64,000 nt of DNA. It comes from Tridacna crocea. Lineage: Eukaryota > Mollusca > Bivalvia > Cardiida > Cardiidae. A program made the translations under genes and the position numbers. Each line of letters starts with the position of its first letter. Position 1 is the first letter of the stretch. Below are positions 1 through 64,000 of the stretch, piece after piece. The notes under the pieces were generated by a model. That model made no database searches. It saw only the letters and a list, made by a program, of their open reading frames with translations, and was not told where the DNA came from. The DNA is taken from NCBI GenBank assembly GCA_943736015.1, contig OX031063.1, forward strand, positions 2,585,001 through 2,649,000, in the 5' to 3' direction.

Positions 1-83
1 TATTTTCTCCCTTTTCCACATTGTTTTCAAACGGTTTCTATCTCAAGATGGTTAAAACTCAGAATTTTGTGGTGAAGAGTTAA
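1..83 (-). mobile_element. MITE-P fragment, cut by window start
   Basis: This is the outer part of a reverse-oriented MITE-P: the right core arm (TTTTCTCCCTTTTCCACATT) followed by the end that normally reads TTTGGTAAAGGGTTAA. Its terminal TTAA at 80-83 is shared with the next copy, so the two elements abut. Confidence 0.75.
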
Positions 84-309
84 CCTCTTACCACACAATC
101 ACGACTTTTGACGCCCCTTGGAAAGAAGCCTTTTAAAAACATTGTGGGAAAAAGAGAAAATGCTGGTAACCAGCATTTTCTTCCTTTTTCGACAATGTTT
201 TCTACCCTATCAAAGGAAAAAATGAACCATTTGAGCTAAATTGAAATTGTCGTCTGCAAATGCTTTCAATTTGGACAAGTCTAAATTGTTTTCGTCTGGT
301 AAAGGGTTA
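80..309 (+). mobile_element. MITE-P, full length
   Basis: The element runs from TTAACCTCTTACCACACAAT to GGTAAAGGGTTAG. The core hairpin is at about 137-203, with arms AAAACATTGTGGGAAAAAGA and its near complement around CTGGTAACCAG. The right half carries the family motifs GTCGTCTGCAAATGCTTTCA and TTTGGACAAGTCTAAA. No coding capacity. The TTAA ends and CCC-like termini suggest a piggyBac-type non-autonomous element (inference). Confidence 0.85.
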
Positions 310-321
310 GATATGGATCAT

Positions 322-385
322 TAACCCTTTGCCATACAATCACGTGTTTTCACGATCCTTAAGAAAGAAGGCATTCGAATTACAG
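322..385 (+). mobile_element. MITE-P left-end fragment
   Basis: TTAACCCTTTGCCATACAAT followed by CGATCCTTAAGAAAGAAGGC, then homology is lost. A truncated left end. Confidence 0.65.
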
Positions 386-664
386 AGGCATTCGATTTTG
401 ATTTCGATCAGATGTTCATATTGCATAATCCAGTGTGTTTCTGGGTGATTTTCAGTCGTTTTTACAGTCTCACTGTGCCTCGCGAATGGAATAAAATCCA
501 ATCGATTTTGTCTCCCAAGTATAATTGTATCTATATATGGAAAAGACAGTTTTACATTTTCAGTGCATAAATCACGGGTTCAGAACGTATGCTGCTATAT
601 TTACATGTACTGTCTGCACGAAAAGTTGTCTCCCCTCCCCACCCACCTCCAGTATTTAAATGCT
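386..664. other. no recognisable feature
   Basis: AT-rich single-copy-looking DNA. No family member, exon or RNA gene was recognised. Confidence 0.5.
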
Positions 665-893
665 TTAACCCTTTACCACACAATCCCGACTTTTAACACC
701 CCTGTGGAAGAAGCCTTTTGAAAACATTGTGGGAAAAGGAGAAAATGCTGGTAACCAGCATTTTCTCCTTTTCCCACATTGTTTTCTTTCCTTCCTGAAA
801 CAAATATCAATTCTTTAATCACATTTATTTTGTAGTCTGCAAGTGCTTTCAGTTTGGACCAGTCTAAAATTTTGTCGTTTGGTAAAGAGTAAA
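665..893 (+). mobile_element. MITE-P, full length
   Basis: Starts TTAACCCTTTACCACACAAT and ends GGTAAAGAGTAAA. The core at about 719-786 is a near-perfect dyad around CTGGTAACCAG. It abuts a MITE-T fragment on its right. Confidence 0.85.
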
Positions 894-980
894 GCTGCTT
901 ATCTTGACTCAGTGACCTTTTGCAGACAGTGTAGATCAAGATCAGACAGCACAGAACGTGCACAGTATTGTCTTAGCTTG
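893..980 (+). mobile_element. MITE-T fragment
   Basis: Contains TGACCTTTTGCAGACAGTGT and AGATCAAGATCAGACAGCAC, the left arm of the T core. The right arm is lost after ACGTGCACAG, so the hairpin is broken. Confidence 0.7.
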
Positions 981-1054
981 TACTGCAGAAACCTGAGGGA
1001 ATTTTCTTTTCTGAAAAAAGTATGCCACTGTGAAATGGCAGAACGCTCCAAAAC

Positions 1055-1281
1055 TTTGCATTCCGAGGATTGATGATAGTAATTGCGACAGGATTCATTT
1101 CTTTCTCACCGCTGATCATTGCTTCGATGATGGTTATGTGGGAAAGCAGCCAGTGGCTTAGAAAGTCTATTGTGCGACTATTGGTGAAAGAAAGTCTAGG
1201 AAAGCAGGATAGGTACACTGGTAGACTGAAATAATGTTGAAAACGGAGGTAAACACCACACAATCAATCAATCTATCTATC
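1055..1281 (+). mobile_element. SINE-A, 5'-truncated
   Basis: 3' body of the tRNA-derived SINE-A, from CCGAGGATTGATGATAGTAA through GGGAAAGCAGCCAGTGGCTT to the tail AATGTTGAAAACGG and CAATCAATCAATC. The tRNA head is missing, as expected for 5' truncation during retrotransposition. Confidence 0.8.
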
Positions 1282-1699
1282 TAAAAGTTTGCAAAATACT
1301 ATTCAGACAAATAAACCGAATATCAATCGGAAATAAGGGTCCGTCCGGGTAATCCGAAAATAGAAAACGGATGGCATAAAAATAGCCTAGAACTGGTATG
1401 TTATTTAATGAGACCATCATAAAAGTGGACAGGTCAGTGTGAAAGTTATGTGGTCAGTGGTCAGAATGCTTGACCACCTATCTCACTGGACATTAAAGAC
1501 ATGTAACCTGTCAAAACTGTGTCTGGTTTATGCAATGTTGGACCTGCAAAGACAACACACTTCAACTATGTGATGTTTCGGTACATGCTTTACCCTTAGA
1601 GCGACGGATAAGAGCAACAAATATCCATCTTAAAAATATTATTCGGATAAGAGCAATTTCATGTTACTTTTACCTACAATGTTTCGGTAATGCAGAGAG

Positions 1700-1770
1700 T
1701 TTAGTTCATAGATCAGGCTGCACTTTCTGTCGCTAGATCTTGATCTACACTTACCGCAAAGGCTGTCAAA
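1700..1770 (-). mobile_element. MITE-T core fragment
   Basis: Degraded T core: AGATCAGGCTGCACTTTCTG and AGATCTTGATCTACACTTAC then CCGCAAAGG. Arms are partly unpaired. Confidence 0.55.
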
Positions 1771-1784
1771 ATCTTTTAGGGTAT

Positions 1785-2030
1785 TTGAAGGGTTTACCCT
1801 TAAGCGAACGATTAAAATTTTAGAATGGTCTAATTTCAAAGCTTTTGCGGACGGCAAATGGAATTTAGTGGCTAGATTAATGAACGCTAGGAATGAAAGA
1901 ACAGAAAACATTTGGGAAACAGGAGAAAAATGCTAGTTGTGCCAGCATCTTCTCTTTCTCTTTCACTATGTTTTCTAAATCCTTGTCTGTTATGGTCTAT
2001 AAAACTCGGGGTTGTGCAGTAAAGAGTCAT
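1785..2030 (-). mobile_element. MITE-P, diverged
   Basis: Reverse-oriented degraded copy: GGTTTACCCTTAAGCGAACG, then TTTTGCGGACGGCAAATGG, a weakened core (AAAACATTTGGGAAACAGGA with TCTCTTTCACTATGTTTTCT) and GCAGTAAAGAGTCAT. An older copy, judging by divergence. Confidence 0.65.
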
Positions 2031-2059
2031 TTTCCAAAACTTGTACCGATTTTCAAACT

Positions 2060-2190
2060 ATTAGCAAATAATTCAATTTTGTGACGATCCTAAAGAACAG
2101 GGCTTTTGAAAACAGTGTTGGAAAAGGAGAAAATGTTGGTAACCAGTATTTTCTGCATTAACCGCAATATTTTCTGACTTTTTTATTTGA
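2060..2190 (+). mobile_element. MITE-P fragment
   Basis: CGATCCTAAAGAACAGGGCT then AAAACAGTGTTGGAAAAGGA and AAATGTTGGTAACCAGTATT. The right arm is interrupted by TGCATTAACCGC. Confidence 0.6.
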
Positions 2191-2759
2191 AAAGTATTCT
2201 GCAGGTACAAGCTACTCCTCTGAAACTTCAAATGAGGGTGTGGAACGTAAACCGTTGTTTGTGAACTGTAATGAGCTTTAAGGATTGTATTTAGACATGC
2301 AACAAAATATGCATGCTCTACCTGCATGGATTGCATTTAAAACATGCATGCATGCATTAATGTGATAATAACGTCCGATTGCTCCTTTTGTTAAATTTGG
2401 TTTTTCGCATTTTATTGATTTTTATGCTTTATTTAATGGTTCTTTTAGAAAGGCTTGGTTGCAATTTGTCAATAACGACTCGTTATGACTATATAAAGTA
2501 GGTTTTGACTGTTTACGAAAAAGAGGCAGGCGATGGTTTGATAGTTTAATTTCCATCGGTCACATGTTCGAGTCAATTGTTATTGGAGTGAAACGTTCCA
2601 GATTATCATTATTTTACTTCTGCACCAGTCTGATCTTGCTCTTTACTTCCTGCTCCTTCCATATTTATGATCCCATAAAGAAATGCGTTATGAAATCTGC
2701 TTTCGTGTTAAATTGAAAATATATTGAATCGGCAGATTGTCGGCCAATTCTGAAAGTTC
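2191..2759. other. no recognisable feature
   Basis: AT-rich DNA with a short CATGCATGCATG run near 2343. No gene or repeat family was recognised. Confidence 0.5.
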
Positions 2760-3003
2760 TTAAACTCTTTACCAGAAGACCAAATTCTAGCCTTGTCAAA
2801 ATTGAAAGCATTTGCAGACGACAATTTCAGTGTGGCTAAAATGTTGCTATTTTTCTTTGACAGGGGAGAAAACATTGTGGGAAAAGGAGAAAATGCTGGT
2901 TACCAGCATTTTCTTCTTTTCCCACAATGTTTTCAAAGGCGTTCTCCGTATACATAGGGATGGTAATTCATGTTCCCAAAACAGGGGCTTTGGGTACAGG
3001 TTT
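2760..3003 (-). mobile_element. MITE-P, full length
   Basis: Starts TTAAACTCTTTACC, carries GAAAGCATTTGCAGACGACA, and has a core at about 2869-2937 around CTGGTTACCAG. The right end (GGGCTTTGGGTACAGGTTTT) is diverged. Confidence 0.75.
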
Positions 3004-3404
3004 TGATTTATTCACACCGAGGCACAAATCCTGGCATTGTTCCCAGGTAGAAATCATCAAAGATTGATTTGTATAAACTTTATAGAATAGTGCCGAAGAA
3101 GACGAAAACGATCCAGGAAACTGCCTTAAAGTAAAGGGGGTTTTTAACCCAGACCCTTATCAAATATTGTTACGCCATTAATGATTACATTTTTCAATGG
3201 CAGGGCAATAATAGTCTTTATTTGGACGATTAAAGCAAAAGTTCAAACAGACGATACGGAATAATTGAATTATTCGACAAGTACCTCTCGAATCCAATTC
3301 ACAGAGCTTATGATGACGTAAAATCTATTAAAATCGCTCTGTTTGTTTGGTGTTAAACTGTTTCAGCGACAGATATAGGCCGATATGACCAATGTCCAGA
3401 GGAA

Positions 3405-3530
3405 AAGGGGTCTAGTACAAATTTGACAAAAAAAAAATCGACCCTGGTCAGCCTGCGCAGTTCGCGCAGGCTGACCAGGGTCGAAACTTTTTTTTGCTAT
3501 GGGTTAAATTTTCGCATGTCAAATACCAGT
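3405..3530 (+). mobile_element. MITE-Q core copy
   Basis: Perfect-looking hairpin at about 3439-3485: TCGACCCTGGTCAGCC, CTGCGCAGTTCGCGCAGG and GGCTGACCAGGGTCGA. This copy has outer arm CCCTGG paired with CCAGGG, unlike the CCCAGG/CCTGGG of most Q copies. The element ends are poorly preserved. Confidence 0.75.
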
Positions 3531-3865
3531 GTACTTTAATCGATTTCTAGACTAAATGTATGTCGATTCGGAATTATGCAATAACTTGATTTAGTTCTTA
3601 CTGTCGATGAAACGTAGTTTCTACTGTCTACCACCATCAGCTTCACTGAAGAGACAAATTCTATTCTAACAAACGTTAAACTACAATCTAAGAGCTCCAG
3701 ATAGAGGGAGTGGTTATGGTTTCAAAATGGAAAATAATACGTATTCTCCACTAAATCCTATGTCGTGGGTACTTTTTAGAATCGTCTCATCGACATAGGG
3801 TTTTGAAGAGAAATTATGACTTTAGAATACCATCACTCCCTCTTATCTGGGGCCCTGACAACATA

Positions 3866-4072
3866 TTAACCTGCTTATCGCGTCTCACTGACCTTTTGCG
3901 GACAGCGTAGATCAAGATCAGACTGCACAGAACGTGCAGTCTGAACTTGGATCCACGCTGTCCGATCTGGATATTTTATTCCCTACAACATACCTTTGAA
4001 ATAACATTTTTTGGGGTTTTTAATATCGAAATTGAAAATTTCATTTTAGTTATTTAGCAGGATAAGAGTTAA
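3866..4072 (+). mobile_element. MITE-T, full length
   Basis: TTAA at both ends. TCACTGACCTTTTGCGGACA leads into the core AGATCAGACTGCACAGAACG with its complement to 3983. The right half contains TTAGTTATTTAGCAGGATAA then GAGTTAA. Non-coding. The TTAA-CC termini resemble MITE-P and suggest the same class of transposase (inference). Confidence 0.8.
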
Positions 4073-4319
4073 AAAGATATACTTTTTAGTAGAAAAAACA
4101 AAAACCCAAATTATTTATATGCTTATCAACTGATCTTCGCCCACTCTTTTTAATTTTTTTTTTGACAAAGTCTTGCACATACATATAAAACAGTCCTCAT
4201 CTCAGAGTCCCCAATCACCATCCTACGCATCTCGGTTACTTTTGTCCACCATTAAACGTGTCGGCGCCATATCTATGAATTAAATGAAAGCCAATAATAT
4301 TTTTACTTACAGGCTTGGG

Positions 4320-4400
4320 TTGATGATATGGATTCAAGATCAGATTGCATTTTTTTAAAGTTTGATCTTGATCTCTGTCACGTGCAAAGCCACTGTTTTC
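4320..4400 (-). mobile_element. MITE-T core fragment
   Basis: CAAGATCAGATTGCATTTTT then GTTTGATCTTGATCTCTGTC. A decayed core with mismatched centre. Confidence 0.5.
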
Positions 4401-4569
4401 GTCGAAGCGATGAACAGATAGGATAGGGATAGGTACATTTATAATAAACGTTTCGCTTGGCGTGCATCCTTAAGAAGACACATCTTTGTTAAAACACTTA
4501 GAAAAACGAACAGATTTACTAAACAAATACGAGTTTTTTTTTTCATTTCACTATTTTCTTACCTTCTTG

Positions 4570-4640
4570 TTCAGGTGTATATATTTTATATTTTATCTCA
4601 TGTATATATATTTTATCTCAGGTGTATATATTTTATCTCA
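4570..4640. repeat. short tandem repeat, about 20-24 bp unit
   Basis: The unit GTATATATTTTATCTCA recurs about three times with small length differences. AT-rich minisatellite. Confidence 0.7.
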
Positions 4641-4811
4641 ATGCCAGCTCATGTCAGATCCTATATGTCCTTCAAAAAAACACAAGCGTAACAGCAGTTC
4701 TGTTTCCCTCTGCTAGGATCTAGGAAAATACTAATATATTGCTTCACCGGTTAGAGATACCTTTCAGTCGAGAACGAAACTATGAGAGAAGAGAGTGTAT
4801 AAATACATTGA

Positions 4812-5065
4812 GCCATGCTCTGACAAAAGGGGGCTTAATGCATCTCTGTGATACATGATACCAAGCAAGTCATCACGTGATCGTGGGCCCCTAAAATTTT
4901 TTTTCTTTTTCTAACAGGTGACTAAATCATTAGGTAAACTGGTCCGTAGACACACTGAAAATTGACCAATAGCGAAAAGTTTCGACCCAGGTCAGCCTGC
5001 GCAGGCTGACCTGGGTCGATACTTTTCGCAGATGAATTAAGCCCCTTTTTCGCAGAGCGTGTATC
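4812..5065 (-). mobile_element. MITE-Q, full length
   Basis: Terminal inverted repeats GCTCTGACAAAAGGGGGCTT and AATTAAGCCCCTTTTTCGCA. The core hairpin at about 4980-5028 (CGACCCAGGTCAGCCTGCGC) lacks one inner repeat, giving a compact perfect dyad. Confidence 0.8.
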
Positions 5066-5346
5066 ATAAATATATATCTAATAGTCCTTGAAAAATTATG
5101 ACAAGAGCCAACAGAGCGTGCTTGATTTCAAATCTCTGCGACTTAACACACCTAGTAGCCCTAGTTTTAAAAATCTTTGGTCCCTATCCAAATTTTGGAA
5201 TATTGGTGTATATATAATATGGGGTAGAAATCTTCAGATGAGGTATTTAAAGATGAAATGTTTTGGGGAAAAGCAGCCATTGCTCGTGACGAGGATTGGC
5301 TACTTTTCTCCCAAAAATATTCCCTCGTATGAGAATTCTATTTGTT

Positions 5347-5470
5347 GAGCCTTTTACCATACAATTCAGAGAGTTTGGCCTTGAAGAAGGAGGCTTTTGA
5401 AAACATTGTGCATTTTCTCCTTTTTTTCACCATGTTTGCTAAAGCCTTCTCTATTCGGGTCGGTAAAAAT
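5347..5470 (+). mobile_element. MITE-P fragment
   Basis: GCCTTTTACCATACAATTC and GAAGGAGGCTTTTGAAAACA, then an internally deleted core joining ATTGTG directly to CATTTTCTCC. The right arm continues to about 5470. Confidence 0.6.
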
Positions 5471-5540
5471 CTGTAGGTAAACAGCATTTTTCTCCTTTCT
5501 CCACAATAAATACAGAAACTTTGGCTATTTAGTTTGTTGA

Positions 5541-5770
5541 TTAACTCTTTATCACATAATCCAGACTTTTAACAACCTTCAGAAAGAGGCCTTTTGAAAA
5601 CATTGTTGGAAAACGAAAAAATGCTGATAACCAACATTTTCTCCTTTCCCCAAAATGTTTCTTACCCTTCTCAAGACAAATTTCAATTTTTAAGCCACAT
5701 TTATTTTGTCCGCTACAATTGCTTTCAATTTGGACAAATCTACAGTGTTGTCGTTTTGGTAAAAAGTTAA
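5541..5770 (+). mobile_element. MITE-P, full length
   Basis: TTAACTCTTTATCACATAAT to GGTAAAAAGTTAA. Core at about 5598-5661 around CTGATAACCAA, with several arm mismatches. Confidence 0.8.
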
Positions 5771-6320
5771 AACTTGAGATTGTGTAGAGAAGGGTTAACA
5801 GAGTTTTCTTTTTCACATACAAAGAAAGGACGTAGTCGCACAAAGACGCACCTATCTTTTCCTTTTCTTTTGTCATACAAGTTACTCGATACGGCGAAGT
5901 TTCAATACCCACCATATGATATCTAATACGCGCCTAAATTGTCTTTTTTATATTCGAAATCTGTTTAGTGTGCGACAAAGTGAAATAGTATAACGGAAAA
6001 TTTGCGAAACCGCCCATAGTTAATTCCCCGGGTGCATAAATGACCTCAATAATGGCTGAAAATGGGCAACATTCGAACTATGTTTTGGTCTCGGTCGCTG
6101 AAATCTTGATGCGAAATAGTTCAGACCTAGTTTTATATACGTATGTAATAAGGGGGTTGTATACATATTATTATACGCGATGGTGAATTTATGTTCGGTC
6201 GCAGTTTCCCTCATTAGTAAAATCCTTTTTCGGGCCATGAATGTTGAAAAGGATTTGTTTATGTTGGTAAATTAAACCAATTTATCGAAATTTCTTGGTT
6301 GCTTTCGTTAAAATCCTTTG
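5771..6320. other. no recognisable feature
   Basis: Contains short chance frames on the minus strand only. No exon signature or repeat family seen. Confidence 0.5.
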
Positions 6321-6326
6321 CAATAT

Positions 6327-6396
6327 GTCGGACAGTGTAGATCTAAGATCAGACTGCACGTTCCGTGCAGTCTGATCTTGATCTACACGGTCCGCA
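6327..6396 (-). mobile_element. MITE-T core copy
   Basis: GTCGGACAGTGTAGATC, AGATCAGACTGCACGTTCCG, TGCAGTCTGATCTTGATC, ACACGGTCCGCAAA. A well-paired hairpin; outer element ends are not clear. Confidence 0.75.
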
Positions 6397-6634
6397 AATC
6401 ACTTGTTGTTGTGACTACTTCCTGCTTCGCTTCTTATTATCTTAGCATCGTCCAGCGTGTAAACAGAACTTGACTTGACTCTGTGACAGATAATGACGCA
6501 AAGATTTACCATAACTATCATATTAAACGTCATTATGGTACGGCTTATGGACGAGGCGCCTACCCACTTTAATATTGGAACGGACTGTTAGCTCTGTCAT
6601 CCTCTGATCCCTTGTCTGTGTGATTAGCAGATCC

Positions 6635-6864
6635 TTAACCCATTCCCAAACAACAAAATTTAAGACTGGCCCAAAGTCAAAGCAGTTGCAGATGACAAAA
6701 TAAACGCTAGTCAAAAATTAAAATTTGTTTCCAGTAGGGTAGAAAACACTGTGGGAAAAGGAGAAAATGCTGGTTACCAGCATTTTCTCCTTTTCCCACA
6801 GTGTTTTCAAAAGGCTTCTTTTTCAGGGTCGTCAAAACCAGGGATTGTTTGGTAAAGGGTTAAG
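6635..6864 (-). mobile_element. MITE-P, full length
   Basis: TTAACCCATTCCCAAACAAC to TGGTAAAGGGTTAA. Core at about 6744-6810 with arms reading CACTGTGGG and CCCACAGTG, so both arms carry the same departure from the common CATTGTGGG/CCCACAATG. Confidence 0.9.
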
Positions 6865-7084
6865 TTTATTATCCTCTGAAACAAATTTTGTGAGGGGGTG
6901 TGAGACGGGATTTTGAAAAAGTCCTAATAAAAAAATATGTAAGATGGACTGAGGTTCAGTGCTTTTATATAAAAATAGAAATTGTGATAAAAGGAAAAAA
7001 AAAGCCTCTTCTTTTTTATCAAAAATTTCTTTTTTTTTTTCCACATCATATTCAAATGTCGTCTGCCACTCCACAAAAAGTCTC

Positions 7085-7305
7085 ACGGTTGGACAGACGA
7101 GTAAACGCTTTTCCAGCAGACAAAATTTTAGACCTTTTTAGACCTTTAATATCTAATCTAAATGTAGATGACAAAATTTATTATGGCTGTATGATAGGAT
7201 TTGTCTAGGTAGAGGTAGTAAAAAACCTGTGGGAAAAAAAGAGAATGGGTTTTCTCCAGTATTTTCATCTTTTCCTACAATGTTTTCGAAACCCATCTTA
7301 CTTAA
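7085..7305 (-). mobile_element. MITE-P, diverged
   Basis: Degraded copy with TGTAGATGACAAAATTTATT, a loosened core (CCTGTGGGAAAAAAAGAGAA with TTTTCCTACAATGTTTTCGA), then the TTAA of the next element at 7302. Confidence 0.6.
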
Positions 7306-7508
7306 CCCTTAACCAGAGCAATGAAAGCATTTTCAGACGACAATTTTATTGTAGTTTAAATGGTGTAATTTTTCCTTGATAGGGTAGAAAACACTTTGGA
7401 AAAAGGAGAAAATGCTGGTTACCAGCATTTTCTCCTTTTCCCACAGTGTTTTCAAAAGGCGTCGTTTCTAGGGGCGTTAAAAGTCTTCATTGTATGGTAA
7501 GGGGTTAA
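7302..7508 (-). mobile_element. MITE-P, near full length
   Basis: TTAACCCTTAACCAGAGCAA to TGGTAAGGGGTTAA. Lacks about 25 bp of the left half, joining AACCAG directly to AGCAATGAAAGCATTTTC. Core around CTGGTTACCAG. Confidence 0.8.
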
Positions 7509-7944
7509 GAATCGTTAAAATCTGAAATTATTTGGTAAAGGATTTTAAAATGGGAGCTAAGTGTCTACCATATTTATGTACGTATTTTCCATAATTTCTC
7601 AGCCGTGAAACGCATATATATTTTTTTTGCAAAGAACTGAGTAGGTAAACTTTTGAATTTGAATTTAAATTTTCTGAGGTGTCTGTGCGAAATACACCCA
7701 TTACCTTGCCAGTGTGAAATTTAAAATTCGATATCAGAAGACAAATTTAAGTTTTTAAAAATATTTGAGGGAAAGAAGCTATTGCGCTGAAAAAAAAACC
7801 TGGACCTTGTTGAGTTTGAGGGATTGTTTTCTATACCATTCAGAAGGACGTTTTGACTTTCCTTTAAACTTGTCTCCAACTCTTTACTTGCAGTTACTCC
7901 TTATACGACTACCTGTGAGAAGGTTTTTATTATATTTGGTTAGA

Positions 7945-8176
7945 TTAACCCTTTACCAAACAATCTCTGGTTCTTACGACCCTTAGGACTATGCCTATTG
8001 AAAACATTGTGGGAAAAGGAGAAAATGCTGATAACCAGCATTTTCTCCTTTTCCCACAATGTTTTCAAGACTATATCTGATTCAGATCCAATCATTTGTG
8101 CCATAAAAATTTTGTCGTCTGCAAATACTTTCAATTTGGAACAGTCCAATTTTTTTTTCGTTTGGTAAAGAGTTAA
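7945..8176 (+). mobile_element. MITE-P, full length
   Basis: TTAACCCTTTACCAAACAAT to TTTGGTAAAGAGTTAA. Core at about 8000-8067 around CTGATAACCAG; arms otherwise pair fully. Confidence 0.85.
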
Positions 8177-8383
8177 AAGGAAAACACTTATCATTCGTCT
8201 GTATGGGTTTCTATGGATGCTAAAGATTCCGAGCGAATTACTAGATTTTAACCGCAAAAGGCCTAATAAGAAAAATAGGTATTTTAATTCCAAAACTTTT
8301 TCGTTAGCAATAAATCCTACAAAAAAATCGGACAATGTACGTTAACAACCGTAATATGGGGTCTATCCATCCTGCCGTGCGTG

Positions 8384-8424
<41 letters not shown>

Positions 8425-8440
8425 CTCTCTCTCTCTCTCA
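8384..8440 (+). repeat. (CT)n microsatellite
   Basis: About 28 CT dinucleotides with one CG interruption. Frames through it give Ser-Leu or Arg-Glu runs and are not genes. Confidence 0.95.
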
Positions 8441-8746
8441 GTGATACTCGTATATCACCAGTTAGGGCGCTGGAAAAAATGTGTTCGATCATCGTGGACG
8501 ACGATAATCCAAAAATCAGCGTGTCCTTAAGCAAGGCACTGCATAGTTGCAGCATAGTTCAGTTGTAACAATGAAAATACAGAGATACAGAGATAAGTGA
8601 GCTGTCGCAGCAGTATGACTCAAACAATGACAGAAGAGACGTAGAATTCAATAAAGCTTGTAACCTGTAGAATAAGTAAAACGAAACTTTCCAGCCAACA
8701 TTAGAATCGCAGATTTTGCTGTATCAAATATATTATCCTTATCGGA

Positions 8747-8816
8747 TAGTGTAGATCCAAGATAGGAAGCACGTTTTGTGCAGTCTGATCTTGATCTAAA
8801 CTGTCCGCCAAAGGTC
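8747..8816 (-). mobile_element. MITE-T core copy
   Basis: ATCGGATAGTGTAGATCC, then AGGAAGCACGTTTTGTGCAG and TCTGATCTTGATCTAAACTG, ending TCCGCCAAAGGTC. Moderately decayed. Confidence 0.7.
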
Positions 8817-8839
8817 TGAGAGTCGCAGTGAACACCATA

Positions 8840-9600
8840 ACAGACAATAGAGCAAATCAAGGGCTCTCACGAGATCGCCACAACTCACCCCCATCATCTT
8901 TGTCCAAAATCTGACCTCTTGGCATGAGGTATGAACACAAAGGGCCAATTCAGTATTTATCGGTTTCTAACATTTTCAACAAATATTGACAGACTGGGAC
9001 AACTTAAGCTAAGTAAACACAGTACATATGTAATATTTGAAATACTAAAATCACACCCTTGTCTTGGGCAATGATGTCCTACCCTCTGAAGAAATAATGT
9101 CTTCTCATAGCATAGAAAAAGCAGTTTATATTTTGATCTTAAATGATGAAGCAATCGGTATCAATAACTTGCTTTTTTTTGTTTAATTGAAATAATCTGT
9201 GAGGGCTGACTTTAGATAAGTTGGAAAACTATCATTATACGACATGATGGGAAAATATTAGTATGGGAAAGAGTATACTTTTGTTGCTTTGCTTTGGAAA
9301 CATTTATGGAAAAGGAGAAATCGATTGTTGGTAGCAAGCGTTAAATGTTTTGTAAATGTGGTGAATTCCAATAGGTATACCATCTCCTTTATCTGCATGT
9401 ATATCTTTAAATTGATATATTGTATTCAGTACCAATAAATCGACACATGTTTGCTAAGGGTCAGACTGAAGATGTGTGGGAGGTAAAATGGCGGGGGTAT
9501 TCCGAATGTTTAATCAAAGCTGTGAAGGTACTGAAAACACCTTGGTATTAGTCACCATGAATATTTACATACAAACAAATACTCGCAGCTGATGTTCTAA
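8840..9600. other. no recognisable feature
   Basis: AT-rich DNA. Only a weak MITE-P-like AAACATTTATGGAAAAGGAG near 9297. No exon seen. Confidence 0.45.
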
Positions 9601-10049
9601 ATTCTAATTCGTCTGTCCTCTTTCACAGCTCTTCTGTCCTCTTTCACATATTACAACCCTTTGTCACACAAGACAATGGTAAATTTTGAAAGGGACCGGC
9701 AGACTGACAGACTGACTGAAGCGGAATATCTATTTCCTCTGTTATTTTACTCCGGAAAATATATTATTAAAAAATCATCTCTATTGAAGCATCTTAACCG
9801 AGCCACTTTTGGAGGTTTTACCTTCACACAATTATCATTTTCTATTCTAAAATCACTATATCCTCTATGGAAAGGGATATCATTATTACCTCCCTTTACA
9901 AAAAAAAAGTAATAGATGTATGAATAGAATTTTTTTAGAGAAAAGAAAAGAAATTCTGGGCAGTTAAACGTGTTTAGAGTTATTGAACCTCTATAAATTC
10001 TCTATATTCTTACACTAGAAAGAAGTTATGCCATGTTGACCATGGCTAG

Positions 10050-10205
10050 TATTCACCAACCATTCTTAAGAACGTTCTTGGTCTCAGTCTCCAGAATTTT
10101 CTAAATTTGAAAGTAACGCAGCATCTGATTGGCTAAACCAAATGGTTTAGCCAATCAGATGTTGTGTTACTTTCAAATTTAGAAAATCATGGAGAGTAAG
10201 ACCAA
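10050..10205 (+). mobile_element. MITE-V
   Basis: Long palindrome: TATTCACCAACCATTCTTAA, TCTGATTGGCTAAACCAAAT, then GGTTTAGCCAATCAGATG and ACTTTCAAATTTAGAAAATC. The right terminus is lost after AAGACCAAAG. Related to copies near 33170 and 57312. Confidence 0.75.
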
Positions 10206-10254
10206 AGCTTCAGGGGAGGAAAGCCTAAAGTAACAAGCTGGACTAAACAAGCTG

Positions 10255-10318
10255 AAAGTATAGATGCAAGATCAGATTGCACGGTCTTTGTAGTCCGATT
10301 TTGAACTATGCCGTAAAC
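10255..10318 (-). mobile_element. MITE-T core fragment
   Basis: AGTATAGATGCAAGATCAGA and TTGCACGGTCTTTGTAGTCC, then GATTTTGAACTATGCCG. A decayed hairpin. Confidence 0.55.
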
Positions 10319-10329
10319 AAAAGCCCATG

Positions 10330-11090
10330 TTTTTGTCAATAGCGCTCGAAGGGTTGAAGGCCTAAAAGGAAGTTTTAAACATGCATTAAAAAATGAATGA
10401 AAATGCAATTAACCTATTTGACCTAATTATTGCTACAGTCTTTGTTTTACATGTCCTTACATAAAAGTGGGGTGAAGTAATAATTTACCGCAAAGCGATC
10501 TATCAGTACAGTTTCTGATTGTCGCAATTGTAATTGTCGTCTTTGTTCGTGATTAGAATTTTGATCAGAACATTCCCTCATACAACATTAGATGTCGATT
10601 ATGTCGATTTTATTTTGTGGATTGATAAATTTTGCAAATATGAGTCTGAATTTGAATTTTTTTCGTAAAGTTGTGCTTGAAATTGCAAAAGAAGGACGCG
10701 ATATATTTACTTCCATGGTGTCTGTTGCCATGGTATTGTGTATGGGGCAGCCCGAAGGAAACGACTGAAGCGAAAACTGATGAAATATAACCCAAAAAGC
10801 GTCACTGATACAGTGATCAAGTGTATGTAAATGTCATAAAACAGTGTTCCGCCGATTCATCATACACTGGTGTTATTGCACAAGCACGCATCATTAAGAA
10901 TAAATTTATATGTGGACCAGCAAGATATTTGCTAATTTCATTGTCGTAAAGCAGTGTTATTGGGCGACGGTAGACGAATTGATTATGCGACATCGTTTAT
11001 GCCTTTCTTCAATTTCTTTAATTTATTTTTCCGTAGCTTTAGCTCTCTGCAAAGCAACCAAATGCTTGAATCGCCCATATTGAAACTGGC
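10330..11090. other. no recognisable feature
   Basis: Single-copy-looking AT-rich DNA. A short frame on the minus strand at 10610-10795 has no recognisable similarity. Confidence 0.45.
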
Positions 11091-11091
11091 T

Positions 11092-11334
11092 TGCAACACG
11101 TTAAAGGGGTACTAGGACATTTGCATAGAATGTCGTCTCGTATCAGCCGGTGCGGACTCCAAGATGGCACGTTACGACTACATTAGATTTGGTGCTACAG
11201 TAGACTTGCGCAAAACACAAAATTACATAAAAAACGGAAACAGTCGTCTAGGATTAGCCTGCGGGGACTGCGCAGGCTGATCCGAGACGACATTTTACGC
11301 ATATGTCCGTATGCCCCTTTTGGCACGTTTCAAG
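11092..11334 (+). mobile_element. MITE-S, full length, left core decayed
   Basis: Ends match GCAACACG...AAAGGGG and CCCCTTTT...GTTTCAAGCC. The left core (TCTCGTATCAGCCGGTGCGG) no longer pairs well, while the right core (GGATTAGCCTGCGGGGACTG with CGCAGGCTGATCCGAGACGA) is retained. The spacer between cores carries TACAGTAGACTTGCGCAAAA. Confidence 0.75.
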
Positions 11335-11531
11335 CCATTAACAGTGAAGATGACAACTTTATTTGCTATTTGTATTTGGATACAGAAGTTCAGTGTAAAG
11401 AATTGTTGTTGAACAACTTCTTGTTTTGAATCTGGACACCATCAAAATTTCTCATTGGCCTTTGGGACATGAGAAAAGATACACAAAATTCCTTGGGCAA
11501 TTGGATCTAAATGGGGCCTGACAAGTGACCA

Positions 11532-11600
11532 GGGAGATAATATCTCGCGAACTGGGAGATTTGATCTCGTGAACAGCGAGATTTGATCTCGCGGGGCGAT
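11532..11600. repeat. hairpin-forming tandem repeat, about 23 bp x3
   Basis: Three successive units, each with GAGAT-(3-4)-ATCTC: GGGAGATAATATCTCGCGAA, GGGAGATTTGATCTCGTGAA, GCGAGATTTGATCTCGCGG. Each can fold alone. Confidence 0.8.
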
Positions 11601-11782
11601 CTTAATGAACCAATTATCTACTCGTTGTCCTGCGATCAGGTTAAAACGTGACAAGCAATTTTCAAAACAAAACAGCCGGCCAAATGGACATCAACTGTAT
11701 CTTTGATGGCCGCCGGTCAGTTTGGGGATCACCTGTCGAGAACGGTGTATTGTGTCCGGCTGTACTATGCTCCTGTCCAAGC

Positions 11783-12002
11783 TACCCCTTTACCGACAAA
11801 CCCATTTTAAACTTGACAAATTCGAAACCTGTCCCAGACAAAAAAAATATGCCGAATTGTGACCCAATCATAGGAGCTTGCTAATGGAAGGATAGAAAAC
11901 AGTGTGGGAAAAGGAGAAAATGCTGGTTACCAGCATTTTCTCCTTTTCCAACAATGTTTTCAAAAGGCTTCTTCTTAACTCGGGATTGTATTGTAAAGTG
12001 TT
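11783..12002 (-). mobile_element. MITE-P, diverged left half
   Basis: Left end CCCCTTTACCGACAAACCCA and TTTTAAACTTGACAAATTCG is diverged. The core at about 11896-11963 around CTGGTTACCAG is intact, and the right end is TGTATTGTAAAGTGTTAG. Confidence 0.75.
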
Positions 12003-12235
12003 AGCTCATGTCAGAATAATGACCTAGTGGTACTTTGATGCTGAGGGCGACCATAAATCATAGTCAATGTTGGATTTGTTCAATATGTCCATCTTGTATA
12101 CAAACGTTGTCCTGATCTTTTTATTGCTTAAAGAATGACACATCAGTTTTTTGTTTCATTCATTATTTTCTCGCCCTCATTTCATCATTTGCGGTAGTTA
12201 AGAAACCTGCTATTAACGTCAAGGTATTTTACTAG

Positions 12236-12445
12236 TAATATTTTGTATACCCCTACAACGTAGTGTAGGGTGGTATACTGGAATTACCATGGCTGTCTGT
12301 ACGTCTGTCCGTCCGTCTGTCCGTAGGCACAAATTTGTCCGGTGCAATACTCCCATAGTTTTATAACGTACTATATGTGAAGTTGTGCTTGTGCAATTTT
12401 CATGAGCCTGCTGCAATTTGTTACGGAGTTATCTTCCCTTGAACT
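12236..12445 (+). mobile_element. dispersed repeat with TCTGTCCGTC run
   Basis: GTATACCCCTACAACGTAGT, GTAGGGTGGTATACTGGAAT and the run GTCTGTCCGTCCGTCTGTCC, followed by GCACAAATTTGTCCGGTGCA. I recognise this layout as a common molluscan dispersed repeat fragment; family name unknown to me. Confidence 0.55.
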
Positions 12446-12905
12446 TTTTTCAACATTACTTTTATACTGAACTTTTCTGCATTCTGTGACAAAGACCTGT
12501 TTGTGTGACAGAGAGCTGGTGGGGGGTATAATCACGTTCAGTGATAGCTTTAGTTTTGTTTGCTGTGCCACAATGACTGTAAAAGTAGCACCAGTAAGCT
12601 AGCGGAATGATACAAGACGACGCGGAAACGTTTTCTTCATGACAGTTGTAACTTGTGGCTTCACCACACCAACTTTGAATTTATAAAGCTTCTAAATGAA
12701 ACGGCCCTTCAACCAAAGTTACTTCACAATCACAAAATCTACTGGATCATTTCAATGATATTTATAATCAGACTGCATTTTCTATGCTCTTGGTTTGGGG
12801 TAAACACAAAATATTACCAACAGAAAGAATTATTTTTCTCTGAGGCAGTATTTGGCAACCATATGGCTTTTTGTTTACATTGAGTCCGGCTCAATCTGGA
12901 TACTT

Positions 12906-12926
12906 ATAGACTAGCTTCGCTAGTCT
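12906..12926. repeat. short perfect hairpin
   Basis: AGACTAGC-TTC-GCTAGTCT at about 12908-12926 makes an 8 bp stem with 3 nt loop. It sits just before a lone tandem-repeat fragment (AAATGTATTGCCGAAACTTC). Confidence 0.6.
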
Positions 12927-13171
12927 AAAAAGGTGAAATGTATTGCCGAAACTTCTTAGAAAAATGATGGAGAACACTTCTTAGAAAAAACTTTTTTTGC
13001 GAGAACAGAGTATTTGTTTTACAGTTGGAAAAGATGTAGATGAAGCAAAGGATTAAATCGGCTTTTACCTCAAACAGTGCGTAACCAAAAAATAGATTTA
13101 GATTTTAGAAATTACAAAAAAAAGTCGCTGCAAAGATTCATCGAGATAAATCTGTCTTTGCATACATTATC

Positions 13172-13401
13172 TTAACTTTTTGTACATGACTACAAAATTT
13201 TAGACTTGTCCAAATTGAATGCTTTTGCAGACGACAAATAAAATTAGTGGCTATTTTTTTTTCTTTTTATTGTATGAAAGAAAATATTGTAGGTAAAGGA
13301 GAAAATGCTGGTTACCAGCAGTTTCTCCTTTATCCACAGTATTTTCAAGAGCCTTTTTTATCTAGGTAATTTTAATACGGGATTATTTGGTTAAGGGTTA
13401 T
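13172..13401 (-). mobile_element. MITE-P, full length
   Basis: TTAACTTTTTGTACATGACT to TTATTTGGTTAAGGGTTA. The core around CTGGTTACCAG has left arm ATATTGTAGGTAAAGGAGAA and right arm GTTTCTCCTTTATCCACAGT, with a few mismatches. Confidence 0.8.
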
Positions 13402-13646
13402 ATCTTTACCTCTTTGAACAAAATTGTATCAGACAAATTTGAAAGTACATTGTATCAATCTTAATGATGAATGATAACAAGAATGGACGATGAAAAGATG
13501 TACATAACATGTATATGTTGCAAATTCATTGTGGCAAAAGCACAAATTGCATCGGAAACAAGGCAAGTTATTCTTTTTCAGCAATGTTTTTTTTTTAGTA
13601 TCATGTTGCAAACATGACAATGTTAATGTAGCAAGTTAGGAGATTG

Positions 13647-14305
13647 CAAAATGTATTGCTAAAACTTTTCGTTTTAGATGATTGATGCAGAAAGCTGATA
13701 CGGACGTTTGGTGTACATTAGCAGTTACCTCACATCCGCATTAAACCTGCAGTTTAATACACATAGATGTCTACTATTTCTATTTTAGTAAAGCCTTAAA
13801 GCGCCGGGATTAAAAGGTTGAAATGTATTGCCGAAACTTTTCGTTATAGGTGTTTGATGCAGATAACAGATACTGGCGTTAGGTGTCAATTTGCAGTTGC
13901 CTCACATCTGCATTAAACGTGCAGTTTAATACACCTTGATGTACACTGTTTCTATTTAACTAAAGCCTTAAAGCACCGAAAAAGAGACACGAAATGTATT
14001 GTCGAAACTTTTCATGGCAGATGCTTGATGCAGAAAGCACACACTGGCGTTAGGTGTACATTAGCAGTTACCCCACATCTGCATTAAACGTGCAGTTTTA
14101 CATATCTCGTTGTATACTGTTTCTCTTTAATTAAAGCCTTAAAGCACCGAAAAAGAAATACGAAGTGTTACGTATTGCCGAAAACTTTTTGTTGCAGGAG
14201 ATTGATGCCAAAAGGTGACACTGGCGTTAGGTGTACATTAGCAGTTGCCTCACATTGGCGTTGAACGTGCAGTTTTATACACCCCGATGTATACCCTAGT
14301 GTTGG
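13647..14305 (+). repeat. tandem repeat, about 172 bp unit, 4 copies
   Basis: Unit starts are marked by ATGTATTGCCGAAACTTTTC-like sequence at about 13651, 13823, 13994 and 14170, spacing 171-176 bp. Each unit contains TTGATGCAG, GGTGTACATTAGCAGTTACC, CATCTGCATTAAACGTGCAG and, in the first three, TAAAGCCTTAAAGC. The last unit is cut short near 14300. A partial unit also lies at about 12933. Confidence 0.9.
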
Positions 14306-14320
14306 GTTTAAGTCTTAAAC

Positions 14321-14550
14321 TTAACTCGTTACAAAACGACAATATTGTAGACTCTTCCTAATTGAAAGCTTCTGCAGACTACTTATTGGAAAGCCATTCA
14401 AATGAACCATAGCTCTTTAACAGGGTATAAAACATTGTGGTAAATGGAGAAAATGCTGGTAACCAGCATTTTCTCCTTTTTCCACGATGTTTTCAAAAGG
14501 CTTACTCTTTCAAGCTCGTTCAAACTCGGGATTGTGTGGTAAAAAGATAA
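14321..14550 (-). mobile_element. MITE-P, full length
   Basis: TTAACTCGTTACAAAACGAC to GTGTGGTAAAAAGATAA. Reverse orientation, but the core centre reads CTGGTAACCAG, the form usual in forward copies. Confidence 0.85.
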
Positions 14551-14659
14551 AACGCCGAATAAGTCCATCACACACGTTCATTCTAGAAATAGAATTGTAA
14601 AAACCATTCTAGAAATGAAAAAAAAAATCGTAAAACGTGCAATTTTAAAGTTTTTTTTT

Positions 14660-14721
14660 TTTCTTTTCCCACGATGTTGTCGACAGCTTCCTCCCTGACG
14701 ATGGTAAAATCACGGGTTAGT
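14660..14721 (-). mobile_element. MITE-P end fragment
   Basis: TTTTCCCACGATGTTGTCGA, CTTCCTCCCTGACGATGGTA, AAATCACGGGTTA. Right core arm plus outer end only. Confidence 0.6.
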
Positions 14722-14978
14722 CTCTAATGGGGGTTTGCAGACACCTATGGTATCACAGAGGCCGAGGGCAACCATAGTATTCTGAAGCGTTAGACTAAGA
14801 CAAAAATATTAATTGGACATTAATAGAGATGAGTAATTTAGTCAAAAATGGTGTCAAGGCAAAAATTATCTAAAGGGTATCAGAAGAAATGACTCTTCAA
14901 CTGAGAAACGGTCCAAAAACAGACTTGAAAGGAAAGAGTTCGGGCTGTACGACCATATGCTTTTCTGGTGAAAAATGG

Positions 14979-15215
14979 TCAACCCATTACCACACAATCC
15001 CTACTTATGACGCCCCTGAGAAAGAAGCCTTTTGAAAACACTGTGGGAAAAGGAGAAAATGCTGGTAACCAGCATTTTCTCCTTTTCCCACAGTGTTTTC
15101 TACCCTATATATACAAAACAAATTTCAATTTTTCAGTCACTTTTATTTTGTCGTAGACCTGCAAATGATTTCAATTTGGACCAGTCTAAAATTTTCTTGT
15201 GTGGTAAGGAGTTAA
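14979..15215 (+). mobile_element. MITE-P, full length
   Basis: TCAACCCATTACCACACAAT to TGTGGTAAGGAGTTAA. Core at about 15035-15102 with both arms in the CACTGTGGG/CCCACAGTG version, centre CTGGTAACCAG; essentially perfect pairing. Confidence 0.9.
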
Positions 15216-15379
15216 ATACGAGTACAAACGTAAAGGGAAAAGAGTTTCGCTTTTACGACCGTATGCGAGGATACAGACCTTTCAAAAGTCAATTTAACAA
15301 GTTGATTATATTTATAGCATAGAATTCACTTCGACCAATCCTGTGACATTCCAATGTAAGCGATGCGGAGGTCGACAAC

Positions 15380-15592
15380 GATTTACCCTATAGAAAATAA
15401 TCCCTGCGAAATAAGGACTTTGTAAACATTGTGAGAAAAGGAGAAAATGCTGTTAACCAGCATTTTCTCCTTCTTCCATATATGTTTACTTTCCCTGCAC
15501 ATGTAGCTCCCATCTGTTTTAGCTGTGTCTATTTTGTCGTCTGAACTCCTTTGAATTTGGTCTAAATTTTGTCGTCTGGTCAAGTGTAAAAT
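15380..15592 (+). mobile_element. MITE-P, diverged
   Basis: TTACCCTATAGAAAATAATC, core around CTGTTAACCAG with arms AACATTGTGAGAAAAGGAGA and TCCTTCTTCCATATATGTTT, then TTGTCGTCTGGTCAAGTGTA. Confidence 0.7.
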
Positions 15593-15714
15593 CATTACCT
15601 TCCGCAGACGACAGAATAGTTGGTCTGGCAGCAGACAACACTGATGTAATTAGAAGAAATCTCTTTAAAGTCTCTCAAATTTCCTCGGAATTATGGAGTT
15701 TTGGGGGGCCTTTT

Positions 15715-15805
15715 GGGGGGGTTACGTAATTTGAAATTTGAATTCACTTTGCGTTTTTTTTGACGTTTTTCTGTTACGTAATGTGAAATTTGAATTCACC
15801 AAAAT
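15715..15805. repeat. interrupted direct repeat
   Basis: GTTACGTAATTTGAAATTTG followed 53 bp later by GTTACGTAATGTGAAATTTG, each continuing AATTCAC. Origin unknown. Confidence 0.6.
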
Positions 15806-16119
15806 TTGCAGTTATCATTGTGTTTCAACTTACAGTGGATTTTTTTCTACCTAAAAAATAGGATAAGGAAAAAGAGAGTTGATTCAGTCTTTTGGAATGT
15901 CCCATGTCAAAACAGAAATAAAAAGATATTAATATTAAAATTGCAACCTGTGTATACATCTTTTTTTTCTCTCAAATAAAATAAGCACTTGAAATACACA
16001 CAAAATGTGATATCTATGTTACTGTATGCATCGACCATAAAATTGACACTTAAGGTACGGTTGAAACATGTTAGATAATGTTCGACCCTTAACGCATTGC
16101 GACGTACTTTAGATCCTTT

Positions 16120-16222
16120 TGTGGACATTGTAGATCAAGATTAGACTGCACAGAACGTGCAGTAGATTAAGATTAGACTGCACAGAACGTGCAGTCTAAT
16201 CTTGGATCTACACTGTCCATTA
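16120..16222 (+). mobile_element. MITE-T core with internal duplication
   Basis: The left arm AGATTAGACTGCACAGAACG is present twice, at about 16138 and 16168, followed by a single right arm GTGCAGTCTAATCTTGGATC. The arms pair with TTAG/CTAA, where most copies have TCAG/CTGA. Confidence 0.8.
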
Positions 16223-16634
16223 TTGTGTGAGGAAATCTTGGCTCACGTGACCTTGAAATGGACAGGAAAAAGTAGCACATTTGGATTGAATAATTTTCTT
16301 TTGATATTTGTAAATCAGTGGAAGTGTTAAAAAGTTGTGGTTTCACATTTTTTTTTATCGTGCTACAGCGGTTTGCTAGATAGCCTAAAAGGATTCGTTT
16401 CAAATAATTCAAATTCTTAAGTTAATTAAAGATTCTAAGTGTATTTATGACACTTCAGTATTTCACACGCCACCGGTAATGGAGGACGTCTCTAGACTTG
16501 AGAAAAGGTTTATTACTATATTAGCCGTGCCTTTCTGTTACTTTGATGAATACTTCGACAGTTCGATTCTTTACACGTTAGAATTAAGTCATAAAACATT
16601 AGTTAAACAAAGTGTTGCTGAGGGCAGAGTGTAT

Positions 16635-17004
16635 TTAAGGTAAGACCTGTGTAATGGAAAAAAGCTATTTCCACTAAAAATCATCCTGCAAAATTAGCTA
16701 TAATGGAAAATGAGTATTATTGAACTACTTTCACCTTTCCATTTTTTCCATTTTTTCCTTCTTTGAATTATCATTTATCAATCTAAATGATTCTATATTC
16801 TCAATTCAAAAAGAGATAATAATTACCTCCCTTTTCAGAAAACTAACAAAAGTATCAAAAAATAATTTCAAGATAGACATAAACGGAATTTCAGATCCGT
16901 TAGAAATGTGCAAAAATATTATTTCTGCATAAATCCTTCTTTATTGTTATTTATCAACCAATTAGAATTTTCACCGGATGTGCATTACACAGGTCTTACC
17001 TTAA
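16635..17004. mobile_element. TTAA-flanked element with perfect 18 bp TIRs
   Basis: TTAA precedes GGTAAGACCTGTGTAATG and TTAA follows its exact reverse complement CATTACACAGGTCTTACC. The interior (about 325 bp) is AT-rich and has no recognisable coding sequence. A 17 bp direct repeat GGGCAGAGTGTATTTAA lies at the left edge (16622-16638) and again just beyond the right edge (17020-17036). Confidence 0.8.
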
Positions 17005-17071
17005 ACAAGGTGCTGTCCGGGGCAGAGTGTATTTAAATCAGGGGTGGTATTCCGCAACCATTTTATGTTCG

Positions 17072-17372
17072 ATTCATGTGCAGGACTTTAGAACAGGGAG
17101 TCGTGGGTTCGGTCCCTGGCCCGGCCAATTTCTTTCCGAGTATTGATGATAATCATTGCAACATGATTCATTTCTCTCCCACTGCTGACAGCTGTCTCGA
17201 CAATGATTATATGGGAAATCAGGTGGTGGCTTGGATAGAAAGTTGTGCGGAGTACTGGTGAAAGGAAAGCATGGATAAGTGCTTTGGCAGCCACGATATA
17301 ACTGAAGTAATGTTGAAAACGGCGTTTAACCCAATCAGTCAATCAATCGATCAATCAATCAATCAACCAACC
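17072..17372 (+). mobile_element. SINE-A, nearly complete
   Basis: tRNA-like part ends with box B-like GTGGGTTCGGTCCCTGG and CCCGGCCAA. The body has CGAGTATTGATGATAATCAT, CTCGACAATGATTATATGGG, GGTGAAAGGAAAGCATGG and GATATAACTGAAGTAATG, and the tail is a CAATCAATCAATC run. RNA polymerase III-type retroelement; the first tRNA bases and box A are missing. Confidence 0.85.
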
Positions 17373-17563
17373 CACCAATATTATGTTTAGTTCATACTTC
17401 AAACTCAACACAAGTCATTTGGTTTCTTTTTGATATTCTGTCTCCGTAAATTACATGTACATGTATTTGACTATTCTTAAATCATAGTATTTTTACCCCA
17501 TGGTTTGCAAAAGATGCAGGTTACTGCAAGGCGAAAAAAGTCGTCTGCAAAATTGGGTGTGAG

Positions 17564-17804
17564 TTAAAACCTCTCTATCGGACAACAAAAATGAAGACAT
17601 GTACAAAATGAAAACATCTGCAGACGACAATTTCACAATTTAGATGTAGCTCAAATAATGAAATTTGTGTAAGAACCGATAGAAAACATTGTGGAAAAAG
17701 GAGAAAATGCTGGTTACCAGCATTTCCTCCTTTTTCCTACAATGTTTTGAGAAGGCTTCTTTCTCAATGTGGGTAAAACTCGGTATTGTGTTGTAAAGCG
17801 ATGA
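17564..17804 (-). mobile_element. MITE-P, full length
   Basis: TTAAAACCTCTCTATCGGAC to TGTTGTAAAGCGATGA. Core at about 17684-17750 around CTGGTTACCAG. Confidence 0.75.
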
Positions 17805-18635
17805 AATAGATTGAATATCCGCAGACGAAAAAGCAGTGGGCAAAAAAAGCTTCGTCCAGTAACACGTCTGGTCTTTGAAGCCATATTAGCTATCATTGAG
17901 GTTGAGCGGGTCCCCTAATTGTTTCTAATCCGCTTTTATACTATTTAAATCGAGCGGAAGCGAACAGCCTTAATCCTTAGACCGCTAAATGAATAATATG
18001 GACGTTAACAGTTAAATAAAATTTGATGATTTTATACTAAAATGTAACATATTTCTATGTATATTGTGGTAGGGCATGTCATATGCTTTTAGACTGTATG
18101 GATCAAAGAGCAGACCTGAGGGAATTCTGATACAGCAATTTCTGCGCAGTTCGATCTTAAACTGCTCTGATTATGAAATGTCATGGTGTTGCGCCCGAAG
18201 GCTAAGGGACGAGGTCGGCATTGAATGAATTATCGAATCGGTTACCATGTAAATTGATCCGTAACCTCATACGAATATTTTTAAATCTATTTCTTGAACA
18301 CTGAATATGTCTTAAAACTCAAGGGAAGGTACAGATTTCGCTAGATTCTAGTCTCTCTTGGTAATGAAAATACCCAAGTAAACATATTGCAAAATGGAGA
18401 ATTTTTTATCATGATAAATTTCTACATTTGTTACACTATTTGTCCCCTAATGGTATCTTAAAACCTTACCGTGATCGTCTTGATCGACGCAGAGAAGGTA
18501 TAAGACGCGAAAACGTTATCATTAAATAGGCTAATTTGCTAACACAAAAAAGGTTGATTGCTGGTTTTTATTTGCAGTTAGATAAGAGATAGCATTGATC
18601 ATCCTTTATGTTGGCAAGCATGGCTCGATTGATGA
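17805..18635. other. no recognisable feature
   Basis: AT-rich DNA without exon-like or repeat-family sequence that I can recognise. Confidence 0.45.
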
Positions 18636-18639
18636 GCTT

Positions 18640-18712
18640 TTAAGGACAGTGTAGATTAAGATCAGACTGCGCAGAAAGTGCAGTCTGTTCTTGGATCTAC
18701 ACAGTCCGCTAC
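18640..18712 (+). mobile_element. MITE-T core copy
   Basis: AAGGACAGTGTAGATTAAGA, TCAGACTGCGCAGAAAGTGC, AGTCTGTTCTTGGATCTACA, CAGTCCGC. Pairs over most of its length. Confidence 0.7.
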
Positions 18713-18849
18713 TGTGATACTTTTCAGAACAAAAATGAAAGTAAAATCGGAAATTTATTGCTTTATTGTTCGCTGGAAATCGTTATGAAATACTTTCAAG
18801 CAACTTAAGGGTTAGGTGGCAGACGAAACATTTGGCTCTCAACACTATA

Positions 18850-19067
18850 TCAGACGATTGAATTTTGGACTGGTCCAAATTCAAAGCATTTGACGACACA
18901 TTACATATGGCTAAAATAGTAGAAAAGGAATCTTTGAAAGGGTAGAAAACACCAAGGGAAAAGGAAAAAATGCTGGTAACCAGCATTTTCTCCTTTTTTC
19001 CATGATGTTTTCCAAAGCGTGTTTCATTAGAATCGTTGAAACCTGGTGTGGTTTTTGTAAAAGGATC
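18850..19067 (-). mobile_element. MITE-P, diverged ends
   Basis: GACGATTGAATTTTGGACTG, AAGCATTTGACGACACA, a core whose centre is CTGGTAACCAG in a reverse-oriented copy, and GTGTGGTTTTTGTAAAAGGA. Arms show ACACCAAGGGAAAAGGAAAA versus TTTTTTCCATGATGTTTTCC, several mismatches. Confidence 0.7.
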
Positions 19068-19933
19068 AGCAGGTGTAACAGACGACTTATTGTTGCAACT
19101 GTTTATAAGATATCAGAAGTAGATTGCAGTTCATTCATAAGAAAGTTCATTGAGAAATACAGAGAGGGTAATTAGTGGAGTGTCAAGTAATAATAAAAAC
19201 ATTGTAGTAATCAAAGGCTAGCTGTTTCAAAGACTTCATCAATGGAAGCGAACGTCAGACTCGATGTCTTACGCGTTTCAAAGAGTCTAGTGTTTTTAAT
19301 GACTAGATGAAACAATATTAGGATACGATAGCGAATGTTCAATGATGTACCAGACGAGAAAATTCTAGACTTGGCAGACAAAAAATAAATGTTATCAAAA
19401 AAAATTTGGAAAACTGTGGTAGGAAAGAAAACATTATAACTAGCATTTCCTCTTTTTCCAACGATGTTTTCTACCGGTCCAAGGATATTTTCAAGGGAAA
19501 AAAAAGCCATATCTGTCACCTACAGTGCTTTGAATTTTGACAGGTCTAAATGCTGGCATTTTCTCCTATTTCTGCAGTGTTTTCAACAGTCATCTCTGTC
19601 AGGCAGTCTGTATTTTTTTTCGTTTACTTCATATCTGTTTCAGCTTGATACAAACGTGTCATTGAAATCAAAAACCTTCGTACAGAAAAAAATGCAAATT
19701 TTTCAAACAGGTGTGTGTCACGCTGTTTCTTTCTCTCTCAGGTGTCCGGAACGAATTTCTATCGGACGGGATCGCTGATTGAATCTAATGAGCTTTTAAA
19801 ATGATTAAACTTTATTATGCAACACTTTTTGTCTTTTCCTAAATCGGGGGCTGTCGGCATTTTTTAAACAACCATTCTGAATTTCAGTCTCATATTTTTT
19901 CTAACTTCCAAAGGGCTTCAATTTCTGAACGGC

Positions 19934-20162
19934 TTAACCCATTACCACACAATCCCTACTTTTGACGACCCTGAGAAAGAAGCCTTTGGAAAACATCGTG
20001 GGAAAAGGAGAAAATGCTGGTAACCAGCATTTTCTCCTTTTCCCACAATGTTTTCTACCCTTCACAAAACACGTTTCAAATTTTCAGTCACTTTTATTTT
20101 GTCGTCTGCAAATGCTTTCGATTTGGACAGGTCTAAAATATTGTCGTTTGGTAATGAGTTAA
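19934..20162 (+). mobile_element. MITE-P, full length
   Basis: TTAACCCATTACCACACAAT to TTTGGTAATGAGTTAA. Core at about 19990-20056 (one mismatch, CATCGTGGG versus CCCACAATG). The right half has TTTCAGTCACTTTTATTTTG and GTCGTCTGCAAATGCTTTCG. A good type copy. Confidence 0.9.
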
Positions 20163-20184
20163 GAAAATGAGTCATGCCTTGTAA

Positions 20185-20320
20185 AAAGGAGGCTTATTGC
20201 GTTTGTAAAAAAGTATCAACTTATGTCAGCCTGCACGGACTGCACAGGCTGACATGAGTCGAAACATTCAATAAATTGGCTATTATATGACCAAAGAATG
20301 TTCAGCCCCTAGATCCAGTC
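20185..20320 (+). mobile_element. MITE-Q, left part
   Basis: AAGGAGGCTTATTGCGTTTG, core ACTTATGTCAGCCTGCACGG with GCACAGGCTGACATGAGTCG, then degraded right half to TAGATCCAGTCGATTGTG. Confidence 0.65.
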
Positions 20321-20449
20321 GATTGTGAAACAAAATGTGACCAACATGCAAAAAGAGACGATCTTGGGATTCTGTACATCAATTAGATGAAAACGGATCA
20401 ACGATAGTGCAGGTTACTTGAAGTTGATAATTCAAAAATGATTGTATAA

Positions 20450-20690
20450 CAAGGTACAATGACCAGCTTTCATACAGGAAAATGTCATAAAAACGAAAAA
20501 GTGTCAACTCTGATCAGCTTGCGCAGTCCTCGCAGTGTAACAGAGTACTATGACCACTTTTCATACAGAAAATATCATAAAAGCGAAAAGTGTCAACCCT
20601 GGTCAGCCTGCGCAATCCTCGCAGTCTGACCAGGGTTGACACTTTTCGCAGTTCCTAGAAGGTCCCTTTTTGCGTGATGGGTCACATATA
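20450..20690 (+). mobile_element. MITE-R with internal duplication
   Basis: The half-unit GACCA...CATACAG, AAAATGTCATAAAAACGAAA, AAGTGTCAACTCTGATCAGC appears at about 20460-20538 and recurs at 20549-20620 as GTGTCAACCCTGGTCAGCC. The second has its complement GTCTGACCAGGGTTGACACT and the end CCCTTTTTGCGTGATGGGTC. Confidence 0.7.
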
Positions 20691-20867
20691 TATGTGATGG
20701 GTCCATAATTATGTTATAAATTGCTTGGTCTTATCTATCCCGAAGATGCATTGGAACCCTTGTCATCAAGGTATGGCTCTGATAGTTTAGCAACCTAGAG
20801 ATAATTAAATCTGCTTCATTCAAATCCATTGAGAATGCTATTGGAATTGAAACACACGAAATGGGAC

Positions 20868-21095
20868 ATCCGGACATTTGTGTAAAGTGTCGTCTCGGAT
20901 TAGCCTGCGCACTCCGCGCAGGCTAATCCGAATCGGCACTTTACGACTATACTCGTATTATATTTTTGTTTTTAGTAGACTTGCGCAAAACAGAAGATTA
21001 CATTAAAAAGGAAAGTGTCATTTTGGGTCCGCGCAGGCTGATCCTATTCGACACTTTACGCAGATGTTCGAATGTCCCTTTTCGCGTGTTGCAAG
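20868..21095 (+). mobile_element. MITE-S, full length
   Basis: CATCCGGACATTTGTGTAAA, first core TCGGATTAGCCTGCGCACTC with CGCGCAGGCTAATCCGA, spacer TAGTAGACTTGCGCAAAACA, second core shortened to TTGGGTCCGCGCAGGCTGAT, end CCCTTTTCGCGTGTTGCAAG. Confidence 0.8.
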
Positions 21096-21099
21096 CTAT

Positions 21100-21785
21100 T
21101 TAGAGTGGTTGGTCAATAAGAACCCTAGATGGAGATTGTATACCCTCCTCCTCCCAACGGTTCTCCTTGATAATGTTCTTAGCAACTGCTGCGTGACCAA
21201 TGTGGATCGAGCCAAAATGTCTGGGTACATGTACAACCAAGCCACAGAGACCTTGATTGTCTGTGCCTTTGTCTGTGTCTTTGTTGAACTGTACCGTTTA
21301 TATTGTAGTTGACCTGTGTTACACGTGTATCTTCGACCATTTATAATTCTACGTACAATGAGTTTACCAAATACCATAACTGTAAAGAAGGATCAAACGA
21401 AAGGTGTTATCTCACAGTCATCAGAAGAAACCAGGAGAAATGCGGTCTCTTTGCCATGGGAAATGATAAGTTTGCTTATCTACCATGGAACGATATACCC
21501 AGTGACAAGAGGATCGGGGTCTAAATTGCAGAAACTATTTGGTGGCCTATTAGGGTTTCTTTTTGTAGCAGAGTGCATGCAACGGCATTTTTGCGTACAG
21601 ACAGCTACACCCTTGTAGGTAACCTGGACTGAACGAGTGGTCTGTTTGCATGATTAACTGATACATCATTTAAATTGAAGGCACGCAGTGAAGATTTTGG
21701 AAAATCATTGCTCACTTCAATCAAACGGCATAAACATAGAAAACTTTTCGCTCTAATTTAGATACGGAACAGAACCAGAACAGAA
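21100..21785. other. no recognisable feature
   Basis: Mixed composition; two overlapping plus-strand frames near 21309-21618 give no recognisable protein and no exon-like boundaries were identified. Confidence 0.4.
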
Positions 21786-22029
21786 CAGATTTTATGGAAC
21801 GCTATAGCTGTCATATGTTGATGCATTTCGAGTTGTCGTATTCAAACAAACTTTTTTTGTGTCATGAAATGCATTATTTCGTCAACAAATTTAATACTTT
21901 TCTCAATACATGATTTTGTTTTGTTTGAAATAAATGCTAAGTTGTCGACATCTATACTTATTATACCTCAACACTATCTTATAATGTTAATGGAATGAGA
22001 GATCTACTTGCTTATTTGCGTTGTTATGT

Positions 22030-23270
22030 TGAAAGACAAAGTTGACTTGTCTAACTGTGTTGCTGTTAGGTCGATGCGCTGTGTTATTGTGTCCAACACA
22101 CGAAACTTTTTACTATGTCAATCAGACGTGTTGTTGCGTTAGCGTGGTACTAAGAGTTACATTATAGCGTTTATACACCATGTTGATCTGTTCATATGCC
22201 ATATTGATAGGTAAACTATTTGTTTCGTTGGGTTAAAAACAAAGGTATTATGTCTGCTTGCTACTTCAGTTTGTGCGTAAACTATGTTGACTGGACTACT
22301 ATTCGGGTCGTTGGGTTAAAAAAACACGGTTAGCTTGTCAATCAGTTGTGTCGTTATGTCTATACACTATGTTGTTGTGTTGATATAACATGTTGACCGG
22401 TAGATTGTTTGCGCTGTTGGGTTAAAAGATAGTGCTGGGTTGTTGAAATGCTGTATTGCTGTGTTGATCGAGCATGTTGACCTGTCGTCCCTTTGTGTTT
22501 TTAGGTTAAGAAACAAAGTTTAGTTGTCAACAGTTAGATCATTATATCTACATATCATCCTATTGCGTTCAAAAGAAATGTTAAGTGGTTGATTTGTGTT
22601 GGTTGCCCTGTGAACAATGTCAGTTAATCAGACAATTGTATTATGATGTCTACAAGCCAATTTATTGTCTTTATTTGACATCTTGAATGGTTGAGTCCTT
22701 GTGTTGTTGGGTTAAAAATCAAAGTTGTTATGTTTGCATGCTGCCTTGTTGTGTTCATTTGGCATACTCATTGGTCGACTATTTGCATTGTTGAGTTAAA
22801 AGACTGAGTTGTTGTGTCTGCATGCTGCGTTGTTGTGTTTATGAGACATGTTAATTGGTGGATTTTTTGTGTTGTTTGGTTAATGTACAAAATTAACATG
22901 TCAGATAGTTGAATTAACACGTCTTTACGCCATGTTATTGTGTTCATAAGCCATGTTGCCTAGTCTAGTCTATATACCTTTGGGTTACCAAACAATTTTG
23001 GGTTCTCTAATGGTTGAATTACTATGTTCACATAGCTTTTTATTGTGTTCATTTGACATGTTGACTGATCGACTGATAGTGTTGTGTGGTCAAACAACAA
23101 AGTTAAATTATCAACAAGATGTATTATTACGTCTACGCGCCATGTTATTGTGTTCACTGTACAAATTGACTGGTGGACTTTCTGTTTTGATTTGTTTAAA
23201 GCAATTCTGGGTTGTGGAATAGTTGTACTTATATGTCTAAAAGCATGTCATCGTGTTAATAGGTTATAAT
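22030..23270 (+). repeat. left tandem array of the foldback-like element
   Basis: Degenerate units of about 105 bp (some shorter by about 25 bp), rich in TGTTGTGTT and GGGTTAAAA. Few plus-strand C residues: strong strand asymmetry, reversed in the right array. Confidence 0.8.
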
Positions 23271-23284
23271 TATAATAACGTCGC

Positions 23285-24050
23285 ATGCAGTCATACTAGC
23301 TTAGTTTTGTGACACAAAAACACAACTAGTGACCAATCAATGTGTCACGTGAACACAACAACGTAGCACTTAGACATAATACCTTTATTCTCAACCAAAC
23401 AACATGAAGATCAACCAGTCAACTTGGTGTACTAAAGCAATAACACGACTTGTAGACATAATAACACAACTGTTTAACAAGCTTGCTCTGTTTTTAAATC
23501 CAACAGAAATAAGAAGCGACCAACCAACATGTCCAATGTAAACAGTAACGAAGGACAAAGACATAATAACTTGTATTTGAACACGACAACACAAACAGTC
23601 CACCATACAGCCTTTCCAAAGGACACAATAACATGTCCAGTAGAATTGGTGACATGACCATTTGACCACTTAACTTTGTTTTTTAAGCCAACAACACAGA
23701 GGGTCGACCAGGCAACACGTCAAATGAACACAACAAAATGTCATGTAGATATAGCAATAAAACCATTTGACCAACCAACACTGTTTTTTCACCATCCAAT
23801 ACAAATTACCGACCAGTCAGCATTGCTAATTAACGCAATAACATAACGTGTTAACATAATGATTCAACTGTATAACAAGTCACCATTCTTTTCTGACCAA
23901 ACAACAGAAAAAATCGACAAGTCATCATGTCTCCTTAACATAACAACAACATATGAAGACATAATAGTACAATGGTACTACCAGTCAACATTGCTTTCAA
24001 CCCCATAACGTCATGTATTAGGCATACCACTTGCCAGGTAGACATATTAA
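23285..24050 (-). repeat. right tandem array of the foldback-like element
   Basis: The same unit in the opposite orientation: AACACAACAACGTAG, GACATAATAACACAAC, AACCAAACAACATGAAG, GACCAACCAACATGTCC. About 7 units, fewer than the left arm. Confidence 0.8.
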
Positions 24051-24474
24051 AATTATGGTTCGACAAAGTGAAAATTCATACCAACAAAACACTTCAAATT
24101 GCATTAACTTATGGCAGCTATGGCGTTCCATACATCAACATATGACAGCTATGGCGTTCCATAAGATTTTATTTTGCGACAAGAACACAGTTGTACATAG
24201 TCCATGAAAAAACAAAAATATTCAAAATGAAAAATCACCAGATACAAGACGAGCATGACGCCAAATATATACTTTAAGTCTTACTGTGGGCTAGAAAACT
24301 GCCAACAGAATAGCACTTAACACGCTGACAATGTGTAAAGTACGGCTATAAGATTGTTGCGATTTGTGAGTCAACGTGATAGCCGTTGTCCCACTTTATG
24401 TTTCCTGTGGCCTATTTAATTTTTATGTTTATATCATAACTTGTCTTCATTTTCACTCTTCATAAACCTGACAA

Positions 24475-24515
24475 AGTTTCAGGTCAAGATTAGACTTCAC
24501 AGAACGTGTAGCTTG
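24475..24515 (+). mobile_element. MITE-T core fragment
   Basis: TTTCAGGTCAAGATTAGACT and TCACAGAACGTGTAGCTTG; only part of the hairpin remains. Confidence 0.45.
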
Positions 24516-24634
24516 TTTTTCATTTTTCGTTATACACCATACTAACTGTCATGTTCGCAGAATCTGTACCAAAACCAGCATCGATGTTTCAAATATTTGG
24601 GTTATTGCAATAACTCAATCAGATCCGATACGTG

Positions 24635-24722
24635 ACATATCGTCGGTTTACTTCAAAAACCTAGTAACTACAGCTTGTTACAAGCTGTAGTTACGAGGTT
24701 CTTGAAATAAACCGACGATGTA
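24635..24722. mobile_element. MITE-U, long palindrome
   Basis: ATCGTCGGTTTACTTCAAAA, CCTAGTAACTACAGCTTGTT, then ACAAGCTGTAGTTACGAGGT and TCTTGAAATAAACCGACGAT. Stem of about 38 bp with almost no loop. A second copy is at 45808-45891. Confidence 0.85.
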
Positions 24723-24810
24723 GCAGCGAAGGGGTGACATTTTATATGATGGTTGTAATAACTTGTAAGACATCATAAAGATACAAACTGTCGTTCGTTA
24801 CATCCATTAC

Positions 24811-25014
24811 TTAACCTTTTACCACAAAGAGAATGCTTTTGAAAGCATTGTGGGAAAAGGAGAAAATGCTGGTTACCAGCATTTTCTCCTGTTCCCACAA
24901 TGTTTTCTTCCCTTTCAAAGAAAAATCATTTTATATGAGTCACATTGAAACTGTCATCAGCAAATACTTTCAATTTGGACAGGTCTAAAATTTTGTCATG
25001 TGGTAAAGGGTGAA
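24811..25014 (+). mobile_element. MITE-P, short left half
   Basis: TTAACCTTTTACCACAAAGA joins almost directly to AATGCTTTTGAAAGCATTGT, so about 28 bp are missing. Forward orientation with core centre CTGGTTACCAG, the form usual in reverse copies. Ends GTGGTAAAGGGTGAA. Confidence 0.85.
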
Positions 25015-25040
25015 GGGACGTATGAGCTTCGTAACGCCGT

Positions 25041-25265
25041 TTAATTTTATACCAACAAAAGATAGCCCAGTCCAGATTGAAAGCATTTGCAGACGACAAT
25101 TTCAATGTGGCTCAAATGGTGCAATTGTTTTTTGATAGGGCAGAAAACATTGTGGGAAAAGGAGAAAATGCTGGTTACCAGCATTTTCTCCTTTTCCCAC
25201 AGTGTTTTCCTAAAGGATTCTTTCTCAGGGTCATCAAAAGTAGGTATTGTATGGTAATGGGTTAA
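25041..25265 (-). mobile_element. MITE-P, full length
   Basis: TTAATTTTATACCAACAAAA to TATGGTAATGGGTTAA. Contains GAAAGCATTTGCAGACGACA and a near-perfect core at about 25142-25209. Confidence 0.85.
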
Positions 25266-25990
25266 ACTTGAAACGACTGACGAGTTGGTTCGCTGCTGTA
25301 GGGTTTAAATTCTGAAATAGATTCGTGGTCTATACTGGTCGCGCCACTGATGAGGCTGTACTAAAACTGTGACAGACCTTAGATAGGTTAACAGGTAAAA
25401 AGAGATAAAAGATCGATAATAAAATGCATTTGCTTTTGGATAAAAATCAATCAGTCAGGCGAAAACGATTTATCAAAGTTTGCCAACCACTTCATCTTGT
25501 TCTTATACTAGAACAATGTAAGGAAAGTTGGGCTGTTGAATTACAGCGTAATCAATGTGGTAGTCCAATAGCATATAGGTTGAAAGGTGACATTTTATGT
25601 ACAATTAATCGAAAGCGTTTGAAAATGTTGAATGAAAAAGAAAAATAACTTGATGCACGCAATTGCCCCTTTCCATAAAATGTTTTAACAGCAAACCAGC
25701 TAACTTATCAGAGTACAACATTGGTCAGGGTATTTGGTCCTTGTTCAACGGTTCTTGTTTTTTTTTTTCTTAAAGGGTAGGGTAGTACTAAAAGTATTAG
25801 ATCTACCACTAAAATGACATTTTAAAGCTAATCTACATTTTTGTGGCCACAAAAATCCATGGTTTCAAACTCATGTTTTAAACATCATTTAGCATTCCCT
25901 TGTGACTGGTGTCAAACCCCCGTATAATTATTTGTACTCTTCTCGAGCGATAGTAACAATTTTCACTAACCGGACTATTTTCCTACATGA
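25266..25990. other. no recognisable feature
   Basis: AT-rich. A 74-codon plus-strand frame at 25424-25648 is rich in Lys/Arg/Leu but matches nothing I know and has no supporting gene context. Confidence 0.4.
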
Positions 25991-26004
25991 ATTGTCCTCA
26001 TTCC

Positions 26005-26070
26005 AATTTTGAATGATAGCATTTGATTGGCTGGGACATTCTGTCACAGCCAATCGGATTGCTAGTTTTG
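26005..26070. repeat. short inverted repeat
   Basis: CAATTTTGAATGATAGCA and TTTGATTGGCTGGGACATT pair partly with CACAGCCAATCGGATTGCTA. The inner motif GATTGGCTG/CAGCCAATC resembles the MITE-V centre, but the flanks differ. Confidence 0.5.
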
Positions 26071-26115
26071 GCATGAAGGATTAAAATGAAATTTAGAGTG
26101 GTTTGTAAGTGCGAC

Positions 26116-26312
26116 TTAACCCTTGACCAAAGAATCCTTGGTTTTAATGACACCCAAGAAAAAGGCCTTTTGAAAACACTGTGGGAAAATGAGAAAATGT
26201 TTTGGACTCTTCCCACCCCAAGTGTTAATTTTTGGATCAGGTTTACTTTTTTTGTTTGCAAATTCTTTCAATTTGGACCAGTCTAAAATTATGTTGTTTG
26301 GTAAAGAGTTAA
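26116..26312 (+). mobile_element. MITE-P with deleted right core arm
   Basis: TTAACCCTTGACCAAAGAAT to TTTGGTAAAGAGTTAA. Only the left core arm (AAAACACTGTGGGAAAATGA) remains; after AAAATG the sequence moves to TTTTGGACTCTTCCCACCCC. The hairpin is gone although both termini are intact. Confidence 0.8.
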
Positions 26313-26319
26313 AGACGAG

Positions 26320-27160
26320 TTCTCGTAAAGCTTCCATCCAAATCTTTATCTTAAAATGAAGTAAACGTCTCAACCAATTGGAGCAAAACAAGAAAAATGG
26401 TCCGGTCTCATTTCTGACCATTCCATCCTTTCAGCTTTAGTAAGTGCATAACTATAGAGTTGTAGAACTTGTTTCAAACCAAAACGGTTCTTTGTAATAA
26501 ACGCAAAGTGGGACATTCGAAAAGGATAAACGAGGGTTAAGGTATTTAAAAAAAAAACATTTTTGACGAAATTTTAACATTCCTCAGGGATAGTCATAAG
26601 TTACTTTGTCATGCGAAAACGAAGAAGATGAATAGCCCAGTGTTTAATTGAAATTAAAACGCGTGTATGTACGCCATAGAATCCCACATTTGTCGTAAAT
26701 TAAACTCGTCATTTTTCATCCCAAATTTCGTTATTTAACAATTAGTCAGTCCCAAACACGACAAGGCAGAGTTCCATTCACGGCGCCTGCGCGTGATTCA
26801 TTTCCGGTATGCAGAAAATGTCGCCTTGACATTGATGTCAATGAAATTAACAACAATTGCGTTCGTTCATACAGTTAGCATCTTCGTTCAGGCAGAAATG
26901 ACATTGTTTATTTGACCGTACAGATTGGGTGTTGTATTTCCAAGTGTATTTCGATGCAAGACTCGACTGTCTCGGTGTACCTACATGACATTCACTTGAT
27001 AGATCTAACCTTTCGTCTAACCTCGTGTTATTGCGTCGAGTATGACATCTGTAATATCGTCGCGTAGCAATACTTCTGAGTCATTATGAACAGAACCGAA
27101 ACAAATAGGCCATCTCTGTTGTCATTATGTGTGGAAACAAATTTTAACCCTTAACCTGCT
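26320..27160. other. no recognisable feature; short GC-richer patch
   Basis: Mostly AT-rich. Around 26780-26830 there is a GC-richer stretch with CGGCGCCTGCGCGTGATTCA and TTTCCGGTATGC, which could be an old repeat or a regulatory patch; nothing decisive. Confidence 0.35.
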
Positions 27161-27162
27161 AA

Positions 27163-27371
27163 CGTGACCATGGTTGTGAGGTAGAGCGTCGGTCTAGTAA
27201 CCATGTGGACCATAGTTCGATACAAGGGAGCGTATGTCAACTTTGGGATTGTCATTGGTAAAACACATTCGGCGCGAGTACAGGTGTAGTTACCATGCAG
27301 GAAGCAGAATCCGGAAAGATTAGTCGAAGTTGTAGGAACTTGAGTCTCAATCGATGTAAAATAAATGTTTA
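27163..27371 (+). mobile_element. SINE-B, nearly complete
   Basis: tRNA-like head with GTGAGGTAGAGCGTCGGTCT (box A region) and ATAGTTCGATACAAGGG (box B region). Body: CACATTCGGCGCGAGTACAG, GTGTAGTTACCATGCAGGAA, GCAGAATCC. Tail: TCTCAATCGATGTAAAATAA. A MITE-P begins at the TTAA in its tail. Confidence 0.8.
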
Positions 27372-27594
27372 ACTCATTACCAAACGACATTATAGACTTG
27401 TCCAAATTGAAAGCATTTCCAGACGACAAAATAAAAGCGACTGAAAATTTGAAATTTGTTTTGTGAAGGGTAGAAAACATTGTGGGAAAAGGAGAAAATG
27501 CTGGTTACCAGCATTTTCTCCTTTTCCCATAATGTTTTCTAAAGGCGTCTTTCTCAGGGGCGTCAAAAGTAGGCATTGTGTGGTAATGAGTTAA
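27369..27594 (-). mobile_element. MITE-P, full length, at SINE-B tail
   Basis: TTAACTCATTACCAAACGAC to GTGGTAATGAGTTAA. Near-perfect core at about 27474-27541. Its left TTAA lies in the 3' tail of SINE-B (ATAAATGTTTAA); the same arrangement is seen at 56861-56864. Confidence 0.9.
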
Positions 27595-27612
27595 ACTAAT
27601 CTGTTAGATTTT

Positions 27613-27748
27613 GTGTTACAGAATACTTGCATAAAACAGAAATTACACGAAAACGGACAAGGCCGTCTCGGATTAGCCTGCGGGGAGTGCATAGGCTGAT
27701 CCGAGACTACACTTTATGTCCAAATGCCCCTTTTCGCGTGATACAAGC
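27613..27748 (+). mobile_element. MITE-S, right half
   Basis: AGAATACTTGCATAAAACAG, core CTCGGATTAGCCTGCGGGGA with TAGGCTGATCCGAGACTACA, end CCCCTTTTCGCGTGATACAA. The left core is missing. Confidence 0.75.
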
Positions 27749-27817
27749 ATTATATTGTCACTGAAAGAGGAGAAGATACTGTTGCACAGGGATTTCGTAA
27801 TTGATATAAAACTTATA

Positions 27818-28065
27818 TAATCTAGCCCTTTACCGGACAATTCCGAGTTTTATTGACCCTAGAAAATACTTCTGAAATCCGGGAAAAGGGAGGGGGGCAG
27901 AGAAATGGGAGAAAAATGCTGCTGACCAGCATTTTCTCCTTTTCTCACTATGATTTCTACCCTTCCGGAAACAATTTTAAATTTCCAATCTCTTTGGTCT
28001 TGTTTTCTGCAGATATTTTCAATTTCTACATGTCTAAAGTTTTGTTGTTTGGTAAACTTTCTTAA
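27818..28065 (+). mobile_element. MITE-P, diverged
   Basis: CTAGCCCTTTACCGGACAAT, core damaged on the left by a G-rich insertion (GGGAGGGGGGCAGAGAAATG), centre CTGCTGACCAG, right end GTTGTTTGGTAAACTTTC. Confidence 0.7.
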
Positions 28066-28094
28066 ATGAATTTCGAGATCGAAACTTACTCAGT

Positions 28095-28298
28095 TTAACC
28101 CTTACTCACTGACCTTTTGCGGACGGTGTAGATCAAGATCAGACTGCACAGAACGTGCAGTCTGATCTTGGATCTACACTGTCCGATAAGGACGTATTTT
28201 CCCCCCGGAAAAAAAAATCTTTGTAATAGCCAAATTTCGGTTCTTTACTATCGGTTTATAAGTTTCATTTTACTTATTTAGAGCAGTATAAGGGATAA
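28095..28298 (+). mobile_element. MITE-T, full length
   Basis: TTAACCCTTACTCACTGACC, core AGATCAGACTGCACAGAACG with a full complementary arm to about 28184, then ATTTTACTTATTTAGAGCAG and TATAAGGGATAA. A good type copy. Confidence 0.85.
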
Positions 28299-28577
28299 TG
28301 AACGTATCAAACCCTCAAGCCAAATGATGCGAATTCAAACGAGTGCCGATCAAATCAAAGTCGAGCCTGATACCGTCGGGTTTGGGTGTTTTCCGTGTGC
28401 ACTTTGGTGCCCTGGTGTCGATCGACGGAGAAATATCTTACAACCTTAATATAATAAAAAGTTGCAGATGAAACTTGAAATAAATTTTAAATAGAGCCTA
28501 TCTTGGTTTATTACGCTATTCTCTTCGTTTTTGTTTTTTGTTTTTAGCATTTAATTTCTGTCAATAATTTAGTTCAA

Positions 28578-28690
28578 ACATGTTCGTTTTACATCGATTG
28601 AGGAATAAGTTAATAAAACTCGTACTAATCTCTCTCGCTTCTGCACTTATTTGAATGCACTGGTTCGTATGCAGGAGTCCTAAGTGCTTG
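28578..28690 (-). mobile_element. SINE-B fragment
   Basis: TTTTACATCGATTGAGGAAT and CTAATCTCTCTCGCTTCTGC match the SINE-B 3' end in reverse; homology fades after CACTGGTTCG. Confidence 0.6.
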
Positions 28691-28754
28691 GACTAGTGGC
28701 AAAATGTAGGAATTGTCACCTGGAGTTCACGGGTGCAAGCTATACTTGAAGCAC

Positions 28755-28920
28755 TTGGTTTTTCGTGGAGGTGTGAAATTTGTTTTCTTGGAAGGACAGA
28801 AAACATCGTGGGAAAAGGAGAAAATGCTGTTTACCAGCATTTTCTCCTTTTCCCACCATGTTTTCAAAGGCTTTCTTCCTTAATGTCGTAAAAACTCATG
28901 ATTTTGTAGTAAAGGGTTAA
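28755..28920 (-). mobile_element. MITE-P, left-truncated
   Basis: TGTGAAATTTGTTTTCTTGG, core at about 28798-28865 around CTGTTTACCAG, end TTTTGTAGTAAAGGGTTAA. Confidence 0.75.
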
Positions 28921-29029
28921 GGTTTTGTGTATTTGCAAGTGGGTGGGGAAAATCCGAATCGGCATTGCAAAAGCAATCAAGCAAGGTCACGATGCATTCA
29001 GCCAAAACGTGTAAAATGATAATAGATAT

Positions 29030-29280
29030 ATTACGACAGGTGACTATAAATCAGCCCGGGGGTGTGGCTGTCTGACACACAGCTCCCCATACCTGACACA
29101 ATAATTTCCACCTCTCTACTGTTACCATAACAACGAAAGTCAATCCGGACAGCGCTAATGACCTTGACCAATTAGGTCAAATATTTTAAGTTGCAGAGCC
29201 TGACGTTTGTTTATTTATTTGTTGTTTAAACCGAAACACGCATTGTTCCCTAATGGAAACGCAATAGCGTGTCACGGCCT
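29030..29280. promoter_or_regulatory. possible intronic regulatory patch
   Basis: Not part of any repeat family seen here. Contains TTGACCAATTAGGTCAA at about 29168, an inverted pair of nuclear-receptor-like half-sites around a CAATTAGG homeodomain-like motif, and GGCTGTCTGACACACAGC nearby. Short motifs like these also arise by chance. Confidence 0.25.
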
Positions 29281-29716
29281 ATTCTGTAGTTATTTCCCTT
29301 GATTCCTCTTTAGTGTTACTTTGGTTCTGATACGAGGATCACTCGGTTTTTATCCTTGATTTTCTTGTATTACACAGAAATGTTCTTGGGGTTATATCTA
29401 AACTAAATCCAGTTAGATTGGTTTAAAAATCGATATGTATGTCTTTTGTTTTTCTGATAATTGAGAGCAGAATTTGATTTTATATTAGAAGCGAAACGTA
29501 CGCATATAAATCAAGTAACATTCATCGCAACATCCGTAAGGGAATCAACGATAAAAACAAGGAAATACCTGTAACAGGGTCAACCTATTATTTGTTTACC
29601 TTAAGTCTTTATTTGGCAAGGAAAACAGTTTGTCTTGTAAGAATGGCCTCTATAGATTGACCGAGTCTTCGTCCATTTATCGTTATCGACGTATACCCAC
29701 ATGGGCGAGGAGGAGA

Positions 29717-29792
29717 GTTTTTGAAAAGAAAATGTGGGAAAAGGAGAAAATGCTGGATACCAGCAATTTTCTCCTTTTCTCACAATGTTATG
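29717..29792 (+). mobile_element. MITE-P core fragment
   Basis: GAAAATGTGGGAAAAGGAGA, centre CTGGATACCAGC, then TTTTCTCCTTTTCTCACAAT. Element ends not recognisable. Confidence 0.65.
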
Positions 29793-30049
29793 TAACCTCG
29801 ATACAACGGATTTTATTTTTTAGCCTTTTGTATTTTTCCGTGAAACGACTAGAACAAAAGTTAGCATTTTTTTTTCCAGTTTACAACAAATTGTGTTAAT
29901 TCTATATTTGCTTCCATTCAATTTATTTAAAATCGCTCTTTTTCAATTTTTCCTAAAGCAGTGTTTCGTTTTTATAGCGTTTCCTTATTCTCCGTGATGA
30001 ATCGGAATGAAACGATTGGTATTCGGTTAATTCCGTCATTAATACCGTA

Positions 30050-30076
30050 TTACGTCACCGGATCGCCCTTTTATGG
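30050..30076. promoter_or_regulatory. CRE-like and CArG-like motifs
   Basis: TTACGTCA at 30050-30057 and CCTTTTATGG (a consensus SRF CArG box) at 30067-30076 lie 9 bp apart. SRF controls many actin-cytoskeleton genes, fitting a formin neighbour, but several CArG matches are expected by chance in 64 kb. Confidence 0.2.
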
Positions 30077-30285
30077 CCGATAAAATCCGGTATCAATAGA
30101 TTCTCAAATATGGTAGTAACTTGAAGTGTCGATTTTATTACACCCGAACTGCCAACCCTTACTTCTTGAAATTACTGGGCAAATTATCTCTTAATTGACT
30201 TGGGCCACGAATTTCTTTCCATTTTTGTGAATTTGACTTTCATGGTTAAGAAAAAAAGTCACTCCTAATACTGTAGGTGATGATG

Positions 30286-30330
30286 ACGTCGACGACGACG
30301 ACGATGATGATGATGATGATAATGATGACA
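30286..30330. repeat. (GAC)n/(GAT)n microsatellite
   Basis: ACGTCGACGACGACGACG followed by ATGATGATGATGATGATAAT. Trinucleotide run. Confidence 0.9.
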
Positions 30331-30404
30331 ATGATTTCATTGGACATGCAGTAGATTTCAAATATCATAATAACAAGTATACAGCTTAGATTTAGACTAT
30401 ATTC

Positions 30405-30652
30405 TGTGAAAAGGGGGCTTATTGCATCAGCGAAAAGTATCGACCCAGGCCAGCCTGCGCAGTTTGCACAGGCTGGCCTGGGTCGATACTTTTCGCTATC
30501 GGTCAATTTTCTGCATGTCCAAGGTTCAGTTTACCCCATGATTAAGTAGGTTGTTTTTAAAAGAGGATATGATTGATCGATAATTCTATGATGGCTTGCT
30601 TGGTGCCATGGATCACAGATGTATTAAGCCCCCCTTTTGACAGATCATAGCT
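30405..30652 (+). mobile_element. MITE-Q, full length
   Basis: TIRs TGTGAAAAGGGGGCTTATTG and ATGTATTAAGCCCCCCTTTT. The core at about 30437-30497 pairs CGACCCAGGCCAGCC with GGCTGGCCTGGGTCG, GGCC on both arms where others have GGTC/GACC. The right half has CAATTTTCTGCATGTCCAAG and ATGATGGCTTGCTTGGTGCC. Non-coding. Type copy. Confidence 0.9.
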
Positions 30653-30708
30653 CTCTTACATTTAGAACCTTATTACAGGGATGAAAGGCAGTTTTGATCA
30701 GCAAATAG

Positions 30709-30972
30709 GTGAATGAATGAATGAATGAATGAATGTGAATGAATGAATGAATGAATGAATGAATGAATGAATGAATGAATGAGTGTGTATGTGAGTGAAT
30801 GAATGAATAAATGAATGAATGAATGAATGAGTGTGTATGTGAATAAATGAATGAATGAATGAATGAATGAATGAAATGAAATGAAATAGAATGAATAAAT
30901 GAATGAAATGAAATAGAATGAATGAATGAATGAATGAATGAATGAATGAATGAATGTATGAATGAATGTTTA
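30709..30972. repeat. (GAAT)n tetranucleotide array
   Basis: Long run of GAATGAATGAAT with scattered variants (GAGTGTGTATGTGA twice, GAAATGAAATAGAATG twice), about 260 bp. A minus-strand frame through it reads His-Ser-Phe-Ile repeats and is not a gene. Confidence 0.95.
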
Positions 30973-31281
30973 CAGTATAAAGTTCGATTAAAGAACAATA
31001 TCACTGGACACAATAGCTTTGTGACGGAATGGCGAATCGCTAAGTTTTATTGCAGGACCGACCACACTTTAGTGCCACTTAAAAGGAATGTTTTTCGATA
31101 GAAAACCAGGTTATTTGGGGATTAAACGCGCTCTCATTGCAAAATCATTGTAGACATTGCATTGTTTGACACAAAGAAAATCTTGAATGAATCACTTCTT
31201 GACGCAGTTTGAAAGAACACGTTTTCAAAAGGGTTTGTGAAGACGAATTACCTTTGTCTGTTGCTCTCTGCAGACTTCAGT

Positions 31282-31284
<3 letters not shown>

Positions 31285-31323
<39 letters not shown>
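31285..31323 (+). repeat. (CT)n microsatellite
   Basis: About 19 CT units after TTCAGTAATT. Confidence 0.95.
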
Positions 31324-31327
<4 letters not shown>

Positions 31328-31493
31328 ACTTCGGTGTTTGCCGTTCTTTCAAAAATACAAGATTCATCATCATATTGGCATTTAATAGTTGTCTGCAAAA
31401 CCATGAAATCAACAGTAAACAACTGTCTAATTCATTATTGACTCAGCTAGGAAGGAAAATAGCCGAGGCATATTTAGCGAATACAACGTATCA

Positions 31494-31655
31494 TTGATTG
31501 ATTGTATTGTGTTTTCAACATTATTTCAGTTACATCGCGGTGGCCAGTGCACCTACTCATGCCTTCCTGGAGTTTCTTTTACCAGTACTTCGCACAATTT
31601 TATTTCCAAGCCACTGCCGGGCTGCTTTCCCGCATGATTATCGCCAAAACACAAC
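31494..31655 (-). mobile_element. SINE-A, truncated
   Basis: Reverse copy of the 3' body: GATTGATTGTATTGTGTTTT, CATCGCGGTGGCCAGTGCAC, CTGGAGTTTCTTTTACCAGT, CGCATGATTATCGCCAAAAC. Truncated before the tRNA head. Confidence 0.8.
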
Positions 31656-31920
31656 GTATCAACTTATATATTCAACCGTGTTGTGGTTGTTGTTAATGTT
31701 TTGAAAACTTAACAAATACCTTGCACCAAAAGAAAAAGCGTAAGATTAGAATTTTGAGTGTTATGTAATTTTGACCGTCAATTTATGAAATTTAGTATCA
31801 CGACCTTGCAAACAAATTCCTTCTTTGAAGTAGCCGGTTGTGTAGACTGATCTGGGTTTTGGTCGTTGGTCAAGGAATATCTGAGGTAGCAGAAGCAGAG
31901 AGGAAGGGTACTAGCCTTTC

Positions 31921-32100
31921 TCCGTGAAAAGGGGGCTTAATGCATCTGCAAAAAGTTTCGACTCACGTCAGCCTGCGCAGTCCGCGCAGGCTGACATGAG
32001 TTGAAACTTTTTATGTTTATTGAATTTTCTGTATGGTAAAGGATCATTCTACACCAAGATTCGGTCGGATATGAGACTAAACGGATTTTGTTTTTACGTA
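31921..32100 (+). mobile_element. MITE-Q, left two thirds
   Basis: CCGTGAAAAGGGGGCTTAAT, core GACTCACGTCAGCCTGCGCA with GCGCAGGCTGACATGAGTTG, then TTTCTGTATGGTAAAGGATC. The right TIR is not found. Confidence 0.75.
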
Positions 32101-32337
32101 CTTTATTCTTAGCCTAATCGTAGAAGTTTAGATTTATCCAAATGGAAAGCATTTGTAGATTAAATCTTTGGATTTCATTGTCTTTAAAAAGAGTACAAAA
32201 CATTGTGGTAAAAGGACAAAATGCTGATAACCAGCTTTTTCTTCCTTTCCCACAATGCTTTCAAAACCCGTCTTCCAACAATGTTTTTTAAAGTCATCTC
32301 CAGGGTCGGAAAAACACGATTATTTGGTAAAGTGCGA
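32100..32337 (-). mobile_element. MITE-P, diverged
   Basis: AGTTTAGATTTATCCAAATG, core around CTGATAACCAG, then a right part in which CGTCTTCCAACAATGTTTTT partly repeats the arm end, and TTATTTGGTAAAGTGCG. Confidence 0.65.
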
Positions 32338-32871
32338 AAAAAAACCCCGGCATTTAGATTGATATTGAAACTGCACTTAAATGGAAATTAAAAAAAAACA
32401 GCAACAAGAAAATGAAGACAGATAGATAGATAAAGGGATTTGTCGGACAGTAAACATTTCAGTCTCGTCAGGTGACTTAATTAATTACGGAATAACAAGT
32501 GCGAATTAAATATTTCAATTATTTATGTATTCAAAACAACGGGTTCGAAGCATAGCGAGTACGAAATCGATTGTTGTCATCGCTGTCACCGAACAATAAA
32601 TTGGGTGGGGTTTAAATGTAGCCTTTACATTGACACAAACGAGGGAAGATTGGGATAGGGCACCCAAATGGGATTCGTGTAACATCGGCTTTCATCGTAC
32701 GAATTCGGCTAACACTCGGGTAATCTGTAATCTGTAATCGATGCGGAAAACCAGCATGCATTGGTCGATCGGTTACGGTGTCTTGGCCGAATCCATAGGT
32801 TTTTTGGCGAGGCGATGTTATAGAAATCTGCATTAGGGTGTCCTTTCCTCAATATAGAATGTTAATTCATT

Positions 32872-33090
32872 ATCAAACGACAATGTTTTGGGTTTTTCTA
32901 AATCGAAAGCATTTGCAGACGACAAAATAAAAGTGACTGAAAATTTGAAATTTGTTTTGTGAAGGGTAGAAAACATTGCGGGATAAGGAGAAAATGCTGG
33001 TTATCAGCATTTTCTCCTTTTCTCACAATGTTTTCTCAAGGCTTCTTTCTAAGGGCCGTCAAATGTAGGGACTGTGTGGTAATGGGTTAA
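32872..33090 (-). mobile_element. MITE-P, full length
   Basis: TTAATTCATTATCAAACGAC to TGTGGTAATGGGTTAA. Core arms ATTGCGGGATAAGGAGAAAA and TTTTCTCCTTTTCTCACAAT, centre CTGGTTATCAG. Confidence 0.85.
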
Positions 33091-33167
33091 GATCTCAAAA
33101 GCTCACTTAGCTCAATAGAAACATGTTGGACCAGTTACCGAAGATTTCTGAGTTCGAATTCGGGGAA

Positions 33168-33307
33168 CGTTCTTTGTCGTAATCTTCAAGATTCTCTGAT
33201 TGTGAAAGTAACAGAACCTCTGATTGGCTAAACCAAATGTTACTTTCACATTGACGAAATTCTAGAGAATAAGACTAAGAATGTGCTTATGAACGGTTGG
33301 TGCACAG
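33168..33307 (+). mobile_element. MITE-V, internally shortened
   Basis: GTGAAAGTAACAGAACCTCT, GATTGGCTAAACCAAATG, then directly TTACTTTCACATTGACGAAA; the second GATTGGC complement is missing. The right end AAGAATGTGCTTATGAACGG then TTGGTGCAC matches the family. Confidence 0.7.
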
Positions 33308-33500
33308 GTTGCCGTGTTATAACAGAAATAATGTTGAAAACGTCATCAAAGCCAAAACAAGTAAATAAAAGTTTCCTTGTTAAAGTATAGACATAGATAC
33401 AAAATCTGAAACACGATTTGAAACCTGCGCAGAGTTGATCGAAGATTGCGGTGCGAAAACCAATTATAGCTTAACATTTTTGTTCCCACTTCCGTATATC

Positions 33501-33750
33501 GCTTGCCACATGCGAAAAGGGGCATTCGGATATTGACGTAAAGTGCCGTCTCGGATCAGCCTGCGCAGTCCGCGCAGGCTGATCCGAGACGACACTTTAC
33601 GGCTACACTAGATTTTGTAGACTTGAGCAAAGCAGAAAGTGACATAAAAACAGAAAATGTCGTTTCGGATCAGCCTTCGCAGACTGCGCAGGCTGATCCG
33701 AGACGGCACTTTACGCAAATGTGCTTGTATCCCTTTTCGCGTGTTGCAGG
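33501..33750 (+). mobile_element. MITE-S, full length, two intact cores
   Basis: GCTTGCCACATGCGAAAAGG to CTTTTCGCGTGTTGCAGG. First core AGTGCCGTCTCGGATCAGCC with its complement to 33599; second core GTCGTTTCGGATCAGCCTTC with its complement to 33714. Spacer TAGACTTGAGCAAAGCAGAA. The best two-core copy here. Confidence 0.9.
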
Positions 33751-33754
33751 TCAT

Positions 33755-35060
33755 TTATTCCTCACCCTGACGGGTCAGTGTTTATTGCAGGCGTGTTGCG
33801 AACGCAGTAATTCGAAGTATCGATTGTTCCACACAAACCTTTAATTTCCTGTACGACTATTATCAATAATACAGACCAACCCTTCATTTATTGTATAACC
33901 GAAGTACATGTTATATAAATATCTTTATTCAACTTGTGTGTTGTTACAAAGATAAGCAGAAATATCTGTAAAATGAAGGATCAAAGCGCTGACAGTGCTG
34001 AAAGCTGAAAACGGTTGTCGATTATTTGCATTCTAAATTATTTCACGTTTTAACGTCTCTTATGGAGAAAGCTTTTGAAAATATTGTAGAAGATGGAAAA
34101 CATCGGTTGTTATCGACGTTACCGTATTTTCCTACAATGGTTTCGTAGATTACAGGGCAGAGCTCGGAAAAAACGTATAAAAGTACCCCCCCCCATTAAA
34201 AAAAAAATCTCGGTGCCTTAGGTGAGGCTCAAACTCTAGAATATTGGATAAATAATCAAATACACGTACTCCACCCATTGAAAACTCAGACCCTAACTGG
34301 ACATTGGGCAAAATACTTACAACCCTTTGGCACCGAAGGTGATGTCAGTGGCTAGAATTACGACCCCTAAATCATCGGTAAATATGGCGTAAAATCGACG
34401 TTTTCGTAAAGGCTATTCGGATAATCTCGGCAGCTTCCGTCTTTCAATATGTGAGTTAAGGGCCGCAGATCTTAAAGTAAGACCAGAATGCAATGACCAA
34501 ACAGAGATTAAAAAGATTGGTTTTTAATTGTCAACTCTTTGATTAGGCGCCAAAGGTTTCATTAGCGAGACGTTTAAATGTTCATTAGTGTCTTTACAGA
34601 AAAGAAAAGTCAAAATGGCGGTGTTTATCAGTTTTGCTGGTGTCATAGCTAAATTATCCCATCAACTCTACTGATCCGTGATAAATCAGAAACTTTTAAA
34701 CATGGGGTAGACTGGAAAAGTGGATCGACAAATGACTTCTTAAGGTTTACTCGTATAAAAGATCAAGAAAACGCGGTGTCTAAGTGAAGAGATTGCTCCA
34801 AAACGGCCACTTTTCCTTCTGTCATTATGTTTTCCTCAGTGAAGTTTGTCGATTGCAGACTTGTGAAAATGTTTACATTTGGGACAAGAGTTATAATTAA
34901 AGGAAAGGTGAAGTGAGAAGAAACAAAGAGAAACAAAAGAGGACAAAAAAGGAACAGTTATACTAATTATACCTCAGTATTGACACGTGAATGAAGTTTT
35001 TCTTCAAAGAATCAATTTAGAAGTTTAAAAAAAAAAGACATGAATGACTTTTGATCCAAT
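33755..35060. other. largely unrecognised DNA
   Basis: No clear exon. At about 34060-34150 a very degraded MITE-P-like core (GAAAATATTGTAGAAGATGG with TATTTTCCTACAATGGTTTC) may survive. The rest is AT-rich and not assigned. Confidence 0.4.
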
Positions 35061-35066
35061 GCCTAG

Positions 35067-35502
35067 TTAACCCTTATTCTGCTAAATAACTAAAATTAAA
35101 ATTGCACATCGATATTAGCCCATTACCACACAATCCCTACTTTTGACGCCCCTGAAAAAGAAGCTTATAGAAAACATTGTGGAAAAAGGAAAAATGCAGG
35201 TGACCAGCATTTTCTCCTTTTCCCACAATGTTTCCTACCCTTCACAAAACAAATTTCAAATTTTCAGTCACTTTTATTTTGTCCTCTGCAAATGCTTTCG
35301 ATTTAGACAAGCCTAAAATATTGTCGTTTGGTAATGAGTTAATGACGTAAATATTTCTATTTCAAAGTTATGTTTTGGGAAATAATATCTCCTTATCGGA
35401 CAGTGTAGATCAAAGATCAGATTGCACGTTCTGTGCAGTCTGATCTTGATCTACACTGTCCGCAAAAGGTCAGCGAGTCTCGCTTGGCTGCAAAAGGATT
35501 AA
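35067..35502 (-). mobile_element. MITE-T, full length, split by a MITE-P
   Basis: Left end TTAACCCTTATTCTGCTAAA and TAACTAAAATTAAAATTGCA to 35118; then MITE-P (35115-35342); then the rest including ATCTCCTTATCGGACAGTGT, core AGATCAGATTGCACGTTCTG, and CAAAAGGTCAGCGAGTCTCG to the terminal TTAA. Removing the P copy restores a contiguous T. Confidence 0.85.
35115..35342 (+). mobile_element. MITE-P, full length, nested in MITE-T
   Basis: TTAGCCCATTACCACACAAT to TTTGGTAATGAGTTAA. Core at about 35170-35235, centre CAGGTGACCAG. The insertion point is an internal T-family TTAA (compare TTTTTAATATCGAAATTGAA in the T copy at 3866). Confidence 0.88.
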
Positions 35503-35517
35503 AAGAAACTTGAAAAG

Positions 35518-36002
35518 TGGGTTGTGAAAAGGAGACTAACGCGTCTGCAAAAAGTATCGACCCAGATCAGCCTGCGCAGACTACGCGGTCTGATCCAAGT
35601 CGAAACTTTTTGCTTTTGTTCAATTTTCTGTATGTCAAAGGACCATTTTACTTCATGATATAGTTCGTTGTTTGAAAAAATGGATTTTATGAAAGAACAA
35701 GTATGTGATGACTTGTTTGGTGTCATGGATCACGGAGATACATTAACCCATTGCCACACAATCCCTACTTTTGACGCCCCTGAGAGAGAAGCCTTTTGAA
35801 AACACTGTGGGAAAAGGAGAAAATGCTGGTAACCAGCATTTTCTCCTTTTCCCACAGTGTTTTCTACCCTTCCAGAACTAATTCTAATTTTTCAGTCACC
35901 TTTATTTAGTCGTTTGCAAATGCTTTCAATTTGGACCAGTCTAAAATTTTCTCGTGTGGTAAAGAGTTAAGCCCCCTTTTTCCGGAGCATGGCTTTTTCA
36001 AA
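35518..36002 (+). mobile_element. MITE-Q, split by a MITE-P
   Basis: TTGTGAAAAGGAGACTAACG, core AGTATCGACCCAGATCAGCC with partly matching right arm, CAATTTTCTGTATGTCAAAG, GGTGTCATGGATCACGGAGA, TACATTAA | MITE-P | TTAAGCCCCCTTTTTCCGGA. The Q sequence resumes exactly after the duplicated TTAA. Confidence 0.88.
35743..35970 (+). mobile_element. MITE-P, full length, nested in MITE-Q
   Basis: TTAACCCATTGCCACACAAT to GTGTGGTAAAGAGTTAA. Core at about 35799-35865 in the CACTGTGGG/CCCACAGTG version. Inserted in the right TIR of Q at its TTAA. Confidence 0.92.
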
Positions 36003-36135
36003 TCATGACGGAAAAGGATGAGAAACGTGGTTAAAGGAGGAATTACTAGTTAGTGACAATTTCTCTCTCCGACGTACTATTTTGACGTATACTCAAGATT
36101 TAAACCATAAGAATGGTTTCTCGAATTTACAAATA

Positions 36136-36446
36136 TTGATCGTATGATAATGATTTTCAAAGCAGTTTTCAACATTGTTTCAGTTATATCGCAGCGGTCA
36201 GTGTAACTATCCATGCTTTCCTAGAGTTTCTTCTACCAATTCTCCGCACCAAAATCTTCCCAAGCGACTTGCTGCTTTCCCATATAACCATTGTCGAAAC
36301 AGTAGTCAGCGGTGAGAGAAGATTAATGAATCATATCGCACTGACTTTCATGACTCGTTGCAAAGAAATTGGCTGAGCCGCGAATCGAACCAGTGACCCC
36401 CTTTTCTCAAGTCCTGCGTGCTACTGACTGAGCTGTCGGGGCTCGG
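36136..36446 (-). mobile_element. SINE-A, nearly complete
   Basis: Reverse copy: tail ATTGATCGTATGATAATG, GTTATATCGCAGCGGTCAGT, CTTTCCTAGAGTTTCTTCTA, and the tRNA head as its complement GAATCGAACCAGTGACCC (box B) and TGACTGAGCTGTCGGGGCTC (box A side). Confidence 0.85.
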
Positions 36447-36449
36447 CTA

Positions 36450-36800
36450 TGGTTTTGGGTCTGACTGCCTTGCCTATTGAGCTAAGGAAGCAGTTCTAAT
36501 TTACAAAGATCTTTTCAAACATCACCTGCTGCAAATTTGTTTGTAGAAACCAGTGATTTAAGTAATTGATTCCACTTTAAGAAAAAAGCTCCTGTTTTTC
36601 ACCTTGTAATTAAGGGCCACGGGTGCCCCCTTACATGGAGCCGGTCGACTTACTATTACGCCCTTAGTATTCATCAGGAGACATTAGTAAAATCAATTTA
36701 AGGTCATTACGCCACGTTTCATTATTATGTGTTCCGCTACATTTACGGGGTGATTTACGTAGTCCGATTCAAGCTGATACATTTAACGTCGAGGTCTCTA
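36450..36800. other. no recognisable feature
   Basis: GGGCCACGGGTGCCCCC near 36614 is a short imperfect palindrome. No gene or assigned repeat. Confidence 0.4.
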
Positions 36801-36805
36801 ATTTG

Positions 36806-37038
36806 TTAACTCTTCACCAAACGACAAAATTTTAGACGGGTCCAAATTGAAACTGCTTGCAGACGACAAAATAAATGTAACTGAAAAAAAATTGAAGTTC
36901 GTGTCAGAAGGGTAGAAAACTTTGTGGGGTAAAGGAGAAAATGCTGGATACCAGCAGTTTGTCCTTTCTCCACAATGTTTTAACAGCCACTGTTTTTTCC
37001 CAGGGTTCATTAAAAGTCGGGATTGTTTGGTGAAGGGT
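36806..37038 (-). mobile_element. MITE-P, full length
   Basis: TTAACTCTTCACCAAACGAC to TTGTTTGGTGAAGGGTGG. Core centre CTGGATACCAG, right arm GTTTGTCCTTTCTCCACAAT with mismatches. Confidence 0.8.
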
Positions 37039-37039
37039 G

Positions 37040-37560
37040 GAAGTAGTTAACCTTTCACCTTTTATCTTGTCTTTTTCTCTAGTCTGTTTGTCTATACAAT
37101 CAACAATCGACAGGTGTTGAAAATGGAATCGCTAAAAAGTTGATTTGGGTTTTACACCGCTTTTGACAGAATTTCGGCCATATCACGGCAACTGACCACT
37201 TGATTTTGTCCCTGTAGGACCTTAAGGGTGAACATTTGTTACATTCAACTACTATACAACGCAATACGGTACAAAGATTTTGTCCGAAAATGAAGGCCTC
37301 CGGCCCATGGTACAATAATTCAAATAGGTCATTACAACAAATGCTGGCAAGTTGGGAATGGCAAATTACATTTTTAAAATGCAAAATTCATATACTGTTT
37401 TGTTATTCATGATGTATACATTTTTTAATGAACATACTTAAATTTTAGAGTTGAATGAAATATTCCTTGATGTGTTTCATGTAATTACTACATTGTATAT
37501 TTCTTCTCTTCATCAAATTATAAAGCAACATTATACCTTTTATAGCCTACCTTGAAAAAA
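37040..37560. other. no recognisable feature
   Basis: A 94-codon minus-strand frame at 37100-37384 has several Cys residues, but no known domain or splice context was recognised; probably chance or an unassigned repeat. Confidence 0.35.
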
Positions 37561-37569
37561 AATGTCTTT

Positions 37570-37642
37570 CATTGTGTAAAGTGTCGTCTCGGATCAGCCT
37601 GCGCCGTCCGCGCAGGCTAATCCGAGACGGCACTTTACGGTG
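37570..37642 (+). mobile_element. MITE-S single core
   Basis: TGTAAAGTGTCGTCTCGGAT, CAGCCTGCGCCGTCCGCGCA, GGCTAATCCGAGACGGCACT, TTACGG. An isolated well-paired hairpin without element ends. Confidence 0.75.
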
Positions 37643-38149
37643 CTTTACAGTGGGGGTAAAAAAGTGATTACTGTTTCTAATAAAATGTCATCCTTTATAA
37701 ACAATGGTAGAACACCCTGTCGTCTCTCTATGCTTAAATGTTTACCTAGTTCTATGTTTAGTTAATGGCTAGAACATCTGAATCCAGCAAAACCTCTTCA
37801 TAACCACTGGGAAAAGATCTGACGACCTCAGACTTGAATGTTTAACCTACAAGAGACTCATAGATCACAAAATATATGTATATGACATTTTCAATCAATA
37901 AAGCCAGCTTACAAAAGAATATAATAGAGATTTTAGTATTGTCAAGGTAATATCTCAACAGACTTTACTGTCATGTAACATTTGCACCAAAATATCACTG
38001 GGTCATATAAACACTAAATGCCATAAATAGTTTCCACCTAAAGCAATTTATCATTACATTGTATTTTAAACGCAACGTAAGCATACTGGAAATGCCTGTT
38101 TTAAATGGAAAGGTACCACTTTAAAATTTGCACTATCCCACCCACCTCT

Positions 38150-38600
38150 ACCATGAGCGTTGTCTGCGCATGCCATATTTTTGGAAGGTTTAGCCTCATT
38201 ATCTCCCGCTAGATGGCATTCTATAAATACTCATCTATCTAATATGGGCATCCTGGGTACAGAACCGAACCACTTTCCTACGCAACAACCGTTTCTTTGA
38301 ATTTCAAACTAAAATAAACGTTTACTCAATGAAACGCTACCTAGTGCAATTCACTCAGCTATGATCAGCAGTTTAGAGAAATCTTGAGCTAAAGCAGGTC
38401 TCATTTCTCCTCAAACGTATTGATAAAAGCTATTTTCTACATTGCCACTTTATGGAGCGTAATATTACAGTCAACCCGCTTTCGGGGCTAGTGATGCGTC
38501 ATATAAAACAGTCGAATCTTCGAAGAATATAACATGCGCAGACAACGGGTTTAGCCTGTCTGCTTTGACGCATCACCCATCCCATATACTAGGGAAAAGC
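38150..38600 (+). repeat. repeat W, copy 1
   Basis: Contains TTGTCTGCGCATGCCATATT, CTAGATGGCATTCTATAAAT, GGTACAGAACCGAACCACTT, GAAACGCTACCTAGTGCAAT, AGTGATGCGTCATATAAAAC, TGCGCAGACAACGGG and TTTGACGCATCACCCAT. Related blocks occur at 42566-42940 and, in reverse, at 59935-60165. Looks like a longer non-coding transposon; ends not defined. Confidence 0.65.
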
Positions 38601-38671
38601 AGGGCTTATACCGAAGCTATAGGTTGCATGCTAGCTGGTTATAGCTGAATGAAACCAACTAGATGGAGTTT

Positions 38672-38765
38672 TATTGATTAAACGTTTATACAAGTTTGAA
38701 ATTCAAAGTAACGGTTGTCGTCTCGAAAAATAGTCCGGTTCTGTACCCAGAATGCTCCCAAAAGT
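38672..38765 (-). repeat. repeat W, inverted block
   Basis: TAAACGTTTATACAAGTTTG, AAATTCAAAGTAACGGTTGT, ATAGTCCGGTTCTGTACCCA: reverse complement of the internal part of repeat W copy 1 (around 38255-38330). Confidence 0.65.
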
Positions 38766-38919
38766 CTGGATGTTTAGCGGATGCATTGATCAGGTGACAT
38801 TTTCGCAGTGCATGACTCATAGAAGTCCAACCGATGATTTCTGTTACGGTACAGTCGCCATGTAACGAAGGCAAAGGTCCGCTTGAATTGTAGAATGCAG
38901 CTGTATATGTTTGAGTCAA

Positions 38920-39410
38920 GCTCTGTGAGAAGGTGGGTTAACTCATTACCAAACGACAATATTTTAGACTGGTCCAAATTGAAAGCATTTACAGACGACA
39001 AAATAAAAGTGACTGAAAATTTGAAATTTGTTTTGTGAAGGGTAGAAAACATTGTGGGAAAAGGAGAAAATGCTGGTTACCAGCATTTTCTCCTTTTCCC
39101 ACAATGTTTTCTGAAGGCTTCTTTCTCAGGGGCTTCAAAAGTAGGGATTGTGTGGTAATGGGTTAATGAATCTACAAAAAGTATCGAGTCATGTAAGCCT
39201 GGAAGTCCGCGCGGGCTTACATTAGTCGATACGTTTTGCTAATAGTAATTTTCTATGCATGTTCTAGAACGTTTCTAGCTAAAGATTCAGGCAGTTGGTT
39301 CTCAGACTAAATAGATTTAGTTAGGAGCCCTAACTATATGATGGCTTGCTCTTGGTGTAATGTATCTCGGAGATGTATTAAACCTCGTTTTGTGAGAGCA
39401 TGGCGACTTT
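38920..39410 (+). mobile_element. MITE-Q, split by a MITE-P
   Basis: Left end GCTCTGTGAGAAGGTGGG then TTAA | MITE-P | TTAATGAATCTACAAAAAGT, core ATCGAGTCATGTAAGCC with GGCTTACATTAGTCGAT, and right end GAGATGTATTAAACCTCGTT. The core is shortened and asymmetric. Confidence 0.8.
38938..39166 (-). mobile_element. MITE-P, full length, nested in MITE-Q
   Basis: TTAACTCATTACCAAACGAC to TGTGGTAATGGGTTAA. Perfect-looking core at about 39047-39113 around CTGGTTACCAG. Inserted in the left TIR of Q at GGCTTAATG. Confidence 0.92.
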
Positions 39411-39449
39411 GGACAATGACGTTAGCAAGATTTGGGTGAGATACTAAGG

Positions 39450-39679
39450 TTAATTCTTTATCAAACCAAAAAAAATAGACTGGTTCAAATTGAAAGCACT
39501 TGCAGATGACAAAATAAACGTAATTAAAAAAAAATGAAATTTATTTCTATCAGGGTAGAAAACATTGTGGGAAAAGGAGAAAATGCTGGTTACCAGCATT
39601 TTCTCCTTTTCTCACAATGTTTTCAAAAAGCTTCTATTTCAGGGTCATAAAGACCAGGGATTGTTTGGGAAAGGGTTAA
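39450..39679 (-). mobile_element. MITE-P, full length
   Basis: TTAATTCTTTATCAAACCAA to TTTGGGAAAGGGTTAA. Core at about 39558-39625 around CTGGTTACCAG. Confidence 0.88.
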
Positions 39680-39961
39680 TGCATTTTTAAGTTATCCACG
39701 GGGGTTAGATGTCTAGGGCGACCCTGGGCGAACTTTTATTTACCCATTATTAGCCCTATCTCAATTCATCAAGCCCGATAAGACGGCTACACATAACCCC
39801 TGGTCAGACATCTTTTTCCATATATTTTCCATATAAGGATCTGTCAAAAATTTTAATGACCGGGGCATAATGACAAATCGTGGTCTCTCTCGCCTCCGTG
39901 GAAATTGATTTTTTATTTCATTGTCAGTATATCTACTTAGACGAAAACATTAATATATTCA

Positions 39962-40150
39962 CCGAGTTGGTAGCGTGCAGGACCTGAGAACAGTGGTTCG
40001 TGGGTTCGATACTTGGCTCGGCCTATTTATTTCCGAGGATTGATGATAGTCATTGCGACAGGACTCAGTCCTCCCAACCGCTTACCATTGCTTCAACGAT
40101 GGTTATGCTGGAAAGCAGCCATCGGTTTGGAAAGAAAATCCAATAATCCA
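39962..40150 (+). mobile_element. SINE-A, 3'-truncated
   Basis: GAGTTGGTAGCGTGCAGGAC (box A side), CGTGGGTTCGATACTTGG (box B), CTCGGCC, CCGAGGATTGATGATAGTCA, CTTCAACGATGGTTATGC, GGAAAGCAGCCATCGG; homology ends near AAAGAAAATCC. Confidence 0.8.
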
Positions 40151-40429
40151 ATGCTTCGAGTGAGGATCTTAGACGGGGTCTCCAGATTACCAGTTCTACA
40201 ACCCAAAATGTTGGATCCAAGTGGTCGAAATGAAATGATGGGTTCTTGATCGAAAAGCATGAAATACAAAAATATGTTTAACTATTGGATTAAAAAGTTT
40301 ATATCACTTTTTAACAGGAAATGGGTTGAATGATGTATATCTCAAATTTGGACTGGTCCATATTGAAAGCATTTTTAGGCTATTTACTAGTATTTAGGCC
40401 TACTTGATGAAAGTATGATGAAATCGGTC

Positions 40430-40616
40430 TTTAAAGAAAGTAGGAAGTTGATAAAATTTTCTAGCCGACCGTAAAAATCGAATGGAGAAAATATCTTCAT
40501 ATCGGACAGCGACGATCCAAGATCAGACTGTACCTTCTGTGCAGTCTGATCTTGGCTCTACACTGTCCGAAAAAGGTCGTAGAGTCGCGTTTAGCAACTT
40601 ATTGAACTAAAGGGTT
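40430..40616 (-). mobile_element. MITE-T, mostly complete
   Basis: ATATCTTCATATCGGACAGC, core AGATCAGACTGTACCTTCTG with GTGCAGTCTGATCTTGGCTC, TGTCCGAAAAAGGTCGTAGA, GTCGCGTTTAGCAACTTATT. Ends weak. Confidence 0.75.
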
Positions 40617-40814
40617 GAGAAATTATAGAATAATACAAAAAAACAAGCAAAAGAGAAATGGCAGGAAGTGAGGAGTGTGCCCTCCTGCGTGAACCCGATA
40701 CCGCAAGAATAAATACGCGTAAGGGATGCTCCATCCCTCTCCAGTTTCCACTCCTTATTTAGCCCTTTCGTCAGAAATGACAATTTTACTTGCTTCTATG
40801 GACAATATAATTAT

Positions 40815-40865
40815 GTTATGATCAGACTACAAAGAATATGCAGTTTGATCTTGAATCCTCACATT
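40815..40865 (-). mobile_element. MITE-T core fragment
   Basis: ATGATCAGACTACAAAGAAT and ATGCAGTTTGATCTTGAATC. Confidence 0.5.
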
Positions 40866-40976
40866 CGTAGAGATGGCCCAAAGACACTTAGTTGGAGGGA
40901 AAAAAAACTTGTCTTTTTCATTGAATTAAGTTAAGAACTATTTTACCTAGGTTACGCTAAATTGGTCAGACATAGC

Positions 40977-41218
40977 ATGCAACACGCAAAAAAGGGGTAT
41001 TCGGACATTTGCGTAAAGTGTCATGTCGGATCAGCCTGCGCAGGCTGAACCGAGACGACGCTTTCCGATCATGTGTGATTTTCGTTTTCACGAAAGTCTG
41101 CTATGGGACAAAATCCAATATTGACGTAAAGTGCCGTCTCGGATTAGCCTGCGCGGACTGCGCAGGCTGATCCGAGACGACACTTTGCGCAAATTTCCGA
41201 ATGCACATGTTGCAAGCC
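40977..41218 (+). mobile_element. MITE-S, full length
   Basis: GCATGCAACACGCAAAAAAG; first core shortened to CGGATCAGCCTGCGCAGGCT; second core AGTGCCGTCTCGGATTAGCC with GCTGATCCGAGACGACACTT; end CACATGTTGCAAGCC. The spacer is diverged. Confidence 0.8.
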
Positions 41219-41574
41219 AATTACATGTATAGTGTTTCGCTTCAATCCTTGTGAAGCAATCCCTAATTTCACGCAGCATGTAAGTAAATACTGATATGCA
41301 TCTTCAATCTGCAAAACAGCCACAAGCATGTTTATTTAAATAACACGATTGTCATCCATTGGTTTGGCCCAGGATATGTGGGTCACAAGGTATGGCCACA
41401 ACGTCTACCTGTTTAAAACCACAGTAAGTCATCCCTGGGCATTTCGAAGCCCATAAAGGACTATAATAACTCTTAGACCGCCATATTAAACCAACAGAAA
41501 TGTCCATCCTAAGAATATTACCCGAATAATTTCGATTTTCATGGTTGCTGCTGTCGAAAGTGTATAGATCTGCA

Positions 41575-41650
41575 AAGCGGACCATGTAGATCAAAGATCA
41601 GACTGCATGTTTTGCTCAGTCTGATCTTGATCTACAGTGGCCGCAAAAGT
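41575..41650 (-). mobile_element. MITE-T core copy
   Basis: AAGCGGACCATGTAGATC, AGATCAGACTGCATGTTTTG, CTCAGTCTGATCTTGATCTA, CAGTGGCCGCAAAAGTA. Confidence 0.7.
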
Positions 41651-41773
41651 AACTGTAGTAGTGAAAGGAGCTGATCAAAGGGTAAAAGCCTATCCTAATT
41701 GAAAATAAAAAGTAGATCAAGGATGGCTATACGTATTGAAGTAAGATTACTTAACTTCTCTACTTTCATCTCG

Positions 41774-42076
41774 GGATTGATTGTATGGTGTTAAAAGCCG
41801 TTCTCAACATTGTTTCAATTATATCGCGGCGGCCAGTGCACCTATCCATGTTTTCCTGCAGTTTCTTTTACCAGTACTCCTCACAATTTTCCTTCCAAGC
41901 CACTGGCTGCTTTCTCACATAACTATCGTCGAAACAGTAGTCAGCTATGAGAGAGGAATGAATCCTGTCGCAATGACGATCATCAATCCTTGTAAAGAAA
42001 TTGACCGAGCCGGAGATCGAACCATCGACCTTCTGTTCGTAAGTCCTGCACGGTACCGACTGAGCTACAGAGGCTT
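41774..42076 (-). mobile_element. SINE-A, complete-looking
   Basis: GATTGATTGTATGGTGTTAA, TATATCGCGGCGGCCAGTGC, CTGCAGTTTCTTTTACCAGT, TTTCTCACATAACTATCGTC, CAATCCTTGTAAAGAAATTG, box B complement GATCGAACCATCGACC, box A side CCGACTGAGCTACAGAGGCT. One of the two most complete SINE-A copies. Confidence 0.88.
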
Positions 42077-42116
42077 GGCTTCATCTCTTGAAAGTTGAAA
42101 ATGATGAAAAGTTTTG

Positions 42117-42305
42117 CCGGATATTAGCAATTTAGGTATCAGACAGTATTCAAACATGGCAGTTTTGAGTTTTTTTAGCGTAAAAGATAACGTCGTATCG
42201 GACAGTATAGATTCAAGATCAGACTGCATGTTCTTTACAGTCTGATCTTGACCTGCACTGTCCGCAGAGACTCGTTGATTCGCATTTAGCAACCTTTGCG
42301 GTTAG
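42117..42305 (-). mobile_element. MITE-T, mostly complete
   Basis: CGTCGTATCGGACAGTATAG, AGATCAGACTGCATGTTCTT, ACAGTCTGATCTTGACCTGC, ACTGTCCGCAGAGACTCG, CATTTAGCAACCTTTGCGGT. Confidence 0.75.
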
Positions 42306-42426
42306 ATTCCCATGACATTCCCTTTTATCCGGGTAAAACCGAAATGAACACGACCGAGGTCATGGCGGATAAACAATGCGCCTAATTATTTTGTTTACCT
42401 TTCTAAACACTTTTGCACCTGCTTCT

Positions 42427-42565
42427 TGAACCCTTAACCACACAATCCCTACTTTTGACAAACCAGAGGAAGAGGCCTTTAGAAAACATTGTGGGAAAAG
42501 GAGAAAATGCTGGTAACCAGCATTGTCTCCTTTTCCCACAATGTTTTCTACTCTTCACATTACCA
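42427..42565 (+). mobile_element. MITE-P, right half replaced
   Basis: TGAACCCTTAACCACACAAT, core at about 42482-42550 around CTGGTAACCAG, then after CTACTCTTCACATTACC the sequence switches to repeat W. Confidence 0.8.
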
Positions 42566-42945
42566 TTTTTCAACCATATATTTCTCCATTATCTCACGCT
42601 AGATGGCATTCTACGAATACTCATCTATCTAACTCGGACATCCTTGGTACAGAACCGGACTACTTTTCTAGGCGTCGACCGTTATTTTGAATTTCAAAAT
42701 AAAATAAACGTTTGCTCAATAAAACGCTACCTGGTGCGATTGATTCAGCTATGATCAGATGTTTAAAGAAATCTGGATCTAAAACAGGCCTGAGTTTTCC
42801 GCAAACGTACTGATAAAGCCATTTTCTCCATTGCTACTTTATAGAGCGTATTACTATAATCCCACCAATATTGGGGGAAGTGATGCGTCATATAAGACAG
42901 CTCGAATTTTCGAAGAATATAACAAGCGCAGACAACATGTATTTC
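42566..42945 (+). repeat. repeat W, copy 2
   Basis: CTAGATGGCATTCTACGAAT, CATCCTTGGTACAGAACCGG, AACGCTACCTGGTGCGATTG, GAAGTGATGCGTCATATAAG, CGAAGAATATAACAAGCGCA. Directly joined to a half MITE-P. Confidence 0.7.
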
Positions 42946-43354
42946 TTTTACAAAAATACAAATAGGGATCGTATAAGGCAATGGTATAATCCTCTAACTA
43001 AATCCGGATAAAGTTTTATGAATGAGAGAATGTGATTCTCTTTAAGGTAACACCGGGCAATATGTATTGCTATGTGGATCATGAGAATGATTATAATCCG
43101 CTCTTTATACCTTTTTTTATTTGGCAAGACCCTAAAATTTTCGTTAATTTTTTTTCTCTCTCTCCTTTTGCCATAATGTTTTATTAGATCTATAGTGTAT
43201 ATGTATTTGAATTCAACTTGAGTTTCATTATTTTAAAGATAAGTTTTCAAAATCAGCCCTTTTTCAGGAAGGTATAAGAACCGTCGATCTTTAGCCAGCC
43301 CTTCAAGCTAATATGACTCACTTATTGGTCGCACCTCTTGCTCACTAGACCATC

Positions 43355-43566
43355 TTAACCTGTAGGCTGCTGTGAGCGACTCGCTGACCTTTTGCGGACA
43401 GTGTAGATCAAGATCAGACTGCACAGAACGTGCAGTCTGATCTTGGATCTACACTGTCCGATAAAGAGATATTATTTCTCAAAAACGTAACTTTTAAATG
43501 GCAACATTTGAGTTTTACTATCGAATTGAAAATTTCGTTTTAGCTTTGTAGCAGTTAAAGGGTAAA
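43355..43566 (+). mobile_element. MITE-T, full length
   Basis: TTAACCTGTAGGCTGCTGTG, GACTCGCTGACCTTTTGCGG, perfect core AGATCAGACTGCACAGAACG with complement, ATTTCTCAAAAACGTAAC, TCGTTTTAGCTTTGTAGCAG. Confidence 0.85.
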
Positions 43567-43570
43567 CTTA

Positions 43571-43802
43571 TTAACCCTTTCCCAAACGACAAATTTTCGA
43601 CTCTTCCAAACTCAAAGAGTTTGCAGACGACAATTTCAAATTTAATAAAAATGGCAGAAAGTTCTCCAAATGGGTAGGTAGAAAACACTGTGGGAAAAGG
43701 AGAAATTGCTTGTTATGAGCAATTTCTCCTTTTCCCACAATGTTTTCAAAAGGCTACCGTTCAAGTCCCGTAAAAACAAGGGATTGTTTGGGAAGGGGTT
43801 AA
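43571..43802 (-). mobile_element. MITE-P with altered hairpin apex
   Basis: TTAACCCTTTCCCAAACGAC to TTTGGGAAGGGGTTAA. The apex reads AAATTGCTTGTTATGAGCAA with the TTT complement instead of AAATGCTGGTTACCAGCATT; both arms changed together. A similar apex is seen at 58697-58768. Confidence 0.88.
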
Positions 43803-44021
43803 GAGAACATTTTGATACACAGATACATCGAAGTACTCTTTCGAAGGGGTCTAGATTTTTCAGATCAGAATTGCTTGATTTGAGTTACTTGGATGCATTT
43901 GTGCATAAATTTGTCACCACATCAAACATAATCTAAACTATTTTATAATTAAAACTTTTTCAAAAAGTTAAGCCAACCTTTTTTCAGTGGTCGTGGTTTG
44001 TAAATAGTTTTTGATATAAAT

Positions 44022-44207
44022 TTAACTCTTTACCAAACGACAAAATTTTAGGCTGGCAAGAATTGAAATTTCTTTCTAGCAGGGAAGAAAACATCGTGGA
44101 AAAGGAGAAAATTCTGGTTACCAGCATTTTCTCCTTTTCCCACAATATTTTCAGAAGGTTTCTATCTCAGGATGGTAAAAACCAGGAATTGTTTGGTAAA
44201 AGGTTAT
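44022..44207 (-). mobile_element. MITE-P, internally shortened
   Basis: TTAACTCTTTACCAAACGAC to TTTGGTAAAAGGTTA. About 45 bp are missing between AGGCTGGCAAGAATTGAAA and TTTCTTTCTAGCAGG. Core around CTGGTTACCAG. Confidence 0.82.
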
Positions 44208-44496
44208 TAAAGGGTTTTTATCACTAGAAAGGTGTTCTCACAGTAGCACCGGCATCTTTGCGGTATCAATTGTCATAATGGCGGGTGTTTCTACCGCAAT
44301 CTTACCCTCTCGTATCACTGTTAACCCTCTTGTCTTCCTGTGTCCCAACATGGCTTTATCATTGTTCATACAAGACACTGGCGAGAGTGAGGCAAAGTTG
44401 TTTCTCATAACTAGCCAGCCAGCTCGCTACTTGAGAATGAATTAGATCTCGACTGTTCTAAATATTCCATTATGATCTGATAGGTTGGTATTATTT

Positions 44497-44635
44497 AGTG
44501 TATGGTGTTTAACGCCGTTTTCAAGATTATTACAGTCATATCGCCACGGTCAGTGCACCTATCCATGCTTTCCTGAAGTTTCTTTTACCAGTACTCATCA
44601 CGATTTACTTCTTCAAGCCATTGGCTGCAAAGAAC
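44497..44635 (-). mobile_element. SINE-A, truncated
   Basis: GTATGGTGTTTAACGCCGTT, CATATCGCCACGGTCAGTGC, CTGAAGTTTCTTTTACCAGT, CAAGCCATTGGCTGC, where it stops and a MITE-Q remnant begins. Confidence 0.8.
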
Positions 44636-44702
44636 CAGCTGCGCAAGGTGACCTGTATCGATACTTTTTGCAAATGCAAAGAGCCCCCTTTTCTAAGACC
44701 CA
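44636..44702 (-). mobile_element. MITE-Q end fragment
   Basis: CAGCTGCGCAAGGTGACCTG, TATCGATACTTTTTGCAAAT and GAGCCCCCTTTTCTAAGACC. Confidence 0.6.
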
Positions 44703-44710
44703 CGTCTGGT

Positions 44711-44920
44711 GGTGTCCGTGGTCGTGAGGTAGAGCGTCGGCCTCATAACCTAAAGGTCCTAAGTTCGATACCCGTGAGCGGGTGTCAACTTCGGGATTTT
44801 TCATTGGCCCACACATTCGGCGCGAGTACTGGTGTAGTTCCCAGGAAGCAGAATCGAGAGAGATAAGTATATGTTGTTAGAACTTGTTTCTCAATCGATG
44901 TAAAACAAATATGTTTAAAC
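44711..44920 (+). mobile_element. SINE-B, complete-looking
   Basis: GTCCGTGGTCGTGAGGTAGA (box A TGAGGTAGAG region), CCTAAGTTCGATACCCGTGA (box B), CACATTCGGCGCGAGTACTG, GTGTAGTTCCCAGGAAGCAG, TCTCAATCGATGTAAAACAA, tail ATATGTTTAAAC. The best SINE-B copy. Confidence 0.85.
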
Positions 44921-44924
44921 TTAA

Positions 44925-45575
44925 GACCCACGATCCAACTTGGATTCGAGAGCTAAGGGTTTACAGATAAAAACTACCGTTTCGCCTTCTAATAGTGTGC
45001 CAAACTTTGGTCTGATTTACTTTCTGTTTCTAATCTTTGCTTCGTTCAATATACATACACTTGTTGACAAGGACAGATAAAAAGTAAGTTTTTTCCCACT
45101 AACCTATTGCCAAACTAGCTTAATAGATGAATCGCTTTCTAGCAAGATTGACGCAAGGAAAAAACTTGAAGGTTTGTTTGTCACTTTACAAAAATCGCAT
45201 TAGTCCGAGATACTAAATATACCGTTTTCGTTTAATCGCATTGCCCCGACTATCCTAATACTACCAACGGTAGATCTACATCAAAACACGATTCGAAAGA
45301 CAGATTTTAACACTTATTTATGCACTTTTTTTACGGAAAAGGTTGACATAAGGGAAATAAATGGAAAAGTGCGGTTTCTGTTTAACATAGAAGAATCACA
45401 GAAGATCCGAGATACTTAGATGATCAACAAAATCCACGGACTATCGCAATGCTCGGACGATCCGAACTATAGATCTACGTAAAAAAGATTCGAAAGACAG
45501 ATTTTACATCTTTTGTATGCATAGTTTAACAGGTAGAGTGGGTCCAAGGGAGAATTTCAGATGAAATGGAAAATT
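44925..45575. other. no assigned feature; possible internal duplication
   Basis: ACACGATTCGAAAGACAGAT at about 45294 and AAAGATTCGAAAGACAGATT at 45485 are preceded by similar sequence (CCGAGATAC, TCCTAATACT/TCGCAATGCT, GTAGATCTAC/ATAGATCTACG), suggesting an old duplication with a period of about 190 bp. No coding sequence recognised. Confidence 0.45.
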
Positions 45576-45580
45576 GAGAA

Positions 45581-45594
45581 AGGGGGGGGGGGGG
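45581..45594 (+). repeat. poly-G run
   Basis: About 14 G residues in a row beginning a degraded MITE-P-like stretch (to about 45790) with CTCCTTTTTCAAACAATATT. Confidence 0.8.
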
Positions 45595-45807
45595 TTGACA
45601 TTACAAAATTTATCGACCCTGAAGCAGAAGTCCTCTATAAACATGTTGGGAAAGAAGCAGTTGTATTTACCTGGACTAATTAACTTCTCCTTTTTCAAAC
45701 AATATTTTCTACACTACTACAGACATCGGGATCGTTTTTACCTGTTTCAAATATCTCGCCTGTAGATGTTTTCAGTTTGGAAGAACAAAGTTTGTTGTAC
45801 ATTCAGA

Positions 45808-45891
45808 TATTGCGGTTTACTTTAAAAACCCCGTAAATACAGCTTGTATCAAGCTGTAGTTACGAGGTTTTTGAAGGAAGCCGACGATATA
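45808..45891. mobile_element. MITE-U, second copy
   Basis: GCGGTTTACTTTAAAAACCC, CGTAAATACAGCTTGTAT, CAAGCTGTAGTTACGAGGTT, TTTGAAGGAAGCCGACGATA. Same palindrome as 24635-24722 with a few mismatches. Confidence 0.8.
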
Positions 45892-46076
45892 TTTCTTTAG
45901 AATGAACATTATATACACGTACAGATATCAATAACAAATATTACAATATTATCTTAGATTTGTCTACGGACTTATAATTGTGGCAAATTTGTATTCAGTA
46001 AAAGAATGGTTTCGGAGACATGCGTGACCTAACGTAATCTAAAACATATCATTTACATAGAAAATTCTATTGGAAG

Positions 46077-46343
46077 CCATACCCTGACAAAAAGGGGTTT
46101 AGTGAATGGCTATGACGCATGATAAACCAAGGAAGTCAATACATAATTATGGTTTAATAAATTTCATTCATTCATTTTTTTTCAAGAGCGACTGAATCTA
46201 GGGGTAGAATGTACCCTTGACATGCAGAAAAATTGACTATTAGCAAAAAGTTGCGACTCAGGTCAGCCTGCGCGGATTGCGCAGGCTGACCTGAGTCGAT
46301 ACTTTTTGCAGATGCATTAAGCCCCCTTTTCATAGAGCATACG
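46077..46343 (-). mobile_element. MITE-Q, full length
   Basis: ACCCTGACAAAAAGGGGTTT to GCATTAAGCCCCCTTTTCAT. Core at about 46247-46307: CGACTCAGGTCAGCC and GGCTGACCTGAGTCG, the CTCAGG/CCTGAG version. Confidence 0.85.
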
Positions 46344-46708
46344 AGAATTTATATTTTAGCATATATGTTTCATAAATTAATCACTCTATTATATGAAATA
46401 TTCGTATGCAATGTTCATTTAAAATATGCATGCAATAGTGCCAAAGTAGAGATACCATTGTGCCAACTTGGCCATCGAGCCAATGATCTCGGTATACGAC
46501 TTTTTACGACCCTCTCGTAGATATCTTTTTTATTATTTAGGTTTTTGAAAGAAAACTGGAAAAGGACAGTCGTGTGTTAAAAGAAATTGCTCCTTTTATC
46601 GTAGTGATTTTTCAATTTTTATGACACCTGCATATTGATGTGTATTTCCTTCCGTGGTGTGTCCGTCCGATGACGTGCTCTGTAGAGTTTGTTTGTTGGA
46701 ATTGTGCT

Positions 46709-46850
46709 TAAACTTTTACCATGTTAAAAAAACTTCAGACTTGTCCAATTTGAAAGCATTTGCAGACGACAAATGAAAAGTGTACGAAACATTTTTTTTA
46801 TGATAGAAAACATTTTGTGAAAAGTAGCAAATACTGGTTATCAGAAGGAG
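46709..46850 (-). mobile_element. MITE-P left fragment
   Basis: TTAAACTTTTACCATGTTAA, GAAAGCATTTGCAGACGACA, GAAAACATTTTGTGAAAAGT; lost after ACTGGTTATCAG. Confidence 0.65.
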
Positions 46851-47136
46851 AATTAGGAGAGAGTTGTGTACAAATTACACCCGAACCTATATGGAACAAA
46901 ATCGAAATAAATATCTTGGCAACTGAAGAAATTGCTTAATAATATGGGCGTATTCTCCATATAACACAACGTTTCTATGAGAGGTGAACATAATAATTGG
47001 CCAGTAATACTCGAAAAGGAGCATTCGGAGATTTTGGATAATTCGAACATAGCGAAAATTCAAGCATTTTGTTCGTCCCCTTGGGACTTCGAACTATCGA
47101 GGTTTTACTGTAAGTAGACCTTCCACGGTCTACTGT

Positions 47137-47305
47137 TTAAACCTATTTCACATAGTCCCGAGTTTTAACGAGTTGGTGAGGAAGGCTTTTGAAAACATTA
47201 TGGGAAAAGGAGAAAACGTTATGAGAAATAGAGAAAACACTGATTATCAGCATTTTCCCCTTTTTTCACAATGTTTCCTTTCCCATCCAAAGTCCGTAAA
47301 ACTCT
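47137..47305 (+). mobile_element. MITE-P with duplicated left arm
   Basis: TTAAACCTATTTCACATAGT; the arm ACATTATGGGAAAAGGAGAA is followed by a second version ACGTTATGAGAAATAGAGAA before ACTGATTATCAG and a single right arm. Confidence 0.65.
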
Positions 47306-47591
47306 AGCTTGTTTAGGTATAAGGATACACAGGACAAAGGTGAATACGATAGATTGGCAATGAGTAAGTAGACACTTAACGGCTTCTAAAGACCATGGCT
47401 TATTGGAGAGATAAATTTCCTTATTCAATAGAGATGGAAAAAGCCAGGCATTTTTCAAAACACGTCACTCATACAATTTTGGGGGTTGATTAGGTAGTCT
47501 TGAATTGAACGAAAATGGAATCTAAGCCAATATGCACCCTGCAATCGACTGAAATTGTTTGTGACTTAGCAACCCATATATATTAGATATG

Positions 47592-48045
47592 TCTTGTTCT
47601 GTAAAAAGAAGGCTCAATGCATCTGCAAAAAGTATCGACCCAGGTCAGCCTGCGCAGTCCGCGCAGGCTGATCTGGGTCGAAACTTTTTGCTATTGGTAA
47701 ATTTCCTGCGCGTCAAAGGACCAGTCTACTTCATGACTTAGTCGGTTGTTAGACGGAATTAGTTTTGCTGAGCCTATATTATGTTTATCGTGGAGATGCA
47801 TTAACTCTTTACCACACAATCCCTACTTTTAACTACCCTGAGAAAGAAGCCTATAGAAAACATTGAGGGAAAAGGAGAAAATGCTGGTAACCAGCATTTT
47901 CTCCTTTTCCCACAATGTTTTCTACCCTATCGAAGTTAGAAATCACCATACAGATATAAGTTGTCTCTAGATGTATTGATTTTGACCCAATCCAAAATTT
48001 TGTGATTTGATGAAGAGATGAGCCCCCTTTTGCGAGATTAAAGCT
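47592..48045 (+). mobile_element. MITE-Q, split by a MITE-P
   Basis: GTAAAAAGAAGGCTCAATGC, core AGTATCGACCCAGGTCAGCC with CAGGCTGATCTGGGTCGAAA, GTCAAAGGACCAGTCTACTT, CGTGGAGATGCATTAA | MITE-P | ATGAGCCCCCTTTTGCGAGA. Same insertion site in Q as at 35743. Confidence 0.88.
47801..48021 (+). mobile_element. MITE-P, full length, nested in MITE-Q
   Basis: TTAACTCTTTACCACACAAT to TTTGATGAAGAGATGA. Core at about 47856-47923 around CTGGTAACCAG. The right TTAA has decayed to ATGA. Confidence 0.85.
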
Positions 48046-48049
48046 CAAA

Positions 48050-48745
48050 GTAGCTGAATTGAAATGCTACCCTAAATTCTTCACACATGACAATGTTCGT
48101 TCGTGCTTTCAAGTTTTTTGAAACCTGAAGAAGGTATGCAGTAAACTTCGAATACTTTAATTTTGCGACACATGTCTGCATGTTTGAAGTATTGGCCTAA
48201 CGATTTCAAAAACGACGTCTCTGATTGGCCAACGTAAGATCTATAATTAGAAAGAAAACACGTGTGCATGTAATTTTCTTTAGCTGGAATGCCATATCTC
48301 TATGATCTCAATTGTCAAGGGAAAACTCACTTCATTGCATTTTTGTAATTGTGAAAAATTAAACCAGGCATAATGGAATGTCGTCAGAATACCAGAAATG
48401 TCTTAAAACGCATTAAAATATCGACTGATTGGCACTTGTCAAGTGTCAAAAACAATTAGTGGATGCAACTCTATTCTTCGCATTTGTGCGCGCATTAATA
48501 ACGTGCATTTTGTACAATAAGATATGAGCGTGCAGTAACGCACCCATCTGCAACGTGCATCATGTCATCGTCACTAGACAGAAAATGTCGTATACATCCA
48601 ACGCAACTAGACAATTTTTTTGTGATTTATGGTCACTGTATGTATACGAAAGACATAAATTTTGTAGGAAGATTAATTTTCCTGTTTAAAGTCCGAATGT
48701 TCGCCATGAGAAAAAACAGGGGAAACGAACAGGGGGTTAGATCCA
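48050..48745. other. no recognisable feature
   Basis: A 95-codon plus-strand frame crosses 48562-48849 but runs into a MITE-T and has no recognisable domain. Confidence 0.4.
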
Positions 48746-48751
48746 TAAGGC

Positions 48752-49480
48752 TTAACTCACTTACCTTTATAGGACAGTATAGAACCAAGATCAGACTGCA
48801 CAGAACGTGCAGTCTGATCTTGGATCTACACTATCCGATAAAGAGGTAGTCATCCCAGCCCAAATAATTTCAAAATATTATTTTTTTTACTATCGACAAG
48901 AAAGTTTCATTTAAGTTATTTAAAGGTGGCCCTTCAGATTATGGGACGAAAATTTTACAAAAATGCAAAAAAATCATCCTTATACTCCCATAGCCTTTCA
49001 ATTTGCGTTCATAAAACCCCAGTATTCGAAAACCATCCGATAACACGAGAAATAAGAGATTTATGACGGACCAGGTTGACACCAACGGGAGACACGTTCT
49101 ATTTTTAGATTATCAATTCTCTCATTTAAATACAGGAAAACACAGACAAAGTTTCAAACATAGCGTCCGAAGAAGACATTATGGAAAATAATTATTACGT
49201 GTTTGTTATGTAATGGAATTTAAGCGTTATTAGTCACGTGCCAGTCACTTAACATTCCCACAAGCTTTATTGATTTTTGGCGCGAAATCTAAAAATAGCT
49301 TAAGAGGCTACGTAGCCTTTTAAGGGAATACCATCAAAAAAAATTTTTTTTCGTAATTTTATGATTCTTAATTATTGATGATTTGTATTGTTTTTTCATA
49401 TGAATTTCAACGATATATATATTTTTTAATTTGGTGTGATGTGAAAATTCTAAATAGCCACCTTTAACAGAAAAAGGTAA
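48752..49480 (+). mobile_element. MITE-T, split by a Z element
   Basis: TTAACTCACTTACCTTTATA, core AGATCAGACTGCACAGAACG with complement, GTTTCATTTAAGTTATTTAA | Z element | TTAACAGAAAAAGGTAA. The last piece matches the T end TTTAGCAGGATAAGAGTTAA. Confidence 0.75.
48920..49467. mobile_element. MITE-Z, TTAA-flanked, nested in MITE-T
   Basis: TTAAAGGTGGC at the left and GCCACCTTTAA at the right, 11 bp terminal inverted repeats including TTAA. The interior (about 525 bp) is AT-rich with a poly-A/poly-T palindrome at about 49330-49350 and no coding sequence recognised. Confidence 0.75.
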
Positions 49481-50340
49481 AATTTGGATATCCAAACAAC
49501 TTTCTGTAAATTGAAGGAATTATTTTACCGTTACAAAAGAATCCTGTAAAATGAATGCATCTTAAAGGCCCAGGAAAAGCCAGCATATCAAAGCAGAATT
49601 CATAATACATTTGAACTCATATCGTACCATTTAAAAGTATGGAAAATATTGTGGAGATAACAGTCTGTAATCGTGTGATCTGATCATATGTTACTTGCTG
49701 GCAGAAAAAAGAATGTTAAAATCAGGCAAAAAGTCAACAAAAGACACAGCGACCTGGCAGGCTTTAACCTAGTTTTGAAATTAATTTGTTTGTAAGCGAC
49801 TAACACTTGGACTGACTGTACAATGACAGATTATCATCTTCACAATAGTTTCCATACTTTTAGATGGTATGATATAATTTACATTAATTTAAATACTAGT
49901 ACATGTATATGGTTATTTTCAGGCCTTATTGTTGCTTTAAACGGAAAAGGGATTTGCTAGCCTTATGTAGATCTAAATAAGACCACACATTTGAAGAAGT
50001 ATCCCAATTGAAAGCTATTGTAGACGACATCATCATATGTAGCCGTTATGGTGCTCATTTTCTCTTTTTCCCACAGTTTTTCGGGGATGTTACGTAAATG
50101 GTTGAACACGCCTCTACCATACAACTGCTCGTGAGATGGTCTCTATCTGAATTGTTACATGGCGTAATGATGTAGAATAAAAAAAAAAAAATTACTGGGG
50201 TTAAATTCAAGATTGTTGAATAGATAAAAAGTGCAAGTTTTGCAATCTTCGTCAGACTGCACTGATCATGCGCATGCGTGACGGCGCCAAAGTGGTAGGT
50301 TGACGCCCTGATACCATCGTCATCTGAACAACGGGCTTTG
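49481..50340. other. no recognisable feature
   Basis: AT-rich, no exon or repeat family. CTCATTTTCTCTTTTTCCCA near 50054 is probably a MITE-P remnant, preceded by GAAAGCTATTGTAGACGACA. Confidence 0.4.
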
Positions 50341-50341
50341 T

Positions 50342-50564
50342 TTAACTTCTTTGCCAAACGACAAATGTTGGTCTGGTCTAAATTAAAAGGATTCGCAGAC
50401 GACAGTTTAAATGTGGCTTATCGAATTAGTGTCTGAGACAGTAGGAAATATCGTGAGAAAACGAGAAAATTCTGGTAATCATCAATTTCTCCAGTGCCCA
50501 GAATGTTTACAGTAGATTTCCTTCTTATATGTTGTTTAAACTAGAGATTGTTTAATAAAGATGA
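50342..50564 (-). mobile_element. MITE-P, diverged
   Basis: TTAACTTCTTTGCCAAACGA to TTGTTTAATAAAGATGAA. Core much decayed (ATATCGTGAGAAAACGAGAA with AATTTCTCCAGTGCCCAGAA). Shares its right end with the next, oppositely oriented copy. Confidence 0.7.
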
Positions 50565-50779
50565 ACCTTTTACCAAACAATCCTGAGAAAGGTGGCTTTC
50601 GAAAACATTCTGGGAAAAGGAGAAGAGAAAATACTGGCAATCAGCGTTTTCTTCTTTTCCCACGATGTTTTCTATTCTTTTAAACGCCAATTTCTCTGTT
50701 TGATGTGCATTCAAATTGTCGTCTGCATATGCTTTCAATTTAGACAAGTCTATAGTTTTGTCGTTTGGTAGAGGTTTAA
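50561..50779 (+). mobile_element. MITE-P, abutting the previous copy
   Basis: ATGAACCTTTTACCAAACAA to TTTGGTAGAGGTTTAA. Left arm contains an extra GAGAA (AAAAGGAGAAGAGAAAATAC). Tail-to-tail pair with 50342-50564. Confidence 0.75.
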
Positions 50780-50813
50780 ACATTATGCTGCATTTGTGCC
50801 CATTACATAATCG

Positions 50814-51022
50814 GCTTGCAACACGCGAAAAGGGGCATTTGGAATTTGTGTAAAAGGTCGTCTCGGATCAGCTTGCACAGTCCGCACAGGCTGATCCAAG
50901 ACGGCACTTTACGACAACATAAAATTTTGTGCTACAGTAAACTTGCGTAAAACAGAAAATTATATAAAACGGAAAGTGTCGTTTACGCAAATGTCCAAAT
51001 GCCCCTTTTCGCGTGTTGCAGG
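50814..51022 (+). mobile_element. MITE-S, right core deleted
   Basis: GCAACACGCGAAAAGGGGCA; left core GGTCGTCTCGGATCAGCTTG with CAGGCTGATCCAAGACGGCA; spacer AGTAAACTTGCGTAAAACAG; then AAAGTGTCG joins directly to TTTACGCAAATGTCCAAATG, so the second hairpin is cleanly absent; end TTTTCGCGTGTTGCAGGCC. Confidence 0.85.
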
Positions 51023-51151
51023 CCGAATTATGGTAATAAATCAACTCTTTTAACGCAAAATGCATAAATTCGACCTCTATAAGTGAGTAAAAATACAATC
51101 CATCTAAATTCTCATATATCTTTTTATTTTATAGACGTCTGAACTTTCGGA

Positions 51152-51225
51152 CGATACAGATCAAAGATCAGACTGCAAGTGCTGTGCAGTCTGATCTTGA
51201 TCTGTGCCATTCACAAAAGCCCACT
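51152..51225 (-). mobile_element. MITE-T core copy
   Basis: ACGATACAGATCAAAGATCA, GACTGCAAGTGCTGTGCAGT, CTGATCTTGATCTGTGCC. Confidence 0.7.
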
Positions 51226-51339
51226 GTGTTCGTCTGTGGCTCTAAAAAAGGGTAAAAGACATCGCTTACGTAATTAGTTGGCTGTGCATACATTGGGCAA
51301 TGTTCATTGGTGCATACAGAAGTGCAGTGTCGTTATTCT

Positions 51340-51490
51340 AAATCTTTACCAAACGACAAACTTTTTTGGTGGGTCGAAAATTACAGCATGTGCAGAGGAG
51401 AATATAAATGTTGCTAAAACATTTCAATTTGTTTTCGGTAAGGTATATATCCTAGAAAATATTGTTTGAGAAGGAGAAAATGTTGGTTAC
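51340..51490 (-). mobile_element. MITE-P left fragment
   Basis: CTTTACCAAACGACAAACTT, ACATTTCAATTTGTTTTCGG, AATATTGTTTGAGAAGGAGA; ends in ATGTTGGTTACAAT. Confidence 0.6.
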
Positions 51491-51704
51491 AATAAAAAAA
51501 AAAACAACCCATGTCTGCAGGGGGTTAGTCTCAAAGCAATTCCCACGTACCTTGTCATTTTTTTTTCAAATTAGACCAATAGATTTAAAGACGTGAGACA
51601 CAGAAGCTTTACGTGTGGTCTGACGTTGAAGTCCTTCAGAGATGAATACCGCCGTTTCAAAACCATTATTCTTTTAGCCCAAAAGAGCAAAGTGAGGGGA
51701 GGGG

Positions 51705-52007
51705 TGATTGCATGGTGTTTAACGCCGTTTACAACATTATTTCAGTTATATTGAGGCGGCCACTGTATCTGTCTATGCTTTCCTGGAGTTCCTTTTAGCA
51801 GTACCCTGCACAACTTTTTGTCTAAGGCACTGGCTGCTTTCCCACATAACCATCATCGAGACAACGGTCAGCGGTGGGAGAGGAATGAATCCTGTCACAT
51901 TGATTATATCACCAATCCTCGGAAAGAAGTTGGCCGAGCTGGGGATTGAACCCGCGACATTTTGTTCTCAAGACCTGGACGCTTCCGTCTGAGCTACCGG
52001 GGCTCGG
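51705..52007 (-). mobile_element. SINE-A, complete-looking
   Basis: TGATTGCATGGTGTTTAACG, TATATTGAGGCGGCCACTGT, CTTTCCCACATAACCATCAT, box B complement GGGATTGAACCCGCGACA, box A side TCTGAGCTACCGGGGCTCGG. Covers the full tRNA-like head. Confidence 0.88.
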
Positions 52008-52224
52008 GTCTGAAATGGGGATTTCATATCAGTTGTCTTCAATAAGACATTTTAATGAGAATCCATAACGTCAGTTTAGAGGAGTATAAGGGGGGTCTTT
52101 ATACTGTCGCCCTTTTGAATTGCGTGATCTTTTACATTATTTCTGACCTTGTGACCCATATCTTCATGATTTCAATATAACCGAGACATGCTCTCACAAA
52201 AGGGTGTTTAATGAATCTGTAGGA

Positions 52225-52511
52225 ATTGGGGCCATGCTGTGTTAAAAAAGGGACTTAATGCATATGCGGAAAATTTCGACCAAGGTCAGCCTGCGCAATC
52301 CGCGCTGGCTGACCTTGGCTGAAACTTTTCGCTATCGGCCAATTTGCTGTCTGTTCAAGGCCTAGTTTACCGTCTTGATTTATTTGTTGTTAAAAAAAGT
52401 GAATGTTATGGATTCACAAGTATCTGATGGATCACGTGGTACCATGGATCACGTGGTACCATGAATCGCGTAGATGCATGAAGCCCTCTTTTGCCAGAAC
52501 ATGGCTCGTTC
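52225..52511 (+). mobile_element. MITE-Q, full length
   Basis: GGCCATGCTGTGTTAAAAAA, GGGACTTAATGCATATGC, core TTTCGACCAAGGTCAGCCTG with GCTGACCTTGG, and right end ATGAAGCCCTCTTTTGCCAG. It contains a 20 bp tandem duplication (GGATCACGTGGTACCAT twice at about 52430-52465). Core version CCAAGG/CCTTGG. Confidence 0.82.
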
Positions 52512-52564
52512 ATAAAAATCTATTTAGTCTATTAAACGACTTAATATTTAGGTAGAGTAGTCCT

Positions 52565-52660
52565 TGGACACGCAGAAAATGTACCAAAATGCAAAAAGTT
52601 TCGTGACCTAGGTCAGTCTGCGCCGACTGTGCAGGCCGGCCTAGGTTTCCATTTCAAGGA
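52565..52660 (-). mobile_element. MITE-Q core copy
   Basis: GGACACGCAGAAAATGTACC, AAAAGTTTCGTGACCTAGGT, CAGTCTGCGCCGACTGTGCA, GGCCGGCCTAGGTTTCCA. Core version CCTAGG/CCTAGG. Confidence 0.65.
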
Positions 52661-52849
52661 GCACACTGCTGGAATGGAATGTATTGGTTACACTGATCTC
52701 TTAATGATCAATACGTTATTATGTCTCTATAATCAAACGAAATAACGGAGATTTTACGTGGATAACATGCGAGTTTTGTTATTCTCTGTGATTTAACTTG
52801 TTAGACACTAAAGTACAAATTAAGTTAATAGTTAGGCTGCTGAGCGCGA

Positions 52850-52975
52850 TCCTTTTCACACAATGTTTTCAACTCATTAAAAACCATTTTATCTTTTTTT
52901 GTAATAGTTAATTGATCGTCTGCAAATGCTTTGAATTTGGACAAGTGTAAAGTTTTGTCGTTTGGTACAGACTTA
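52850..52975 (+). mobile_element. MITE-P right fragment
   Basis: CCTTTTCACACAATGTTTTC, ATCGTCTGCAAATGCTTTGA, TTTGGACAAGTGTAAAG, TCGTTTGGTACAGACTTA. Abuts the next copy. Confidence 0.7.
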
Positions 52976-53209
52976 CAGAATTTTTCCCAAACGACAAAAT
53001 GTTCGACTAGATTATATTGAAAATATTTGCAGACGACAAATTAAAAGTATCTGGATTTATGAAATTTGCCTCTGAAAGGATAGAAAACCTTGTGGGAAAA
53101 GGAGAAAATGCTGGTTACCAGCATTTTCTCCTTTTCTCACAAGGTTTTCAGAAGCTTTCCTTCCCAGGGGATCGTGAAAACCACGGCTTGTTTGGTAAAA
53201 ACGAGTTAA
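52976..53209 (-). mobile_element. MITE-P, near full length
   Basis: TTTTTCCCAAACGACAAAAT to TTTGGTAAAAACGAGTTAA. Core at about 53082-53149 pairs AACCTTGTGGG with CTCACAAGGTT: a two-sided change from ACATTGTG/CACAATGT. Confidence 0.85.
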
Positions 53210-53635
53210 ATTGCAGCGCACTTCAAATTGGACCACAGTGTCGAGATATCATTGCATAAAGGTTTGATTGACAGATTTGGACTAATTTTCAATCCATTTC
53301 TAAAGCGACAAGACGTTCGCACAAAGGTGCTTACAAATTGCTTTCCTAAACTTGCAGTTCTTGTCGGTAATTTGCTGTCCTTTGACCCCTCTCTCAAGGA
53401 ATTTACATTTTTTTCCTCTCGCTCGCCCAAGTCGAAATGATAGCCCGGTGAACCCAGTGCAGTCACTGGCATGCTCGATATCTGGTCTTATTTCCAATCT
53501 TAAGACTTAAAGTGACAAGAAAGGCCAAATGTAAACAAAACATTTGTTTAAATGCATTTGAATTTATATTATATAATGTAAAAGTATGGAAATAATTGTG
53601 AAGATAGTTCTTGATCACTTTACTTATCGTACACT
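53210..53635. other. no recognisable feature
   Basis: Overlapping short frames on both strands; none recognisable. Possibly a relic repeat, not assigned. Confidence 0.35.
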
Positions 53636-53638
53636 GAG

Positions 53639-53867
53639 TTAACTCTTTTCCACACGAGAAAATTTTAGACTGGTCCAAATTGAAAGCATTTGCAGACGAC
53701 AAAATAAAAGTGACTAAAAAATTGAAATTTGTTCTGGGAAGGGTAGAAAACACTGTGGGAAAAGGAGAAAATGCTGGTTGCCAGCATTTTCTCCTTTTCC
53801 CATAGTGTTTTCAAAAGGCTTCTTTCTCAGGGGCGTCAAAAGTAGGGATTGTGTGGTAATGGGTTAA
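53639..53867 (-). mobile_element. MITE-P, full length
   Basis: TTAACTCTTTTCCACACGAG to TGTGGTAATGGGTTAA. Core arms CACTGTGGG and CCCATAGTG, centre CTGGTTGCCAG. Confidence 0.88.
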
Positions 53868-54214
53868 GGTCTGTAAATAGTTTTGTATTAAAGTCATGAT
53901 AACAGTATTACGTAATCATGGAGAAATGATATTCCGATAGTTTCCGATTTCTAGCCGATAAGGTGATTTTCCTTATAATTCCGCCCTTATGAAAAGGCGA
54001 CATACCGTAAAAGATTTAAAAAATAAGTTCTAATCAGGTTTAGGAGCTGTAAGCGGCTTAGACGTCATATATACGGTAAAGTATTTTGTTATTGAAACCC
54101 AGTCTAGCCAAGCCTGTATTTTTGTAACTAATCTTTTGATTGGATGACGGGTTCTCTCTCTCTGCTAATCAGATTGCTCGTCTTGTCTACCAATACGGGC
54201 TGCCTTTTGAGACT

Positions 54215-54290
54215 ATTGTAAATCAAGAATGAAATAAGCATCAACCTGTAGTCTGATCTTACACTACACTGTCTTACAGATTTTGAATTT
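54215..54290 (-). mobile_element. MITE-T core fragment
   Basis: TTGTAAATCAAGAATGAAAT and CTGTAGTCTGATCTTACACT, CACTGTCTTACAGATTTTG. Much decayed. Confidence 0.4.
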
Positions 54291-54326
54291 GATCATTTCG
54301 TTGCAAAATACAATATTCTTGGTCCT

Positions 54327-54446
54327 TTAATCCTTTACCAGACGGCAAAATTTTAGCCTTGTCCAATTTGAAAGCATTTGCAGACGACTATTTCAATGTG
54401 TCCCAAACGGTGCAGTTTTTCTTTAGTAGGGTATAAAACATTGTTG
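54327..54446 (-). mobile_element. MITE-P left half
   Basis: TTAATCCTTTACCAGACGGC, GAAAGCATTTGCAGACGACT, GGTATAAAACATTGTTG; replaced from 54447 by MITE-Q sequence. Confidence 0.75.
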
Positions 54447-54640
54447 AAAGACTCAGGTCAGCTGGCGCATTTCGAGCAGGCTTACCTGGTGCGAATCTTT
54501 TTGCAATAGGTAAATTTGCTGCAAGTACAATGATCGTTCTACCACTAGATCCAGTCGATTATTAGACAAAATGAATTTTATGGATCCCTTATTATTTGAT
54601 GACTTGCTTTGATATACCGTATCAAGGAGTTACATTTTGT
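54447..54640 (+). mobile_element. MITE-Q, left-truncated
   Basis: GACTCAGGTCAGCTGGCGCA with GCAGGCTTACCTGGTGCGAA, then GATCCAGTCGATTATTAGAC, ATGAATTTTATGGATCCCTT and TTGATGACTTGCTTTGATAT. The junction with MITE-P lies inside the core of each element. Confidence 0.65.
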
Positions 54641-54667
54641 TCCCTTTCCCGAAAGCGCCGCAAATTT

Positions 54668-54932
54668 GTGACCCATTACGCAAAAAGGAACCATCTGGGA
54701 ACTTCGAAAAGTGTCAACCCTGGTCAGACTGCGCGAATTGCGCACTTTGACCAGGGTTAACACTTTTCGCTTTAATGACATTTTCTGTATGAAAAGTGGT
54801 CATTCTACCTTGATATACAATCATTTTTGAATTACATGTATGTACTTACACTGACCTGCACTATCGTTGATCTGTTTTCACCTAATTTTTATGTACAGAA
54901 TTCCCAGATGGCCCCTTTTTGTGTGATGAGTC
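54668..54932 (+). mobile_element. MITE-R, full length, next to the exon
   Basis: TIRs GACCCATTACGCAAAAAGG and CCCCTTTTTGTGTGATGAGT. Core at about 54713-54770: AAAGTGTCAACCCTGGTCAG with TTTGACCAGGGTTAACACTT. The right half contains TGACATTTTCTGTATGAAAA and GTACAGAATTCCCAGATGG. The right end is only about 40 bp before the splice acceptor of the formin exon. Confidence 0.85.
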
Positions 54933-54971
54933 TCATTTGTATCTTAATGTATGTATTTTCTCTATTTTCAG

Positions 54972-55087
54972 CACTCGACGCCGACAGTGTGACGTTAAAG
55001 AAACAAGTTTTCGAGCTACTGGCGGCTCTCTGTGTGTACTCCAAAGATGGTTACGCCAGGGCCTTGGATACCATTGAATGTCACAAG
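54972..55087 (+). CDS. INF2: internal exon, INF2-type formin FH3/DID domain
   Basis: A 116-nt internal exon. It is preceded by a pyrimidine-rich tract and TTTTCAG (AG at 54970-54971) and followed by the donor GTAAGT (55088). It begins in codon phase 1, with two bases completing a split codon, and ends on a complete codon, giving 38 full codons. The protein includes LKKQVFELLAALCVYS, then KDGYARALDTIECHK. From memory this aligns closely with the N-terminal diaphanous inhibitory (DID/FH3) armadillo domain of inverted formin 2, where a similar VKKQVFELLAALC helix is followed by a TLDALDHYK-like helix. INF2 nucleates, elongates and severs actin filaments, and its DID folds back on the C-terminal DAD. 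Neighbouring exons were not found in this window, so the flanking introns must be large or hold unrecognised exons. Another FH3 formin is possible but fits less well. Confidence 0.85.
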
Positions 55088-55535
55088 GTAAGTTACAGTT
55101 GTTTATAGTTAGCTAGTATATACACTGCAGTTGCGCAGCCATGATTGTATACACAGCGTCAATGAAAAGTCGCCGGGTAGACAATCAAAATTTACTCTGT
55201 ATTGATGAAAGGGCATAATTCCTGGAAATTGGCAAATGACGCACCTTTAAATCAAATTTTACAAATATCAGTATCGCGTGTGTCTTCCATGAACATCCAG
55301 AGAAATAAATACAACGTTGAACATAATTTGAAATTTCTCCCTTGTGTCAAGCTGAAAATTATTCAACTTCAGTACCTGGTGACTTTTCAATGACGCTAAG
55401 TACACTTATGACGAAGCCCAATGCATACTAAATTTTCTTCTCTCTTTGAACAATTTTTTTCTTCCCATAGGCGTTTTCCTCTCGCTAAACATATGTTACC
55501 ACCTAAATGAGCCAATCACAACTTTGCCAAGTTTT
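55088..55535 (+). other. intron following the formin exon
   Basis: Starts with a consensus GTAAGT donor. No further exon, repeat family or RNA gene was recognised here. Confidence 0.55.
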
Positions 55536-55539
55536 AGGA

Positions 55540-55625
55540 CGATATAAATCAAGATCAGAATTAATTTTGCGGACAGTGTAGGTCAAGATCAGGCTGGACA
55601 GAACGTACGGTCTAATCTTTAATTT
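55540..55625 (+). mobile_element. MITE-T, rearranged
   Basis: GATATAAATCAAGATCAGAA, then a second start TTTTGCGGACAGTGTAGGTC, AAGATCAGGCTGGACAGAAC and GTACGGTCTAATCTT. The left arm is partly duplicated. Confidence 0.6.
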
Positions 55626-55916
55626 TCTCGTACCTTGTCTGATATCCAGTTTTTATTTTGGTGCGAAAGCTATTTTGAAATTGAAACGTGTGATCCTTTT
55701 GTCGAAAAAACGCGTTTCGGACATTCGTTGCCTTGATAGTTTTTTTGAAGCCTGGGCTTCAGATCCCCTCCCCACACATGGCTACACGCACCTGCCCTCC
55801 TTGACTATCCAAAGACTTACAAGGATTCTTCTCAACTAATGTTCCTAAATCCGGCCCGATCTATGACACCCAATTGCAAACGTATAACTTAAAAAAAGAT
55901 ATCTGAGGCTTGCCGA

Positions 55917-55955
55917 GGATGGATGGATGGACGGACGGACGGACGGACGGATGGA
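55917..55955. repeat. (GGAT)n/(GGAC)n tetranucleotide run
   Basis: GGATGGATGGATGGACGGAC continuing as GGACGGACGGACGGATGG. Probably a relic of the TCTGTCCGTC-type repeat seen at 12236. Confidence 0.85.
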
Positions 55956-56157
55956 AGGTATAAAACTTTCTTGAAATCTGCCATGTTCACCCCACGCCAT
56001 GACAATATAGAATTTTAATATTTGACTAAGAAAGCCATGCAAATATTGAGAAAAAAAATGAAGAAATTTAAAATAATGATTGGAGAAAAGCTAACAGTTG
56101 CGAAAAGAAAAGATAGTTGGACAGTAACCTCTTTGTACTGTTTAATCGTTTACATAT

Positions 56158-56397
56158 TTAACCTTTTTCCAAAAGGGCAAATATTAGACTCTTCCCAATT
56201 GAAAGTATTTGCACACGGCAAATGTAAAAGTGGTAAAGATGCATTAAAATTTTTTGACATGGCAGAAAACATTGTGGGAAAAGAAGAAAATGCTGGTTAC
56301 CAGCATTTTCTTCTTTTCCCACAATGTTTTCAACAGGCTTCCATCCAAGGTTCGTTAAAAACTCGGGGTGAATTAGATCTACGTGGTACAAAGTTAA
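56158..56397 (-). mobile_element. MITE-P, full length
   Basis: TTAACCTTTTTCCAAAAGGG to GTGGTACAAAGTTAA. Core at about 56267-56335 pairs AAAAGAAGAAAATG with CATTTTCTTCTTTT, a two-sided change from AAAAGGAG/CTCCTTTT. Confidence 0.85.
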
Positions 56398-56534
56398 GTT
56401 TTCAAACCCTGGTTTGATCAAAGTAATTAAAACGGCTTGCATTGAACTGCGAAATTCTTTATTTCTGTCGAAAGTCGTAAGTCAGTCTGGGGCATGGTGA
56501 CTTCTGCCGCGTTAGGGTGACATAGCAAACTGTC

Positions 56535-56636
56535 TAACCCTTTCGGCGGTACAGGCGAAAATGAGGCCTTTTGCGGACTGTATATAGATCCAAGATCAGA
56601 CTGCACAGAACGTGCCGTCTGACCCTGAATTTAGTT
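56535..56636 (+). mobile_element. MITE-T, cut by MITE-P
   Basis: CTAACCCTTTCGGCGGTACA, GAGGCCTTTTGCGGACTGTA, CCAAGATCAGACTGCACAGA and GTGCCGTCTGACCCTGAATT; the right half is missing where MITE-P starts. Confidence 0.7.
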
Positions 56637-56864
56637 TAACCCATTACCTCACAATCCCTACTTTCGACGACCCTGAGAAAGAAGCCTGTAGAAAACATTG
56701 TGGGAAAAGGAGAAAATGCTGGTGACCAGCATTTTCTCCTTTTTCCACAATGTTTTGTACCCTTCACAAAACAAATTTCAAATTTTCAGTCACTTTTATT
56801 TTGTCGTCTGGAAATGCTTTCGATTTGGACAAGCCTAAAATATTGTAGTTTGGTAATGAGTTAA
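56636..56864 (+). mobile_element. MITE-P, full length
   Basis: TTAACCCATTACCTCACAAT to TTTGGTAATGAGTTAA. Core at about 56692-56758, centre CTGGTGACCAG. Its right TTAA adjoins the 3' tail of a reverse SINE-B. Confidence 0.88.
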
Positions 56865-56865
56865 A

Positions 56866-57072
56866 CATATTTATTTATCATCGATTGAGAAACAAGTTCT
56901 TACAAGTTATACTAATCTCTCTCGATTCTGCTTCCTGGGACCTACACCAGTACTTGCGCCGAATGTGTGGGCCAATGAAAAATCCCAAAAGTTGACATCC
57001 GCTCCCGGGGATCGAACTCAGGACCTTTTGGTTCCGAGGCCGACGCTCTACCTCACGACCACGGACACGACT
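56866..57072 (-). mobile_element. SINE-B, complete-looking
   Basis: TTATCATCGATTGAGAAACA, ATCTCTCTCGATTCTGCTTC, GTACTTGCGCCGAATGTGTG, box B complement GGGGATCGAACTCAGGAC, box A side GACGCTCTACCTCACGACCA. Full tRNA-like head present. Confidence 0.85.
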
Positions 57073-57117
57073 GACCTTGAATTAATGTCGTCCGCCTGTT
57101 TAGTCAAAACTATTACC

Positions 57118-57605
57118 CGAGCCCCGGAAGCTCAGTCGGTAGCGCGCAAGAATTGAGAACAGGGCGTCGTGGGTTTGATCCCTGGCTCGGCCAATGATAG
57201 TCATTCCCTCTCCCACTCCTGACTATTGTCTCGACGATGGCAATGAGGGAAAGCAGCCAGTGGCTTGGAAAAGAAATACTGTTGAGTACTGATAAAAGAG
57301 ACTCAAGGGTTCGTTTTCATCAACCATTCTTAAGAACATTCTTAGTCTTATTTTTCAGAATTTTGTCAGTGTGACAGTACCAGAACGTCTGATTGGCTAA
57401 ACCATTCGGTTTAGCCAATCAGAAGTTCTGTTACTTCTACAGTTAGAAAATCTTGAAGAGTAAGTCCAAGAATGTTTTCAAGAATGGTTGGTGAATACGG
57501 ACCCCGGGTCATGGATAGGTGCACTGGCCGCCGCGTTGTAACTAATTACATGTATGATGAAAAATGGCGTTGACCAATATACCAATAATCAATCATTCAA
57601 ACCCA
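57118..57605 (+). mobile_element. SINE-A, split by a MITE-V
   Basis: Complete tRNA-like head GCCCCGGAAGCTCAGTCGGT, TAGCGCGCAAGAATTGAGAA, box B GTGGGTTTGATCCCTGG, CTCGGCC. The body runs to AAAAGAGACTCAAGG, is interrupted by MITE-V, and resumes at CATGGATAGGTGCACTGGCC, ending in AATCAATCATTCAA. The best-preserved SINE-A head in the window. Confidence 0.85.
57312..57499 (+). mobile_element. MITE-V, nested in SINE-A
   Basis: TTTTCATCAACCATTCTTAA and GAATGGTTGGTGAATACGGA form the ends. The centre CTGATTGGCTAAACCATTCG pairs with GTTTAGCCAATCAG. Near-complete long palindrome. Confidence 0.82.
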
Positions 57606-57667
57606 TAATCAAGGTTTGCAGTCATGTAGTCTTTAGTCCGAACTCTTCTTTGCCTTAGCCCTAGTAG

Positions 57668-57752
57668 TGATTGATTGGTTGTATGGTGTTCAAAAGAAAC
57701 TCCAGGAACGCATGGATAGGTGCACTGGCCGCCGCGATATAACTGAGATGCA
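57668..57752. mobile_element. chimeric SINE-A fragment
   Basis: TGATTGATTGGTTGTATGGT, a reverse tail, runs straight into AAAGAAACTCCAGGAACGCA and TGGATAGGTGCACTGGCC, forward body, ending CGCGATATAACTGAG. The two parts point in opposite directions. Confidence 0.75.
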
Positions 57753-57782
57753 TCTAACCCCCTTTTGTCAGAGTATGACTGA
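57753..57782 (+). mobile_element. MITE-Q right-end fragment
   Basis: ATGCATCTAACCCCCTTTTG and TCAGAGTATGACTG match the Q right TIR. Confidence 0.6.
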
Positions 57783-57834
57783 TATCTTTCTTGCAACTCG
57801 AAAGCAAATATCTCGCGTTTGCTACTCAACCTGT

Positions 57835-58064
57835 TTAACTCATTACCAAAAGATAATATTTTAGACTTGTCCAAATCGAAAGCATTTGCAAACGACAAAA
57901 TAAAAGTGACTGGAAATTTGAAATTTGTTTTGGAAAGAACAGGAAACATTGCGGGAAAAGGAGAAAATGCTGGTTACCAGCATTTTCTCCTTATTCCCAC
58001 AATATTTTCTTAAGGCTTCTTTCTTATAGCCGTCAAAAGTAGGGAGTGTGTTGTAATGGGTTAA
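57835..58064 (-). mobile_element. MITE-P, full length, first of tandem pair
   Basis: TTAACTCATTACCAAAAGAT to GTGTTGTAATGGGTTAA. Core arms CATTGCGGG and CCCACAATA, centre CTGGTTACCAG. Shares the TTAA at 58061-58064 with the next copy. Confidence 0.88.
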
Positions 58065-58292
58065 CTCTTTACCAAACTACAAAATTTTAGACTTGTCCAA
58101 GTTCAAAATATTTACAGACGAAAAAATAAACATGACTCAAAAATTGAAATTTGATTTCAGCAGGGTATAGAAAACATTGTGGGAAAAGGAGAAAATGCTG
58201 GTTACCAGCAGTTTCTCCTTTTCCCGCAATGTTTTCAGGAGGCTTCTTTCCCAGGGTCATTTAAAAGTCGGGATTTTGTGACAAAGGGTTAA
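58061..58292 (-). mobile_element. MITE-P, full length, second of tandem pair
   Basis: TTAACTCTTTACCAAACTAC to TTGTGACAAAGGGTTAA. Core at about 58169-58236 with right arm CAGTTTCTCCTTTTCCCGCA. Same orientation as its neighbour. Confidence 0.88.
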
Positions 58293-58323
58293 ATAAGAAC
58301 GAATCTTCTCTGGTCGTGGGAAG

Positions 58324-58350
58324 TGGGGGAGGGGAGGGGGAGGGAGGGAC
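58324..58350 (+). other. G-rich tract, potential G-quadruplex
   Basis: Five G-runs of 3 to 5 separated by single A residues (GGGGGAGGGGAGGGGGAGGG and a further GGG). It meets the usual G3+ x4 short-loop pattern on the plus strand. Confidence 0.75.
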
Positions 58351-58359
58351 AGATGGATA

Positions 58360-58690
58360 AAGAGGCGATGACGGTTGCTGATCTTATCGGAAGTATTTTA
58401 TGACCAAATCATCCCAAATAAAACCCTTCTCACTTTTACAATTGACAAGGACTTTATGAACGACAAGAAAAGTACAAAATGAAAAGTTGGAAGTGTGGAA
58501 AAGAAGTCTTTATTGTGCTATGAAAAGAGCTATTGATGAAGCTTTGATGCATTAGAACTAACAAGCTACAAGACTTAGAGGTGATTAATAAGTTTTCTTC
58601 TTAGTAGAAAAAAAAAAACATCCTGGTCCAGAGGTTAAGCTTGACTCTGTACTCTTTGCAGTCTTGGCTTCAGTGAAATATCACTACTTT
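58360..58690. other. no recognisable feature
   Basis: AT-rich DNA, nothing assigned. Confidence 0.45.
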
Positions 58691-58696
58691 TATGTT

Positions 58697-58768
58697 TCAA
58701 AACATTGTGACGAAAGGTGAAATTGCTCATTATGAGCAATTTCACCTTTTGTCACATTGTTTTCTTGC
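58697..58768. mobile_element. MITE-P-like core with divergent arms
   Basis: AAAACATTGTGACGAAAGGT, GAAATTGCTCATTATGAGCA, ATTTCACCTTTTGTCACATT, GTTTTC. Nearly perfect pairing although GACGAAAGGTG/CACCTTTTGTC replaces GGGAAAAGGAG/CTCCTTTTCCC. Confidence 0.75.
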
Positions 58769-59072
58769 CCCCCTCCCCCTTTTCTTTTTTTGTAACGTCT
58801 GATTCAGTTTTGATCAATACACTGCATGTATAAAGGTATTGATTAAAAGTTTGTGATGGGTTTTTAAAAATCTTTTAAAGTAAAAAGTTAATGTTGAAAT
58901 CCGAGCATCCTATTTCAGCCTCATTTACATTTTATTCACACCAACCCCTTAACTTTCAAACTGATCATGAAACGCACATTATTTGTCCCCAGTAACTTTT
59001 TTTGTTGTTGAAATAATTGCAGTTTTCATCTTTCTGTGAACTTTACTATCTATGGTCACACTTTCTCGCAAG

Positions 59073-59128
59073 TTTTTGGACGGCACAGATCGTAGATCAG
59101 ACCGTGGGTCTTGTGATCTGTGATACAG
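59073..59128 (-). mobile_element. MITE-T core fragment
   Basis: GGACGGCACAGATCGTAGAT, CAGACCGTGGGTCTTGTG, ATCTGTGATAC. Much decayed. Confidence 0.4.
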
Positions 59129-59592
59129 GACTGCCTGCGGCTTTAAAACAACAGTACGGCCATAGGATGCAACTTACGTTCCGCAAAGTAACAAAGCTAT
59201 GAGTATTAGAAGAGCACGAGGGAGTGAATGAAATCTCCTCTACCCTCAAGGAATGTTCGATTGAAAATGTTCCCGGGCTGCCAACAAGGGCCTTAATCGA
59301 TCCTAGCAAATAATTATGGTCTGTAAAAGTATTTAGAAATTATCTCTTTTCGACAATGTTTTCAAATGCCACCTTCTTTGTAAGATATGACAAACTTGGC
59401 AGCTACAATATTCAGCAAGAGACCAGGCCGGCGAAGTTTCCGTGCGGGCGTATCCAAGACTCGTCCAAGAAGGGCCTTGGTTATCTCCTACCCTGAAAAT
59501 AATACATTTGACAGTTACAATAAGATATAAAGACCAAATGAATTCTTCTTCTTCTGAAAGGCTGATCTTTCCCAGGATAACTCTACATAGCG

Positions 59593-59662
59593 GACAGTGT
59601 AGATCAAAGATAAGACTGCACGTTCTGTGCAGTCTGATCTTGTCCTACACTGACCGCAAAAG
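59593..59662 (-). mobile_element. MITE-T core copy
   Basis: CGGACAGTGTAGATCAAAGA, TAAGACTGCACGTTCTGTGC, AGTCTGATCTTGTCCTACAC, TGACCGCAAAAG. Confidence 0.72.
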
Positions 59663-59934
59663 TAACCACAGTTATGCAAACCATGCACTATATAGGATTA
59701 ATGACTGTGGTCCACTGGTGTGGGAGCCTGCCTTTATTCTATATACAAAGACCGGTGTGATGTTTTTTTATGGTCAGTTTATTGTCCGGTATTAAAAGGG
59801 ACACCCACAAACCGTATTGTCCGAAGTTGATAAAACTAGTGACCCGTTCGTCAAGGTGAGATTTTTATACCACCTTATTTACAGGTAGATGACGGTGTTG
59901 ATCTGCTTTTGGAACATTTTCCGTATTTAAGGAT

Positions 59935-60165
59935 AAGGCCACCCCGTTGTCTGCGCATGTCATATTCTTCGAAGATTCAACCTGTCTGCTATGACGCATC
60001 ACTCCCCCCCTAATATTGGGGGATTGTAGTAATACGCGTTATAAAGTAGCATTGGAGAGAATGGCTTTCATAATTACGTTTGAGGAGAAATCAGGCCTGT
60101 TGTAGCTCTAGATTTCACTAGACTGCTGATCATAGCTAAATGAGTCGCACCAGATCAGACGTTAA
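59935..60165 (-). repeat. repeat W, copy 3
   Basis: GTTGTCTGCGCATGTCATAT, TCGAAGATTCAACCTGTCTG, CTATGACGCATCACTCCCCC, ATTGGGGGATTGTAGTAATA, CGTTATAAAGTAGCATTGGA. Reverse relative to copy 2. Confidence 0.65.
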
Positions 60166-60243
60166 CTAAACATGTGACGGTTCTATACACGTTAAAGAAC
60201 CAGGCGTAACTTGGGATGGGTTTCTTCCTGTATCTGCACTAAA

Positions 60244-60262
60244 CCCCCCCCCCCTCCCCCGC
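60244..60262. repeat. poly-C tract
   Basis: A run of C residues with one T (CCCCCCCCTCCCCC), preceded by AAAC and followed by GCC. Confidence 0.8.
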
Positions 60263-60354
60263 CAACAATACTAACAGCCTTCAAGGCTTTCAAAGGGCTT
60301 CTTCATACCGGCCGTTAAGACTTAGGGAAGAGCAGTTATTTATGTTGCTTTGTT

Positions 60355-60405
60355 AGGAGTAACCAGCATTTTCTCCTTTTCCCACTATGGTTTCGATTCC
60401 CTCAA
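60355..60405. mobile_element. MITE-P core arm fragment
   Basis: AGTAACCAGCATTTTCTCCT and TTTCCCACTATGGTTTCG only; left arm absent. Confidence 0.55.
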
Positions 60406-60656
60406 ACACATATTCCAGCATTTTGGCCATGTTTGTCTTCTAACCTTTTTTTAAAAAAAATGTAGAGAAGCGCTTTCATTAAAAAAAAACGTCAATATAT
60501 TCTTTTATTATCGGAGGATAATGACAAACTAGAATTGTTTTATGGGAGGTCAAAGGTCACCATGGAAACAAGGTAAGGGGTAAAGGTCATTGTTGTGTAT
60601 CTAAGGTGATGCCGCCTCCTTTACCCAAAAGCCCTATTATGGAATTATCCTAATAC

Positions 60657-60897
60657 GGCTTGCAACATGCGAAGGGCAGTCGGACATTTGCGGAATGTGT
60701 CGTCTCGGATCAGCCTGCGCTTTCCGCGCAGGCTGATCCGAAACGACACTTTCCGTTTTTATACAGTTTTCTGTTTTGCGCAAGTCTACTGTAGTCGTAA
60801 AGTGCCGTCTCGGATTGGCATGCGAGGACTGCGCAGGGTGATCCGAGACGACACTTCACGCAAATGTCCGAATGACCCTTTTCGCGTAATGCAAGCC
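60657..60897 (+). mobile_element. MITE-S, full length
   Basis: GGCTTGCAACATGCGAAGGG; left core GTCGTCTCGGATCAGCCTGC with CGCAGGCTGATCCGAAACGA; right core GTGCCGTCTCGGATTGGCAT with GGGTGATCCGAGACGACACT; end TTTTCGCGTAATGCAAGCC. The spacer TTTTCTGTTTTGCGCAAGTC is in reverse orientation relative to the copy at 33501. Confidence 0.85.
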
Positions 60898-60924
60898 AAT
60901 TATGAAAGAAACAATTGATTCATT

Positions 60925-61003
60925 GATAGTGCGGTGTTTAACGCTGCATTCAACATCGGTTTAATTATATCGCGGCGGCCAGTGCACCTATCCATGCTCG
61001 GGT
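60925..61003 (-). mobile_element. SINE-A fragment
   Basis: TTGATAGTGCGGTGTTTAAC, ATATCGCGGCGGCCAGTGCA, CCTATCCATGCTCGG; only the 3' end remains. Confidence 0.75.
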
Positions 61004-61369
61004 CCATAATAATAGATCTGACTTTTTTTTTACCTGACTTCTAGAAATGGCTGATACTTCTGCAGCCATTGAGCCCTTTAGTAGCGCAGATTTTCAATTG
61101 AGCAATCGGTATCGAGTCGATGACTCTCAGATACAAGCCAGCAGACATGTAAGAATCACAAGTACTGAAGATTTTGGCTAGACATTAGTTGTGCAAGGTT
61201 CTATAACTATTAAGGTTTATAAGCTTAGTTGAATTCCTTTGTTGCAAATCCGACCCACGTAAGAAGAATTTGTGATTATTTAACAATTTCTCGTTAGGTG
61301 ATAATTTTGTGCAATGTTTGAAAACAACTAAACATACAACACCCCGTACAGACGTCTTCAGATTAAGTT

Positions 61370-61452
61370 CGAAAATCATTGTGGAAAAGGAAAAATGCTG
61401 GCGATATGCAGTTCCTCTATTAACTCTTTACCACACAATCCCTACTTTTGAC
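61370..61452 (+). mobile_element. MITE-P fragments
   Basis: A decayed core ATCATTGTGGAAAAGGAAAA and TGCTGGCGATATGCAG, then a fresh left end TTAACTCTTTACCACACAAT that runs only to CCCTACTTTTGAC before array Y begins. Confidence 0.65.
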
Positions 61453-61735
61453 TTTTCGACTTTGTCGTTTCTAGGTCGAAAAGTGGAAGTTTTATTGACA
61501 ATAGTCATGTGAAAAACTTCCACTTTTCTACTTTTCGACATAGCATTTTAACTCGAAAAATGGAAGTTAGTACTTCCTAATTTCTACTTTTCTAGACAAA
61601 CGTGAGGTCGAAAGGTGGAAAGTTTTCTGACAATTGTCAGGTCAAAAACTTCAACTTTTCTGCTTTTCGCTAGAAAAGTGGGAGTTAGTGTGCCTACTTT
61701 TCTAGTTCCTCGTAGGTCGAAAAGTGGATGGCGGA
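61446..61735. repeat. inverted-repeat array Y
   Basis: Built from alternating orientations of GTCGAAAAGTGGAAGTT and AACTTCCACTTTTC: forward at about 61471, 61548, 61609, 61671 and 61711; reverse at about 61515, 61582, 61646 and 61698. Inner stems include TTGACAATAGTCA and TGACAATTGTCA. About 290 bp, able to fold in several ways. Not a family I recognise. Confidence 0.75.
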
Positions 61736-62340
61736 AACAGGATTCCGTAGACAAGACAATTCGACTTAAAAACACGACAAGAAGGCCAAATGACCGTCAT
61801 GTAAAGCACAATTATGAGGTGTTTACTCTGCGGCTCTAATACTTGTTTGTTTATTTATACCAAAATATATTGAAAATTAAAAGCCAATAAACTATTTGAA
61901 TACATTGATGCTGACCTCCCCTGACTTCTTTAGTAAAGAAAGCCAACTTGTTTCCATCAGACCTTGGAAAGAATTCAACAGGACAGAAGAATTGAACTTG
62001 CGACCCTTGGTTTCGAGCTATATGCCAAGGACAGAACACAAGCCACTTACGACAGGGTTGAAATGGATGGAATGTTTGCGAATTTAAATTGACTCCGGCA
62101 AGATTTATAAAACAATTTCTTGTCAACTTGAAAGATTTACCATGCATTTTCGCATGCATTGATCTTCAAATAGCAGACATAGAAAGGTGTGAAAAATGTA
62201 TCAACAACTTCAATAAAGTTATAAATTTTGTCTGTAGCGCTGCGGTGGTCTGTCACGTGACATGAGAAGATAAACAAAACCTTGGTTTTTTGTGAAACAA
62301 TATTGTAAATCTAACCCTTGTTGATATCATTAGGTTTTAA
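61735..62340. other. no assigned feature
   Basis: A weak tRNA-like patch on the minus strand near 61990-62050 (TTGGCATATAGC and CGCAAGTTCAATTC) may be an old SINE. Otherwise nothing recognised. Confidence 0.35.
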
Positions 62341-62371
62341 ATGCACCATTAAAATATGAAAAATAGTCTGT

Positions 62372-62590
62372 CTGTGTGTGCGTGTCCGTCTCTCTGGGTG
62401 TCTGCCACTCTGTCTGTCTCTCTCTCTGTCTCTCTCTCGCTCTGTGTCTCTTTCTCTGTCTCTCTCTCCAAAACCCTCGCTCCCCAGCCTCTCTTCCCCT
62501 CACCCCCCCCCCCTCTCTCTCCCTCTCTCTCTCCATCTCTCCTACCCCAATCTCCAACCCCCATCACGTCCTCCCTCCCCCGTCCCTCGC
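62372..62590 (+). repeat. polypyrimidine tract
   Basis: CT-rich low-complexity stretch with TCTGTCTCTCTCTCTG, runs of CCCTCTCTCTCC and a C-run. Frames through it on either strand are compositional artefacts. Confidence 0.92.
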
Positions 62591-62934
62591 CTGTCTGTCA
62601 TATTGATATGAATAACAAACTTCCCTCGCTCGAGCATAAAATTATGTTCATCTTGCACAAAGTTTTTGGGGGAAAAAGGTTTCAATTAGGAAAATGGGTT
62701 CGCATCTTGCTCTCACCAAAATTTACAGACCGCTTCTATTTCTGTTCACCGCACATATTTTTTGTACTAGAAATTCGAATTTAATTCCTACGACTGACGC
62801 CGACGGGAAGATAAAACCTGTCTTACGGTTATATAATTGCAAAATATGCCACGGTGTCATCTTGGTAATTTATAAACATGCATTGTAATATTTCAGTATT
62901 TGTCACTTGCCACGATGGATTGATGAGGCTTCTG

Positions 62935-62980
62935 CAGAGGGCGTAGATCAAGATCAGACTGCACAGAAGGCAACGAAAAA
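62935..62980 (+). mobile_element. MITE-T left-arm fragment
   Basis: CAGAGGGCGTAGATCAAGAT and CAGACTGCACAGAAGGCAAC; right arm absent. Confidence 0.6.
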
Positions 62981-63097
62981 AGTAACTGCTTTCTGTGCGA
63001 TACTAGTATTATTACTAGACCCCGAAAAAAGTGCGCTTTATCTATAATTATTTGTCGGCAAAAGAAATTCAAATAATCTAGCAAAAGTTGTTTTTGT

Positions 63098-63326
63098 GGA
63101 CAATGTCGGTCAAGAACTGACTGCACGGAACATGCAATCTGATCTAGGTCTACACTGTCCGATATGGGATACTATTCCCGAAAAAATAAAAAAAAAGAAA
63201 AAAAGATGAAATAAATAGCATTATTTATTTTATTACTATCAAATTGAAAAAAAAAAATCGTTTTTGTTATTTAGTAGGTTAAGGATTTAGTAGGTTAAGG
63301 ATTTAGTAGGTTAAGGATTTAAAAGT
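63098..63326 (+). mobile_element. MITE-T with amplified end
   Basis: GGACAATGTCGGTCAAGAAC, TGACTGCACGGAACATGCAA, TCTGATCTAGGTCTACACTG, TCCGATATGGG, then the right half. The terminal motif TTTAGTAGGTTAAGGA is repeated three times in tandem (63270-63317), where a normal copy has it once (TTTAGCAGGATAAGAG). Confidence 0.75.
63270..63320 (+). repeat. 16 bp tandem repeat x3
   Basis: TTTAGTAGGTTAAGGA three times in a row then TTTA, inside the right end of a MITE-T. Confidence 0.9.
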
Positions 63327-63530
63327 TCCTGCTTTAAATTTGTTTCTGGTGATAATGAGCTAAAAACCAAGCAATGAAATATTCATAAGTCAATAAATTT
63401 CAAAATTCTAAGCCGGTCTAATTTTTTTTTTTTGTTGGTATCCTTTTCAAGTGCTAGAATATTTGAATAGAATATTGTAAGTCAGTCATTTTGAAAATAA
63501 AAAACTATTTGAATTTTACTAAATAAAGAT

Positions 63531-63560
63531 ATTATTACTATTATTATTATTATTATTATT
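63531..63560. repeat. (ATT)n microsatellite
   Basis: TATTATTACTATTATTATTA continuing for about 30 bp. Confidence 0.92.
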
Positions 63561-63591
63561 AATTCACATCTTATTCTCAGTTCACATAGTA

Positions 63592-63856
63592 TGGCTTGCA
63601 ACACGCGAAAAGGGTCATTCGGACATTTGCGTAAAATGTCGTCACGGATTAGCCTGCGCCGTCCGCGCAGGCTACTCCGAGACGGCACTTTACGACTATA
63701 TTAGATTTTGTGCTGCAGTTGACTTGCGTAAAACAGAAAATCACATAAAATCGGAAAGTGTCGTTTCGGATTAGCCTGTGCGGACTGCACACGCCGATCC
63801 GAGACGACACTTTATAAGCAAATGTCCGAATGACACTTTTCGCGTGTTGCAAGCCA
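63592..63856 (+). mobile_element. MITE-S, full length, two cores
   Basis: GGCTTGCAACACGCGAAAAG; left core TGTCGTCACGGATTAGCCTG with GCAGGCTACTCCGAGACGGC; spacer GCAGTTGACTTGCGTAAAAC; right core GTGTCGTTTCGGATTAGCCT with CGCCGATCCGAGACGACACT; end TTTTCGCGTGTTGCAAGCC. Confidence 0.88.
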
Positions 63857-63867
63857 ATTATACATAA

Positions 63868-63970
63868 ATGAACCATGCTCTGGCAAAAGGGGGCCCCACG
63901 TGATCCATTATATTTAGTAATTCATCACATAATGAGGGATCTATAAAGGCCATTTTGTCTAAAGGTTGAC
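63868..63970 (-). mobile_element. MITE-Q end fragment
   Basis: AACCATGCTCTGGCAAAAGG, GGGCCCCACGTGATCCATTA, then degraded sequence to the window end. Confidence 0.6.
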
Positions 63971-64000
63971 CGAATCTGTAGCGAGAGTGTTCCATGGACT

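Follow-up and report, generated by a model that had tools for sequence, protein, structure and literature searches.

The two arms of a palindrome in the centre of the repeated element MITE-P change together between copies. The best explanation, with a probability of about 0.6, is that the palindromic core was under selection while the element was mobile, that founder copies spread, and that the copies were then released from selection after insertion. "The window" denotes the whole stretch of 64,000 nucleotides that was analysed.

MITE-P is a TTAA-flanked element of 229 bp, and its palindromic core comprises 67 bp, i.e., two arms of 33 bp and one central base, at 107 and 55 bp from the ends of the element. 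The core motif CATTGTGGG was found 24 times in the window (0.47 expected), and perfect 35-base cores occur 166,719 times genome-wide. As expected for a MITE, a target site duplication and terminal inverted repeats were found; of 224 near-complete copies, 145 had TTAA close to each end and 19 had it at neither. The distance from TTAA to TTAA in these 145 copies was short and uniform, as in MITEs (median 221 bp, 5-95% range 211-225). The termini are C[TC]C.TTACCA and CCC.TTACCA. TTAA is the target site of piggyBac elements, and compared with the piggyBac motif CC[C/T]T the right end had C, C, C and T in 91, 86, 92 and 63%, while the second base of the left end was T in 52%. Kolobok elements also use TTAA as target. 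With 229 bp MITE-P is too short for a transposase gene and presumably non-coding, and it was probably moved by a transposase of the piggyBac type. Divergence from the consensus was 6-7% in the arms versus 20-22% in the whole flanks of near-full copies. Covariation was likewise seen in a second repeat of the window, which has a different palindrome.

The copies in the window were as follows.

6635..6866, plus strand: full MITE-P copy of family A, pair 26 C-G, TTAA at both ends
6742..6808, plus strand: palindromic core of 67 bp, 33/33 pairs, centre T
13172..13404, plus strand: MITE-P copy with paired changes at 19 and 28, a combination seen in 1 of 267 copies
14976..15215, minus strand: MITE-P copy, pair 26 C-G, 33/33 pairs
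26113..26312, minus strand: MITE-P copy with left arm and apex deleted and ends intact
35740..35970, minus strand: MITE-P copy, pair 26 C-G, 33/33 pairs
38938..39169, plus strand: MITE-P copy without paired change, 33/33 pairs
43571..43805, plus strand: MITE-P copy with apex of the family B type (AATTGCT/AGCAATT), pair 8 changed, 30/33 pairs
52976..53212, plus strand: MITE-P copy, pair 27 C-G (ACCTTGTG/CACAAGGT), 32/33 pairs
53639..53870, plus strand: MITE-P copy, pair 26 C-G, 31/33 pairs
56158..56390, plus strand: MITE-P copy, pair 14 A-T (AAAAGAAG/CTTCTTTT), 33/33 pairs
58695..58770, no strand assigned: core of the family C type, pairs 2, 3, 8, 13, 20 and 21 changed, 30/33 pairs; the half profiles assign no flanks

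The changed arms named in the original prediction were indeed present. At 6744, 15035 and 35799 pair 26 is C-G instead of T-A (33/33 pairs), at 53082 pair 27 is C-G instead of A-T (32/33), at 56267 pair 14 is A-T instead of G-C (33/33), and the copy at 43683 has the apex AATTGCT with a changed pair 8 (30/33). At 58697 the altered arms were also found, with six pairs changed and 30/33 formed, but the pairing is not complete, as GACGAAAGGTG/CACCTTTTGTC is one mismatch off perfect. The loss of the hairpin at 26116 was due to a deletion that removed the left arm and the apex.

Covariation was quantified in 267 near-full copies. They were obtained from 499 hits by excluding those with fewer than 195 aligned columns or fewer than 63 core columns and by dropping L001, which lies inside the window; the requirement for at least 63 of the 67 core positions biases the sample toward intact cores, and the sampling was non-random, with 30 loci picked by similarity to one copy plus the neighbourhood of the window. 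Complementary double changes were observed 152 times, compared with 33.2 expected from the column marginals and 25.9 +/- 7.1 (maximum 56 in 2000 shufflings) in a control in which left positions were matched to wrong right positions carrying the same base. The covariation of the arms that had been proposed is thus real. Non-complementary doubles were near expectation (31 versus 24.5), and so were variants restricted to a single copy (14 paired versus 10.5 +/- 2.5). When partial copies were included (284 without founder variants), the excess shrank to 93 versus 55.5 +/- 6.4. In 66 disjoint close pairs, differences in both arms were seen 14 times versus 5.05 expected, and 6 of the 14 were complementary. 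Pair 26 was kept apart in the test on divergence, and the founder pairs in several of the tests on covariation, strand and adjacency.

Much of this covariation marks source lineages. The majority consensus cores of the families A, B and C are perfect palindromes with 33-bp arms at the same position, and the family B consensus is a mix of two left halves. The arms differ at three pairs between A and B, at four between A and C and at three between B and C; every one of these differences is paired, and otherwise only the unpaired centre differs. Those between A and C are base swaps within the A/T or the G/C class. Outside of the core, alignment of the flanks of A and C was limited to 12-19 bp at each terminus and to short matches. 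The variants 8:TA, 3:CG, 13:TA and 20:CG showed tight linkage to sites in the flanks (best P 2.8e-19). Carriers of 20:AT and 15:AT, and mostly also of 14:AT, were unclustered on the flank tree, so that a founder origin is no more than possible for these variants. The distance to the nearest carrier, analysed for pairs 14, 20, 15, 24 and 22, was slightly shorter than in matched copies for 14:AT (fraction 0.05) and 24:AT (0.07, three copies), and no clustering was found for 20:AT, 15:AT and 22:AT. Recombination through the core, which would join two left or two right halves, was considered and rejected, with no left-left and two weak right-right combinations among 387 cores; 232 were left-right, 54 and 52 had one half unassigned, and in 47 both were unassigned.

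Shared and private changes were separated on trees built from half of the flank columns, in four replicates. The ratio of arm to flank changes was 0.46-0.48 on terminal branches, 0.15-0.19 on branches with two to three tips and 0.11-0.18 on branches with at least four tips, i.e., the arms changed slowly on shared branches. Paired doubles on branches with at least four tips numbered 6-9 versus 0-0.3 in the wrong-partner control, and in replicate 0 paired events made up 9 of 21 on these branches versus 42 of 796 on terminal branches. Pairing in source lineages is not absolute, since another count for branches with at least four tips gave 14 single-arm versus 7 paired events. Two of these 14 resemble a rooting artefact at pair 14. 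It had been stated that no continuing homogenisation of the arms is needed if all paired changes trace to a few old founders and single copies show only unpaired changes. This was found in part, but terminal doubles were about three times the control (42 versus 13.7 +/- 3.2); most of the tree length is terminal (35.7 of 42.7).

The core is also lost by deletion. Of 281 copies that span both outer parts, nine had at least 20 gap columns in the 67-column core versus one in a 46-column flank stretch, and in 18 listed core-deleted copies the breakpoints differed, as judged by eye. Differing breakpoints are what dead-end copies would show. The suggestion drawn from 26116, that the hairpin is not needed to persist, therefore does not extend to mobility. 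The joint changes of the arms in the lineages that spread suggest that the fold is important during the mobile phase of the element and disappears through ordinary decay once a copy has landed.

Accounting for these observations, the central palindrome would be selected for its sequence and its self-complementarity for as long as a lineage stays mobile. When a source lineage alters one base of the stem, the partner base would often alter too, and compensated sources would amplify, so that most of the present paired variants would mark the old families A, B and C; smaller source lineages are probably marked by paired variants as well. After insertion a copy would be released, its arms would gather mostly unpaired changes, and its hairpin would be prone to deletion. 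The selected property would be a use in transposition or amplification, via a folded DNA strand or via a symmetric protein site. Of the three causes offered originally, the spread of separate sources and, judging solely from the rates, a need for the hairpin during mobility are supported. Continuing homogenisation of the arms is not supported as the main cause, and the near-chance count of variants restricted to a single copy also speaks against it.

It is rather unlikely, yet the strongest of the alternatives, that a protein binds the core with two-fold symmetry as double-stranded DNA, that the arms covary because each half has to fit this protein, and that a hairpin never forms. Such a site would leave the same signature as a hairpin. 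The sequence constraint on the core is strong, as shared branches carry few changes even of the paired kind, and the differences between A and C keep the A/T or G/C class throughout. Protein half-sites are usually shorter than the arms, which match perfectly over 33 bp each and leave just one base between them; this and the covariation of the second repeat, with its different palindrome, speak against a protein site, but neither is decisive.

Less probable is that a nascent strand folds back during replication or repair and uses one arm as the template for the other, which would always convert single into paired changes, without selection. Pair 12 is in its favour, as 154 paired copies were found genome-wide versus 26.7 under independence, or about 40 when the wrong-partner control (184 versus 122, ratio 1.51) is used for correction, i.e., a 3.8-fold excess above the corrected value; in the 267-copy sample pair 12 had no doubles. 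The same pair limits uniform copying to about 2.7% of the arm changes, and pair 14, with 2,029 doubles versus 4,665 left-only changes (left-arm singles counted), has a share far above that of pair 12. Recurrent doubles at pairs 14, 15 and 20 show no clustering, and the excess of doubles in the sample rises with divergence, but in the least diverged third only 3 doubles outside pair 26 were found versus 2.3 in the control, at 144 singles. The centre changed from T to A in 20 of 242 copies, above other core T's (0.5-2.4%), and A was commoner there than C, opposite to the flanks; however, about 17 such changes are predicted from the flank rate by approximate arithmetic. The apex flips, above other core T's though not above the flank rate, leave room for a small share of arm copying. 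Apex-flipped copies had more inner-arm mismatches (1.95 versus 1.05 per copy), and by reasoning fewer arm changes on shared branches are not predicted by copying. The mechanism is documented in other systems, and the parts of PMC8794818 considered here describe template switching in RNA stems as a mutational route to paired changes, as is conceivable for MITE-P. These parts name multi-base changes and loop inversions as the footprints that are informative, and the compensatory cases in them are mostly isolated and uninformative. Multi-base footprints were not in evidence in MITE-P, where one adjacent pair was found among 50 non-founder paired changes. Arm-to-arm copying thus looks minor.

It is very unlikely that selection acted on an RNA hairpin made by transcription of the element, e.g., a small-RNA precursor. 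When the plus strand is taken as the RNA, single transitions preserving a G-U pair outnumbered those that break it (271 versus 183 copy counts), and right-arm C>T was seen 23 times on shared branches versus 5 left-arm G>A. This strand bias of the sample was weak genome-wide: the totals at six sites were 25,850 versus 21,877, where 8 of the 12 variants among the first 100 matches listed involved pair 2, and pair 12 gave 2,175 versus 2,049 (P 0.054). A-T pairs leaned the opposite way (27 versus 38), and terminal events were near even, except for G-C pairs (124 versus 98). No Rfam match at the gathering score was found in the 9.5 kb from 6500 to 16000 of the window. Least probable of all is that a few old sources differed by paired changes by chance, with no selection or repair of the fold: linkage to flanks is seen for the main paired haplotypes, but the family differences are all paired (four of four by chance about 3e-7 with equal bases), the arms are slow on shared branches, and the excess at pair 12 is real although this pair lacks a large founder.

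Several known elements resemble MITE-P in part. The CMITEs of Acropora, about 100 bp long and estimated at about 1,600 copies in one species, are likewise short TTAA-flanked MITEs with CCC-type ends and tandem arrays, as far as excerpts of PMC2872659 describe them. Compared by description, their internal region of about 75 bp is more conserved than the ends and common to families with different terminal repeats, just as families A and C of MITE-P have the core in common and hardly the flanks; its authors suggest that this region aids transposition. Unlike in MITE-P, no palindrome or paired changes are mentioned in these excerpts. The REPINs of bacteria are also small non-autonomous mobile DNA with a hairpin and compensatory changes on both sides, but according to extracts of PMC3116915 they are linked to RAYT transposases, whereas MITE-P has TTAA ends and is a longer element with a central palindrome. 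Pairing is also kept while the stem sequence varies in the 3' stem-loop of DINE-1 of Drosophila, which, in the sections of PMC2374699 compared, is a short stem (7-11 nt) close to the 3' end of an element with TT insertion preference and varies between species, in contrast to the variation within one genome in MITE-P.

The hundreds of thousands of copies in one genome amount to a natural mutational scan of a palindrome inside an element, and a comparison of shared with private changes can tell selection during mobility apart from later decay. The internal sequence of MITEs is usually regarded as filler. Tentatively, and with the odds rather against it, the hairpin may instead be a working part of MITE amplification, for example as a folded strand to which repair or replication is recruited, or as a cruciform to which the transposase binds; it would be a portable module, kept at fixed distances from the ends despite turnover of the flanks, and this would be why one genome contains several hundred thousand copies. 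This raises the testable question of whether internal hairpins drive the amplification of MITEs.

MITE-P elements had a median TTAA-to-TTAA distance of 221 bp, and TTAA was present at both ends in 145 of 224 near-complete copies. The centre is a 67-bp palindrome with two 33-bp arms (stem pairs numbered 1-33) and one unpaired T between them. One whole copy (6635-6866), folded as single-stranded DNA, reached -56.9 kcal/mol, compared with -23.2 +/- 3.3 kcal/mol after shuffling. The inner 35 bases of the core were found in 166,719 exact copies in the genome (1.05 Gb, 31 contigs). The window and its surroundings (264 kb) contained 65 such exact cores, versus 42 expected from the genome mean. Recognisable cores there numbered 252, and a rough extrapolation gives about 650,000 cores genome-wide. 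Twice in the window, copies abutted and apparently had one TTAA in common (57835-58067 with 58061-58295, and 1-85 with 77-310); such end-to-end copies resemble the tandem arrays of coral CMITEs.

The MITE-P hairpin arms do covary between copies, as the original prediction had claimed, and the arm sequences it gave for individual copies agreed with a table of 48 window copies in which 25 or more stem pairs were covered. A profile search revealed 505 matches in 361 kb, 499 when the locus inside the window was left out, and 267 were near full length. In these 267 copies complementary two-arm changes were present at 152 stem pairs, versus 33.2 expected from column marginals and 25.9 +/- 7.1 (maximum 56 in 2000) in a wrong-partner control, in which left positions were set against wrong right positions with the same base. 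Non-complementary doubles were close to expectation (31 versus 24.5).

No paired change was seen in 179 of the 267 copies. The commonest paired haplotypes, named by stem pair and replacing bases, were 26:CG alone (24 copies) and 3:CG+8:TA+26:CG (10), followed by 14:AT alone and 3:CG+8:TA+13:TA+20:CG (7 each). Linkage to many flank sites was strong for 8:TA, 3:CG, 13:TA and 20:CG and moderate for 26:CG; for 14:AT, 15:AT and 20:AT no clear linkage to flank sites was found in these copies.

Of the three families A, B and C, the latter two were obtained by aligning cores with the apex AATTGCT (B, 18 copies including a further left half; C, 15). The majority consensus of left part, core and right part measured 107-67-55 bp in A and C and 106-67-55 bp in B, and each consensus core was a perfect palindrome. 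All stem differences between the consensus sequences were paired, i.e., pairs 26, 8 and 3 between A and B, pairs 20, 13, 8 and 3 between A and C, and pairs 26, 20 and 13 between B and C, and C differed from both also at the centre. The A and B flanks were 85-86% identical (64 bp left, 34 bp right), and alignment between A and C was limited to 12-19 bp at the termini and to short matches, one being the 10 bp adjoining the core. The four A-C stem differences were all base swaps that kept pair strength (G-C to C-G or A-T to T-A), too few to test, and MITE-Q did not show this pattern. A further left half had family-C-like ends on a B-type core (L035:117, L032:5703, in sampled loci), which suggests that the core is common to more than these three families.

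On a tree from flank columns both changes of a complementary double were assigned to one and the same branch 50 times (42 on terminal and 8 on internal branches), versus 14.2 +/- 3.3 in the wrong-partner control. Because a flank-built tree favours flank changes on inner branches, four new trees were built, each on one half of the flank columns, with the other half as control. On terminal branches the arms changed at 0.46-0.48 times the rate of the held-out flank columns; for branches with 2-3 tips the factor was 0.15-0.19, and for those with at least 4 tips it was 0.11-0.18. These ratios are to be read with the caution that a copy needed 63 or more of the 67 core positions to be included. Paired doubles numbered 6-9 on branches with at least 4 tips (wrong-partner control 0-0.3) and 35-47 on terminal branches (control 12-17); in replicate 0 they made up 9 of 21 and 42 of 796 events, respectively. 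Arm-to-arm conversion alone should not slow change, so the simplest reading is that purifying selection acted on the core while lineages were spreading, with the caution that terminal arm change was itself only half of the flank rate. Pairing was not absolute, as the full tree had 14 single-arm versus 7 paired events on branches with at least 4 tips, two of the 14 likely being a rooting artefact. The change of pair 26 seems to have gone via a T-G intermediate, with the right-arm change placed on a branch of 29 tips (support 0.84).

Among 281 copies spanning both outer parts, the core (67 columns) had at least 10 gap columns in 19 and at least 20 in 9, compared with 7 and 1 for a flank stretch of 46 columns. 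No two of 18 copies with at least 12 core gaps had both breakpoints alike, as judged by eye; one of them (L049:3872) also lacked sequence outside the core. Three more matches, which were split, lacked most of the core. One of the core-gapped copies is a window copy:

26113-26312, core-deleted MITE-P copy

The hairpin loss at 26116 had been taken to indicate that the hairpin is dispensable for persistence. It does show that a copy persists, but it has no bearing on a need for the hairpin in movement, because it belongs to the core-deleted copies with differing breakpoints. When family-A copies were divided by divergence, doubles outside pair 26 were at control level in the lowest third (3 versus 2.3; singles, 144) and numbered 11 versus 3.8 in the middle third and 34 versus 15.0 in the highest.

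Uniform copying from arm to arm could explain no more than a few percent of the changes in the arms. Genome-wide exact counts of 35-base core variants yielded 2,049 left-only, 2,175 right-only and 154 paired copies for pair 12, where independence predicts 26.7. A single wrong-partner control (left 14, 4,665 copies; right 15, 4,366 copies) gave 184 versus 122 predicted, and this ratio of 1.51 was taken as inflation from old copies. With this inflation allowed for, paired copies at pair 12 were about 3.8-fold over expectation; the surplus of about 114 copies equals 2.7% of the single changes at this pair. Pair 14 had 2,029 paired copies (882 with a 45-base core), and uniform copying cannot yield both results. 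The doubles at pairs 14, 15 and 20 may come from old sources that lack flank marks or from paired change that occurred repeatedly. All 11 carriers of 14:AT in a larger set (286 copies) were diverged (0.26-0.36), and nearest carriers were slightly closer than in matched draws.

Template switching is expected to leave multi-base tracts and loop flips (accessible text of PMC8794818). For loop flips the signs were mixed. Of 242 copies of family A, 20 had A at the centre, close to the number predicted from flank T-to-A rates (about 17) but well above the rate of other core T's (0.5-2.4%). Centre A exceeded centre C (20 versus 9), whereas flanks had T-to-C equal to or above T-to-A. Apex-flipped copies carried more, not fewer, mismatches in the inner arms. 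Multi-base tracts were not in evidence (one adjacent pair in 50 non-founder paired changes).

Arm covariation was also found in D10, a second palindromic repeat (AGCCTGCGCAG...CTGCGCAGGCT), whose window copies include:

3430-3492, D10 palindromic repeat
30432-30494, D10 palindromic repeat
33538-33600, D10 palindromic repeat
47627-47689, D10 palindromic repeat

In raw counts over the 105 usable copies sampled, a set that mixes families, pair 4, for example, was Watson-Crick in 91 of 105 where 51.5 were expected, and at pair 9 the numbers were 93 of 104 and 50.0. Nearly invariant pairs were at expectation, and pair 2, adjoining the centre, was below it (18 versus 45.5). The window also contains long simple repeats:

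30708-30980, (AATG)n
8382-8440, (CT)n

As far as the accessible text of PMC2872659 goes, the nearest kind to MITE-P are the coral CMITEs, TTAA MITEs whose families differ in their ends and have in common an internal region, which is better conserved than the ends. Compensatory change in small mobile DNA is described, in the accessible parts, for REPINs (PMC3116915) and the DINE-1 stem (PMC2374699). Among the matches listed for full-text literature outside subscription papers, none described TTAA MITEs whose internal palindrome covaries.

Taken together, the covariation of the MITE-P arms was probably caused by compensated change in source lineages and selection for the core, followed by amplification and decay. 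A source lineage would acquire a compensated stem change while its core is under selection and would then amplify, and its copies would decay after insertion. A residue of recurrent paired changes lies outside this explanation. What selection acts on may be the folded DNA, a symmetric site for protein binding or an RNA.
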